Assembly (NCBI GenBank): GCA_951799445.1
Contig: OX637295.1
Coordinates: 1,054,001-1,118,000, forward strand
Direction of reading: 5' to 3'
Source of the DNA: Pseudisothecium myosuroides
Taxonomy: Eukaryota > Streptophyta > Bryopsida > Hypnales > Lembophyllaceae
Length of the DNA: 64,000 nucleotides
In this document: positions 1 to 64,000 of the stretch, one piece after another
Layout of the letters: every line of letters begins with the position of its first letter
Numbering within the stretch: the first letter of the stretch is position 1
Position numbers and translations under genes: made by a program
The notes under the pieces: model-generated
Told to the model about the DNA's origin: nothing
Seen by the model: the letters and a program-made list of their open reading frames with translations, nothing else
Databases searched by the model: none

Positions 1-360
1 AGGTGACGTTCTAGGTGTCTACTATTCTCGTTGTTTAGGTTTATCCTTCCGGTTTTGCACCGTACTCCCTTGTACCAGTCTGCGTCATTTTGTTCTGTAG
101 TAGTGTGATTCTACACCACTTTTGCACCCGTCTGAGCGTCAAGCGGACAAGAGTTACTTCGACTGGTCATACAAGATTTTGTGTTCACGTTATGAGCAAA
201 TTCTGGAGTTGCCTTGTGATTCCAGCTGTTCCTTGCATGATGGCTAGCTATGTGACCAGTCTTGTATATAGTTAAATCTCAGTGAGTATGTTATTGTTGT
301 TGGCAGCTCTTGTGAGGAATTTTTGTTGCTAATAATGTGTGCTTGGTTGTGTCATTACAG
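1..360 (+). other. Upstream intron or flank of the hAT-like exon
   Basis: This stretch contains only short ORFs. It ends in a pyrimidine-containing tract and TTACAG at 355-360, a good 3' splice site for the exon that begins at 361. The 5' exons of the hAT-like gene would lie to the left of the window or in this stretch; I cannot identify one here. Confidence 0.5.
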
Positions 361-965
361 GGGCTGCAGCAAAGCTCATACAAGAGCTTGACAGTCGGTT
401 CCCTGTCCAAAACGTCATGAGCACATTGGGTATCCTTTACCCGCAGTTCTGGTGCGATGGAAATTCGGAAGAGCAGTTCGATGCACACTTGCAAGTATTC
501 ATGGACGCATATGGCCATGGTAAAGTTCTTGGTTCTGGCAGTGACAAGCTACTACTGCCACCCCTGATTGACCGTGACATGCTAATGTCACAAAGAGGCT
601 TATTCAAAGTTTGCATGAAGTCCAATGCACGAGCCGCGATGCTGCCACCCTTTGACGTGAACCCGCTCATAAAAGTCTGGAGAGTCCTACATGGAAATAA
701 TAGTCTCACGAAGAATTTCACAGAGTTCATAAAACTAGCAGAGATTGCTATCACGCATGTTATCGGATCTGTAGAGGATGAGCGCACATTTTTGTCACTG
801 GCCTTTTTGAAATCAAAGTTGAGGGCTACACTTGTGGACAACCTGGAGGTGGCTGTTGGGATGTACTCCCAGAAAATTTTCACGTTGGAGTCTTTCCCGT
901 ATCAGACGGTGTTTGAAGACTGGTTCAATGCTGGAGAGAGAGGCCGTTATCTGGCCCATGCCTAG
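361..965 (+). CDS. hAT-type transposase-like protein, C-terminal exon with dimerisation domain
   Basis: This is the last exon of a larger gene, entered in phase 1 after the acceptor ending at 360 and read to a stop at 963-965 (about 200 residues). The C-terminal half looks like a hAT-family dimerisation domain: a helix with LAEIAITHVIGSVEDERTF, then SLAFLKSKLR, then LEVAVGMYSQ and FEDWF. The spacing of the E-R-F signature followed by a basic K-L-R helix is characteristic of hAT transposases and their domesticated relatives. The catalytic DDE core and BED zinc finger would lie upstream, outside the window. There are no internal stops, so it may be an active element or a domesticated gene; no terminal inverted repeat was found to the right. 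Confidence in the family is moderate and in function low. Confidence 0.6.
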
Positions 966-2000
966 TTCATCAGCCTGCACCTCGACTGAATCCTAGCATG
1001 GTTCATCGGGAATGCAGATTTGCATCCTTGGTGTTGCATATTCAGTTTTTTAGCTTCACATAGGCACTAGGATTTTCAGTTTGGTAGGGTGGGGGCTACT
1101 GTAGTGACCTATTTGTGGTTGTTAGTCATTCAGTTATTTCAACTTGCAATCAAATTTGATCTAGTGATTGGGATCTTCCTTCTTGCAAGAGTGGCGTAGC
1201 TTTCTGCACCTGTTTTGCACTGACCTCACTAATTCAGGCTTCTTTCATGCTGATACAGTCACATTGGTTCATTTGCAATGTCTTCTGTTGATTGTGACTA
1301 TGTTGGCTTGCTTGACTATGTTGCTGGCCCAAATGTTTGCTCACTGTAATTGGTATTTGTGCAGACCTGAGTCCTGACTTGGGCATCGGAGTGTCTTGCT
1401 TGTGTGCAGGTTATTGTAATTGCTTGTGTGTACTAGTACTTGTGCTTAATCTGTTGTTTTACAATGTTTGTACATATTCTTACTAAGGCATCGGAGTGTG
1501 TGTGTGTGTGCAGGTCCCGTTAGGTAGATAGAAAAGTTTTAGAATGCTTATTTTACTCTGCAAATTCTTACTCAACCATCGGAGTGTGTGTGTGTGTGTG
1601 TGTGTATGCAGGTCCTGCGTGGAAGCTAGAGAAGTTGTAGTGTGTAATTGTTCATTTTTAGTGGTGCACTTATATGTAAAACTCTTTTGCCTTGTAATCT
1701 TCTGTAAATTCTATGTTGCTCCAAAAATTCTCCACTTATACTCCGATTGATGGACTGTAAATCGCCATGTTTGCTCCAAATGTATGTAAAATATCACCTT
1801 GTCTGCACTATTTGATCTTAGCAAGTTGCCACTGCCAAAACTCATTTCATCAGTTAATCGCCAGAACTCTCTTCACTGGCAACTCCAATGTCGCCACTGA
1901 ATTGAACTAGCAAAAGCCATAATGTCGCCATGTGAACTTCCAAATTTCCGCCCAGTTCGCCATAAAGGCGATTTCCGAAAAATGAAAAAAAAGCCCTGAT
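966..2000. other. Intergenic region, no gene seen
   Basis: No coding signal is visible. The stretch has short TG-rich ORFs, three spaced copies of a CATCGGAGTGT motif and otherwise unremarkable sequence up to the start of the segmental duplication. Confidence 0.5.
1384..1612 (+). repeat. Degenerate tandem repeat with TG microsatellites
   Basis: The motif CATCGGAGTGT begins at 1384, 1489 and 1577. In each case a TG run of growing length and the sequence GCAGGT follow. Spacing is about 105 and 88 bases, so this is an old, uneven tandem repeat in which the (TG)n tract has expanded in the later copies. Confidence 0.7.
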
Positions 2001-2825
2001 TAAGATCTCATAGATTAAATGAATTCATTTTGTGTAATAAAGTACCTTAAGACCATCATCTTGAAGCTCTCCAGTGAACAGTCACTCTAGCAACATGTGT
2101 CCAACAATGTAAGATCCAAGACTTGGCAGATATGTTCATCAATATGTACCCGCTAGTATGGTATTCCTAGTGTTTCATAGAATTTAGAAAATAATGATTT
2201 GTGTACTAAAATATACTCCTTTTGTCCCAAAATGATCTTCCTGTTAGACAAAATGTTCCGGATTAAGCTTGAAAATAATAATTTTTTAAATCCGATTTGA
2301 CTTGTAAATAGAATTCCATGCTTTCCTATTGTCATGAAATTTTGCGTTTCAAATTAGTTTTCAAAGTGTCAATTCAGAGAATTTAAAAATTGGATTTTTG
2401 ATGCATTTTTAAGGAGCATCAGTGGCCACTTAATTATTCATTGTAGGCCCATTCAATTGTCAATAGAAAATTGAGCTTTTTAAATATTTGACATGACTCT
2501 AGACCATGTGCATCTTTTAAGGAAGTAAGCTCTAATATGTGAATTGTGCTTCCAATGGTAAGAGATTAATTTCCATCACCTTGCTATTCTATGGGTTGTA
2601 CCTCCAATAGGAGGGGAGTGACTTTAATGAGCTTCCTAATTCATGGCCTGTTTTAATGGTTGGGCTTTGCTTCCAAAGGGTAGGGGTTTATTTTTAATCA
2701 ACTTCCTATATATGCCAATGTGCTTCTACAGTGCATGCAAAACTCCTTGCCAATCCCCTTCTCCCTAGCCTTAGCAGCAAAATTGTGCAACTTACACTAA
2801 GAATAAACTTACACAAAGAAGTGTG

Positions 2826-3145
2826 GCCACATTGCTACATAGGCAAGAGTAGTAGATAAGAGAACTAGTCAAGAGTAGTAGAGTAGAAAGCATCCTTATA
2901 AATTGCGGAGACAAGAGAACTAGCCAAGAGTGGTAGAGTAGAAAGCATCCTTGCAAATTGCAGAGACAAGAGAACTAGCCAAGAGTGGTAGAGTAGAAAG
3001 CATCCTTGCAAATTGCGGAGACAAGAAAACTAGCCAAGAGTGGTAGAGTAGAAAACATCCTTGCAAACTGCGGAGACAAGAGAACTAGCCAAGAGTGGTA
3101 GAATACAAAGCATCCTTGCAAATTGCAGAGACAAGAGAACAGCGC
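2826..3145 (+). repeat. 55-bp tandem array, about five units
   Basis: Units beginning GAGTAGAAAGCATCC start at 2881, 2936, 2991, 3046 and 3101, an exact 55-base period. A more diverged half unit lies at the left. Each unit carries GCAAATTGCGGAGACAAG and GAACTAGCCAAGAGTGG. Only one partial unit exists in the second duplication copy (around 12838-12886), so the array expanded after, or was lost since, the segmental duplication. It lies downstream of the minus-strand Bet v 1 gene. Confidence 0.9.
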
Positions 3146-3388
3146 ACAACTGATCTCCCAAACATACTCATTTCACCAATTACGGAACTCAGTTTCAAAT
3201 TGCCAGGGCACGGTACACCAGGACCTGCCAATTAGGAAAAAAAACCCAATACCAGTTCGGTTGCGAAAACCGAATCTAGCTAAGTTAATCGTGAACAGAA
3301 CCACACGAGTGAATCCACCGCCGATCCACCGCCGAAGCCTCAGAGAGTGATCTAAAACCCTAAACCCTAATTGTCGAACTGTCGAGCC

Positions 3389-5783
3389 CTAATGAACTCC
3401 AATAGGTTTCTGCGCTGCCCCCGCCGCGAGGTCTGTCTTGGCAGCAGCGTCGGCCACCGCTTTCCACGAGAGTGAGACGATGTTTTTGAGGTGCTCGGGA
3501 GGACCCATGTCGCCCTCGGGCACGTACGTGGCCACCCACACGGCCTTGGTGGTGCCGTCGCGGGGTCCGTCGCTGAATTGAATGGTGGCGGACATGTGAC
3601 GGTAGCGCGGATCGCCCTTCAGCACCGTGTACCCCATCTTCTTGCTCGCGTCGTCGATGAGGTCCATGCGCTCCGTCACTTCGCCTGCAAACGGAATGGC
3701 TGTGACGCAGAAAGTGCAAGCAAGGTCAGAATTGTGCAGGAGCTCGTGGATTGTCGGAAAGCTACTTCAGTTCTGGAGATTGACTGCATCATGGTAATGT
3801 AGCACTCTGAAATCGCTGGTGGGAGCAGGAGCGCGGGGACAGAACCTACCTTACTTCTGGAGATTGATTGCATCATGCTAATGCAGGGTTTTGAATTTGC
3901 AGATGGGAGCAGTAGCACGAGGACAGAAAACCTAATTCAATCTGAGATTATATCATGCCAATGTAAGGTTTTGGATTCGTAGGTGGGAGCAGGAGCGCGT
4001 GGACAGGAACTTAATTTTATTTTCGAGATTACTTCAGGGTTTTGAAATTCACTGGAGCTTAATTAGGACAACATGGTTCTGACGACTTCCCAACTTCATC
4101 ATGAGTGTCGGTCTAAGTTGCTCTCCCTAGCCTGTTAGTGAAATGTGGTGTGGCTGGAAGATTCAAAACTATTATGCGATCCTTTAACGAATCTGATGTT
4201 ATTTGATGCAACCACTTGAGGTTCAACTCATTGAAGTTGATCAACTTAGCCAGAAGGTCAAAGTGCAGTGCTAGACAATCTTGTTGACTCTGATGGTCTT
4301 CTAGCGTACTTTGAATCAACAACCGCAAATTTGAGGGCAGGAGACATACAGCATGATCGCGAAGATTCTAAAATTGGATTCTGCAGATTTGGAACCAAAA
4401 TTAAATAAAATTGAAGGTTCTGACTTTCGGTTGTAAGATTGCAAGTGCTACTTCCATTGTGATGGCAATCAAGGTCACAATTTACAAACAATTGAGGGAG
4501 AAAGGAATCCATTACCTGGTCCCATCTTGACGACACGAATGCTCCCCGGCTCGCCATGGCCGTGGACCAGAGTCGTAGACTCGAAGAACTGCGGCATGGC
4601 CTTGCATAGAATGGCGTCTAAATTCCTGCACGCACTCCAGATCGCGTCTGGGGTTGCCTCCAGCGTCTCCGTATGCGTCAGCGTCTTCTTGTGGTTCACA
4701 GCAGTCTCCATTGTCTTCATCACCATCGTGGCGATGGCTTTGACGTGCTCGGGAGGGCCCATCTCTCCCACCGGCTCATACTTCGCCGTCCAGGTGCCTG
4801 CGGTGGTCCCGTCCTGTTGCTGTGCGAAGTGCATCTCGGCGCTGAAGCTGCTGTACCTGGGGTCGCCCTCGAGCACCGTGTATCCCAGCGTCTTGGTGGC
4901 GTCGTCGAACTTGTCCATGCGCTCCTTGACGTGTCCCGCATGCCCTATCGCTGCGCAGCCAATTCACATTTGCGTCAACTCAAGCACATCTAACCAATAC
5001 TCGTGAGAGAAATTTCAGAGAGATCGCATTTGGGATATAAGAGCCAAACTCTCTTGCGATCAACTATCAAAGCGGGACGTTGTAAATTACTATCGAGACA
5101 ACACAAATTTCCATTCCAAAAGCAGTCGCCGTAAACGTTGAGTAACGAGTCGTGCTTACACCCAACTTGCTAATTAAAGTCCAACCAAGTGTCTTGGAAG
5201 AGACGACTTGCTGTCGGTAGTCAACCGGGCTCACTGAATAGGAGACGGAATCAGGCACCGAACATCATCTACCTCAATCACATCAGATGATTCATTTCAA
5301 ATTCGTATGGAATTGAAAAGAACAGGAGGTTACAAATAACATTGGTGATCAACTTTCAAAGCGAGAGATTGTAGACATTCCCATTTCCACCCAAACATCA
5401 GTCACCATAGACAGTCAACTTGCCAGTTGAAGTCCAGCCAATGTGTATCGGAAGAGACGATTAGCTTGCTGTTGCTACTCAACTGGGGTTTAATCAACAG
5501 GAGACGGAATCAGGCACTGAACACCATCTACCTCAAATAAATCAGATCATTCATGCAAATTCATCAGGAATTGAAAGATTACAACAAGAATGGCCGCATA
5601 TATACCAGGACCAAAGGTGACGACACGAATGCTTCCAGGCTCGCCATGGCCGTTCTCGTACTCGCTCTTGGCGAAATACTCTGGCATGAGGTCCAAGAGA
5701 ATCTTGTCCACATGCTTGCAAGCCTCCCAGATGTCATCAGCGGAGGCCTGGAGGATCTCGGTGTGCGAAAGGGTGTGAGACAT
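3389..5783 (-). CDS. Two-domain Bet v 1/PR-10-like protein, copy A
   Basis: I join three exons: 5606-5783 (start codon at 5781-5783), 4516-4950 and 3389-3684, giving 302 codons plus stop with phase-1 GT-AG introns. The protein contains two complete Bet v 1 domains head to tail. Domain 1 runs from SHTLSHTEILQ to about residue 150; domain 2 begins at TLTHTETLEATPDAIW with no linker. Each domain has the family's glycine-rich loop (HGEPGSIRVV), a following KERMD or TERMD strand and the conserved GDPRY segment. The introns fall at the same place in both domains, just after FGP or MGPG, which is where single-domain PR-10 genes have their only intron. Bet v 1 proteins bind hydrophobic ligands in a central cavity, and some are enzymes; the ligand here is unknown. 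A TATA-like CTATACAAAA lies at 5905-5914. Exons are GC-rich against AT-rich introns. Confidence 0.85.
3770..4060 (+). repeat. About 82-bp tandem repeat inside intron 2 of the Bet v 1 gene A
   Basis: Units share the pattern GGAGATTG..GCATCATG, then GGTGGGAGCAGGAGCGCG and GGACAG. Starts near 3778, 3862, 3944 and 4026 give a period of about 82 bases. The paralogue's intron has one unit fewer (around 13676-13860), so this array changes length between copies. Confidence 0.75.
5163..5588 (+). repeat. About 254-bp tandem duplication inside intron 1 of gene A
   Basis: The stretch from CAACTTGCTAATTAAAGTCC (5163) is repeated from CAACTTGCCAGTTGAAGTCC (5417). Both copies continue through GGAAGAGACGA, GGAGACGGAATCAGGCAC and CATCTACCTCAA. 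Gene B has this segment once, which largely explains intron 1 being 655 bases in A and 254 in B. Confidence 0.75.
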
Positions 5784-5904
5784 GATTGTCTGCTGCAGCG
5801 TTCCTAATCTGGCAGGGCTGAATGCGAGAGGAGGGATGGATCCTGCAGTTGGAAGAAGTGCAGGGAAGAGCTTGGTGTGCTTGTTGTGGATGATCAGAGG
5901 GCCT

Positions 5905-5914
5905 TTTTGTATAG
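5905..5914 (-). promoter_or_regulatory. TATA-like box of Bet v 1 gene A
   Basis: Read on the minus strand this is CTATACAAAA, about 120 bases upstream of the start codon, a plausible core promoter position with a short leader. In copy B the same site (15370-15379) reads CTCTACAAAA, losing the TATA core. Confidence 0.4.
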
Positions 5915-6099
5915 AACAGCTTCGATCGTAATTTTGTTTGACGGGTGGCGACTACTGGGCTGACCAAGTATTTAATTTGCTACACCAGTCCAGTCTGATA
6001 ACCAGACCGTGCGGACTCGAGATCAAGCGCCCGTCGTATCTTCGTAGGCGACCAGGTAATTTGACTTGGGGTTGACGTTGACTCTGCTGGAGTTCATCG

Positions 6100-7505
6100 G
6101 AAATTTTGTTTTCGCAAAATGCCCGACGTAAACCGTGGGGCGGAAATCCTCCCCGGAAAGATTTCTTTACAAACGACCGGGCTTGGGTGCCACGTGCCCT
6201 CCCGGGAGTCACCGTGCCACGCAGCTGCTAATCGGAAGAATCTTTGATAAGGATGTATTTATAAAGATAAACTTCGTGGTGGAAAATAAAATGGGGAATA
6301 TGCCTGTACAGGATGCTATTCTTAGAGCTTATGGGGTGGAGAGGATGAAGTTCGTGATCGAAGTTATAAGCGTATTAGCTACCACCTTCTTCACGACAAG
6401 TTTCTCCCAGTGGTTCCCAGTTATGCACGAGTTTTTAGTTTTCCAACATAGGGAGAATGCCATTCCCGGTTCACCGTCCTCAATCAAAACTATCTGCGAA
6501 ACTGCAGATATTGTTGCGAGGGAAACAAGAATCATCTCCTTAGAAAAATGTCACACTTCAGGCCGTTGGTGTTAAAAATGCTTGCTGTGGTTTCATTATG
6601 ATCTCAAAGAGCATGTTACTTTTCTAGCAATTTCCTGCATAGTTTTCTGATCCTTTTTGTACGTAAGAATATGCTGTTAAAAATAATATTGTTCCATTGT
6701 TGTTTTGAAGATGATTTCTTCTTTCAAAGTGCCCGTTATACAATCGAGGCTATCTGTGCCGAGACATATTTGGAGACAGCAGTCAAGTTAAAGGATATTG
6801 AAGCTCGATCAAATACTTTTTGCTTGGGAATGAGGTTTGCACATGGGACTGCTTTTTGTTCACTTTGGTTTAACACTGCTATCACGTTCTGTAGAATTAT
6901 TCTACCGCAGCTGGTTAAACCGGTTGATTGCCTCTGGATTCTGGACATGATTTAATTAAGGCGAATCTGCTTAGAAGACAGAAATTCCTGAAATGTGCAC
7001 TGTGAGAATGTGTACACACTGTACTTACACTAGTCTGACTCAACCAGTATCCAGGTTAAGCCAGGCAAGAAGTTCTTGACACGCAATTGTTTCCACCCCT
7101 AAGCTAGTTGAAAATGGCTTCCCAACTTCATCTCGAAATCAAATATTGGACTGAAAGCAGTGTCCAGCTGAGAGTTGCCTGTTTTGGGTGAAATTTCGTT
7201 GTCACGAAGCAATTTTCAAAACACGCCTCATTAATGCTGAGGATTGTGACACCCCTGGCCTGTGAATTACGGAAAGTGCGGGTGACTGAAATTCTATTAC
7301 TAACCGAAACCTTAATAGCGCCATTTTCCCAGAAACATTGAAACCTGTGTGAACCAGCGTTCGGGAATCGGGAAGTTCTCAATTTGAAAATCTGTGTTAA
7401 GGTTTCATCGACACAACTAGTCAGAGAGCCAGTTTTGCAGGATTTTAGTTCAGAAGAAAGTTCGCTAGAAAACGCGGGCTGTGTCCAAAAGTGAGATAGT
7501 TCCAT
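6100..7505. other. Region between duplication copy 1 and the unknown minus-strand gene
   Basis: Open stretches occur on the plus strand (6135-6575 and 6671-6955), moderate in GC, but I recognise no family and no convincing splice pair. They could be exons of an unknown gene or relic DNA. Nothing else can be supported here. Confidence 0.3.
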
Positions 7506-7510
7506 CCAGA

Positions 7511-7957
7511 TCAATTACTCACTGGCTTTGACTTCTTTGCGCTCCGAGTTCTCCAATTGTCCTGCTAACGTTAAGGAAGACCGTTAGCGCAATCAGAACG
7601 ACACACTCTAGTTCAGAAAATCGAAACATGCTAGGAAAGTACTGACCGTGAAATGTTGGGAAAAACATGAACAAATATCCGACTTACCAAGGGCTCATCA
7701 TCTTCTGTATTTCCCACACCTTTTACTTCTTCAGGTTTCTCTTTTGACATCTGTTTGGCACTTTCAGTTACGGAATCCTTAGAAGTACTCAAAGCTTTCT
7801 CAGCCTTACCCTGCTTCCCACCTGAAGCAGTTTCACAGTGGTACATATGAGTGATCAGACGAGCACCATTTTTCAGTACCAGGAATATAAGAGAGCCCTC
7901 ATCATAGTCGAAATCTTTCAACCTCACATTGTCTTCAGGCACCAGCACTTGACAAGA
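7511..7957 (-). CDS. Unrecognised plant gene, last two exons
   Basis: I infer two phase-0 exons on the minus strand, 7688-7957 and 7511-7561. The first follows an acceptor GTTTAG and ends GAGCCCTTG before a consensus GTAAGT donor. The second follows GTTAGCAG and ends in a stop at 7511-7513. The joined segment is 106 residues. It has an ordered-looking start (VLVPEDNVRLKDFDYDEGSL, then IFLVLKNGARLITHM). A charged, low-complexity Lys/Glu/Ser stretch and a basic tail (NWRTRSAKKSKP) follow. I do not recognise the family. The 5' exons must lie above 7957, towards or beyond the bacterial insert at 8399. Confidence 0.5.
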
Positions 7958-8398
7958 CTAAACTAGACGAATTCAACCGATAGTGAAAACGTTAAACAGT
8001 AATTAATTGCACCGACTGTGTGAGCAAAGCTTAAAGTTAGAAACGTCAATTTCATCAAATAGGCAATATTCAACGAAACCCTAAAAAGTTGAAACCCTAA
8101 AGACTGGCCGTTGCAACGAAAGAAATTAAATAAGGACATGAACATGCTTCAAATTCATTCAAAAAAAATTCCAACACAAGGAGAAGTGTGAGCACGTACA
8201 ATCCCAAGAGGATGCGCTCTCCTGTAGAGCAGTACATATCATTCATGCGGACGGCTGCAGACCCCAATCCAGAGCCCCAAAATCGTCCTACAATCATGTC
8301 TGTCGCTCAACTCCAAGGAAAGCGTTCTCCAGGGAACCCCGGCATCAACGTGATGCTGGAATCCGAAACAACTAATGGAGTGCAAACAACTAATATAG
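7958..8398. other. Flank between the unknown gene and the bacterial insert
   Basis: AT-rich plant-like sequence with two AAACCCTAAA telo-box motifs near 8076-8101 lies here. A moderately GC-rich patch at 8200-8398 is open on both strands. A minus-strand reading there ends at a possible GTACGTGC donor near 8200. I cannot decide which strand, if any, codes. Confidence 0.35.
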
Positions 8399-8404
8399 GT
8401 CCGG

Positions 8405-9085
8405 TCAGCCCCGGCACTCGACCAGGCTGCGCACCTGTCCCTCGGCGCTGAGGTTCTCCTCTGACAACCAGCGCTGGAACCCGGCGTCGATCTTCGGCCA
8501 TTCGCCATCGATAATGCTGTACCAGGCGCTATCGCGGTTCCTGCCCTTGACCACCATATGCTGGCGGAACACCCCTTCAAAACTGAAACCCAGCCGTTCG
8601 GCGGCGACGCACGAGCGGGCATTCTCGTTGTTGCACTTCCACTCCAGGCGCCGGTACCCCAGGGCAAAGCATTCCCTGGCCAGCATGTACACCGCCTCGG
8701 TGCTCTTGGGCGAGCGCTGCATCGGCGCGCCAAAGGCCACATGACCGATCTCGATCCGGCCCTGGTCCGGCACGATGGACAGCAGGCTGAGAAAGCCCTG
8801 CACCTGGCCGCTAGCCTTGTCCAGCGCGCTGAAGAAGTACGGGTCGCTGTGGGCGGCGTGATTGTCCAGCCAGGCATCGAAGGCGTCGCGCTCGCTGAAC
8901 GGGCCATAGGGCAGGTAGTCCCAGAGCTTGGGGTCGGCACCGGGCCCGGTCAACACTTGCCACAGATCATCGCCATGGCGCGCCGGATCGAGCTTCTCCA
9001 GGATGATGAAGCGCCCTTCTAGGCGGGTCGCCGAAGGAGCGGAGGCACCTTGCCAGTGCGCTAGGGGAGTCGAGTCAGTCGACAT
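8405..9085 (-). CDS. GNAT-family N-acetyltransferase, bacterial type (RimJ/RimL-like)
   Basis: The CDS is intact, with 226 codons from ATG at 9083-9085 to the stop at 8405-8407. Translation could also open further upstream, but the minus strand reads GAGGAGAATACG before this ATG, a good Shine-Dalgarno at normal spacing, so this start is preferred. The sequence has typical features of acetyl-CoA-dependent transferases that act on ribosomal proteins or small amines. These are an N-terminal LEGRFIILEKLDPARH segment, the central LLSIVPDQGRIEIGHVAF strand, the acetyl-CoA-binding region around TEAVYMLARECFALGYRRLEW, and NARSCVAAERLGFSFEG at the end. Length and architecture match bacterial family members. 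Strong G/C in third codon positions differs from every other gene in the window. It has no plant-like targeting signal or intron. Confidence 0.8.
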   Translation of the reverse strand: MSTDSTPLAHWQGASAPSATRLEGRFIILEKLDPARHGDDLWQVLTGPGADPKLWDYLPYGPFSERDAFDAWLDNHAAHSDPYFFSALDKASGQVQGFLSLLSIVPDQGRIEIGHVAFGAPMQRSPKSTEAVYMLARECFALGYRRLEWKCNNENARSCVAAERLGFSFEGVFRQHMVVKGRNRDSAWYSIIDGEWPKIDAGFQRWLSEENLSAEGQVRSLVECRG

Positions 9086-9103
9086 CGTATTCTCCTCGGG
9101 ACT

Positions 9104-9345
9104 TACAGCGCGTGGCGGAATTGGATCAAGCCGAGGCGCGGCGCTAGGCGATGCGCTCATAGAGCTGGAGCGCCGTGACGTTGGTTTCGTGGTCAGCCAG
9201 TGCACGTTGGCACAAACAGTCGGCCTCGCGGGCGGCGGCGTAGACGTGACGGGCTCGATCAACTGCCGACCCACCCCTGAAGCGCGCAGGGCAGGCCGCG
9301 CGTGACAAACAGGTCCTCCAGTTCGAGCGATGGTAAGGTGGCCGA
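9104..9345 (-). pseudogene. Truncated and frameshifted GNAT acetyltransferase remnant
   Basis: Immediately upstream of the intact GNAT, successive pieces of a second GNAT C-terminus appear in different frames: LELEDLFVTRGL, then VGRQLIE, then AAAREADCLC with HETNVTALQLYERIA, and finally GLIQFRHAL before a TAA at 9104-9106. These correspond in order to the acetyl-CoA-binding loop and the terminal helix-strand typical of small GNATs. At least three frame changes fall within 240 bases, and the 5' part is missing at the insert edge. The remnant is non-functional unless the indels are sequencing errors. Confidence 0.7.
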
Positions 9346-11563
9346 TCATTTACGCAATTTTGGAGCAGATGGTGAGCAGTATGAGGTGGCTATGGAGCCA
9401 GACTTTGTACACTATGTTGAGAACTAAAGGAGATTAATTTCCGTTTTAACGGCACGCAGATGATGGTGTTGGAGTTTGAAGGAAGCTACAAAATTGCGTC
9501 AGCTTTGGAGACTCTAGTAAGAGAATTGGCAGGAGTTGGTAGTTATACTTGTGTTTGGGCTCCGGTTCCTTCAGCTTAGAAGTGTTGTACGTGCTTGTGT
9601 TTGATTTGAGCTTAAGCACTGCATCATTGCGGCATTGACAAACTGTGATTTGTTGTGTCATTATGCCACATATAACTACTTTTGGACTATTCAATGAATT
9701 CTGGACTATACATTGAGAGATCTCCTAAAAAAACATCGGGAGATCTCCCAATGTTTGTATTAATCTCCTGATGTTTATTATTGATCTCTCGATGTTTTGC
9801 ATAGATCTCTAACGACTTGATGTTTTGAATTGTCTCTTGATGACCATTTTTTTTTCTCACAATGACCACTATTAGTTCTGGACTTTCAAAAGTCCAAAAG
9901 TAGTTAAATGTGGCATCATTGTTGATGTGTGAATTTATTGAATAGTTTATAGTTGAGTCTTGTTCAATACTTGGTTTTGACGTGGGCAATTGTATGTGAA
10001 TATGTTTGAGCTATGCTAAGGTGCGCACCCCCCAAGACACCACTTTTTGCTAATGTGCCTAGTTACTATTCTTAAACAACTGATCAAATTTTCATATCTT
10101 TTTTGTTTGAAAGTGAAAAAGGTTCCAATGCACCAAAAAAACACGGCATTTGGATACTCTATGCAAAAGTTATGAAGGATCAAATTTTTGGAAGGGTTTA
10201 GATGTTCTAAAATCATTACTTCCACATGGCTATATATTGATTTTGGAGATGTATATAGAGTGATGATGGCAGTTTTGAGTCAATGGAACATTTGGGGGGC
10301 CACCGTATAGGACCTCCTAGTGAGAAGATTGGAAACTGTTGACTTGTGTCGCTAATTGTTGATTGATTGCCCAAAACTCAATTTTTCCATCGGGTGATTG
10401 CAAGAAACACTTGTCCTATTTTTCATCACACGTTCAATGTAAAAGTTGTTTTGTACCATAAGTATTGCAAAAATGATTGAATGAACATGAAATTCAAAAG
10501 CAAGCTTCCTATAGCAATAGAAAATGCACTTGAATTATTTCAATTTTCTCAAAATTAATTCAATAGGTGAAATTGAATTTTGATAATATGTCATATATGC
10601 GTTTTTGGTGGTTTTTAGTACTATTGAGTACTTTTTTTGAAGAGTTACATTGTAAGATTTGGTAGGCTAGCTCTTCTAATAGGAATACACCTTCTCAAGA
10701 GAGGGATTTCCAAAAACATGTTCCAAATGTGTGTTACATTGGCCTAAAGTGTGCTCTATTCAAGTTGAATTTATGTTGAATTAAAAATAAAGAATTGTGG
10801 TTTCTCTGGTGAATGACCATCTCTATAGAATTACTACAAATGGCCAATTTTTATTTTTTTTATTCACATTTTTTTCTATTTTTAACTAATTAAAGCATCA
10901 AAGTGTCTATTTTCCTGAGACTTGGCACTTTTCTAGTTCTCCCACTTAGAGAATTTTTCTATGCTTTTCCTTCCCTGGATATCTTCATCTTAAAGGTATA
11001 TACATTGGCCAAATTTTTTAATTTAAAAAAAAATTAATTTCCTAATTTTAAAATACTCCAGAAAAAATCATGAGTACTGTGGTAAAACGCAACAAATAGG
11101 ACAAGTGTTTCTTGCAATCACCCCATCTAAATTTTTGGAATGGAATGATTGGAGTCAAGACCTTTTGAATGATTTGTGTTTAGATAGGGAAAAACAAAAT
11201 GGTTAGGAACGTAATTTGTCTCCTATGTGGCCCCTTGTTTATCAAGTGCAAATCATCCTTTTATACTTTTAGTTTTGTAGGGCTAATTAGTAGAGGGGAT
11301 AAACATAATTTGGCTAAATATCTATGATTATTAATCTTTGAATGGAAATGATCAATTGTTATTTATAACAATCTATAACCTCCCACATTCTTTGAATTGC
11401 ATAAGAAATGAATAGAGACAAAAACTAGATTACAACGTATTTAGATCATGCAGATCTTTACTATGTGTGCATGTTAAAATGCTTATAATATTGCCTATCT
11501 AATTAAGATATTTTAATGCTCAAAACTAAACACGATTGTTTGCCTCCCCAAGCTCCACTTATC
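9346..11563. other. AT-rich intergenic DNA
   Basis: No gene is supported. Just right of the bacterial insert a short plus-strand reading ending YEVAMEPDFVHYVEN and a stop (about 9420-9426) could be the tail of a host exon, but nothing connects to it. The rest is AT-rich and holds one dispersed repeat (see 10016-10330). Confidence 0.4.
10016..10330 (-). repeat. Dispersed repeat, copy 1
   Basis: Read on the minus strand this stretch matches 55880-56100 on the plus strand. Shared landmarks are TTTAGAACATCT, CATAACTTTTG, TATCCAAATG and TTTGGTGCATTG in the same order. In both copies a frame stays open over part of the repeat with similar residues (EHL...NFC..YPN.VFF), hinting at an old coding sequence. 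Confidence 0.65.
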
Positions 11564-12108
11564 TTAAATTCCTAAAGGACCAAAGCATTTTCTAACTCCA
11601 AAACCACTCAAAATTGCTATGTCTGCTACAATCACCCAATAAACAAAAAAAACATTTTTTTAGAATCTAACCATAGGATCTTGGACTTCACTTGTCTCAA
11701 ATCATGTCCTAAAATTTCATGAAGTTTGACCATATGGATTGGAAGATATTAGCATTAAAAGTTGAAAAAAAAATTGACTGTTGATCTACAATTTTAGATG
11801 ACTTAGATTGCCATTTGTGGAATTTTTTTGCAATATGGACCATAATTTTTTTTTCTATTGAACATTTGAGTTGAGAGTTGGGAAAAAAGATTAAAAAACA
11901 ACAACTTGATTTTCATTCATTAAAAAAATTGTGAAATAGAAGTAGGTCCAAAATTGAACAAAATACTAAATCGTTAATAACTCAAAAAAAATTTATATTT
12001 TTAGAAAACTAATGTGATTTCCTATCTTCAAAAAAAATTCAAAAAATCAAGTCAAAATTTGAGGTTACACAAGCCTGCCCAAAATCCCAAAAGTCCTTTA
12101 GGGGTTAA
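11564..12108. mobile_element. TIR element of the TTAACCCCTAAAG family, diverged copy D
   Basis: The right end reads GTCCTTTAGGGGTTAA, the inverse of the family's left end. The left end, TTAAATTCCTAAAGGACC, is degenerate. Internally it shares GCCCAAAATCCC near the right end and long A/T blocks with the other members. It contains no ORF, so it is non-autonomous. Confidence 0.6.
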
Positions 12109-13277
12109 AGATACATCAATTGTCTACATACTTTTCTAAACTTTCCACTTATTGCTTTCAAACCTTTGCATAATTCATATCTATAATATTACCCTAATGA
12201 ACCTCCAACTTATTTTTTCTGCTACTAATTCTATCTCTAATATGATGGTTGTCTAGAAATAGCTAGCATATATCATCACAACTTGCTTAACACTATGCTA
12301 CGTTGTGTTCTTTATTTAGTATCACCTGTGATTTAATGTAACACCAAATTAAGGTCTCATAGAATGAATGAATTCTATTCTGTTTGTCATAGTGAGTACC
12401 TTGAGAGTGAACATTCACCCAAGCAAGATCCAAGACTTGATAAATGGTATTTCATCAATATGTACCTTGGTAATGATATTCCTGGTGTTTTATAGAATTA
12501 AAAAAATCGTATTTTGTCTACTACATATAACAAATAGACCCAAATGCAAAGTGTAGCTTACACAAGAAATACATAGGGAAGTGTGCCTACCAACGTTCAG
12601 AATATTTTTTGAGTTTTAGCAGCTATTTTCTTTCAACTCCCATGTTGAACTAGTTTTTCAAGTATTGAGTTTGTTTTTTCTTTCTAATTTTTACTCTACA
12701 TACAAACTTTATAGATTTTTTTCCTATTTTTGTGCCGTTGTTTTCAAATTACAACCGCTTTTTTCCCCAATTCCACAGCCTCACAATGAACTAACAGACG
12801 GTTCTCACCAAACATTGGTGGCTACGTTGCCAACACAGACAAGAGTACTAGCCAAGAGTAGTAGAGTAAAAAGCATCCTTGCAAATGGATGATCTCTTAT
12901 CCCATAAGTGAAGGACAGGGTCCGCACTTCTTTGCCGAATATTTATTTTTTCCGAAAAATAAGGTTCAGCAGATGCTAAAAATATAATTTTTTTTGCCAA
13001 TATTCCTTTTTCACCATACAATTTTTTTGCTTTTTGAAAAAATAATTTCCTAAAATTCCGGCATTTATTTTTAGAATTATTTTCCGCCGACCCTGCACTA
13101 CAACTACAGTACATACTCTTTTCACCAATTACAGAACTCAGTTTGAAATTGACAGGTCAGGACCTGCCAATTAGGAAAAAAAACTCCAGTTCGGTTGCGA
13201 AAACCAAGTTCGTCCACAGCCGAAGGCTCAAAGGGTGATCTTAAAACCCTAAACCCTAACTGCCGAACTGTCGAGCC

Positions 13278-15246
13278 CTAATGAACTCCAATAGGTTTCT
13301 GCTGCGCCCCCGCCGCGAGGTCTGTCTTGGCAGCAGCGTCGGCCACCGCTTTCCACGAGAGTGAGACGATGTTTTTGATGTGCTCGGGAGGACCCATGTC
13401 GCCCTCGGGCACGTACGTGGCCACCCACACGGCCTTGGTGGTGCCGTCGCGGGGTCCATCGCTGAATTGAATGGTGGCGGACATGTGACGGTAGCGCGGA
13501 TCGCCCTTCAGCACCGTGTACCCCATCTTCTTGTTCGCGTTGTCGATGAGGTCCGTGCGCTCCGTCACTTCGCCTGCAAACGGAATGGCTGTGATGCAGA
13601 AAGTGCAAGCAAAAGAAAGGGCACAAGGTCAGAATTGTGCAGGAGCTCGTGGATTGTCGGAAAGCTACTTCAGTTCTGGAGATTGATTGCATCATGGTAA
13701 TGTAGGACTCTGAATTCGCTGGTGGGAGCAGGAGAGCGGGGACAGAAAACCTAATTCAATCTGATATTATATCATGCCGATGTAGGGATTTGATTTCTTA
13801 GGTGGGAGCAGGGGCGCGTGGACAGGAACCTAATTTTATAATTGAGATTATGTCAGGTTTTTGAAATTCACTGGAGCTGAGGACAACATGGTTCTGACGA
13901 CTTCCCAACTTCATCATGAGCGTCGTTCTAAGTTGCCCTCCCTGCTAGTGAAATGTGGTGTGGCTGAGTATAATTGACTGAGAGAGGAGGAGGATTCGAA
14001 ACTATTATGCTCCCTCTTCGTCATTGCACTTACGATCCACTAACGAATCTGAGTTAGACTATTTGATGCAACCACTTAAGATTCAACTCATTCACTTAGC
14101 CAGAAGGTCAAAGTGCAGTGCTAGACAATCTTTTTAACTCTGATGATCTTCTAGCGCACTTTGAATCAACAACCGCAAATTTGAGGGCAGGAGACACACT
14201 GACAGCATGATCGTGAAGACTCTAAAATTGGATTCTGCAGATTGGGTACCAAAATTAATAAAATTGAAGGTTCTGGTTCTTAGTTGTAAGATTGCAAGTG
14301 CTGCTTCCATTGACAGAGTGTCTAGTGATGGCAATGGTCACAATTTACAAACAATTTGAGGCAGAAAGGAATCCATTACCTGGTCCCATCTTGACGACAC
14401 GAATGCTCCCCGGCTCGCCGTGGCCGTGGACCAGAGTCGTAGACTCGAAGAACTGCGGCATGGCCTTGCATAGAATGTCGTCTAACTTCATGCACGCACT
14501 CCAGATCGCGTCCGGGGTTGCCTCCAGCGTCTCCGTGTGCGTCAGCGTCTTCTTGTGGTTCACAGCAGTCTCCATTGTCTTCATCACCATCGTGGCGATG
14601 GCTTTGACGTGCTCGGGAGGGCCCATCTCTCCCACCGGCTCATACTTCGCCGTCCAGGTGCCTGCGGTGGTCCCGTCCTGTTGCTGTGCGAAGTGCATCT
14701 CGGCGCTGAAGCTGCTGTACCTGGGGTCGCCCTCGAGCACCGTGTATCCCAGCGTCTTGGTGGCGTCGTCGAACTTGTCCATGCGCTCCTTGACGTGTCC
14801 CGCATGCCCTATCGCTGCGCAGCCAATTCAAATTTGCGTCACCTCAAGCACATCTAACCATTCAATATTCGTGCTAATCTAACTTGCTAATTGAAGTTCA
14901 GCCAATGTGCATTGGAAGAGTCGACTAGCTTGCTGTTGCTAATCAACAGGGTTTAGTCAATAGGAGACGGAATTACGCACTGAACACCATCTACCTCAAT
15001 TACATCAGATCATTCACGCAAATTCATCTGGAATTGAAAGATTACAACAAGAATGGCCGCATATATACCAGGACCAAAGGTGACGACACGAATGCTTCCA
15101 GGCTCGCCGTGGCCGTTCTCGTACTCGCTCTTGGCGAAATACTCTGGCATGAGGTCCAAGAGAATCTTGTCCACATGCTTGCAAGCCTCCCAGATGTCAT
15201 CAGCGGGGGCCTGGAGGATCTCGGTGTGCGAAAGGGTGTGAGACAT
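13278..15246 (-). CDS. Two-domain Bet v 1/PR-10-like protein, copy B
   Basis: The exons are 15069-15246, 14380-14814 and 13278-13573, exactly the same lengths and splice phases as copy A (302 codons plus stop). Only a few residues differ: A to P near residue 13, RNLDA to MKLDD early in domain 2, DDAS to DNAN, L to I after PPEH, and A to Q near the end. Both glycine-rich loops (HGEPGSIR) are intact. Upstream of the homologous start the frame stays open and contains another in-frame ATG at 15313-15315, created next to a GATC microsatellite. A 23-residue N-terminal extension is therefore possible, but the shared start is preferred. The pair is likely co-expressed or dosage-related; the ligand is unknown. 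Confidence 0.85.
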
Positions 15247-15295
15247 GATTCTCTGCTGCAGCGTTTCTAATCTGGCAGGGCTCAATGCGAGAGGA

Positions 15296-15312
15296 GCGAT
15301 CGATCGATCGGT
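15296..15312. repeat. Short GATC microsatellite in the leader of gene B
   Basis: A run GCGATCGATCGATCGGTC replaces the corresponding leader sequence of copy A. It creates the extra upstream in-frame start codon noted for gene B. Confidence 0.6.
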
Positions 15313-15555
15313 CAACTGGAAGAAGTGCAGGGAAGAGTTAATGTGATTGTTGTGGATGATCAGAGAGCATTTTGTAGAGAACAGCTTCGATCGTAATTTA
15401 GTTTGACCACTGGTGGCGACTACTGGGCTGACCAGTACAGTATTTGCTAGACCAGTCCACTCTGACAGCCAGACCTTGCGTCAGATCTTGGTCATATCTT
15501 CGTAGGCGACCAGCGAATATGACTTGGGGTTGGCTCTGTTGCAGTTCAACGGTAT

Positions 15556-16955
15556 CGGCTAGAAATTCTGGATAGTGATATCTTTGTTAGAATGGCAAGA
15601 ATTTCAAGAAATTGACAATCTTTTAGCAGGTGCTGTTCCAGAGCCTCACAATTTCTGGCGCTTGAATGTCACTCTATAGTGACATCGGAGAGTTTGGTGC
15701 CCGGTTCGGTGCACGTACTTGTATGTCACAATTCTGCTTTGAAAGTCAGCAGCAAACGTTTCCTTCGTTTCTGAATTTCGAGACTAACGGCAGTAATGGT
15801 GAAGATCGTTTCTATGATTCCTGTAAGCAAGGTCTTCCTTTCATGTATCATTACATTGCTAAACCATTCCCCGTTGAGATTGGGATAATCCCTCTTGGAT
15901 TAGAAATGAATTTAGTTGGTTGGCTCGAAAGTTGCAACACTAGGGTTTGTTGCTTTTGGGTGGAGCAAAAGGGACCTCTAGTGTTGGTTAATGATGTTAT
16001 ATAATCCAAGGATTGACTTTGTGATTAAATTGTGTGATTGAGTGAGTGTCAATTGACTGGATTGTATCTTTGAGGAGATATTTATGAAAAAAGTAAAATA
16101 AATGGCATAACATTATTCAACTAGGCTAATTGTTCCTAGGAATCCATAACATTCTTGAACTTCAAGTCACAAGAACCTTTGCTTTCCATAGATCAAGACC
16201 CCTTTTCATTGTAGAAAATCTTGAGTGCAAGCTTGCTTGTGTAGTGTAGGTCCCTATGACTCAAATATTTTCTTATTTCAATAATATTGTGGAAGGATAC
16301 CTCCACCTTCTTGTTCAAGAATTTTAGGTTAAAGAAAAGGGGTATTGTCAATACTATAGGCTAAGAATTCAACAAACAAATGTTTAAGATTAAAAAGATT
16401 ATAGAAATTGGCTCTTGTCTTGGCTAATTTCATTAAATTTCATGACTTTAGTATTTTTTAAGGGTATTCAACTTGAAATATAGATCTATACCTATAGTAG
16501 TTTTCAAAGCTTTGTACAGATGAATGTCACAATTGAAGCTTTGGCAACCAAAATTGACAATGTTATAAAATTTCAAACTTAGTTGGAGAAAGAGTAGGAA
16601 GGTGAGAGTTGATTGCATAGTGGATTGTTTTATGCTAGATTAGACTTAAACCAACTACAATTTTAATGATTCCCCAAAAAAATCTTGCCCCATTGTTGAA
16701 TGAGGTTATAGTTTTAATTGATTCTTCTAATCATTAGAGAAAAAATCAAGCCTTTAAAGGGTTGCTTCACAATGACATTAGTAAGGATTTTCATGTCACC
16801 ACTAGCCCTATAGAATTTTACTAATTGGAAGTTTACCTTGCCTGACTTTCATACAGGATGTCAAGATTTAGTAATTAGGATGCATCAAAGGTAGGTTCAA
16901 TAGTCAAGTGCATCAAAGTACAAGGTGTATAATTGACAAATTAAACCAAATTAAA
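15556..16955. other. Intergenic DNA with one unassigned ORF
   Basis: A 112-codon plus-strand ORF (15666-16004) has a fairly balanced composition, including LPFMYHYIAKPFPVEIGIIPLG, but no family I recognise and no splice or promoter context. It may be relic transposon coding. The remainder is AT-rich with no supported gene. Confidence 0.35.
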
Positions 16956-17044
16956 CCAAATTAAGTGGATTTTGAAGTTAGTTGCCAAAAACATTAGAAA
17001 TCTCTAATATTTTGGGCAACTAGCTTCCAAGCCACTTAATTTGG
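16956..17044. repeat. 89-bp imperfect inverted repeat (hairpin)
   Basis: The left arm begins CCAAATTAAGTGG and continues through TTAGTTGCC; the right arm reads GGCAACTAGCTTCCAAGCCA then CTTAATTTGG. The arms pair over about 40 bases with a very short loop. It looks like a small foldback element. Confidence 0.7.
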
Positions 17045-17165
17045 TGTGCTTGAAGATGAAAAGAAAAGCTCTTTATACAAATAGAGTAGTAGGTAAAACA
17101 ATCCATGTGGGATATGTAAATTAGGATTTATAGGAACTCAACTACAATCATAGTTAAATTAAAAC

Positions 17166-17545
17166 ATAGAATTTGTGTTAAAAGTAGAATTTTAGACCTC
17201 ATTTAGGCATAATAGACTAACTTTTTTCAAATAAATTTGAGCTAAGTTAATGTGATGAATCAAGTTAAATTTCATTTCTAAAAATCCATTTGAGATTTTG
17301 AGCCTCCAACTAAATATTATGAACAAATTTTAGAGAGGTGTTGGAAGAGACATTTTCTTTGACATTTTCAAACGCCCTCTCTGAACTTTGTCCATAAGTT
17401 TTTATTGGAGGCTCAAAACCTCAAACATATTTTTGAAAATAAAATTTAGCTTAAATCCCCAAATTTTTTTAGTTCAAATATTTTTGATTAAAATTATTCT
17501 ACTATGCTAAAATGAGGTCTTAATTTCTACTTTGAGCACAATTTG
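17166..17545. mobile_element. Foldback or MITE-like element, about 380 bp
   Basis: Arms of about 55 bases face each other. The left arm contains GTAGAATTTTAGACCTCATT and GGCATAATAGA; the right arm is the inverse, with TCTACTATGC, AATGAGGTCT and TTTCTAC. There is a second inner inverted repeat around GATTTTGAGCCTCCAA and TTGGAGGCTCAAAACCTC. It carries no ORF. Confidence 0.65.
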
Positions 17546-17929
17546 TATACTTTGACAATGAATAGTCAAGCTCTCATCTTCAAATTATTCCATACCCTTT
17601 GAGGATTCATGATGGACAATTGATTTTATTATAAAACAACCTCTTTACCCTTCATTTTCACCAAATGTCAATAAAGTAAGTTCTACACATTACCATCAAA
17701 AAAAATTCTTGATTATAGATGGGAATAGGACTATTTTGGACATTTTTTTTTCTTCAACAATTGGTTAGAGTATAAGGTGCATCAAAGTACAAGGTGTTTA
17801 ATTATTAGGATTAAAGTACATCAAAGTTAAAATACACTTGCAGTACTCAAATTTTGAGCCACTACATACATTGACAATCATCTGACATCCTAACATAAAG
17901 TGAGAAGCAATAGGGAGATAATGAATGGA

Positions 17930-18297
17930 ACTCCCCTACTTGCAAACTTAAACTCCTCGTAACTTTTGACTCATTGATCAAAATTGAATGATTCAAAGCT
18001 TTCCACGTATATATAAATCTAAAGAACCAATTTCAAATTTTTTTTTTTTTTTAAAGTCATTTTTAAATAAATTTTTTGAGCTGCCCGGGCTGCCCAAAGT
18101 TCAAAGAAAATCATATATCATGCAATAACTTTTTAACTATGTAGTCAAAGGTTACGAAAATTGTTGGGCCTTAAAGCTACTCCTTGGGCACATGTTGTGT
18201 AAAATTTTCAAAGAAAAAAAATAAAAACTCCATTCGTAGTGAGCTGCCCAAAATCGCTATATTGCCAAAAAATGAAGCTTGGTCCTTTAGAGATTAA
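17930..18297 (-). mobile_element. Truncated TIR element, copy E of the TTAACCCCTAAAG family
   Basis: The minus-strand reading begins TTAATCTCTAAAGGACC at 18297. It follows the element at 22658 closely: TTTTTGGCAA, ATTTTGGGCAG, GGCCCAACA, GGGCAGCCCGGGCAG, GAAATTGGTT, TTTAGATTTATATATA and AAAGCTTTGAATCATTC. The other end is lost near 17930. Confidence 0.65.
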
Positions 18298-19153
18298 TGT
18301 ATAATTCTAATATTCAAATCTTTTATGAATAGACACTGTGTTTATTCATAGAGCTATAATTATGATTTTTTGATCATGTGCCGTGAAGACATTATTCTTG
18401 CATAACCAATGTGCATGTTTCAAAGACTAGGAGGACTAATATTTGTAGCCTTTCAAAAATAGATTGAAGTGTAATGTAGAATCTTAGACACTATCTTTTT
18501 CAATTGCACAAACCAATTTATAAGCCAATAATTATATTAGTATAAATCTACCATTAATTTGTTTAGTCCCAAGATAATATTTTTTCTTAATAGTACAAGA
18601 TGTAATCTAAGCAATCATATGGTGGCTTAAATCAATGTTTATATGTAAATGTTGGCACCAATTGAAATAAATCAAGTGGTCCAAGAAGAATCAACATTGC
18701 TATAGACTATGACAAATTGGTTTATTGTTACAAAACATTAATAGTTGAGTAATTACCATAACATTTGATATCTTAAATTTCTTGTCAAATTTTCAACCTT
18801 TTCCGCTTTTGTTTATATGATTTTGCAAGAATACATTTGTCTAATGACATGAATCTTAATGTTGTTCATAACATTCTATTTGAAATTCATCTTTTTGAGT
18901 TTATTGTTTCCATCCTTTTGTAAGAAGATATTCAGTTCAAATGACAAGATTCTTGATGATGTCACTAAATTATCAAACTTCCATTAAATCTTTGGCAAAG
19001 TTACCTCTTGTGTTTCACTTGTAAGCAATATTGACTTTTGAAAATCACCGAAACAAATGACACCATACCTTGAGAGGTTGACCAACTTCACCTCAATGGA
19101 GCCAATTTTTGGATAGGTGGCAATCACTTATTGGATAAGGAGAGGCATGAAGA

Positions 19154-19350
19154 TGTTGTAGATGCTCTTCTTTTAAGATCCTTGCTTGAGTTTCATTGAA
19201 CAAGATTCAACCATTGATGTCATATCAGACAATGTGATAATAGAGCATGTTGTAGATGCCCTTCTTTTAAGATCCTTGCTTCAGCTTCATTGAACAAGAT
19301 TCAACCATTGATGTTATATCAGATAATGTGATAATAGTGCATTGGTATGG
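19154..19350 (+). repeat. 105-bp tandem duplication
   Basis: TGTTGTAGATGCTCTTC begins at 19154 and recurs, as TGTTGTAGATGCCCTTC, at 19259. Both copies run through AAGATCCTTGCTT, CATTGAACAAGATTCAACCA and AATGTGATAATAG. Confidence 0.85.
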
Positions 19351-19721
19351 AAATTTAACTTTTGTTGCTGAGTTATGGACCAGCATGTGATTTCTCACAA
19401 CTAGATTCTATTTTCACACCTTGGTCGTATATCCATACTCCATAGTGTTCCATGAACACTTGTGTGGGATCTCGAACAAACATAAAACATTGACACATAA
19501 CATTCTTGACTGATAGGGAGACTTAGGGATCTTTCTACAATGTCATTTGATAATAAGAATAATTCGTATGTAGTAGAGTAGCCCACAATTCATGGGCAAG
19601 CTTGCATTCAAGATTTTTCATAGTGAAAGGACACCCTTGATTCATGCAAGCCAAAGGCTCTCTTCCCTTGAAGTTCAAGAATGTCATGCAAAATTCATCT
19701 CCAAATTAGAGTTTTTTCCTT

Positions 19722-21005
19722 TTAGGGTTTCTCCGAAGGCTTTGCGTCCGTCGTCGTCGTCGTCGTCGTCGTCGTCTTATGGTAAACCTTGTGAGCTTCC
19801 ACGAGTTCGGCGATATTCTTCCGAATGCCTTCGCAAATTTCCGGCAGGGCCAACAACGGGAACGGCTCCTCAATGAGCACTCCCACTTCGTCAATGCAAA
19901 ACAGGGCGGACGCGCTGAGGAACGTCGCCGGCACCGCGATCCAGTTGCACGGATCCCACAACGCAATCGGCAAAGTGATATGCCAGATGATGAGAAACCT
20001 CGACGTCAATCTCGTGTACGACAGCGGCAGCGGCGTTCCGAAGATCCGCTCGCAGTTTCCTAAGCTTTCGTGGAGCTGCGTGATGTTCTGATCCATCGTT
20101 GATTTCGCCATGTCTTGCATATTGGAGTTGTGCACAATTTCGGAGATCATTTGGAGCACGTAGTTACACCGATGGTGCGAATTGAGCACGCCTTCGAGCT
20201 CGTCCGCGTCTAACAACGGGGATAAGTCCGACTTGATGTCGGCGTCTTCCACCAGAATGCTGCGCAGCGTGTAAGGAAACGTCGCGGCGTAGCTTAGGAA
20301 TCTTTGGAGCTTTGGTGCGTCCGCCGGGTGACGCATCCATGTTAAGGCTTGCCGGACCATGTCTCTTGTGCGGTTCACGGTTGTTCCCCATGCCTTTCTT
20401 GCTTCGTCGAATCTGGTGTAGGAGGAGTTTGTGCGGAATACGAGCAGGAGGGAGAGACAGGACGCCGTGAAAGAGAGGGGAAGTGTTGATAAGTGGAGTA
20501 AAGGCATCCATAGGGGTAAGGCTTTCGCCATGACTGCCTCGTTGTAGCCTGTGATCAGCGCGGCTATGGAGGTTAGGGTTAGCACTGGTGGCCAAATGGC
20601 GAGGACTACTCTGGAGGTTGTCATGGAGAGGAGATGTCGGACATGCCTTGTACTACTGCGGTGCCGTCTCCAGTCATCGTGGTCGTAGACTGTTCTTCTG
20701 TACTTCATTGCTTCCTCTTTCTCTTTATCGGCTACTCTAGGGTTGAAGTAACCTCTGTAATTCAGGAGACATGGTTTGCCGAGATGCTGCGGCCATGTTC
20801 CTGGTACCTGGCACAGATAGAGTCTTCTCCTCCTCATCTTTAGGCCTCTGTAGTTAAGGTTCTTTGTACTAAACCGTTCCCTTCCTTGAAATTGAGTCCA
20901 TAGAGTAAGTTGTTTCTCTGCAGGTAGTCGGAGAATGTTCACCGAGCAGATCGCCGCTATTATTGCCACTGCCATTGGCAGAAAATGAAGATTGAAATAT
21001 GTCAA
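19722..21005 (-). CDS. Bestrophin-like plastid anion channel (VCCN1/UPF0187 family)
   Basis: This is one uninterrupted 427-codon reading frame. The first 90-100 residues are basic and hydroxyl-rich with no family match, consistent with a plastid transit peptide; alternative starts exist at residues 11 and 57. From about residue 115 the bestrophin fold is visible. There is HVRHLLSMTTSRVVLAIWPP, a first pair of hydrophobic segments, and the signature FRTNSSYTRFDEARKAWG with VNRTRDMVRQ. A C-terminal pair of hydrophobic helices (FLIIWHITLPIALW and IAVPATFLSASALFCIDEVG) and EEPFPLLALPEICEGIRKNI follow. In plants this family forms voltage-dependent chloride channels of the thylakoid membrane that tune the proton motive force. 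A polythreonine run near the C-terminus is encoded by a trinucleotide microsatellite. The family call is firm; plastid location is inferred. Confidence 0.85.
   Translation of the reverse strand: MTYFNLHFLPMAVAIIAAICSVNILRLPAEKQLTLWTQFQGRERFSTKNLNYRGLKMRRRRLYLCQVPGTWPQHLGKPCLLNYRGYFNPRVADKEKEEAMKYRRTVYDHDDWRRHRSSTRHVRHLLSMTTSRVVLAIWPPVLTLTSIAALITGYNEAVMAKALPLWMPLLHLSTLPLSFTASCLSLLLVFRTNSSYTRFDEARKAWGTTVNRTRDMVRQALTWMRHPADAPKLQRFLSYAATFPYTLRSILVEDADIKSDLSPLLDADELEGVLNSHHRCNYVLQMISEIVHNSNMQDMAKSTMDQNITQLHESLGNCERIFGTPLPLSYTRLTSRFLIIWHITLPIALWDPCNWIAVPATFLSASALFCIDEVGVLIEEPFPLLALPEICEGIRKNIAELVEAHKVYHKTTTTTTTTTDAKPSEKP
19748..19776. repeat. (GTC)n microsatellite within the bestrophin-like CDS
   Basis: A pure GTC run on the plus strand reads as ACG threonine codons on the coding strand, making a nine-threonine stretch close to the C-terminus. 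Such runs change length easily and lie outside the channel core. Confidence 0.85.
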
Positions 21006-21434
21006 CTCAGGAGCTGAACATTTTCTGTTTCTTGAGGCTTTTTAATAATCTTGGAATGCAGAGTTGTTTCCTGTTGCAAGTGAAAATTCCCATGGTGAAG
21101 ATTATTTCGGATTTTCCGTGAAGCTCTCTCTATGAGCTTCACTTGTGCCATTCCTCCTCCATCTTCAGCTTGATGATTATTGACACGGACATTCAAGACT
21201 AAAGGCGTGATTAGGACTATCATTACGCGATGCCACACACTCGCAAATTCTCCACGAATCGAAAAGTAAGCTGTGACTGGAATACTGGATCTCCAACCAC
21301 ACAGTTATTGCATAATTGCTCCAGATGCTAAAGATCATTTCTGTTTTCTGGTGTTCCGTTGATCAGGTCGGACTAGCGCTCTTCCATCTCGATGGAAACA
21401 AGAGAAATTCAAAACCACAGAACGGCAATCGAAA
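21006..21434. other. Upstream flank of the bestrophin-like gene
   Basis: The minus-strand frame upstream of the start is short and ends in CAATAAT-rich sequence; it is probably the 5' leader and promoter. No clear TATA or other element stands out. Confidence 0.35.
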
Positions 21435-21692
21435 TCACTTCATGTCTGAACTTCTCAATATGTGGCTGACAACCTCGAAGATATTGTCTCTCGCCATGTA
21501 AGCAAACATTTCGATTTCCTCTACTGTAGTGGAATTCGGGTTCCTCATAAAACCATCTTCAAGAGCTCGATACTCAACCATCTTGCAGAATTCATCACTC
21601 GCCGTACAAAAAAGTGAATCAGCTTGATTGAATTCGTCACTTTCGTCACATATATGTGCGCTCCAATTGTAGTCCCATGCTTTTGAACTCAC
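21435..21692 (-). CDS. Small unassigned ORF, possible exon
   Basis: An 85-codon minus-strand frame with an acidic, non-repetitive composition (SDEFCKMVEYRALEDGFM, VEEIEMFAYMARDNIFEVV) ends at a stop at 21435-21437. Its only in-frame start is GTG, so if real it would be an exon joined upstream. I recognise no family. It could equally be chance. Confidence 0.25.
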   Translation of the reverse strand: MSSKAWDYNWSAHICDESDEFNQADSLFCTASDEFCKMVEYRALEDGFMRNPNSTTVEEIEMFAYMARDNIFEVVSHILRSSDMK

Positions 21693-21952
21693 GTACAGTA
21701 CAACGAGCAGATTGTAGACCTAATCGTCATGAAAAACTGTAAGCATGACTCGAAGTCCTGCAATATCAATCATCGTCAAACTCCAATGACCTAATCTGTC
21801 TCTGTGATACTCGGCCTTGCTTTGACGCAGGGTTGTTGTATTCTCCATTGTATTCGTCACACATGGAAGGGCATATATTCACAGGTTCACTGGGAAACAG
21901 GTATGTTTTGCAAAATGATTACACAGGCTAACAAATACGTAAACGATTGCAG

Positions 21953-22300
21953 AAGGAAACCATTGCACTCCGCCCTTCCCACACGCATGAGGTTGAGCTG
22001 CCGGCGCACATTCGAACGAGCGTCTTGGCGCCGCGAGATTATGTATTCTCAAATAATAAATTTGTACCCGGATCTATGTCCCCTGACGACGTTAATTATA
22101 TGGGCTTCTCTGCAACCGAGAGAACAGCACAGCGAGCATACGTCTATTTGATCAGAGATGCCGCTGTGAGAATTTATACCGTCTCGACAAGCTTGGAGCT
22201 CAGTGTGGAAGTTACAACGATGGTTCAGCAGCAATGGGAACACCGGCCTCGAGGAGAGAATGCAGCAATTTGGCCCTTGGATCTCGCCCTTCTGCTTTAG
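21953..22300 (+). CDS. Unassigned plant gene fragment, C-terminal exon
   Basis: A plus-strand frame follows an acceptor CGATTGCAG (ending 21952) and runs 115 codons to a stop. A possible upstream exon ends with a GTATGT donor at 21901, which would leave a very short 52-base intron in phase 0. The residues look coding (ELPAHIRTSVLAPRDYVFSN, MSPDDVNYMGFSATERTAQR) and the DNA is less AT-rich than its surroundings. No family is recognised, and no start codon or promoter was found. Confidence 0.35.
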   Translation, partial: KETIALRPSHTHEVELPAHIRTSVLAPRDYVFSNNKFVPGSMSPDDVNYMGFSATERTAQRAYVYLIRDAAVRIYTVSTSLELSVEVTTMVQQQWEHRPRGENAAIWPLDLALLL

Positions 22301-22351
22301 CTCGTAGCTGCCATAATACTCACCGGAGCATGACCTATTTAATGGATGATA

Positions 22352-23667
22352 ATAAGGTAGTCTGCTCTAAAAGCGACCATTTAAAGGCTGGTCCACCTTT
22401 TCATAGGTTTCCATGGACAAAAATATTTGTAGCTCATGTTTCAGAGAAAGACAAATAGATTCGGAAAGTAACACAAGTGGTTTCGTATTTTTTGAAGCAT
22501 TATTGAATTACTTGTGAATTATCATAGATTTCTGGCATAGGTACCTATTTGTGACCGTATGTCTCTCAAAGAGATTTGAGGAAATCAAGGAAAATGATTG
22601 GCTCTTGCAATAAATAACATTTTTTTCTCGATTCACTCAATGGCTATAGAGGTTCATTTAACCCCTAAAGGACCAACATGCCTTTTTTGGCAACATAGAA
22701 ATTTTGGGCAGGTACTTGTGATTGGAGATTTTCATATTTTGGGCTGAAATTTTTATAGAAGGTGGGGACGAGGAATATCTTTCATATGCACTAAATTTCA
22801 TTACATTTGGAAATACGAGTCAAAAGTTATGGCCTAATATGTTGTTTGTTTCTCAACTCGGGCAGTTCGGGCAGATCAGAAAAAATCACTTTTTTCAAAA
22901 ATAAAAATTTGAAATTGGTTTATTAGATTTATATATATGTGAAAAGCTTTGAATCATTCCATTCGGATCAATGAGTCAAACGTTATGAGGATTTTTAGTT
23001 TGCGGGCAGTTATGGATTGTCTACTCTAAAATAAACTTTGAAGTTGTTTATTTCACTCAATTTTCAATATTTTTCAAAAAAATAAAATTGTAGAATGTAG
23101 ATTGTTTATTACAACATTGCAACCATTGGGATTGGCATTTTTCAATTCCGTAATTAACTTCTTAAATATTTAGTATTTTGAACCATTCTCTACTTCTTTC
23201 TACTTACTATTTTTTTCCTATATGTTGTACAATTCCAAATAATCTGAAAATTTTCAAGCATGTAGCCAACTTTCCTTGAAGAATTAATCCAAAGAAGCAC
23301 AACCATTTTGGAATTTTTTTCATAATACTCTGACCTTGTGAAGTGCAGCTGCCCGGTTTTTCACAGGGCCAAAAAAAGGACTTTGCCACTTCAAATGCTA
23401 ATATCCTCCAATCCGCATGGTGGAAATTTCTGAAATTTTTTCCACATATTCTTAAATCAGAGTACTACAAGATCCTACGATTACATGTGTCCAAAAATGA
23501 TATTTTTCAAAAATTTGAAACTTGTACTAGAAATGGCAGTTTTGGAGCATTTTTGGTGAGAACATAGTCAAGGAACTTTAGGGGTTAAGACCTCCTCATA
23601 TCCATTCCAAAGCTAATTCCAAAGGCAATTTGAAGAAGAGGGTCGCTTATAGAGCAGACTACCTTAT
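22352..23667. mobile_element. TIR DNA element interrupted by another element
   Basis: A 27-base terminal inverted repeat starts ATAAGGTAGTCTGCTCTA at 22352 and ends at 22378. Its inverse occupies 23641-23667, with one mismatch. About 390 bases belong to this element; the remaining 931 are a second element (22658-23588) inserted within it. It has no coding capacity. A target-site duplication could not be defined. Confidence 0.75.
22658..23588. mobile_element. TTAACCCCTAAAG TIR element, copy A (931 bp)
   Basis: It begins TTAACCCCTAAAGGACC and ends GGAACTTTAGGGGTTAA. It has no substantial ORF. GGGCAG motifs, TTTGGCAACATAGAAATTTT and a TATATATATGTGAAAAGCTT block recur in the other copies. This is the longest member, and it is nested inside another element. 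Confidence 0.75.
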
Positions 23668-23909
23668 CCGATGAGTGACGGAAGCCTTCATGCGGATGAT
23701 CGATTGTGATAGTGCTTGTCTTGATGGATGAATGCATTCCTATATCACGGGAGTAAATGGATGGATGTAGGGCGCTTGAATGTGTAATTCGAGTGACAAT
23801 TGTTAGCTAGATTGGAATTGGTTTAGTTGATTTTTGAATGACCTTTGGGATTTCCAATATATATGTAGAATTTGCTTTGCGACCATGGCGTGCTTGTGAG
23901 GCACTGCAA

Positions 23910-24494
23910 TTAACCCCTAAAGTCCCATTGGCCCTATGGGGGCCAAAATGCAACTTTGGGTAGGCTCATACGATCTCAATATTCATCATAATTTTCTAAA
24001 ACTTCTTGTAAAGATAGAAAAATACATAAGCTTCTTGGGAATATAATTTTTATTTCAATTGGTGTCTGGAAGCAAAAGTTATTGCACAAAAAGCCAAAAA
24101 TGGAGGTCGGCGGACAACCCAAAAAAAATCACAAAAAGTCAAAATAATTATTTTTAAATTTTTTTCCTAAAATATTATATTTTTGTCTACATGTAAAACT
24201 TTGATTCATTTTATTTGGACTAGTGATGAGAAAGTTATGGACAATCTTGTTTTTTGGGCAATCTAAGTAGTTCTTGAAAAAAAACTTTTTGCCCAACTTT
24301 GAATGCTAATATCTTCCAATCTGTACCGTCAAATTTGATGAAATTTTTACCACATGATCTCAAACAAGTGAAATACAAGATCCTATGGTTAAATTCTAAT
24401 TTCTTTTTCTTTTTCTTTTGTAGGTGAATGCAACAGAAATGATAGTTTTGAGTGGTTTTTGACAGAAAAATGGCTCCGGGACTTAAGGGGTTAA
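23910..24494. mobile_element. TTAACCCCTAAAG TIR element, copy B (585 bp)
   Basis: It begins TTAACCCCTAAAGTCCC at 23910 and ends GGGACTTAAGGGGTTAA at 24494. Its interior shares CAACTTTGGGTAGGCTC, TCTCAATATTCATC and GGACTAGTGATGAGAAAGTT with copy C, so B and C form a subfamily distinct from A. Confidence 0.8.
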
Positions 24495-27400
24495 AATAAA
24501 ATGAAGCTAGGACAAAAATGGTAGACTCAGGGGGGTCAGTGTGTAAAAAAATAAGGGGATAGGTGCAAACACCAAGTATTTTTTAGGGGGGTATTACTTT
24601 TTATTTTTATTTTTAAACACGCTATCATTATATAATTTCCTCCTTTGGGTTATTAGAGAAGGGGCTTGCATTACTTATAATTCTAAATTGATATGAATAA
24701 ATGATATGGTAATTTAGTTTTTAAAAAAAATTCTACTACAATTTTTGTCCTACATTAAATTTCTTTCAAACTTTCTTTTCTTTCCCCCACTAATGACTAT
24801 TTACAAGTAGAACTTAATAGAAAAGTGTAGTCAATACTACTATTATATCTTCCATAGAAATTGTCAATGACACTCATTTACGTATTATTGAATGCTATCA
24901 ATTGAACTTTAGGTTTAGGTCTTTTTTACATGATTAATATAAATGATACAGAGATTGCTTTTTGATATCAACTTTACTTTAACCTACATTGTTTGATTCA
25001 ATGTACATGTCTTCACCGTATGCACAATAATATGTAAAAATTATTTTTGCACTATCATGGTAGTATGAAATCATAGTATGAAATAGAATGCAAGAAATAT
25101 TTTTGCACAATCATGGTAGTATGAAATGGAAGTATGAAATATAATGTCCTCATTGTGTTTACAAACACAATGAATGAAAAAAATGTGCTTATCATGTCTA
25201 GTTATGGAGACACAAACAAAAAAATTGAGCTTGTACACATGAACTCAAATATGCAGTACTATAATTGATGGGAAAACTAGAAAGACACCTGAAGCCAGCC
25301 ACCGTCTACTATAGAAATTAGTAAAGTCAACTACAATAGAAACATCCAAAACCGTCAATATTAAGCAATTCAGCATAGTTGGAGACACTTTCTCCTAAAA
25401 ATAACATTTAAATAGTATTAGCAAGTAAAAATCATGAATATTTCAAAAAAAATTAGATTTTTTGGATGTGGTATGTAATTTCTATGATTTTTCAAAGTGC
25501 CAACTCCCTAGACCACTGAAACTATCACATAGGTGGATCCTAAATTGAAATTTGCAAAAAATCCGTAGTTAGTAAATCAAAGTTAAATATATGTCTTTCA
25601 AATGCGTCAGCGAATCAAAGAAAGTTAAGTATTTGTAGGACACATTGATGAAAGTCTAAGGACACATTTAGTGATAATCTAGGGTACAAGAATGGGAACA
25701 TGATCGCTTTTGGGTGTTTTGATCTTACTTCAATTCAGAAACATCAACAATCAATCCTTAGGAGGAGGCCTTGTCCAAGCTGCTTGTAGCTATTAGACAA
25801 CATAACTTTGACCTATAGGCTGCAATGAATTTCAAAAAAATAAATTTGGACATGTTACACAAACATTCAATTCCGGTATAAATTTAAAAAAATAATGTGC
25901 AAAATTCAAATCGTATAACCCTGCCCAGAGTTTTAAAAAGAGTGCAATGTTTTAAGTTTCCAAAAAATTCTGGTAGAATTACCTTTTTGGTGTTGACAGT
26001 ATTTGTGTTTCCATTTTTAAATCAAAATCATTAATTACAGATATAAAGTTGAGTACTCAAAATTGAAGTTAATTGCAAACTTTTACAACCTCATAAGTTC
26101 TTGCAGGTACTAAATATGGGTATATGATGCAAGCCAAGATGTCCAAATTTTTAACAATCTGTGATTAGCTCATTTTCTAAGTTGCATGACAGCCATCTAA
26201 AGCCAACCAACATCTACTATAGAAATTAGTAAAGTCTATAAAATTATTGAACACTTTGAATATGCCATTCACAAGGCAACAACATTTAATACTTTTGGCC
26301 AAAAAAAAGAATAAAAAGGGGGGTATCCTAGGTCTAATTTTTTTCTAATTGGACCTATTTTTCTATATCCTATAGTAGTTTAAAGACATGTCATGGAATT
26401 TTTGTACCCTATAGTATAAAAAACCAAATTATAATTTTTATCTCAAATGTTTTTTAGGCACCTTATCATTTGTTCGTACATAATTTTCTACTACTACCGC
26501 TCACTGCACCCCCCGAGATGGTAGAATGAAGCTCTCGGGGGGGGCACCTAGTATTTTACTACAAACCACGTGCAAACAAGTGGTTTCTAATGAACTATAA
26601 TTTCAACTTAAAATTTTGAGGGTTGCTTAATAATGACTATAGGTTTCTATTGCCAAAATTTCAAACTAAAATAATAGTTGAAATGATTTGTACAAGAGGT
26701 TGAAAATGGCCTAAAACGGCATGTTTTTCAACTCAAATATTTATAGAGATCACATTTAGATGACCATTGCATCAATACTCAATTCAAAATGAACTTTCAA
26801 TAGAGAGCTATTTTTAGGAATTTTTTGTTCATTTTTTAGACAATTTTTTAGGATATAATATAGGGGTGTGAAAGTTATTTTTCAGTTGTACAGTGTATCT
26901 AATTACTTCAAAAATTTATAACTAATTATCATTAACAAATAAAAATATCAATAATTCAAAACATAAACTTTTGAAGTAGGAAAATCTGGTCATATTTTTT
27001 TTATTTCATTTTATTTAAATTTTAGGATATAATATAGGGGGTCCAAAGTTTTGTTCGCACGTGTTTTCTAATGGACACTCTAAGTGACCCCCCCAAGATG
27101 AAGCTAAGGCAAAAATAATATATTTTAGAAGTCACAAGACTAAAATTGAAACCTATAGTGTCTTTTTAATTGAAGGAGTCAACAAATTTTGAGGGAACCT
27201 TTAGAGTTGAATTAATTTGCAAAACAAATGCTAAAATAATTTGGAGTTAAAAATAAAATTGAGAGTTGAAAGGTTTTTGATACAACCAATGGAGAGTTGA
27301 AAAGTAATTTGAAGAAACCAATGGGAGAACTTTGAGGTTCAATTGATTTCTCAAACAAAGGTCATAAAAATTTGGATTGGAATTTGGATTCAAAGAAATA

Positions 27401-29407
27401 TAAGAGTTGGCAGGGTCCACTTTGCATCCATAAGATCTTTGGAGGTTTTGTATTGACAATACAAAGTTTAAAAACGGCTATTGGTTAGCAAATACTTCCA
27501 CATTCGAGCATAATGGGTTAATTATTGCCAAGACTTCTATGTCAACTAAATTTTAGATACTTTGAACCTTCAAAGCCTATAATTAAATTTTCAAACTTCA
27601 TTTCGCAAGTATTTGTGAATGTGATTTTTGATATTTATTTTTTAGAGACATGATTCCATATCTTCTAGTAGTTGTAAGAATTTCATAGTATTTGGAATTT
27701 TTTTAAATTACCACATATTTTAAAATAAAAGTGAAAGAATTCATGCTAAATGCAATTGATGCTCAATATTTTTGAAAATCTCCCTAGATTTATATATAAG
27801 TGTTGAACATCATGATGCATATTTTTTTATTGTGTCATTTTAAAATTAAAAAAACAACATTCCATCTTTATAATTAAATTCATTTTTCCAAATTTTTACT
27901 CAATATTTCAGAAAATTTTCTATATTTCAAGTAGAAATGCAAATGAACAACCAAAGAATATTGATAAAAAAATGATTTCCAATAGAAATTGAATGTTTTT
28001 TGAGCTTCAATACTCGTATAAAAATTTCCATTGCCAAGGTCTCACAATCCCAAATTGGGTCCTCAAAACTTTTAATCAAGCATCACCAATAGCACGGAGA
28101 GTAGTAGAGCCCTAATCTATAATTTAAATATTCCGTTACCATTTATGCTTATGAACATCAACCAATGCCAACACAAAGTTCAAATTTTTATTTTTATTTC
28201 AATTACATACAAAGTACATATAAATGTATGACATGTATAATGAAATCCTCCAATCCAAATTTCAACAAGAAGAGGGTGAAAAAATTTAAAAAAAGAAAAA
28301 AATCACACAACAAATATTGAAAAAATAATGAATTTCACAGGGAAATTGTATATGTTGCATCTTTATGGAAAATAACTACAAATGGTGTATAGTAAGAAGA
28401 CTACTATTACCATACATAAGGAAGTTATTTATTATAAAAACATATAATCAAAGATACATGTGATATTATAATTCAATTTTCTAATTTTTATCCTTTTAGG
28501 TACATAATTCTATAAAATTGTATATTTGAAATAGAAATATACAATATGGAGGTTAAATTGTGTATATAATTAGATTAATTTTCAATATTACTTTGAATTT
28601 TTGGCTTTTGTAAAAATCCTAGTATTTTTCTTAAGTACTTCTACGACTATTGCATTTTTTTTCTACAAGGAAGTTTGATACAAGTGGGAAAAATCTATCT
28701 ATTGAAAATTAAAAAAAGAGTTAAATTTTCTTACAATAATACAAATGTTAAAAAATGGTTGAAGCAACTCTTGTGCAATGAAGCAAATCATTGCATACAA
28801 ACAACAAAATACGAACATTACTGATATGAAAATGGCACTCTCATGCAATGCAAGGCTAGTCAACTAATAAAACAATGGTTGCAAGTATAAAATAGAAGAT
28901 TGGGTTGAAATAAAAGTTTCTTATTATAATTTTTTCCACCTAACTTATAATTTTTTAAGGTAAATAATAATATATATTATATGTTCCAGGCTCTTATAAC
29001 ATTTCCTAACAAAGCAAAAGGATTTATTTAATAATAAAAACAAGATGGAAAATATTCTACAATTCTTTAACTTTGTTAATTCAATAAATATGTAAATTAA
29101 CCCCTTGAAAATCACATATTCAAATTTTGAAACAACGGATCAATGCAAACACATCCTAGATACATGAAAATGCATTTTTTCATCCATCAATTATCTTGAA
29201 GATTCTTGTCTTAATCCTTTAATATTTATACAATATAGATTCAAAAGACTTTGCTTTGCAAATATTCTATAATTCAAAAGCTACTTATAGATGTGGCCTC
29301 AAAAAGTAACTTTTTCAATTCAAAAAATGGCCCTCTAAAAAGAATTTAAATAAAAAAAAATTAGAAATATTCAAAAATAAATATTATTAGAACTTAATAT
29401 TTTGAAC
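24495..29407. other. Gene-poor AT-rich DNA
   Basis: No ORF above about 70 codons and no recognisable protein. Small internal repeats occur: a 57-base tandem duplication around 25040-25150 (ATGGTAGTATGAAAT), two related CTACTATAGAAATTAGTAAA stretches near 25300 and 26210, and AGGATATAATATAGGGG near 26850 and 27020. This is probably decayed transposon sequence. Confidence 0.5.
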
Positions 29408-29959
29408 TTAAACCCTAAAGTACTCATAGGTGTGGCCAAAATGGGACTTTGGGTAGGCTTGTACAGTCTCAATATTCATCGTGAAAAATACATTAGCATT
29501 TTGAGAATGTAATTTATTTCAATTGGTGCCCAAGAGCAAAAATTATGGCAAAATAAGCCAAAAATAGAAATTAACAGGCAACACAAAAAAATTCACAAAA
29601 ATTCATGATAAATTTTTAATTTTTTCCTTAAATATTCTATTTTTGTCTGCATGTGAAGCTTTGTTTCATTCTATTTGGACTAGTGATGAGAAAGTTATGG
29701 ACAATTTTGCTTTTTGGACAATCTAATAAGCATCTTCTTGGGAAAAACTTTTTGCTCAACTTTGAATGCTAATATTTTCCAATTTGTATAGTCAAACTTA
29801 ATGAAATTTTTCCCACATGATTTAAAATAAGTGAAGTACAAAATTGTATGATTAGAATCTACAAATAAACATTTTTTCTATTTCCTTGGGTGAATGAGCA
29901 AAAGTAATAGTTTTTAGTAGTTTATGATAGAAAAATGGCCTTGGGACTTTAGGGGTTAA
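29408..29959. mobile_element. TTAACCCCTAAAG TIR element, copy C (552 bp)
   Basis: The left end is TTAAACCCTAAAG and the right end GGGACTTTAGGGGTTAA. The interior is collinear with copy B: ACTTTGGGTAGGCTTGTA, TCTCAATATTCATC, GACTAGTGATGAGAAAGTT and AATGCTAATATTTTCCAAT. It is non-coding. Confidence 0.8.
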
Positions 29960-32298
29960 GGCAAAAAAAATCTCATGAAAATAAAAAATATTCAATTTAC
30001 AATAAATTTTAGAATAAAATTTTAATTTTTGACTTTAAATTTTATTGAAAAATATTGGTTTATATAATGGTTTATCTAACTATATGCATATGATTTATGC
30101 ATCATATTTTACAACTAACGTTACAACTTTGCTATCATTTTCTTTTCATTGTTGTATAGTGTTTGTTGTACCTTCTTTGACATCTTAAAGATCATCTAAT
30201 ATATTCGAGTTGCTAATGTTTTTTTTTACTTGTTATTGTTTCTTTGATAGTGAATAATTTCTAGTGATGATCTTTATGTGGGAACTAGTTTATAAATATT
30301 TTTAGGAAAAATGTGTGAAATACATAGGATGAGATATTTTTGTATAGTAAATTACTTGTTACTACATTCAAATTCTTAGTGGGAGAAATTAGGTGTGAAT
30401 GTGGATCCAATCTTACATACCTTATACATGGCATTTAGAATATTTAGGGGACAAAAATGGCTTAACAATGTTTTGCACTCATATGGTGCTAGTTTAGCAA
30501 TGTAGGAGTTTAAGGAATGTAGGAGATTTGCACTCTATCTTGTAGGATTTGGGGGGATTTGGGCTTTCCACCTTAGGGATTATTGTATTCTTAGACTTAA
30601 AAAAATGAATGTATTACGGTCAGCCTATGGTGTGACGCTTTCACTTGTGACATAGATGCGTTTGTAGTTGCTTCTAAGTGGAAGAATGTAGATAAAGGGT
30701 GGGTGTACTACAATGGTACCACCATTTGCTGGAGGTTTCTAAAATCTATCCGTATCATTGGAAGCCATCAATGGTCTTAGCAAGAGTTTGTCTTATCAGA
30801 TGCATTTTATTCTATCTATGAATCTTATAGGACATCTTTTGAAGAGTGTTGTGTTAAACATGTGTCTAGTATGCTAGACATGAAAAATTTAACTTTTATC
30901 CCATAATAAATGTATGTCATGTATATCATATTGACATGGGTTGCTTTTCCATGTGTACATGGGCGACTTTGGCTTGGATTTTGGGGCAAGTTTGGATACT
31001 AGTGAGGCAATTTCAGGTTTTATTTCACATGCAACTCAAGACTTCCTATTGGCAAACTTGGAGACGTTGAAGGTGAAGGCAATTTTAGGTTCTGAATCAT
31101 ATGCAACTTTGGATTTAGGGGCAACTTCTTACACCTCTTGTACCTCTTGTAAAAGACAGAGGTGACCTCTAGAATTACTAATTTTTTAGAGATCAAGTCA
31201 ACCTTGAAGTCAAGACTTCCTATTGGCAAACTTGGAGACATTGAAGGTGAAACCAATTTATTGTCTAAAGATTGTTGTCACCCACTTTGGCATGGTGAAT
31301 TTTGTGGTGATTCCAAGGCAAAAGAAGATATGAAGGTGGACTTAAAAGCAACAATGCCCTATGTATTTCTTATATGAATATCCAAATTCTAAAACCATTT
31401 CTAAAACGTATATCCTAGAAAGAGTTGTAGTTGTTTTTCTTGTAGTTGACTAGTTGTATGCATATAATAGCGCTTATTTGCAAGGTTTTTCTAATGTCTT
31501 GTGGTCTTTATTTAGAATTGACTCTATTGTAGAACTATTAGCATTTTAGTTTTTCCTACCATTTCAAATCTATTTTTACTTAACAATGTTATTAAAAATG
31601 AAAATATTTTGTTCCCCAACAATCTTTCAATTCAATTCTTGAACATATTGATTTTTGAATCAATATCTATAGTGAAATTGTTTTTTTTTAAGTTAAGAGG
31701 ATTCAAAGTCTAATAATCTAATATGGCAAAGTGGGAAAAAAATGTTTTTATTTTCACTTCAAACTTTGATGTTTTTCAATCTATGTGTTCAAAAAATTTG
31801 AAATCTCTTTTACATCTTCTCATATTAATTATCTAGGGCAACATCATATATTTGGATGTGCAAAAAAAATTATTTTTATTTCTTACTCTTTGTAATAGAA
31901 ATGATAATTTTGGAGTAGTTTGGAACAAACTATAGATATAGAATTTAGAAGTTAAGACATTGTGTACATAATTCATAATTATTTTGCATATTTATTTGCA
32001 TTATGATTTGAAATACTTATGAGCCAATTATTTTCTTAAAAAAATGATTTTTTAATTGTCCATAGAAAAACAAAAAACTTGGTTCAAACTTGAAATGATA
32101 ATTGACAGCTTGTATTTTGTTTTTTTGCCAAATTAACACCCACATACTCATAACCAACAAACACATTTGTTTTTTATTTTTTTATTTTTTATTTCAAATT
32201 ATGTAGACAGTTTCAAACCAAGACATATTATACATCACTTTTGTAAGTGGCATTTAAATTTCAAATACAAAACTAATTTTAAAAAATTCATGCAATTT
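29960..32298. other. AT-rich DNA downstream of the giant minus-strand gene
   Basis: No gene is supported. A 174-base spaced direct repeat (TCAAGACTTCCTATTGGCAA at 31036 and 31210) is present. I looked for further 3' exons of the giant gene, especially a membrane segment, and found none. Confidence 0.5.
31036..31256 (+). repeat. Direct repeat, 174-bp spacing
   Basis: TCAAGACTTCCTATTGGCAA followed by ACTTGGAGAC and TTGAAGGTGAA occurs at 31036 and at 31210 with one difference. It explains why short ORFs on the two strands here look alike. Confidence 0.75.
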
Positions 32299-34348
32299 TT
32301 ATGTTCTTATATATAAAATGCTCAAAACAATAGTTAAAGACATCCTTTGAATATATGACCAAAATGTCCTGTCTTTCAATTGAAATCCACTCTTATGAAA
32401 ATCAAACATTGATTGCACTAAATTTTTACTATACCTAGTAGATAAATGTGTAGTTTTTGGCTTTGGAGAACTCTTGGGAGGTTTGTATTTTTCATGAATT
32501 CTATACCATCCAATAGGAGTAAATTTTTTATCTGCTTTTACTTTTATTATTGCAATTCTAGAATAAGAGCCCACAAGATCAAATGAAACCCCTGTAACCA
32601 TAGGAATAATATTTTGTAGTAAATTTGTATTAGCTATGCCTACTTTATCAATTTGAACTGCCTTATAAGCAAATCCTTTACCAATTGGGTAGAGATTTGT
32701 CCAAGTGCATGTAGTGGTGAGTGATTGAAAATCATTTGTTGTCAATCCAATGACCAAAATATCAAAAACAACCATAAGTTGTGTAAATTTTTTATCCTCG
32801 TTTAGTGATGCCATTCCCGATGTGGATAGAGGACTAAATTTATTAAAAGATGCAAATGTGATACCAAATTCTTGTCCGCCACCTTTAGTTACTGCAATCG
32901 TGATATATAAATTTTGCATTTTCCCTGTTAAGTAGATGGGCCCACCTAATGGATTATTTGCATATTCGGGTAATTTAAAACTTAATGCGTATATGGTGAA
33001 TGTTGGAAGTTCAAAACTAGTTGGTGAAATGAACCCAACATCTCGATATATCATTTCTGCTAGCATAATTGGAATTATAGAAGCACGATCCATCATGGCT
33101 TGTGCTTGAGTACTTGATTTGAAACACTTCAATTTCACAATTTTTACAAATGCATCACCTGCACTTAGAAATACATCACAAGGATTTCCATACATAGTTG
33201 TTACTTTTAGGCCATAGTTTGCAATTTTTTCAAGTTTTTGTAAAAAAATATGTAGCGATGATCTAAATTCATCTAGATTTAAGTTTCCCGGTCGTTCGAC
33301 TATTCTTGAATAAATACTTGCAACTAAAAAGGCAATGTACGGGCCTGATCCAGATTGAATAATATTTCCATAACTAGCTACAGGATATTGGGGATCATTA
33401 GTCTCTATGAATTTCATCATATCTTTTATGAATTTTTTATTACCTCCTCCTCCACAACCACCTATGTATAATTATTTTTGGTTATTCATTGGTGACTAGA
33501 TGTATACTAGTATTGAATCATAATATGTTCTAAAACATTGATGTTATATTTTATATAATTTAATATTTATTCCATACAAATAAATGCTTGATTCATAAGT
33601 CAAATATAAATTTATTTATATACATTAATATGTGATATTTAAATCAATATTATGAATTTCATTATATTTATAATGTACTTATATTTTATTAAAAAAAACA
33701 CGTTAGATCAGACGCCTCTTTTAATATAATTGTTCATCAATAATTTAAATCTGAGTTCAATTCATGTGTTTTGATTTAATCATGTAAAAGTTTCATCAAT
33801 TCATAGTACATAATTTAATGCTAATAAAATCATATTTTATCATGTGAAACTAAGTTTTATAAACAAATTTAAACCACCTGCTGGATTTGGAAAAGTGATA
33901 AATGCATATGAATCTATGCTTATAAGAGCACGATAGTACATTCCTTTTTTTGCAAAGTCATAATAATTTGTAATTAGTGATGGTAGTGCTAGCAACTTCC
34001 TCTTTTGATCGTTTTTGTTCACCATAATTGGTGGAAATTCAAATACCGCACCATATGGCGCATCATTTGGCATAAACCGGATTGGTCCTGGATTAATTAT
34101 ATAAACTCGAAAGACAATCATTCCAGGTAAAACATAAATATCATTTACATAATTTGTTGTAGAAGATGGTTGAATGATGAATTCTTTTACAACCATTCCA
34201 CTTGAATCCATAACTACATAGCGGAATTCATATTTTAAAGATCCTAATAAATTACCCCCCGGAGTCCATCCATAGGCTAGCAATGAATATGAAGTAGTTT
34301 CAGCCACATTTGTGCTTGGTGGATCAACTTTAATCTCAACCGTTCCAC
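32299..34348 (-). CDS. Giant gene, exons 17-18: end of REJ-like region and unique tail
   Basis: Exon 17 (33878-34348) begins GGTVEIKVDPPSTNVAETT and has LLAYGWTPGG with LKYEFRYVV, the C-terminal REJ strands. It splices in phase 1 to exon 18 (32299-33461), which opens GGCGGGGNKKF. Exon 18 is helical at first (YIAFLVASIYSRIV), then beta-rich with a conserved-looking CTWTNLYPIGKG. It ends in a basic stretch and a short hydrophobic tail (MSLTIVLSILYI), too short for a confident membrane helix. No GPS cleavage motif, PLAT domain or channel follows before the stop. Confidence 0.7.
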
Positions 34349-34674
34349 CTAAATATAATGAAATTTGAAATTGACATTTTAATAAAATTATTTAGTTTTA
34401 TAACATTTTATAATTGACCAATTTTGGTTTTAAGAAAATGGCTTAAACGTTTTATCAAGACTCTTTACTTTGAAAATATTTGCAGAATTTGATACAAATA
34501 AATATTATTTGTAAAAAATTGATTTCATTTAATTCATTCCATTGCAATTGTGTAAACCACATTACATGGGATCTTAGGCCTCTGAAAGACTGTTTTGCTA
34601 TACGTGCCAAGAACTATATTTCTAATCAAAAATTTAAAAAAATAAAAAGGTTTTTAAAATTATACATACATACA

Positions 34675-34723
<49 letters not shown>

Positions 34724-34757
34724 TCATTCAAAACAATAATATTTTTTAAAAATAAAA

Positions 34758-34791
<34 letters not shown>

Positions 34792-37700
34792 TAAAAATAA
34801 TAATTAAAAAAAATTAAAAATTAAAAATTAATATCTAATTTGATGTGGCTAAAATACAATCACATTAGATCCACGTCAGATGTAGTATTAATTATTATTA
34901 AAATATTATTAAAATAATTTATTTGATTTATTTAATGTTTTTTTAATATAGAAGTTTGGAAACTGTAACTTGCGATTTTGTTGAGGCCTAAAATCTCATC
35001 TAATGGTTTCTATGGAATGTATTAATTTTTGTTCATACATAACCATTCAAGTGTATGTGAAAGGCATTTATTGTACATTCAAAGTACAAATAAAAAATCC
35101 TAGGATGTTGTGTTTATTATTAGTATATACATGTATCTTGTTGTTAATATGATGTAAATTGTACATTTATAAGTTGGTCTACAATCCTTGACAAATGGGT
35201 GGAAAATAGAAAAAAATTCTATATGGCGTATTTTATTAGTATATTATATTTTACAATTGAAACTAAATATAAAAAACTATTCAATTTTATTGTTCAACCT
35301 TCTTATATAAAACAAAATCATATTGGTATAAAATTTATCATGGAGTATTAAATAGGATAAATATACTCTGGCCCTCCAACCCTTCCAAATTAATAAAAAA
35401 ATATTTTATTATTATTTTTTATTTTCCATCAATCAAAAAATAAATAAAATAGATTCATTTATCATTATTTTCCTAGGTTATATATATATATATAGTGTAT
35501 CCGATGCTCACATGACCATTTGTATATTTGTATTAGCACATCAATGTATACCATATATATGGAGGTTGTAAAAACATATTTTATAAAGGTTCAAGGAAGA
35601 TTTAGTTTTTTTTTATATTTGGAAAGTAGGTAGATTGCATTATATATATAGATTTTAATTGTTGACATAAATTCACATAAATATTCAAAAATCGTATAAT
35701 TAAATTTGATTTCTGACTTGTATATTATATATGTATGTAAGCATATATACAAAGACGTAGATACATAAGTCTATATGAAATATAATATCATTTTGAGATT
35801 GAAATTTCATTAATTACTTAAAGAAAATTGCTCAAGTATTACTTTGGAAATATTATGGCATACAAAATTCAAAGCATTTGCATTGATTAAGAAAAAAAAT
35901 TTTTTTTTTTTTGGTAAATAGATAAAAGGTATGTATTAAATATAATTAATTTCTAAATCTATTCAATTACAAAATTATATATATATATATATATATAATT
36001 CAAATAATTGAAGACAATTGTTTAAAATAATTAAAAAAATATTTTTTGAGGTTGCATCCAAAATACAAAAATCAAATCACATGTGTGTATCTCTTGTATT
36101 TAACAATCCTATCATTGTCAAAGGAACAAAATTATATATATATATAAATATAAGTTTAACATTTCATCTCCATGTCTTTCATTAGATTGTAAGAATTTTA
36201 ATGCTCTTAAGTTATCAACTTATTATTAATTCTAATTTTTTTTTAAATATGCTTCAACCTTAAATTATAGATGATGAGCATAGTGAAGCAACTCAAGGAG
36301 TTAAGTAAACATTACAACAACACTATAAAGATATGAGCCTAAATATCTATCAAATAATCCCAATTGTCAAAATTAATAATTCAATAACAATCACTATTGT
36401 TTATGAAGAAAATTTAAATTAATGTAGAATATTATATCTAGCGGTTAAAGTCAATAAAAAATGTTTTTTTAAAACAAATACCAAGATTTTTGGGTATTTT
36501 AATTTAATTTAATAATAATGAGACAGAACAAATCTTTCTATGTTTTGGCATTTGTATAATTTAATTAATTATTTATAAAGCCTGCCAACCCTAATCACTG
36601 GATATGGTATACGTAATTGGGCATTTTGATATAAAATCCAATACAAATCCTATCACACACTTAAGGTGTATAGAAATGCTTGATTTGCACTTGTTTTGCA
36701 ATAAAATCTAAACTAAATACATGACCAACCTTTTTTGTCACAACTAATTCATTGATCTTAATAAAAAAAATTCAAGAATGGACAAGTACCTCAAGTGGCC
36801 TTGGTCTCTCCAAAGTTGTCTTCCTACCTAAGTCCTATATGCATTTATTACAAGCATTTACAAATTTATATAGCACCATTTTGTAGTGCAGTGTAACAAA
36901 AAAATTGTATATTGTTTTGGGAGCAAATTCCCAATCCTATCAATGAACTACATTAATTATATCAATCAGTGAACCAATTAAAAATAAACTAGAATATTAG
37001 ACCTGAAGGATCTTGTAAAGTTGAAAAGACTATTGATCCGTTCCCACTTGCTATTGGATTTGTTGCAATACAAGTAAAGTTGTATGTAGCTCCTCCGATC
37101 AAAGTCAAGGGATTAATTCGTAGAGTATGTTCATTAAGCTTTACCAACTGCATTAACAAAATATTTTAAAATATTTTAGAGAACAAACATATAATCATTT
37201 CAAATTATGATTTAAATATATTGAATAAGGTATGTTCACACTTGGTGTTAGGGATGTTGTTTGCAATGTGAATCTACGATGCTGTTTGCAATGTGAATTT
37301 GGTCTAAAAGTAGGTCTAAATTTGTTCCGAAGACCGCAATAACAACACTCTTTAACACCAAGTGCAAACATACCTTTAATAAGACAAATATCATCTTTGT
37401 ATTTAAAAAAAATTATATTCACAAATACCTGCATTTCATTGATTGATCGAGGATCACCATCTGATGTTACAAGCCAATCATATTTGCCTAATCCAAGGCT
37501 ACACATGATTTTGAGCATACGAGCTGGTGATACACCATATGTTCGTACCTCTGCTTCATTGTTAATAGTGGCTATAATGGTCATTATGTCATGTATAGGA
37601 GTAATTGTTGCAGAAGCTCTTGCTGCACTTCGTGATGGGTCCGTATAAGGAGCTCGTGCTACCTATTTATAATGCCAAATCCAATTTTCAAAGCAAATTT

Positions 37701-40700
37701 GTTACCATTCTAGTGGATATTCAGAAATGCGTTATAACTCATAATACAATCCCTCTTTCTACACCCTTAGATTTGCATAAAAAACAAATACGGACGTCTG
37801 TGATGAACTATTGGACTTGGCTTTATGTCCCATAATGCTCTTGAGCTTCTTGGCTTGTGAGCATTATCTAATCTATCATTTAGACTCTTAAATTTACATC
37901 TTCATACATTTTTACCTTAATATTCACAATTTGGAATAAATATTGTATCCGAGATTGTATCTACTTTTATACATATTTTATGTTGAATTATTTGATTTTA
38001 TTATTATTTATTTAAAATTAATTATAATTATAATTAATTAGTTTATCAAGGAAAATATACAATATACAATATAATTTAAATATGGTCACATACTGTAACA
38101 CTAAATGTGTAATTTGTTCCTATTGCCAACCATGAAGACTTTATTAGAAGAATCCGCTTAATTGATCCTGGAACATCAGGATATAATATTGAATCAAAGT
38201 GATCACTTAAAATAATATTGTCACAATTCCAAGATATTTCAAACGGATAAGGTTGATCAAAGCCCAATTCTATGGAATCATCGGGATCGTAGACTGCTAC
38301 TTCAACATATAAATCTTCATTTATATTTATAAATCTATTTCCACCTACAATTACAACAGCTAATGGAGATGAAATTGAGTGAATAGAAATTGATGATGTA
38401 GCAGAAAGTTGAGGTGACCCTTGTGGCCAAACTTTCACTTGAAAGGTGTAAGGTGAATTAGATCTAAGCATGTTTCCAGGCAAACTCAAACTTCGAGCAT
38501 TCCATCCAGTCATATCTTCATTGAGTATTGATGAACCTATAGATGACCATTCATACATTAAAGGAGCTTGAATTGGAGGTTTCATTTTTGTATTTTTCAC
38601 CTTTTCATTTTGTCCACATGTGCCATTAGGTTGGTAATAGTTTATGTTAGCTAAATAAGCATTTGCTTCTAATTCAATAGTATCCCATCTCATAACATTT
38701 AATAATGTTACATGATCTCGAATTGAAACCTGCATTTGAAGAGATTCATAGGTTTATATAATAATTTTAAACTAAAAAATATAAATGTATATAAATAATA
38801 GTATTAATAAAAAAATTCATTTTCAATATTTTATAGATGTTTCAAATAAAATTTATTAATTTTGATTGTATTAAGATTGATAATGCATTTCTTAAAATAT
38901 TTTTTTCTTCAAGAATTATAGTTCTTGACTTAATTTAATACCTGAGGAATTGATGTACGAGTTGTTTGAACAACATGTTTTGCCGTATCGGACATTCCAA
39001 GGTAATTGGTAACAATTACACTAAAAACATAAGTTTGATCAGGATCTAATTGTCCAGCAAGTATGGTAATCATCATTTGTGAAGGAAGACTTTCTAAAAA
39101 CTTTCCAAGCTTTCCAAGTTTAATAAGATTGGTGGCACCTTTCACATTGTATTGATAATAAAAAGGTTGCCCAATGGCTCCAATTGAACCAGAAGCATCA
39201 AGAATTACATCATCACATACACTTGAAATATGTGGACCATTTAATTTTGCAAGAGGAAGGGGAAACATGTCTATGATGCCAAGGGGCACCCATCCGGCAA
39301 TTGCAATTGATGTATCTCCTTTATTATAAATACCATTAGAAATTGAAACATTGTCACCTGCACTAGAGTCCATAGACTTTAAATTTGTATAATAACCAAG
39401 TTGAATGATCATAGTTGTTGCATCTTGAAAAATACAATTTGGATTTACTCCTATTTTTTCCATGAATGATGAATCAAGAGTATTATTACAACGTTGCCAT
39501 CCTGAGGCATATGTACTTGAAAGCCCTTCAAAACTTACATACCCTGCATCTGTAGGAATATCAAATTTAACAATAATGCTACCAAGATTTTGTGATAATT
39601 TTGCATTTAAAGCTATAGGTCGTGCGCTTGATTGAATTGCAATGTAATAATAGGTAATAATTGTATTAGCATCCCATTCAATTGTAATATTGATTTTTCC
39701 ATATGAAGTTGGTGTAAAAGTCACGTGTGATGTGTATTTTGGAGCTATAGGCATACACCACAATGAACCATGCCGAGAAACTCCTTCGATAGAGGATATT
39801 GCACATGGTGAAGTTACTATGGCATTGATAAAACCATTATTATATGATATTTTTACATTTGGAATTGTGTAATTTGGATTACTTTTGGCATCCAAAGCAA
39901 TAATTGTAAATGATTCCAATTGTCCTGCTTCATAAGTTTGCATACCTACTGAAGTTTTTGTATTCTCAAGTACTACTGGTCCTGGCCATACATCTACCTC
40001 TAGTAAGGTTAATGTTGGTCCTCCATTACGGCTCAAAGCATCACCTACAACAATGTGATAGTGACCAACTTTTATAGGAGTAAAATTGATCCAAAATTGC
40101 CCAGTTGTATCATTAGAAGCTACAATTATAGTGTTATACTTTGCGTATGTGACATTATCTTGAAAAACACAATAAATGTCACTTGGATTTGTAATTGGAT
40201 TTTGATACTTATCACTTGCAGATATAAGCAAATTTGTAGAAATATCAACTTGCATAGGATAAACAGAATCTACCATCAACATATTTGGAAGCCATACATC
40301 AGAAGCGATTACTACTATTTGATAAGCAAAACATTTTTCAGTTCTATTTAAGCTTACAATTACATTATATTGTCCAACAATAGTTGGTTGGAGCCTCATA
40401 GTATATGTGAAGTCACCATTATTTATTCCAATTGATGTAGGTCCAGTATCATCACCAAATGGAATTGAATGCAATTTAGCAGAAAAAACATCTAGAAAAT
40501 ACAAATTATATATTTGTTTGTTTTTATAAGAATCATACGCTTGTACAGTAATTTCAATTTCTTGGCCAGCTGTTACTTTTGTTATTCCATTAAAATCTAA
40601 TGTACTTCGAACAACTTGAGTATTAAATGCATTTGATATATCAGGAATAAGTTGGATGGTGAATCCACTATTTTTTACAAATGTGAAAACCCCATTATCA

Positions 40701-43700
40701 AAACCTAAAACCTCGACATATAAATTTTCCACTTGTTCTTGAAGTGGAATAGAAAAGTCAAACCACCAACCATCAATTTGATTTACAACATTAAAGGAGG
40801 GTCTATTTCCAATAGTAACAGTGAAATTTGGAATTTGCCAATTTGGGTTTGGTGTTGTTATAATAATTCCATTTAGATCACGAGGTTGGATTGAAAACTG
40901 TAAACTTATATTTGAAGGTGCAACTGTGACAACTAATGGAACAGAAGTACTTATTTCAGAACTATCTGGACCAAGCACTACAGAGTTTCGGACACTTGCT
41001 TGAAGGGCTTCATCTTTTCCAATTAAAGTCATTGGATTACATACTTGTTGACCACCATAGTTTACAAATATCGTATATGAATCATAGATAGGACTATAAG
41101 TAAACATTGTTATTCCATTACTTAAAAATGCTGATGATGCTCCATATAGAGTAGTTGAATCTGGTGAAAAATGTACATCAAATACTTTTGTTGGTTCACT
41201 AGGGATAATGGTTCCTAATGCATCTCGTACACGGACAAAAAAATATGTATTTTCTCCTTTAACAGCTCCAAACTCAATACCAGCCCCCCATATATCAAAG
41301 TTAGAAGCAACTGGTGGTAGATAATCAATGTTAGTAGAAAATGGATATCCTCCATTAAGAACATCAAGACCATTTACTTTCAAATTAACAAATGTAATTC
41401 CAGCCATAGTTGGTTGAAATGTAATTGTAAAAAATCCATTTGTTGAATTAAATTGAATTCCCAAATTTGTTGATGAATAGAATGCACTCCGAGAAGGAAC
41501 ATCCCAACTCATGCAAAATAAATTTAAGGTACTAGTATCTAAAACAGAACTATCCGTGATATTATTTTGGTGTTCATCAAAATATTGAATTTGAAATGTT
41601 CCTGATGTGCCTACTACATATCCATTAGGATCAAAATACACTGAAGTTGTATGAGGTTCACTTGGAGTGACAAATAGGAGTCCATCATAAAATGGCCAAT
41701 ATTCATTGAGTGTCCCTTGTAATTGATAAGTACCCGCAATTAATACTCTATAAGTTAAACTATATATTCCATTGCCACAATCGGTAACCATCATTGTGCC
41801 ATTTTCTTGACCATTATTGCCACCATAATTGATAAATAAAGATTGCTGTCCAATTTTTAATTGGTGACCTGCAAAATCTCGTGTTATCACAAGTCCATGG
41901 CCATATTTTCCGGCTGGAATAAAAACATCATCAAGAAATAATGTTGTTTGTCCAGGATCTGCAGGTCCAACTAATGTATGAATTTTTCCAGAATACACTA
42001 GAATTGCATTGTATACCACTTGGATGAATGTATCATTCATACATGGGAAACTAAAGCCATATGCTCCCGATCCTAAAGGAGTCATAATATCAACTAGTCC
42101 AAGATGAGGAAATCCATCAACAATAGTAAATATATGGAAAACATCTTGTTCATTTGTTCTAATATTTCCATATGCATCACAAGACCACAAAGTAATGTTT
42201 TTGAAACTCATTACTACACAAGGATTGAGACTTTCTTCATCTAATATACAATTTGGGGCTACCAGACCAATTTGAACTACAATTTGAAATGGAGAACCTA
42301 TGATATCTATATTTGCTCTTTTAACAAAAAGGTTATATATTCCAGATTTAAGAGGTGTATATTGAATTTTAAAAGAATTTTCTGATATAAATTTAGGAAA
42401 TCCATCTTGTGGCACAAGTACCTCTGATTGATTAATGTTTTCACCTTTTACTTCAAAATATGCTTTTCTATCTGAAATAGAATTATTTGCAAGATCATAA
42501 GCAAAAATGTCAAAAGAAGTTGGTTCTCCCGGAGATAAATATACAATACTTGTTCCTATTCCATCTCCAAAAGCAATGCAATTTGGTCCACTAATCAATC
42601 CCGGCTTCACAATAACACTTAACGTGGTAAGTTTTCTAGAAGCTGCATAAAATTAATTCAAATATGATTCAATGACCTTAAAATTGATGCTAATATTAGT
42701 ATTTTTAATATTATTTCAATGAAATGTTTTTTGTATATTTCAAATAAAATTTTCATTACAATTCAAAACTTGTTTCAATGCTTTTATAATTATATTTGAT
42801 TTCACTCATTATAGAAAAAAATAATAATAATAATAATGAAGATAATCTTTTTTTAAAAGTACAAGGTAATTGTACACTATGGTATACAAAGCCCCATCAT
42901 GCACTTGGAGTGCATAGCGTGCTTGATTTGTACTAGTTTTGCATCAAAATTGCACTATTTGCACTATCATATTTATCCTTCTTTTCGTAAATAATTCATG
43001 ATCCTTAAACAAAAAATTTAAGATAAATAGTCCTTCAATATAATATATTTTGACCTTCAAATTTTAATATAATTTTTTTTCTAAATTCTAAAATATTATA
43101 AACTTAAAAAATAAAATTATTTTAATTGTGAAAATCTATATTAAAAAATTGGAAATTATTGCAAAAATTCTCATTGAGATCTTTAAATTTAATGTACATG
43201 ATGCTTTGTAATCCAACACTCTTTTGGTATAAATTTTCCAATTTTGAACACTTGAAGATTTTTAAATTTTTTTTGGAAGTGGTTAAGTATACTAATGACC
43301 TTTTACCTCCCAAAAATTTCTTCCAACTCAAATTCAAAGTGCATTTATTGTGGACATTTTCAAGTTTTTCAAAACACTACCATTAGAGGAAATTTGAGCC
43401 TCCGACAGACTATTTCAAGGTTGTTGTCGTTATTGGGAACCAGTCCCCTACTGTCAAAATTTAAAAAAAAATTAAAATTCTTAAAATTATTTTTATTTTT
43501 ATTAAAAAATAATTAAAAAATAAAAAAATTCCAAAAAAAGTATTAAAATATTAATTAATTATCAAATATTTGACTTAGCAGTCTCTCGGCCACGTCAGAT
43601 TGGTGATTTGGCAGCGTTCCCAAAGTTCCCATAGTCCAAGAATTCGCAGTCTTCCAAAGGCCCAAAAATCCTCTAATGATTTTAGTGCATCATCACAAAA

Positions 43701-46700
43701 ATCTTGTATACCCTAGCGTGCAAACATCCTAGATGATTTTGATCTACATTTTGGTAGGAATATGACCAAATTGAATGGAATTGGCTTCTATTTCTACTTT
43801 GTCCTATTGTTTCATCAAATTACTCTACAAACACAATTAAAAATTAAAAATGTTATTTAAATTCTATTTTTCAAGTTTGATTCTATGTATAAGAACTCTT
43901 TAGTATGCAATTGGTAGCCTTTGTAAATCTAATAATGATTATAGATTAGAAAAATCAACATTTAATTTGAATAGAGGCATACATGTATAAATATTAAGGT
44001 CATAATGGCCTGGTACACTTGCCACATATTGACAAACTATGGACGAGGGATCTATTGAAATTGAGCAATTTGTTTGTATTGTAGTAAGATTTCCTTCTGA
44101 TGACAATATTGCTGATATTTCAGCTAATGCTATGTCCTGAATATTACTAATGGCATTGTTAAAAGCATCATATAATAAAATGTTGAAATTTGATACTTGA
44201 CCAACAATTGACATTGTTGAACCAAAACCTAATACCTAATCATTTCCAACAAAAATGATGTAAATAAGTTGATGTATTTCATAATTAATATAAATATTTA
44301 GTTCTTTATGTTTTATTTTTATTAATTTTCAAATTGAATTGAGTTATTATTGAATATTTATATATTCATAATTACTTGATTTGTTTATTTAAATTATTCT
44401 ATTTTAAAATTTTATTATTATAAAATTTTATATTTAAATATTATTTCATTAAGTAGAAATAAAATGTGATAAAAATTTATTATTTTCAACCAACTAGATT
44501 TTTTGATGTATATCTTGCATACTTGTATATTGGATGGAGATAATGCCCCGGGAATAGTTGGAACTATAAGTCCTGTAGTCGGAATAAATATTTCACTTTT
44601 ATCATTTTTCCATACAATATTGAAAGAATATGTATTTCTTTCACTTGCTTGCAAAGGTAAAAAATCAAGTAACCAATATACATATAGATTTCCAGTCTCT
44701 GAAGAAATTTGTTGTTGTCGGTTTAATGGCACAATAGCAATAGAATTGTCAGGTTGAAGTATTCTTGCTTGAAATCCATCTATTTCACTTAATATATGAT
44801 CTTGCAAATTAAGATAATCATCAACAGCTTGCACTTGAATTTGCACTTGATCTCTTCCTGCACGATATGTTGTACAATTACTAACCATCATCACTATGGT
44901 ACTTTCAATCATAGAAGGAGCAGCCACCACCTATATTTTTTTAGAATAAAACTTATTTCAATGAATAAAATAAAACAGGAAAAGCTGATTAAGAAAAGAT
45001 GTCATTTGATCATTTAAATTTCAAATGGATTATATAAAATAATGTCCTAAAACCATTACTTACTTTTAGTGAATATCCACTACTCCTTCCACCAAGTGGT
45101 TTACTTAGATATCCAACAAGAATCAAAATAGTAAATGTTCCAGTCTTTATTGTATCGTATTGAAGACTAAATGTTCCATCACCATTATCAATAGAATTAA
45201 CTGTGGGGGGTAAAGGTGGATTTTCTACATGATTTGTTGCAACAATACTAAGTCGTATATAATCACTTATTGTTGACGGACTATTTTGCAAAGCTATACC
45301 TCCAGAGTCGACTAATTGTACTATAATGTGTCCAGAAGTTCCAGCCATTATTAAACCTCCAAGATCACCAAATGCTATACATTTATCTGGATTTGGATCC
45401 ACTATTTCTTGTAAAATTGGAATAGTAAATTTGTATCCACTTCCATCAACAGTGTTAACATGAGAATGTGCAAGAATGGCATTATTGCTGCCATCAAAAT
45501 TTGTAAAGCTAACATTAAATGAAATTGAAGATGGTGGAGTATTACTGGGAAGAAGTTTCCAAGATATAGCACAAAAATGATCATAAATTGGTTTTCCTGT
45601 AAATCCAATCATAAGGTTTGGGTTCCATCCTGTAATAGAGAAATTTTGACATAATGTGATATCAGGATAAAGCAAGTTGGAATATGAATCACTAATTTCA
45701 ACATACATGGTATTTAGAGTACACAAATTATCTTCACATGTTACAGCTGCCATAACTCCAGGTCCAAAAACACGAAGTGTGGATGGAGAAGCAGTTCCAT
45801 TTGCAATGATAGTTATATGAAAAGGTCCAAGTATAGAATTTGTTGTATTTAATCCATTCATGTCATTGTAAGCCAAATTTATATTCATCAACCCTGCCAT
45901 TGTTGGTGTACATGATAATATTATATTGCCTCCTGAAATAGAAAATAATGCACCTACTAAATTTGAAGGAGTTATAGTATAGGTACTATTTCGAAAATTA
46001 TTTCTAGATATTGTTATTGTTGATGCATTAGAGATTCCATTCTTATATTTAGTTTGTAAACTAGGTGCATTGGCTATATTAATTGGATTTCCAAAATTAT
46101 CACAAAGAAAAATTATGAGTGTCATAGGCATTCCAATTGCAATGCTAGTTCCGTCACTAATACCAATTCCAATTGGTCTTATTTGAGTAATGTCTGGTAT
46201 TCCAGGGCCTACATCAAAACTTGAAATAGTTGCTATTAAACCGTCAAGAGGTAACAAGAGCTCGTCATTTAAATAAACAAATAAATCATAAGCTCCCGCT
46301 TTTATTACTATAAATGATATGGTATAAGTTGTATCAGCATTATTTAAAATAGTTGGTGTCATAAGTGAAAAAAATTCTTGAACATCTTTTGACGTTATTG
46401 AATTATAGCCAGTCTTATAGTTATGAGATATATGATTAGGCCTTTTGAACTTTGTATCATGTAAAAGACGACGTAAAGGAGGTACATATGTTCCAGCTGG
46501 TGCTACTATTGTTGAAACAATTAATGATTGGGAATACGATGGTTTGTTTCCATATTCATCTTTAGTTTGGAGAAGAAATGTTGAAGTTAATCCTTTAATA
46601 CCAGCGCTACGACTTGATAAAGAAAGTAAAGAGCTTTGAGCATCTATTGGAGCTGGATGAACTTGAAATGCAAATGGACTTCCCGCAATGTCAATATATG

Positions 46701-49700
46701 TAGAGTTTGTGTTGGATGCCCATAAAGCATGTATGGTATATGTGTTAGGTATTGATGTTGTACTTGTGATTTTGGAAACCGCTGTGAGTGTAAAATTAAA
46801 TAAATATACACAAATTGAATTTGAAGTGTCCATTGTAACTATTGGATTTGTTATAAAGGGACTAACTCCAGCTCCAAATCCATCAAAACCAGTATCATCC
46901 GTAGAAATTGTTATAGTAGGAATTGTTGCATTATTACACATTGATTTATCTTGCAAATTTTCATTTGTGTCAACTCCTACAATTTTCATCATGTTCAACA
47001 CGCCAGCAACGACTTGAGCTGGAGCTTTGTTAGTTGATATTTTTTGAGATGGATCAATAAAAGATAAAAATGAAAGTTCTACAGATGTATTAGCTGGCAA
47101 AGATGAAATTATTACTGGTTGTCCGATCATAATACCTCGAATATCACCTAGTCTGAGGACAGCAGTAAAATTTCCTATTAAATTTAAAATAAAGTAGGCT
47201 ATATAATGTCCATCATTTGTGATATTGGTTGCCTTTCCCATACTTGTGTACATAGGTGTATCATATGGAGATCCACCTAAGCGAGCAATCACAACACTGA
47301 ATTGTCCTGAGCGGTCACCATGGCATAAATTATTATTTTTATCTCTACAAAGAAAGTCTATTGTAGTCTTTGTTCCCATTATTGATGTTAGAAAATTAGG
47401 TGTAATAATAGAACATAATTGTGGCCAAGGCTCAAATGCTACAACTTTTAAGGGATTGGCAATAGAAACACCATCAAATCCAAGCCTTACAACTACTTGA
47501 AATTGAAGGTCATCGGAATGAAATACATTATACCATTTGAATGTAATGTGATCATCAAACATTGTACATGTTCCTACTTGCCAAGGAGTATTCCATATGT
47601 CAAGTATAAAAGAGGAACAATTCAACAATGCACGGGGGATAGGATTTCCAAACTGGTCATTGATTGCATACATGGATGTGGTTCCATTCATTCCTGGTAG
47701 CACATAATAATGCATTGTCCTTGGTACATATGATATAGCAGCCAAATATGGGGGACCAGTAGTAACAATAAAGCTTGTTACAACTAAAGTGTTGTTATTA
47801 GTTCCAAAGATAGGTATTAAATAATCATATAATGTTGCTGTCAAAGTATATTTTCCTGCACGGTTTAAAAACACAACTGCCCCATACATTCCTAATGAAT
47901 TGTTATAAAATGTATTGGTTCCTCTTATTTTTTCTCCATAGCTATTGATAGCCATAATTTGAAATTTGTCTTTCTTATAGTCGTAGTGATTATAATCTTG
48001 TTGATTACCAAAGTGATCAAGAGCATAATAACCTCCCGATATGATACTTCCGGCTACATACGTTGCTTGAAGGTTATAACTAAGTTGAAAATATGACTTT
48101 AATGGACTTGATCTTCCAGGAATGACATTTAAAGAAATATTATTTGGCATTCCATTAGTAATTGTAAGAGTTGCTGTTGTGGCAGTTGTTGCCATATATG
48201 AAAGGAAATATGTTCCATCATTTTCATCAATAAGGCTAATTATATTTCCACCAGTCATAAATACTGCTGGTAGATTTCCACCAGATGTTATTGTTGTATA
48301 CGGTCCACCCAAAGGTTCGTCAAAAGCTATGAGTTTGAATGATGCTCTTTCCCCGGCAATAACGTTGAAAAATTGTGGACATATAGCGATTGATGGTGGA
48401 ACATTATTGCATCTCGGATAGTATACTATGTGGTTTTTTTGAGGAGATGGAATTACAGTGAGTGTATTTATAGGTGAAGGATATCCATTTGGTACTTGAA
48501 GATTAACTGTATAATTACTAGGTAGAGGTGCACTCCAAGTAACTAAATAGCGGCCTCCTGAAAGATGTCGATCATTAACTGTAGCCTGTCCACATGCAAG
48601 TGAAACATAGTCACATAATGTAACTACAAAACGATCACTAGGAATGCTTGAATGATCACGAGCATATCCTTGAGAGTCCTGGGCAATTAAAAAAAATGAA
48701 GACAACTCGTTAGCTATGCCCTGACGGACTTCTTCTGCTTTAACTTGAGCAAAATCTCCAGCAATTACTCGAAATGATACTTTTGTAGAAGTTGAATCTG
48801 GATCTAGACCTCCGATGTAAATGTTGCATAATCCCGTAATATTTGGGGTCTTGAAAGTGACGATCGATGACATGATGGAGTGAGGTGTAAAAGTGATGTC
48901 CGAATGAGGTACCAAAATGCCACTAGGTCCAGTTATTGTCATAGGTATTGTTGAAAAATTGCCAAACCAAATATTTCCATATATATCTCTTGGAGTTACG
49001 TAAATTGAATACATTGAATTTGGTGTAGGCTCAATACTTGTCACACCACTAATTGTACACATGCGTGCTATTGGACTACTTGCTACTGCATGAATAATTG
49101 TAGCACTTTCAATTGTTTTACCAATAAGAGGTATTGAAGCAAAATATGAAGCTGCTATATTAGGCAAAGTGAATGTGAATAAATATGGATTTGTTGTAGT
49201 ACCATTTGGGTGTATATAATTTAAATTACAACCCCCAGAATATAATGCTCCATTTACATCTTGAACGCGAAGAAGGCGAGCTCCTAAGAAAGGCAAATTA
49301 TTCATTAATGGATCAATAAGGTTGCCCCAACTATCCATGAGGGAAAGGAGAAGAGTTCCATTTCCTCCAACAGAAAATTCCAAACTTGAAACTGTTATGT
49401 TATAATAGATAATATTTGGTGGACCTGTAATCAATTTGTTCATTTATATATTAAATTTTATAATACAAAATTATTTCACATTTTTAAATTAGACAATCAA
49501 ATTCAATCATATACAAACACACATACATACATGAAAAAGAAATCATGCATTATTAATTTGAAAAAAAATCAATTATAGATGCACATTTGATTTGGTAATT
49601 TACAAGTTTTACAAACATAAAATTAATAATGAATTGTATACAAAAGTTAATATTCAAACGTAATAATATTTTTCAATTTTATTTTTCAAATGTACTTTCA

Positions 49701-52700
49701 TGTACCAGGTTCACAAGTAGCATTAAAAGTTGCAATTTGTGTAGCATTGTAAGATGCTAAAATGCTTATATTTGTAGAAGCAATGGTTTGATTTATGCCA
49801 GGCAAAAGCTCAAAAATATGTCCATTATTTATTGCATTAATTGATATATTATTCCAATGAATAATAAGAGGAATAGATTTAGAGAGTTTTGACCCATCTA
49901 TTGTATTTCCATACATATCTAGCAGTGCTATCCAAATGGGGGTTAATTGTCCAGCTATCATTTTTCCCACCATCAAATTTCCAATAAAACCTATAATAAT
50001 ATAATTCTATAATTTTATTTAAAATATCAAATACAAAATAATTAAAAATATAATGTAGGTGTAAAACTAAATACATATTTTTGATTAAATTCATTTTTAT
50101 GATTGTTTATTTTATACAAATAATAATAATTTCTATAATTTTACTTCAAATAAGTCAAGAAATTATGTAAATTTTAGCATTTCTATTAAATGAATTTTAT
50201 CTTTTTGAATTTATAAATATATACTAAAATAATGAAGGATATTGTCATATCAATTATAAATTTAATGATGTTATATAATCATATGTTATTAAAATACATA
50301 ATTAAAATTTTATATCATGATTTTAATAAATGATGCTAAGATCTCAATCAATATACAATTAATATGTTTTTGATGTTGCAAGAAGTATATGTAATTTTTT
50401 TTCCAAATAGAGGTAGTCCAAGCAATATTTACAAAAATGTTGAAAAAATTGAATATAGAAAAATCAGCACAATGTTGTACATTGTATATTTCCAAAAATA
50501 GAAATAAAAGTTTATTCCTCCAAAAATTATATGCAAAAATAGGTTGCTGAAATGATTAAAAATCACATTAAAACTTTATTTTGAAGTTTGTTTGGGAATA
50601 TATATATATATATAAATTTTTGTGCGCGTAAATAATACATACTACCCATCATTTTTAAGTTACAAGAGGCTCTTTCTCAACCTATTAATGTTAAGAAAAA
50701 ACAAACTGTGATCCATGTACTAATTCAAAAGAATCGCACTTGCAATTTGAAGTCTTTTTAATTTTTAGAACATCTCTTATTCAAGTAATTACATAATCTT
50801 TGTAGATGCTTTGAAATCTCAATTTTTTTGGGCTAAACAAAGTGGTGAAACACCCCAAAATAGAAAACATAAACATTCAATCAAAGATTGTTATGAATGA
50901 CAAGATAGATTTAAAGAGTATACATAAATATGCAGGGTGTACAATAGTCCTATATACCTTAGTTTAGACTCTCAAATTTTTAGATTTATTTTGCAAAATT
51001 ATGACCAAGAAATACCCCATTTGGAACACGCCACTTAGAAAATAGGATGTTTGCTTCTACAATCATCCAACCTAAATCATTTTATTCATTTAAAACAAAT
51101 ATCTTGATTTAAGTTTATGTAATATATTACCTGAACTAATTGTTGTATAAGGCTGAACATAGAAAGCATACGCATTAGATCCATTCAACATATTTCCTGT
51201 AGAACCAATGTATGCTGTTGCTATGTACAATCCTGCCTTTGTCACTATGGTATTTGCTGATGTAGTCCCCAAACCTGCAGTTACATTCATATATACAACA
51301 CCTCCCTTTTTATTTTTAAGTGCCACAACAATTGAAGCACTCCATCCATTGGAGAATGTATAATTTGTATTTCCTTGATTTCCATATACATCTTGTAATA
51401 AAAGTGTTGCTGTAATTGTATCACCTGCAATTTTTTTAGTAATGTTTGTTGAAGACATACCCACCAAAGTAAAATTACTATTTTGTCCTGATACCATTCC
51501 AGGTACTACACTTAAAGTGACATTGTCAGCAAGTATTGTTCCTCCGTCAATAATTACATGAATTATATATGAACCAGATTGTGTAAGAATTAATGGATAA
51601 TAACACCCAGGACTTGTTCTTTCTAAGTTACACAATATTTGAAGAAAAACTGTGCCATTAGGATCAAATACCTAAAATATTAATTAATATTCATGTATTC
51701 TTCTATCATCATTCAATATTTATTAAATCTATTATTTTAAATTAGAAATTAAATAGAACTAAATTTTAATGTAATTTTATGGATCCTACAATAATTTGAC
51801 AAAATAGATATTATCATCATAAAAAAAAAAAGCAGAGAGTACAAATATGTATCTAAACATACACAAACTTATTAAAAATCAATTTTAATTTATACCTTTA
51901 ATGAAATTAAATGAATTAAATTATATTTTGGGAGAATATCTTGAGAATCAACACTAAAAATTGTTGGCCCTGCTGATATAACTGTATTTAAGTCAGGTTT
52001 TATATTAAAAATAGATGAAGCTTGAAGTGTTGTCAAAACTTCTAGAATAAAACTAATGTTGCCATTTGTAATCACAATATTTTCTAATAATATTATTCCT
52101 GCAAAAAAAAATTAAAATTCATGCAGTTATTATTAATTCACAATTAGATTTTTAATATAATAAAGACACCTACCTTAATAGAAAATCAAATATCATCAAT
52201 TGTAATATACATAATCTAGCAAATTTGATATTGTGCTAACAAAGGACTAAATTAGACTACACATAAATATGTAATCCAAGGTTGAAATCTAAAATTTCTA
52301 TTTCTACTAAAAGTTGTGAGTTGAGAATAAAAAAATTCTTAATATTGAGTGAATGATTGCAATTATAAATGTGTACACCAATGTAAAATTGAGTGGAAAA
52401 TTTCCTTCTCAAAGCAATGCCCAAATCTCCATAATCCTTAATCTCATGATAAATTCAACAATAAGATCTTTTATTAATTATTTATGTTTTATTAATGTTT
52501 TGGATTGATAAACATCACATATAGAAAAAAACAGATTTTCAAAACATATAATTAAGATATTTTCATCCCTTCTCGATGGTGAAGTTTCATCTATCAAATT
52601 CTATATAAACAAATGTGTGTGCCATAACAAACAAATCATGTATTTAAATTTGAGAATCAATCAAGCAAAGTAAAAAAATTCAAAAGAAAAATATATATTT

Positions 52701-55700
52701 CACGTGTGAAACAAATTTGAATTAAAGAAGTTAAGTGATGGAAGGAAACATTAAGTTGCTAATGAATTAGACATAGAATTGACTATTGATAAATGTCAAT
52801 CTCAACATTGAGAATGTTATCATAAAGATTGTTATCATTTTCTTACTTCTAAATGGTGCAAGATTTATTTATTTTAAGACTTAAGTAATTTGATAACTTC
52901 AATTCTTTTAGAAACAAATTAATTATTTTATTTTGTTTAGAAAACCCGTAGAAAATGATGAACAAGGATTAAGGATATTTAATAAGGTTAAAAACTATAT
53001 GACAAGAGTTTTTCAATTTAAAAAATTCTCTCATAAAATGTTAAAAGGAAAAGAAAGACAAAAGCAAAGTTACATATTTTCTACAAAGAATTTAAGTCTT
53101 TCTATAATTGTATTCAATTATACACAAAATACTAATCTATAACACAAGTTATAACAATAAACAATTAGCTAATACTATGTAGATTTTTTTACATATCACT
53201 TTACAATCATCTAGGGCGTGCAATACAATGAGATTTAATTAAAATTTAAAAAAATTAAAAGAAGATACATAATAATAGAACAACATACATAAATATGAGA
53301 TGCAATAAATATATAGTAGCCATCACATTTGTACACAATATTGTAGAAATACTAATATCTTATTGTCAAATACATAATTTTTTTATTCATAAATTTATTT
53401 TGAATAAAACCACATTGCAAAGGAATACAATGTTAATTTTTTATTTAAAAAAATATGAGGTAATAAAGAACAAAAATAAATTTTTAAATAATTTGATTTT
53501 TATTTAAAATGAAACTTATGCTATAGGGCCAATGATTTGACAATGGTGCTAGTATGTGAGTCCAAGAATGCGAGCTTGTGAGCATTGAGCCTACAATATA
53601 AGTACCTATAATATAGATACCAGACACTATAGAAGATGTATGTATTATAAACACCTATAATATGGGTATTTGTAACATATATATCCTATAATCATAGACA
53701 TTTTCTATTGTATATACACCTATAACATAGGTGTGTAATATTCTAGGCATATGGGCTCACATAATAGCAACCCTTAATGATTTGATATGATATAAGTTAA
53801 TTTTTACAGATAAAGACATATAATTCAAAAATTAAAATATCTCGTTTTAAAATTTAAACTTTTAGATAGGATTGGCTTAAATTCATATGAAGACTCTAAA
53901 TCATGTTAACCCGTGAAAGATCAAAGCTTCTTTGGAAGACAAATGAAAAATTACATAGTTCTTATCATCTCATTTATTGGCATGATTTTTTAAATTTCTT
54001 CCTTAGGATAGGAAAAAAGATTAGTTTTAAAGAATATCATTTTTATTTTCATTGGTGTTAAGGAAAAAATTTATGTCATCTAAAGCAAAAATAGTAAACT
54101 AAAGTATATTAAAAAATTGTCTCTCATAGAGCATGTTTATGTCTACATTGGCAATCTTATACTCCCTCTGTCTCAAAATAAGACCAGTGTTTCCTTTGTA
54201 AAATACAAAGAAAACACTGGTCTTATTTTGAGACAGAGGGAGTATGTTTTATATATTTCAGCAAATATTTTAATGTTTTCCATTTGAATTAGTAATGAAT
54301 AGGTTAACAATATTTGTACTGGTAGCACCTATCAAATCATATATTTACAAATATAATGTGGAAGTTGTCCAATTAGATTTGTATACAATATGTTCAAATT
54401 ATGGAGTGAATATAATTACAAAGTATGTTATTAAATTCAATATGATACTAGCTTGACTTGTGCTAGGCACTAGCATCAAAGTCATCAAACAAATTACCAT
54501 GTATAATTAAGGATACTAAAACAATTCAAGATCTACATGTGCTCTCTAGCATATAAGTTTATATTGTGCCTTTATCAATGTACCAATGGTAAACATATTA
54601 ACATGCGGACATTTTTAGAGCTTGATGTGGCTCCAACTTCAAAGTTCATTATTCATTCCTCAACTTGCTTTAGATGCAACTTTCATTTTCTTTCAAGAAA
54701 ATTTACTAAATAACATTCAAGGGCTTGAATAGGTCTACAAAATTAAAATCAACTTGTAACTTTAAAATCCTTGTGAGGACCTTATATATTTTTTGGATGA
54801 TTTAAGGGATACTTCTAAGATGGTGAAAAACATTTTTTTATCCAATATTCTTTAGAGAAGTTGCTCTAAACCGTTTTCGACAAATGGTGTTCAATACTCC
54901 ATCCTTTTTTTCTACACAAAAAATCTACAAATTATAGTATTAATTGTGTATTTTAGCAATTCCAAAGTTATAAACATGCATTATAAAATAGAACTTAGAA
55001 TAATAATTTACTGAAAATCTCATTCAATAGTTGTAAAATATGCCACATAGATCGTATCCATATGGTTAGATCAACTATTGCACTAATCAATTTCTTGCAA
55101 TGAAATTTGAAGCCAAAAATTGAAAATTCCTTTTACAATTGATCAGAGATTGAATATTTGTGAATTTCATAAGATTTCTTTTTCTTTAAATTCAAAATGT
55201 TAAGTTCTAATCATAGTGATTTTTGAAGATTTTTATTTTACTTTCTTATTCAAATCATTTTGGAAGGATCATTTTTTGGACTAAAAAAGGTTATTTTTTG
55301 AGGCTAGACCTACTAGTAATCTTTGAATATTAGGATATTTGCAAAGCAAAGTCTTCAAAATCAATTATGTATGAATGTTAAAGAACTAACACAAGAATCT
55401 TCAAAAAAATTAATGGATGAATAAAGGCATTTTTGTATGCTTAAGATGTATTTGCATTCATCTATTGCTCAAAATTTGAACATCTAACCCTTGAAGGATT
55501 AAGCATATTTGATATTTGATATTTTTTTTATTCACTATAAAAAAATTCAAAGTAATTTCAAATTTATAATCCCCCTCCCCCCATTTTGAAATCCTTATTA
55601 ATTTATAGAAGACTTGTAATTTCATTCATACATAGCTACAAAATGGGAGCATACAATAGAACTTCAAAGTTTGAAAAAGCGGTCATAGGCTTGTCCTTTT

Positions 55701-58700
55701 GGGAGCATGCAGTAGGACTTCAAAGTTTGAAAAAGTAGTCATAGGCTTGTCCTTTCAAGGTTAGATGGTCACTTTAAGCAAATCCTACCTTACAAGACCA
55801 TATATCCTTAAAAGAAAAACTGGTGTAATGGCCCTTGAGGTACAATTCCACAATAGAATCATCATGTAAGGTAAGGACACCCAAATGCGTCAATTGCTTA
55901 AAAGGGTCACTCCATCAGATTGCTCTCATTATGTACATCTCCTAAATCAATATGTACCTATTGTTGAAGAAACAATTTTAGAACATCTACCAAAAAAAAC
56001 TTTGATCCCTCATAACTTTTGTGTACGGTATCCAAATGATGTGTTCTTTGGTGCATTGAAATCTCCTTTCATTTTGCCAATTGAAAGATATATATGTTTT
56101 TTACGAGTCTGATAATAAGAAGAACTGAGCTCACTGGAAAAAGTGGCGGTTTTAGATGTCCTTATCTTAGACAACCACCAAACATCACACGGTCTCCAAC
56201 ATACAATAGATTTAGTATATATCTAGTAACTCAAGAAAGTATAGAAACTGTGAAATTAGGCAGCAACAGGTTGTGAAAGGGTTGAAGAGAATACCAGTAA
56301 CAGGCAGGAAGCGCGTCGGCACAGCAATGACCTTCCAAATGCCTCCCACTTGCGAGCTGATAGTGAATGGAACAGGGTAAGAAATTCCAGATGATGGATC
56401 CACTTGATTCAAGGTCACAGCAAATGGACAGGGCCCCAGAATCTGCGCAGAGGGCACAATGCCTTGTTGATCTGCGCTTTGGATGTTGATGGGCACTGGT
56501 GATCCTGGTGTGTAGCCAGCGGGTGGAAAGATTGTGCTAACGTAGCTGTAGAACGGTGATGGTGCTGCCGATACATTGAAGCTCCCAATTGGGCTTCCAC
56601 CTGTCCAACAACCACGTGGTTCAAAAAGATTACGAGTGTCAGGAAAATAGAAAAAAAAAGATTTTTGAAAAGTATTGGTGAATATTTAATAAAACATGAT
56701 TTGGAATTTTGAGACCTAAGGTAGAGGATACTAAACCGTTGGTGACCTGATGTTGTTTCCTAAATTAACTCCTGTTATCAACAAGTCATCCATTTACACT
56801 CAGTTGGACTTACTAGCAACTTGTGCAAAATGGCTAAACGTCAATGGCATTTGAGCGGAAATGGGGTTGTCTACTGTCCCCTTAATAGTGTTCTACAACC
56901 TCCCACTTCGAAAGATTGCAAAAACTATCCAATAAATTGAGTGATGAATGTTTGCTCTCCACAAATTTGGATCCAAAGATCTCCCATAAGCTCAAATTCA
57001 TCTCCCAGAAATCACACTTGTACATATGTTGAAAAGTCCAAATGTTATCCTCTATTTTCAATAAAGATTGAGAAGGCAAAGAGGATGAATCGACATACCT
57101 GCACAACTAGGGTACATGGACGTCACTGTATAGTATCCAGGCGTGGAGATAATGATGCGAATGAGGAACGAAATTGGCCCTCCACCGCCGTTATATGTCA
57201 CTCCATTGCTTACTGTTGCATTCACAGGATCATACGAGGGGGACAGATATGTCACCCTTATATTTAATCCCATTGCAGTATCGGTGCTTGTGCAAACAGG
57301 GCCTGAAGTCAACCTCCTTCTCGGTATCACTTCCTAACAACACCCAAGCCTCTCTACGTTCAGCAATGTAGACGACCCCAGGAACAAAAGCTTTTAAAAA
57401 ATTACAAGAATGCTACACAATTTCATACTTGGTTCAAATACAGTATCAGTGTGCATCAGAACGCATTATCATTGCCAAGAATCAAATTGCTACGTCTTGC
57501 GAGAAGGAAATGCCGGGCACAGGTACATTGAGTCCTCTCTAATTGCACTCCAATCAGAAGCCAAGATTGTGCAAGTACCGAGAGTTGAGTATGTAGACAA
57601 GGTTGGAGAAAATGCAATTACAGAGGGTCGGGTGAATACAGAAGGTGGGGAGAAGGCATTTACTTCATTTGCCTTGAAGGCAAGTCCGAAGGCTAATGTA
57701 GTTTGCGTTGGTGGCATCTCCATGGCCATCCGAGCTTCTTTCTGCCCTGTTTTAGAAAGAGTATGTCATCGGCATGTTAGTTGAACCCACCCTTTCTATG
57801 CAAGTAGTAACTTTCAAACTCCCATATGTATGCTGCAACTAGCGCCTTGAATCGGGAGTTGTAATGTTGGGGACTTCGGGAAAAAAACGTCATGCTGTGA
57901 ACTTCAAAACCAATCGTAGGTACATCACATTCTGGAACTAATTAGAAAACCATCCATTTGGAAGACACTATGAGTAGACTTAAGTGGAGCTGTTACAACG
58001 ATGAAGAGAAAACAATAGAGGAGAACATGGGGAAGAATCGAATGACTTGGATAGGAGAGAATGGAGTACTTATCGAACCAAAAAAATATCTTTATGAGTA
58101 AACTAAGGGATATTTATCAAGCAGCCAAGAGTCCTCTAGAGGATGAGGGCTCTGTTCAAGAACGCTATGTATTGCATGCCATTTCAACCTAACCTACAAT
58201 TTTCCCAAGGAAAGGATATCGATTCTTGGTCGATTTACCTGGTGGAGAGATGGGATAGAATTCTTGGTCGTTTAAGGAAACAGAAGAGGCTCCTTCATCG
58301 CACTGGATGTAAAGCTCAACTGAGGCTGCAGACCTATTGTGACTCTGCGGAAGAGTGAGCTGTGCAGGGGCCACAGTGCCATCTCTGAATCCACACGAGG
58401 GTTTAATTTGCTTCAAGTCCAGTGACTCTGGGAAGACAGATGGATTCAACGCCAACAACCCATCCTTGCCAAAGCCCGACAAAGCCTCGGGTTCCATTCG
58501 GTCACCATCTGCATCACCACTCCACATCCATAAGTAAGGGTATGTTTGCACTTGGTGTTAGCGAGCCAGGGATTACGAATTCACTTCGGAATGCCTTTGG
58601 ACTATAGATTCTCTTTGCTAAGACCACTCTAAACACCAAGTGGAGATATACCTTAAGATTTGGGTTATCCTTGCAGTCAAACACTATTTCAGGTTCACAA

Positions 58701-59782
58701 TTCTACCTAAAAATGGCATGAGTTCCACACCTCTCATACTTTCATTCAAGAGAACAACTTCTACTGATTTACTGAAACAAGGTTAGCAGCCCAACTTAAA
58801 TGAGTTTAAGGAGAACTATTCTGTACAAATATTGCAACAATCCATTTGCGTGGGGTCCCATAAGGAAACTCATTTGCGGAGGGTTCTCTTTTCCATGGGT
58901 TGAAAAGTCACCCATTTGAGAAATGAGACTCTACCACAATTAATTGAAAGATGCTACCACGAGATACATTGTGCATGGGAGATGCAATCTAAGTTTGTGC
59001 TGCTACTTTTGTACATATTTCAGTGCATTGGAATCCTCTCTAAAATAGGGGGCCAGACCTAAAAAACTCCATTCTGATAATAGAAGCCATTCAAGACAGC
59101 GGAAAGCCTTGCACGCATCATGAAGACGAAAGAGAGCATTTCACACTTTACCGTAGAAATTGAAGCTGCCAATGTCTACATACGGGTCGCCACTGCGGGA
59201 GAACGAAAGCTCCACCACGCCTTTGGTGCCAAATGCAGAAGGAATATTGGGCATAACGAACTCGGACTCCACCACTGAATCACTGATTGCCCCAATGTGA
59301 TCCGCAGCCAGGGTTGCCCCGTCTAAACCCAACTGCAGGTAATGATCCGACAATGACCATGGACTGCCTGTTGTGGAATGCACTTTGATGCGCGTCCCGC
59401 CCTTGCTTGTGCCCAGGATTGGCTCGAACGTGGGCAGCCAACCTGGAATGCAAAGACACAAAAAAGGAAGTGTAAGCAAAAGCCATCACTAGTATAAAAT
59501 GGTTTTGTGCTGAATCTGCATTGATGTTAACACAAATTGCATTGAAATTAACATAGAATTAAAACAAAACCATTTACGCCCATGGCGAATTCATACTGTG
59601 AAGGGATCGAAATCTTTAAACTGAAGCTGTTGCATTTGAAACAAGTTTAGGGTTGGGGATTCTGTTCAGCATGTACCTTCCGCAGCAATTGAGACGATAA
59701 AACCCAAGTTGAGGAGCACAATTGCTGCCACTTTGGCAGCTGAAACTTTGCTGGACCTCAGTGGATCCATTTGCAGAAACAT
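32299..59782 (-). CDS. Giant secreted filamin-repeat/REJ-domain protein (18-exon model)
   Basis: I join 18 exons: 59677-59782, 59152-59442, 58239-58508, 57579-57746, 57099-57302, 56295-56600, 51896-52098, 51131-51671, 49706-49990, 45064-49424, 44523-44930, 43983-44235, 38942-42642, 38094-38729, 37429-37662, 37003-37147, 33878-34348 and 32299-33461. Every junction has GT-AG and matching phase, and together they encode about 4,581 residues. Order: signal peptide (1-36), IPT/TIG-like module (about 38-132), filamin-like immunoglobulin repeats (about 220-3,580), a PKD-like module (about 3,600-3,700), an REJ-like region (about 3,700-4,190) and a unique tail. Repeats are recognised by recurring D-x-Y-G-N-type turns such as DSWGN, RDIYGN, KDEYGN, CDNFGN and CDAYGN. 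REJ domains occur in sperm receptors and polycystin-1; filamin repeats occur in the plant gamete adhesion protein GEX2. Neither a channel nor a clear membrane anchor is seen. A gamete or cell-surface role is inference. Exon 4's 3' end and the last exon's end are least certain. Confidence 0.75.
34349..37002. other. Large intron 16 of the giant gene
   Basis: It is extremely AT-rich, with several TA, TACA and TAA microsatellites and no ORF of note. A short stretch near 36640-36720 (GCTTGATTTGCACTTGTTTT) recurs near 42920 in intron 12, so small repeats are shared among introns of this gene. Confidence 0.5.
34661..34790. repeat. Compound microsatellite (CATA)n-(TA)n and (TAA)n
   Basis: A CATA run of more than ten units at about 34663-34702 passes into a TA run to about 34722, and a TAA run follows near 34757-34790. 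It lies in intron 16 of the giant gene. Confidence 0.9.
37003..38729 (-). CDS. Giant gene, exons 14-16: REJ-like region
   Basis: Exon 14 (38094-38729) has the REJ order of motifs: YTFQVKVWP, then IVGGNRFININEDLYVEV with YDPDDS, PFEISWNCDN and LAIGTNYTFSVT. Exon 15 (37429-37662) continues DPSRSAARASATITPI. Exon 16 (37003-37147) has LRINPLTLIGGATYNFTC and ATNPIASGNG. These are typical of the receptor-for-egg-jelly module shared by sea urchin sperm receptors and polycystin-1. A small MITE sits in the intron between exons 15 and 16. Confidence 0.75.
37229..37376. mobile_element. Small MITE with TAA target site, copy 1
   Basis: The terminal inverted repeats are GGTATGTTCACACTTGGTGT and the inverse ACACCAAGTGCAAACATACC, flanked by TAA on each side. 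The element is about 148 bases with no ORF, in the intron between exons 15 and 16 of the giant gene. TAA target sites and GG-starting ends suggest a PIF/Harbinger-type (Tourist-like) origin. Confidence 0.7.
38942..42642 (-). CDS. Giant gene, exon 13: filamin-like repeats and PKD-like module
   Basis: A single 3,701-base exon follows the acceptor TTATGCAG. About nine repeat turns are visible (YDLANNS, CDAYGNIRT, RDFAGHQ, DEHQNNI, RDALGTI, RDLNGII, YDSYKNK, SDKYQNP and LDAKSNP). The last about 110 residues change character: CDDVILDASGSIGAIGQPF, a PKD-type opening with the D-A-S-x-S motif, then LDPDQTYVFSVIVTNYLG, the closing strands. It leaves in phase 0 at TSIPQ. Confidence 0.85.
42643..43982. 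other. Intron 12 of the giant gene
   Basis: AT-rich, with a short TAA run near 42822. The plus-strand ORFs at 43159-43516 look like chance. A patch around 43580-43700 is less AT-rich but shows no coding pattern. Confidence 0.5.
43983..44930 (-). CDS. Giant gene, exons 11-12
   Basis: Exon 11 (44523-44930) starts VVAAPSMIESTIVMMVSNC in phase 0 after a T-rich ATATAG acceptor. It contains QAVDDYLNLQD and leaves in phase 0. Exon 12 (43983-44235) contains ILLYDAFNNAISN and CQYVASVPGHYDLNIYT, the end of a filamin-like unit, and leaves in phase 1, matching exon 13. Confidence 0.75.
45064..49424 (-). CDS. Giant gene, exon 10: about 1,450 residues of filamin-like repeats
   Basis: A single 4,361-base exon is entered in phase 1 at GPPNIIYYN and left in phase 0 at GYSLK before a consensus GTAAGT donor. 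It has no internal stop. About eleven repeat-start turns are visible in order: MDSWGNLIDP, PRDIYGNIWF, QDSQGYARD, LDHFGNQQD, NDQFGNPIP, DKNNNLCHG, VDTNENLQD, KDEYGNKPS, CDNFGNPIN, DSYSNLLYP and VDSGGIALQ. They are about 95-150 residues apart, as expected for filamin repeats with insertions. Potential N-glycosylation sites are frequent. Confidence 0.85.
49706..52098 (-). CDS. Giant gene, exons 7-9: filamin-like repeats
   Basis: Exon 7 (51896-52098) enters in phase 1 after a T-rich TTTGCAG acceptor and leaves in phase 0. Exon 8 (51131-51671) begins VFDPNGTVFLQI and includes LLQDVYGNQGN, a typical repeat turn; it ends in phase 1. Exon 9 (49706-49990) includes WIALLDMYGNTIDG. The N-glycosylation motif N-x-S/T is abundant, in keeping with an extracellular protein. 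Confidence 0.75.
49991..51130. other. Intron 8 of the giant gene
   Basis: AT-rich, with a short TA run near 50600. I see nothing coding and no element boundaries. Confidence 0.5.
54162..54242. mobile_element. Stowaway-like MITE, 81 bp, near-perfect palindrome
   Basis: The ends read CTCCCTCTGTCTCAAAAT and its inverse, flanked by TA on both sides, the target duplication of Tc1/mariner elements. The arms pair for about 38 bases with one mismatch and almost no loop. The CTCCCTC start and the AAAATAAG block match the well-known Stowaway consensus of flowering plants. Confidence 0.9.
55645..55756 (+). repeat. 56-bp tandem duplication
   Basis: GGGAGCATACAATAGAACTT begins at 55645 and recurs as GGGAGCATGCAGTAGGACTT at 55701. 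Both are followed by CAAAGTTTGAAAAAG and GTCATAGGCTTGTCCTTT. Confidence 0.85.
55880..56100 (+). repeat. Dispersed repeat, copy 2
   Basis: This is the plus-strand counterpart of 10016-10330, with TTTAGAACATCT, CCTCATAACTTTTG, TATCCAAATGATGTG and TTTGGTGCATTG in the same order. It lies in intron 6 of the giant gene and keeps an open frame of 75 codons. Confidence 0.65.
56295..59782 (-). CDS. Giant gene, exons 1-6: signal peptide, IPT/TIG-like module, first filamin-like repeats
   Basis: Exon 1 (59677-59782) reads MFLQMDPLRSSKVSAAKVAA then IVLLNLGFIVSIAAE, a good signal peptide; the second Met (59768-59770) is an alternative start. Exon 2 has the IPT/TIG pattern of a proline followed by GTSKGGTRIKV. 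Exon 5 supplies GLNIRVTYLSPSYDP and exon 6 PVPINIQSADQQG, both filamin-like strands. All introns are phase 1 with G|GT junctions. These exons and their introns are visibly richer in G and C than the rest of the gene. Exon 4 (57579-57746) uses an inferred donor CTCG|GTACTTG because the frame otherwise stops soon after. Confidence 0.65.
58538..58653. mobile_element. Small MITE with TAA target site, copy 2
   Basis: The ends are GGGTATGTTTGCACTTGGTG and the inverse CACCAAGTGGAGATATACCT, flanked by TAA at 58535-58537 and 58654-58656. It is about 116 bases, with ends like the copy at 37229. It sits in the intron before exon 3 of the giant gene, about 30 bases from the inferred acceptor. Confidence 0.75.
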
Positions 59783-61197
59783 GCAGCGGTCTAATGGGCA
59801 TGCCCTCTCTTGTCACATAGATTTCCACAGAGAGGAGGCTGCAGATTTTTCAATGCTCTCTGTGTCAGGAAGATGGTGCCTTGATCCCACACACCGGGCA
59901 GACACGCTCGTATCTGATTCATAGTCTCATAATCATAGGAGCAAATAATTCAATCGTAAATTTTTGAGTATTCTTACCATTTCATGTACAATTTCAAGAT
60001 AATACACAAATTACCGACTCATGAGTTCGGTGTAATGCACTCAATTTCAGCAGGTCACTGTTGAGGTCATAAAACAATTTGCCAGAGCAATCTGGAATGA
60101 CTATCAATCCATCCTCAAAGCCAGAATACAAGGCTGCATGGTTGAATGGCAAGAAACACGCGCGTACTTTTCTTACTGCGGGACGATTCTCTGTATAGAT
60201 CTCTGCATCTATTTGTGGTTTATCTCACTCAGGAAGTGTGGGCATGTTTCAAGAATGTACCGTATTGGGAATTGAACCATCTAAAAGGGGTGTCAAATCT
60301 CTCAAGGTACCAAGTAGAAGACCAGATTCACATCAAAAAAGATGAATCTGACATAAATCAATTAAGGATGCGAACTATTCAGTATTACTACAAAATGCAG
60401 GGGTCAGAAGAAGAAATGCTGCAAGTGTAATTCTACTCTAAGAACTACTCAAAGAACTCTACTCGACGATGAACAAATTCAAAAAAGGCATGTTATGCAA
60501 TCTCCGAAATGAGAGAAATTATTTTGAGGGTCTCTGGGGACGCGAAGGAACAATCAGGAAGAAGAGGAAGGCGGTGGGTCAGCAGCAGTTACGCAACACC
60601 AACTGAACTCTCACTAATCTGCCAATTGCTTGATGAGTGTGTCTGATTCGCATACTGTAACGCCATAGCAACCCTAAAAATCTTTGCAGCCATGTCGGTC
60701 ATCGGTTTGTTAACCCTAGTTGAACCTCAGGGTTGCACACCAACTTCCGGTACTGTACTGGTGGGCATGAACCCAAAGCAGGTGAAGCCCTACACCCATT
60801 CCTCTTTAATATCACATCCTCTGTTCCACACCGGAATCTAGGGAACAGACGTATCTAGTTCATGAATCCTTGATCAAAAGCATTCTGCTACTCCCATAGA
60901 ACTCCTTCTGGCTATGCTATTAATGGCGTTGTAACATGCCCACGAATAGGCACATTGTATGAAAACATTCAAAATTAAATATAAAAACAGAAACTAATGA
61001 ATTGACTGGCAATATAAAAACCATAACATTCTTCAGCCTTTCTAAGCACGCATCCTCAGCTTTGAGAATTGAAATCAGCATAACATTCTAACATGAGTAG
61101 CCTAATATCACATTCTAAACTGACTAGCACTGACTTTCCAAACTTGAATCCAATTGAGCATCCTTCTACTCCTATACCAATCCTATTGGCTCTTTCC
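59783..61197. other. Upstream region of the giant gene
   Basis: This should contain the promoter of the minus-strand giant gene. A plus-strand ORF of 94 codons (60146-60430) has no recognisable family. No clear TATA box or other site was identified. Confidence 0.4.
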
Positions 61198-61670
61198 TAC
61201 ATTATTAATAGCAAGATAACAAAGCCAAAAAACAACTTGAGCTACATGACTCTTAGAATCAGAATGAAGTATTTGAATCACTGGAATTCGTGCATCTCAG
61301 GGCTTCTAAGAACGTTACAACAACAAAGTGAAAAAGATTGAAAGCAACAACAGCTAGAATTTCTTCATTCCTTCGCCATCACCATCACCATTGAGAGCAT
61401 TACCAAGAAACAGAGCCGCACACCAATTTCACAACGCAATGGCTACATTATTAATGGCAAGATAACAAAGCCAACATATAAAATTAGCTCAATAAATATT
61501 AGAATCAGAAAGACGGATTTGAATCAAGGAATTCGTACAGCTGAGGGCTCCTAAGAGTGTTAAAACAACAAATTGAAAAAGATCAAACACAACAACAGGT
61601 AGAATTTCTCCATTTCCCTCCATCACCAAGAAACAGAGTCGCATACCAATTTCACACACCGCCATTTCAA
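61198..61670. repeat. About 245-bp tandem duplication downstream of the Ycf33-like gene
   Basis: CTACATTATTAATAGCAAGA at about 61197 recurs at 61443. Both are followed by ATAACAAAGCCAA, TTAGAATCAGAA, TTTGAATCA, GAATTCGT, AGGGCT and ACCAAGAAACAGAG. A third, weaker match to the first 40 bases lies near 60885-60935. It probably represents the 3' UTR and its duplicate. Confidence 0.8.
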
Positions 61671-61682
61671 ACCGCACCTTGT

Positions 61683-62372
61683 TTATTGCGCATATTCATA
61701 CACGAAGTCATTGAGCCCCAGCATCGTACTAACAGTCAAGTACATCAGATAGAACGTCCCAATTACCACTACCGCCACCAAAATCTGCGTGGACGGGTCC
61801 TTCAAGAGATCCAGGAGCGGCTTCGCCAAGCTGTACAACCCCCCAGACACCACCGTGAAGAAGTAGAATCCATACCGGCGCACATTATCCCAAAACTCCT
61901 CCATCAATGGACCTCCGGGGCCCAAGGCTAGTGCGTGTTCGTCTGGAAGGCAAATGAGTGCGAATACCAAACTGCCAATTGCCAATTCTCTCGCATGGTC
62001 TGAAACAAAGCTACCCCAAAACGAAACATTCTCCAACCTCGGAGAAATTTCCTTGAAGTGCTCTAAACCTTGAAACTTCGGATTGGAATGGCGTGAAAGC
62101 TTCGTGGGGTTTGAGGATGAACCTAAAAACGAAACATTCTCCAACTTCGGAGAAATTTCCGAGTGCTCTTCTAAACCTTGAGACTTCGGATTGGAACGGC
62201 GTGAAAGCTTCCTGAGGTTTGAGGATGAAGGTTTCGATTGAGACAATGGTTTTGCGAGATTTGAACGGGGAATGAGAGGTGTGATTCTACGGGGATTTGA
62301 GGAGCGTGATGGTGAAGGTGGGGAAGGATTGAGTAACGTTGAAATCGAAGAGAAGGTCCGCAGAGTCGCCAT
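61683..62372 (-). CDS. Ycf33/DUF751-like plastid membrane protein
   Basis: This is a single exon of 229 codons. Residues 1 to about 110 are rich in Ser, Pro, Arg and Asn with few acids, as in a plastid transit peptide. A second hydrophobic stretch (ELAIGSLVFALICLP) follows. The C-terminal about 75 residues fit the Ycf33/DUF751 family: FWDNVRRYGFYFFTVVSG, then SLAKPLLDLLKDPSTQ, a membrane helix ILVAVVVIGTFYLMYL and the family-type ending STMLGL. Ycf33 is plastid-encoded in many algae and cyanobacterial in origin; its exact role is not established. The transit region contains a 36-codon internal duplication. The stop codon lies within an AATAAA on the coding strand. Confidence 0.75.
   Translation of the reverse strand: MATLRTFSSISTLLNPSPPSPSRSSNPRRITPLIPRSNLAKPLSQSKPSSSNLRKLSRRSNPKSQGLEEHSEISPKLENVSFLGSSSNPTKLSRHSNPKFQGLEHFKEISPRLENVSFWGSFVSDHARELAIGSLVFALICLPDEHALALGPGGPLMEEFWDNVRRYGFYFFTVVSGGLYSLAKPLLDLLKDPSTQILVAVVVIGTFYLMYLTVSTMLGLNDFVYEYAQ
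62017..62232. repeat. 108-bp in-frame tandem duplication in the Ycf33-like CDS
   Basis: AAAACGAAACATTCTCCAAC begins at about 62017 and again at about 62125. Each copy continues CTCGGAGAAATTTCC or TTCGGAGAAATTTCC, then GCTC, AACCTTGA and TTCGGATTGGAA. The encoded repeat (LSRRSNPKSQGLE versus LSRHSNPKFQGLE) lies in the presumed transit or linker region, not the conserved domain. Confidence 0.9.
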
Positions 62373-62650
62373 GGCCGAGAAGAATGGCGAAGAAGGCCAA
62401 CACCTTGGGGGGAGGGTCTGTGGGGGGAAGAAGATGAACCATATCCGGGGGACAGGACGAATGAAACCCTGAATGGATGAATGATCGTTTAAGCGGTTAA
62501 CTGAAGTTCTGGGGTTTAGGCGGGGGTTGCGGATTAGTATATAGTATTAATGATAATTTATAAATATAAAGTGTTATTATAATTTATAATGCTATTTTAT
62601 CTATTATTTTAATATTTTAATGATATTTTAATTTAATTTAATTATTATTT
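62373..62650. other. Promoter side of the Ycf33-like gene and AT-rich spacer
   Basis: The first 150 bases are moderately GC-rich and should hold the leader and promoter of the minus-strand gene. From about 62530 the DNA becomes a nearly pure A/T spacer up to the retroelement leader. Confidence 0.45.
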
Positions 62651-63069
62651 TGTGCTAGAGGTTGCTTGCGGAAGAAGCTATAGATAATAGAAGCTTCTAG
62701 AAGCTTTTTGGAAACTTCTTCGAAACCTTCTGGAAGCTTCTAGAGTATGTGGAAGCAACTAGAGAAGCCTCGTAGCTTGAAGTATATGTAGGAGTTGAGA
62801 TTGAGGAAATTTGCCTTTAGGCTTGCTCTAGTTTTCTTGAGTGGAAGTTTGTTGTGCGTTGTAGTTAGAGTGTCTGTAACAAATTGTTGAGATTGTTCTT
62901 TACCAATATCGAACTTTTAGTCTTTCTTAATAGAGAATAGAGTACCATTCTTCTTGAAAGCCCATTACAACTGTAGGAATTGGAAATTATTGTTCTTTAA
63001 AGCAGTGTTGTTAGCTACAACGATCCTTCTAGCTTGTTGTTTTCTTGAGCCCAATACTTCTGAATCAAA
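62651..63069 (+). mobile_element. Leader or putative 5' LTR of a gypsy-type retroelement
   Basis: Sequence composition changes at about 62651 (TGTGCTAGAGG), and the following 400 bases lead straight into a gag-like ORF. The leader is packed with GAA/TTC heat-shock motifs. I could not find a matching right LTR or a clear tRNA primer-binding site, so the LTR limits remain unproven. Confidence 0.4.
62690..62746 (+). promoter_or_regulatory. Cluster of heat shock elements
   Basis: GAAGCTTCTAGAAGC (62690-62704) is a perfect three-unit nGAAn/nTTCn array. A second block follows at 62710-62746, ending TTCTGGAAGCTTCTAGAG, again alternating GAA and TTC units at 5-base steps. Such arrays bind trimeric heat shock factors. 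Their position in front of a gag ORF suggests heat-responsive transcription of the element. Confidence 0.6.
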
Positions 63070-63660
63070 ATGTCAGGGAATGAAAATGTTGCTATGACCA
63101 ATACGCTTGAATCAAAGATAGATGCAATTATGAGGGCTATTGAAGACTTGACAACCAAGACTGAGAATATACAAAATGCCTTCACAAGATTAAACGACAA
63201 TCAAGGAATTGGAGTACCTCAATCGACAGAGCACGCAATTTCACAAGATTCGGCATCAAGAAATCCAACAATTCTTCCAATCCAAGGAAAGAAGTCACCT
63301 AACCAAGACCTCAGTCGAAATGCTATAAAATTTGAAGAACCAGAGTTTAACCTTCCGGAGAAGTTTGATGGTACGCGTTCAAAATTCCAAGAATTTGTCA
63401 TTCAAGTTCAACTTGTGATCTTTCTCCATCCTCACAGTTACGCAACAGATCAATCGCGAGTGGGTCTAGTTGGGAGTTTGATCAAGGGACAAGCTTTGGA
63501 TTGGTTTTATCCTCTGTTTGAAAAAAAATCTCCAATTCTTGACAATTTTGAAGAATTCTTAGCTGCTTTCAAGGAAGCATTTGAAACGCCCAACAAAAGT
63601 CGTTGGGCAAAAACCGAGATTCATTCTCAGGAGCGCGCACCTTACGCAGAACGAAGATAA
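63070..63660 (+). CDS. Gag-like protein of a Ty3/gypsy-type retroelement, truncated
   Basis: The ORF has 196 codons from ATG at 63070. An N-terminal predicted coiled coil (IDAIMRAIEDLTTKTENIQ) precedes a retrotransposon gag core: EEPEFNLPEKFDG then FQEFVIQVQLVIF, GLVGSLIKGQALDWF and FEEFLAAFKEAFE. Family gags normally continue to a zinc knuckle and protease; here the frame ends shortly after the core, so the element is probably interrupted or degenerate. An 11-base AGCTTGTTGTT occurs both before the ORF (near 63030) and just after its stop (63663), which could mark a rearrangement. Confidence 0.75.
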   Translation: MSGNENVAMTNTLESKIDAIMRAIEDLTTKTENIQNAFTRLNDNQGIGVPQSTEHAISQDSASRNPTILPIQGKKSPNQDLSRNAIKFEEPEFNLPEKFDGTRSKFQEFVIQVQLVIFLHPHSYATDQSRVGLVGSLIKGQALDWFYPLFEKKSPILDNFEEFLAAFKEAFETPNKSRWAKTEIHSQERAPYAERR

Positions 63661-64000
63661 ACAGCTTGTTGTTAGAAACATGAGTGTAGCTGCTTAGGCG
63701 ACTTGTAGATGCTTCGGTGACTTACAGTTGTTTCAAAACTATGTAAGCTTACAGGGCTTCTGGACAGGCTTAGAGCCATGTGAAGGAAACAAGTCTTTGA
63801 GCTTCGTTGCTGAGCTTGTATTTGTATTTACAGTATGCAATACATGTTTCTCAAGGAATTATTGAGATTACCAATTGAGGTGATTGAGGTGACAATCAAT
63901 AACAGTGAACAATTATCATTCAAATCACTTGCATACGTTTTCAGCTGCAAATCTTCCCAGTCCTAACTATTCTTAGGAAGAACTCTCAAAACGTGGAAGT
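63661..64000. other. Sequence after the gag ORF
   Basis: No zinc knuckle, protease or reverse transcriptase is seen, and no LTR end can be defined before the window closes. Confidence 0.4.

Follow-up and report, generated by a model that had tools for sequence, protein, structure and literature searches.

A giant moss gene model combining filamin/GEX2-type Ig repeats, an REJ region and a predicted GAIN-like domain

The window, that is, the whole 64,000-nucleotide stretch of Pseudisothecium myosuroides DNA analysed here, carries on its minus strand, from 59782 to 32299, a gene model of 19 exons. These exons are separated by GT-AG introns and join into a single open frame of 4,656 amino acids with no internal stop. 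The protein has filamin-type and GEX2-type Ig repeats, followed by an REJ region and a C-terminal domain with a predicted GAIN fold, and homologues were found in another moss and in a charophyte. An earlier note on this DNA had also read a single joined frame here; this part holds, while its count of 18 exons and 4,580 residues is replaced by the present figures. We regard the product as a real, conserved giant streptophyte surface protein in which known modules stand in a new combination: a literature search (titles and abstract openings) named no plant protein with filamin, REJ and GAIN together, although this search was partly swamped by general algal papers and is thus not proof of novelty. 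As to function, the best explanation is a giant membrane-anchored adhesion or recognition protein, most likely on the gamete surface, to which we give about an even chance.

The gene model and its 5′ part

To build the model, we used the longest open frames of this locus as training data for a simple gene finder that takes splicing into account. Its features are listed below (all on the minus strand).

59677..59782, minus: putative exon 1, carrying the start codon and the signal peptide, with a phase-1 donor (gene model)
59152..59442, minus: putative exon 2, IPT/TIG-like by eye only (gene model; no Pfam or PDB match)
56295..58508, minus: putative exons 3-7 (gene model; no Pfam match; GC3 0.38-0.51, unlike the later exons), as in the next five lines
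58508-58239, minus: putative exon 3 (gene model)
57937-57812, minus: putative exon 4 (gene model; doubtful)
57746-57494, minus: putative exon 5 (gene model; doubtful)
57316-57099, minus: putative exon 6 (gene model; poor acceptor at 57316)
56600-56295, minus: putative exon 7 (gene model; weak donor at its end)
51896..52098, minus: exon 8 (gene model)
51131..51671, minus: exon 9, Ig-repeat array by motif (coding signal; no Pfam match alone)
49706..49990, minus: exon 10, Ig-repeat array by motif (gene model)
45064..49424, minus: exon 11, filamin-type Ig repeats
44523..44930, minus: exon 12, where the alignment to the Ceratodon protein (P0001) begins (model residue ~2,385)
43983..44235, minus: exon 13, aligned to the Ceratodon protein
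38942..42642, minus: exon 14, Filamin best at 42583-42284, GEX2-type Ig best at 41626-41369
about 39241-38942, minus: PKD-like stretch at the 3′ end of exon 14 (by eye)
38094..38729, minus: exon 15, REJ start (~38558)
37429..37662, minus: exon 16, REJ (spliced match)
37003..37147, minus: exon 17, REJ (spliced match)
33878..34348, minus: exon 18, REJ end (~34181; spliced match and Ceratodon alignment)
32533..33461 (limits approximate), minus: exon 19, predicted GAIN-like domain, a helical and then a beta-sandwich part, without an HL/T cleavage motif
32299..32532, minus: last part of exon 19, membrane-proximal linker, then a short hydrophobic C-terminus and the stop

The giant exons 11 and 14 (49424-45064 and 42642-38942) contain 1,453 and 1,233 whole codons, respectively, with no in-frame stop. 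Because each alternative frame holds 92-128 stops, in DNA of 33-34% GC, these frames are not due to chance: the log10 chance of a frame this long is -45.6 for exon 11 and -41.7 for exon 14. The 3′ junctions were compared with the Ceratodon protein. At the five junctions from 14/15 to 18/19, a residue-by-residue reading found no gap, and junctions 12/13 and 13/14 lie within windows in which 100 of 100 columns are paired. Splicing the end of exon 14 to exons 15-19 raises the Pfam REJ match from 34 bits in exon 15 alone to 86.3 bits over 337 residues in exons 15-18 (cut-off 25), which independently supports those junctions.

The membership of the seven 5′ exons is the weakest point of the gene model. 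Their GC3 is 0.38-0.63 against 0.12-0.23 in the remaining twelve, which means either that a single gene straddles two base compositions or that the model fuses two genes. In the latter case, a short gene for a secreted protein (59782-56295) would stand beside a separate giant gene (52098-32299), an arrangement compatible with any of the functional readings given below. The sharpness of the GC3 break between the exon blocks, the break in base composition near 56 kb, the weak terminal donor of exon 7 and the lack of a Pfam match in the 5′ part all speak for such a split. However, exon 8 requires a phase-1 exon upstream, and exon 1 is the sole signal-peptide-like ATG exon with a phase-1 donor in 60500-52110 (8.4 kb, under the thresholds used). 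The intervening 4.1 kb contains no signal-peptide exon under these thresholds, nor does any stretch of it score above 6 by a coding measure whose training set was the AT-rich exons. We consider two genes somewhat unlikely and a single gene across 59782-32299 probable.

Several other features were seen in the window. An AT-rich island spans 24000-56000 (mostly 20-37% GC per kb, 25-31% per 4 kb) and has an abrupt edge near 56 kb, within the model's longest intron, where exon GC3 also shifts; shorter AT-rich stretches occur at 10-13 and 16-19 kb. The intron that separates putative exons 7 and 8 holds an inverted repeat at 54159-54245 (87 bases, 94% identical to its own reverse complement) with CTCCCTCTGTCTC ends and TA on either side; we take it to resemble a Stowaway-type MITE. 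A Bet v 1 family gene cluster is duplicated at 3325-6074 and 13213-15532, the main aligned pieces being 86-93% identical and some smaller ones about 81-84%. Between the two copies of this plant gene cluster sits an uninterrupted, bacterial-looking GNAT acetyltransferase frame (8405-9349, minus; 64% GC, GC3 0.77), which is either a gene transfer or contamination. The remaining ones are an uninterrupted bestrophin-family frame (19722-21041, minus; Bestrophin_2 268 bits), a DUF751 protein (61683-62546, minus; 65.6 bits) whose start looks plastid-targeting by eye, and a retrotransposon gag-like fragment (63064-63660, plus; DUF4939 54.7 bits, and Ty3_capsid 27.1, below its cut-off of 29.1).

Repeats, REJ region and C-terminal domain

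The modules named in the earlier note fared differently in the HMM searches. Its signal peptide would be encoded by putative exon 1, and its filamin-like repeats and REJ-like region were both borne out: Pfam Filamin matches exon 11 at 53.8 bits and exon 14 at 97.7 bits (cut-off 26.9), and exon 14 also matches the GEX2 N-terminal Ig domain (Ig_GEX2_N, PF23616) at 61.2 bits (cut-off 27). A giant ectodomain with GEX2-type/filamin repeats and REJ is thereby retained, while two smaller modules are not. The IPT/TIG-like module at the N-terminus gave no Pfam family at E ≤ 1 and no PDB match at E ≤ 10, and only its resemblance by eye remains. PKD has no match in exon 14; its single match in the window, at 16.7 bits against a cut-off of 27, lies in the spliced C-terminal part and shares residues with the beginning of REJ, and the PKD-like stretch of Ceratodon scores 12.2 bits against the same cut-off.

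Counting the AT-rich exons only, REJ is preceded by about 3,100 residues. For the more than twenty repeats read in the earlier note, a motif count gave 28 loose matches against a shuffled mean of 13.3, with the shuffled maximum of 25 close to this count, and a home-made filamin HMM recovered only its own seed repeats and two weak ones. AlphaFold modelled the first 1,100 residues of exon 11 mostly at low confidence (mean pLDDT 41), and the structure matches, with filamin folds among the best, fall mainly in the first ~325 residues. In the PDB sequence searches, the best hits were filamin B for the Ceratodon query (E 0.0015), the IL-23 receptor for query A1 (E 0.02; its exon 17 row, one of eight, was misaligned and retained) and filamin C for query A2 (E 0.057).

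REJ was also found in the relatives, at 114.6 bits in Ceratodon and 48.6 bits in Chara (cut-off 25). For the domain of exon 19, a GAIN fold is predicted. The Ceratodon counterpart, which is 56% identical to it over 307 residues, gave fold matches to five GAIN domains. No GAIN entry was found among the 50 Foldseek matches listed for the C-terminal model, which were multi-Ig, cadherin, complement and similar chains, and GAIN came out on top only in a VIA-align second look, with the caveat that most of its rows cover residues 4-446. The GPS motif H[LIVMF][ST] is absent from the aligned domain in all three proteins (window, Ceratodon and Chara).

At the C-terminus, Chara has a 31-residue hydrophobic stretch (peak 2.89) followed by a short tail. 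The hydrophobic tail of Ceratodon reaches 1.61, barely over the threshold of 1.6 and close to an internal segment at 1.62, and the shorter hydrophobic end of the window protein was unflagged by the hydropathy scan at this threshold. A single C-terminal anchor is predicted from these profiles, probably transmembrane in Chara and GPI-like in the mosses. The hydropathy scan found no multi-pass region after the C-terminal domain in any of the three proteins, and in the spliced C-terminal 997 residues Pfam gave only REJ and the sub-threshold PKD at E ≤ 1, with no PLAT or channel. Since no channel region follows the C-terminal domain, the protein is not a member of the polycystin-1 family, though its membrane-side part resembles one. 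Both the predicted GAIN-like domain and the lack of a channel part go beyond what the earlier note had observed.

Relatives in a moss and in Chara

The orthologue look-up proposed in that note was productive in a bryophyte and in a charophyte. The first protein search listed 3 of 2,070 scored candidates. The hypothetical protein M758_4G186200 of Ceratodon purpureus is 49% identical over the whole queried part, and 95-100 of every 100 columns are paired per window in columns 100 to 2300 of the pair alignment. P0002, an insect filamin (E 1.6e-3), and P0003, a protein whose Pfam families are almost the same (E 5.6e-3), were left out of further comparison. The second search listed 2 of 7,980 scored candidates, one of which was the query itself. 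The hypothetical protein CBR_g31375 of Chara braunii shows the succession of Filamin, GEX2 Ig and REJ that is seen in the window; its identity to Ceratodon is 29% in the PKD-REJ part (172/586) and 20% in the last domain (56/283), where BLAST gave a stretch of 138 residues (E 1.8e-5). Since the first search missed Chara despite its in-range length, the absence of other plants means little. Both relatives share with the window protein the order filamin/GEX2 Ig, REJ and C-terminal domain. They differ from it in that the Ceratodon model begins only at about residue 2,385 of the window protein, and in that the Chara model starts with hAT-transposase-like sequence.

The third search, for exon 11, listed 4 of 7,991 scored candidates. 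P0005-P0008 are single open frames with 82, 73, 54 and 43% identity; all four continue in frame past the 3′ splice point of exon 11 and diverge there, and the 5′ edge is common to three of the four. No relatives were found in viral contigs with P0008 as the query, nor in prokaryote genome contigs with A2 as the query.

Mosses and Chara have swimming, flagellated sperm. This, together with the succession of REJ and GAIN-like fold, which is the polycystin-1 order, is consistent with a surface or mechanosensory protein of the sperm flagellum, polycystin-1-like as on cilia and perhaps with a PKD2-type channel as a separate partner. What speaks against it is that the scans gave neither a multi-pass region nor a match to a channel or to PLAT, and we consider this reading quite improbable.

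Function and comparison with known systems

As a giant adhesion or recognition protein of the gamete surface, the protein might work in the following way. The long filamin/GEX2-type Ig array would extend outward and bind a partner surface, the REJ stalk and the uncleaved GAIN domain at the membrane would carry or sense load, and the single C-terminal hydrophobic segment would serve as membrane anchor of a protein that has no polycystin-1 channel. The gamete-recognition role in a swimming-sperm lineage put forward in the earlier note agrees with the relatives as regards the lineage; the gamete expression, like adhesion and load sensing, is what we infer. The excerpted text of PMC9777546 ties other plant filamin-repeat proteins to stress and auxin, which weakens the gamete role. 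The protein may instead serve adhesion at the cell wall or surface of vegetative cells or the gametophyte and have nothing to do with gametes. Against such a function, the family histories of both REJ and the GEX2 Ig domain lead to gamete proteins, and it has, to our mind, a low probability.

With respect to gametes, one plant molecule unites two fertilisation-tied module sets from different kingdoms, namely, GEX2-type Ig repeats and a polycystin-like REJ with a predicted GAIN-like domain. A bolder reading, which seems rather unlikely, is that a single gamete-recognition molecule of the streptophyte line already combined the membrane-side REJ-GAIN module of animal sperm receptors with the Ig array of GEX2 in plant sperm, and was kept only where sperm still swim; if true, REJ-GAIN would date far back among eukaryotes as a fertilisation module and would not be an animal one. 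If the gene is gamete-expressed, a moss knock-out would directly test egg recognition by swimming plant sperm. It would then also offer a non-animal, apparently uncleaved, single-anchor case for the role of REJ-GAIN without a channel or GPCR.

Polycystin-1 has modules other than filamin/GEX2 repeats, and its REJ is followed by GAIN. The window protein resembles the polycystin-1 and sea urchin REJ family in having REJ and then a predicted GAIN-like domain near the membrane. It differs from polycystin-1 in its filamin/GEX2 repeats, which take the place of those other modules, and from the family in lacking the GPS cleavage motif, the multi-pass channel part and, in the Pfam scans made, a PLAT or lectin match.

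The original paper on GEX2 is reportedly that of Mori in 2014. According to the excerpted text of the sources cited here, GEX2 sits on the sperm surface, carries filamin repeats on its extracellular side and is required for gamete attachment in Arabidopsis (PMC4160995); FUS1 and GEX2 make up a single adhesion family of green plants, with seven Ig domains (PMC12069490; PMC8777248); and in Marchantia, differentiating sperm express the GEX2 orthologue (PMC6290024). The window protein is similar to GEX2/FUS1 in its filamin-type Ig repeats and GEX2 N-terminal Ig domain, in being extracellular by prediction and in the predicted single C-terminal anchor of its Chara relative, which answers to the one transmembrane helix of that family. 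It differs in being far longer than the seven Ig domains given in the excerpt of PMC12069490, and in adding REJ and the predicted GAIN-like domain. The male-gamete protein Esi0130_0068 of the brown alga Ectocarpus is likewise a case of an REJ domain in a non-animal, for which the authors, in the excerpted text, argue for gamete recognition (PMC4700764). It differs from the window protein, according to the same excerpt, in its length of 1,427 aa, its 6-7 predicted transmembrane segments, its GPS and its channel-like domain (PMC4700764).
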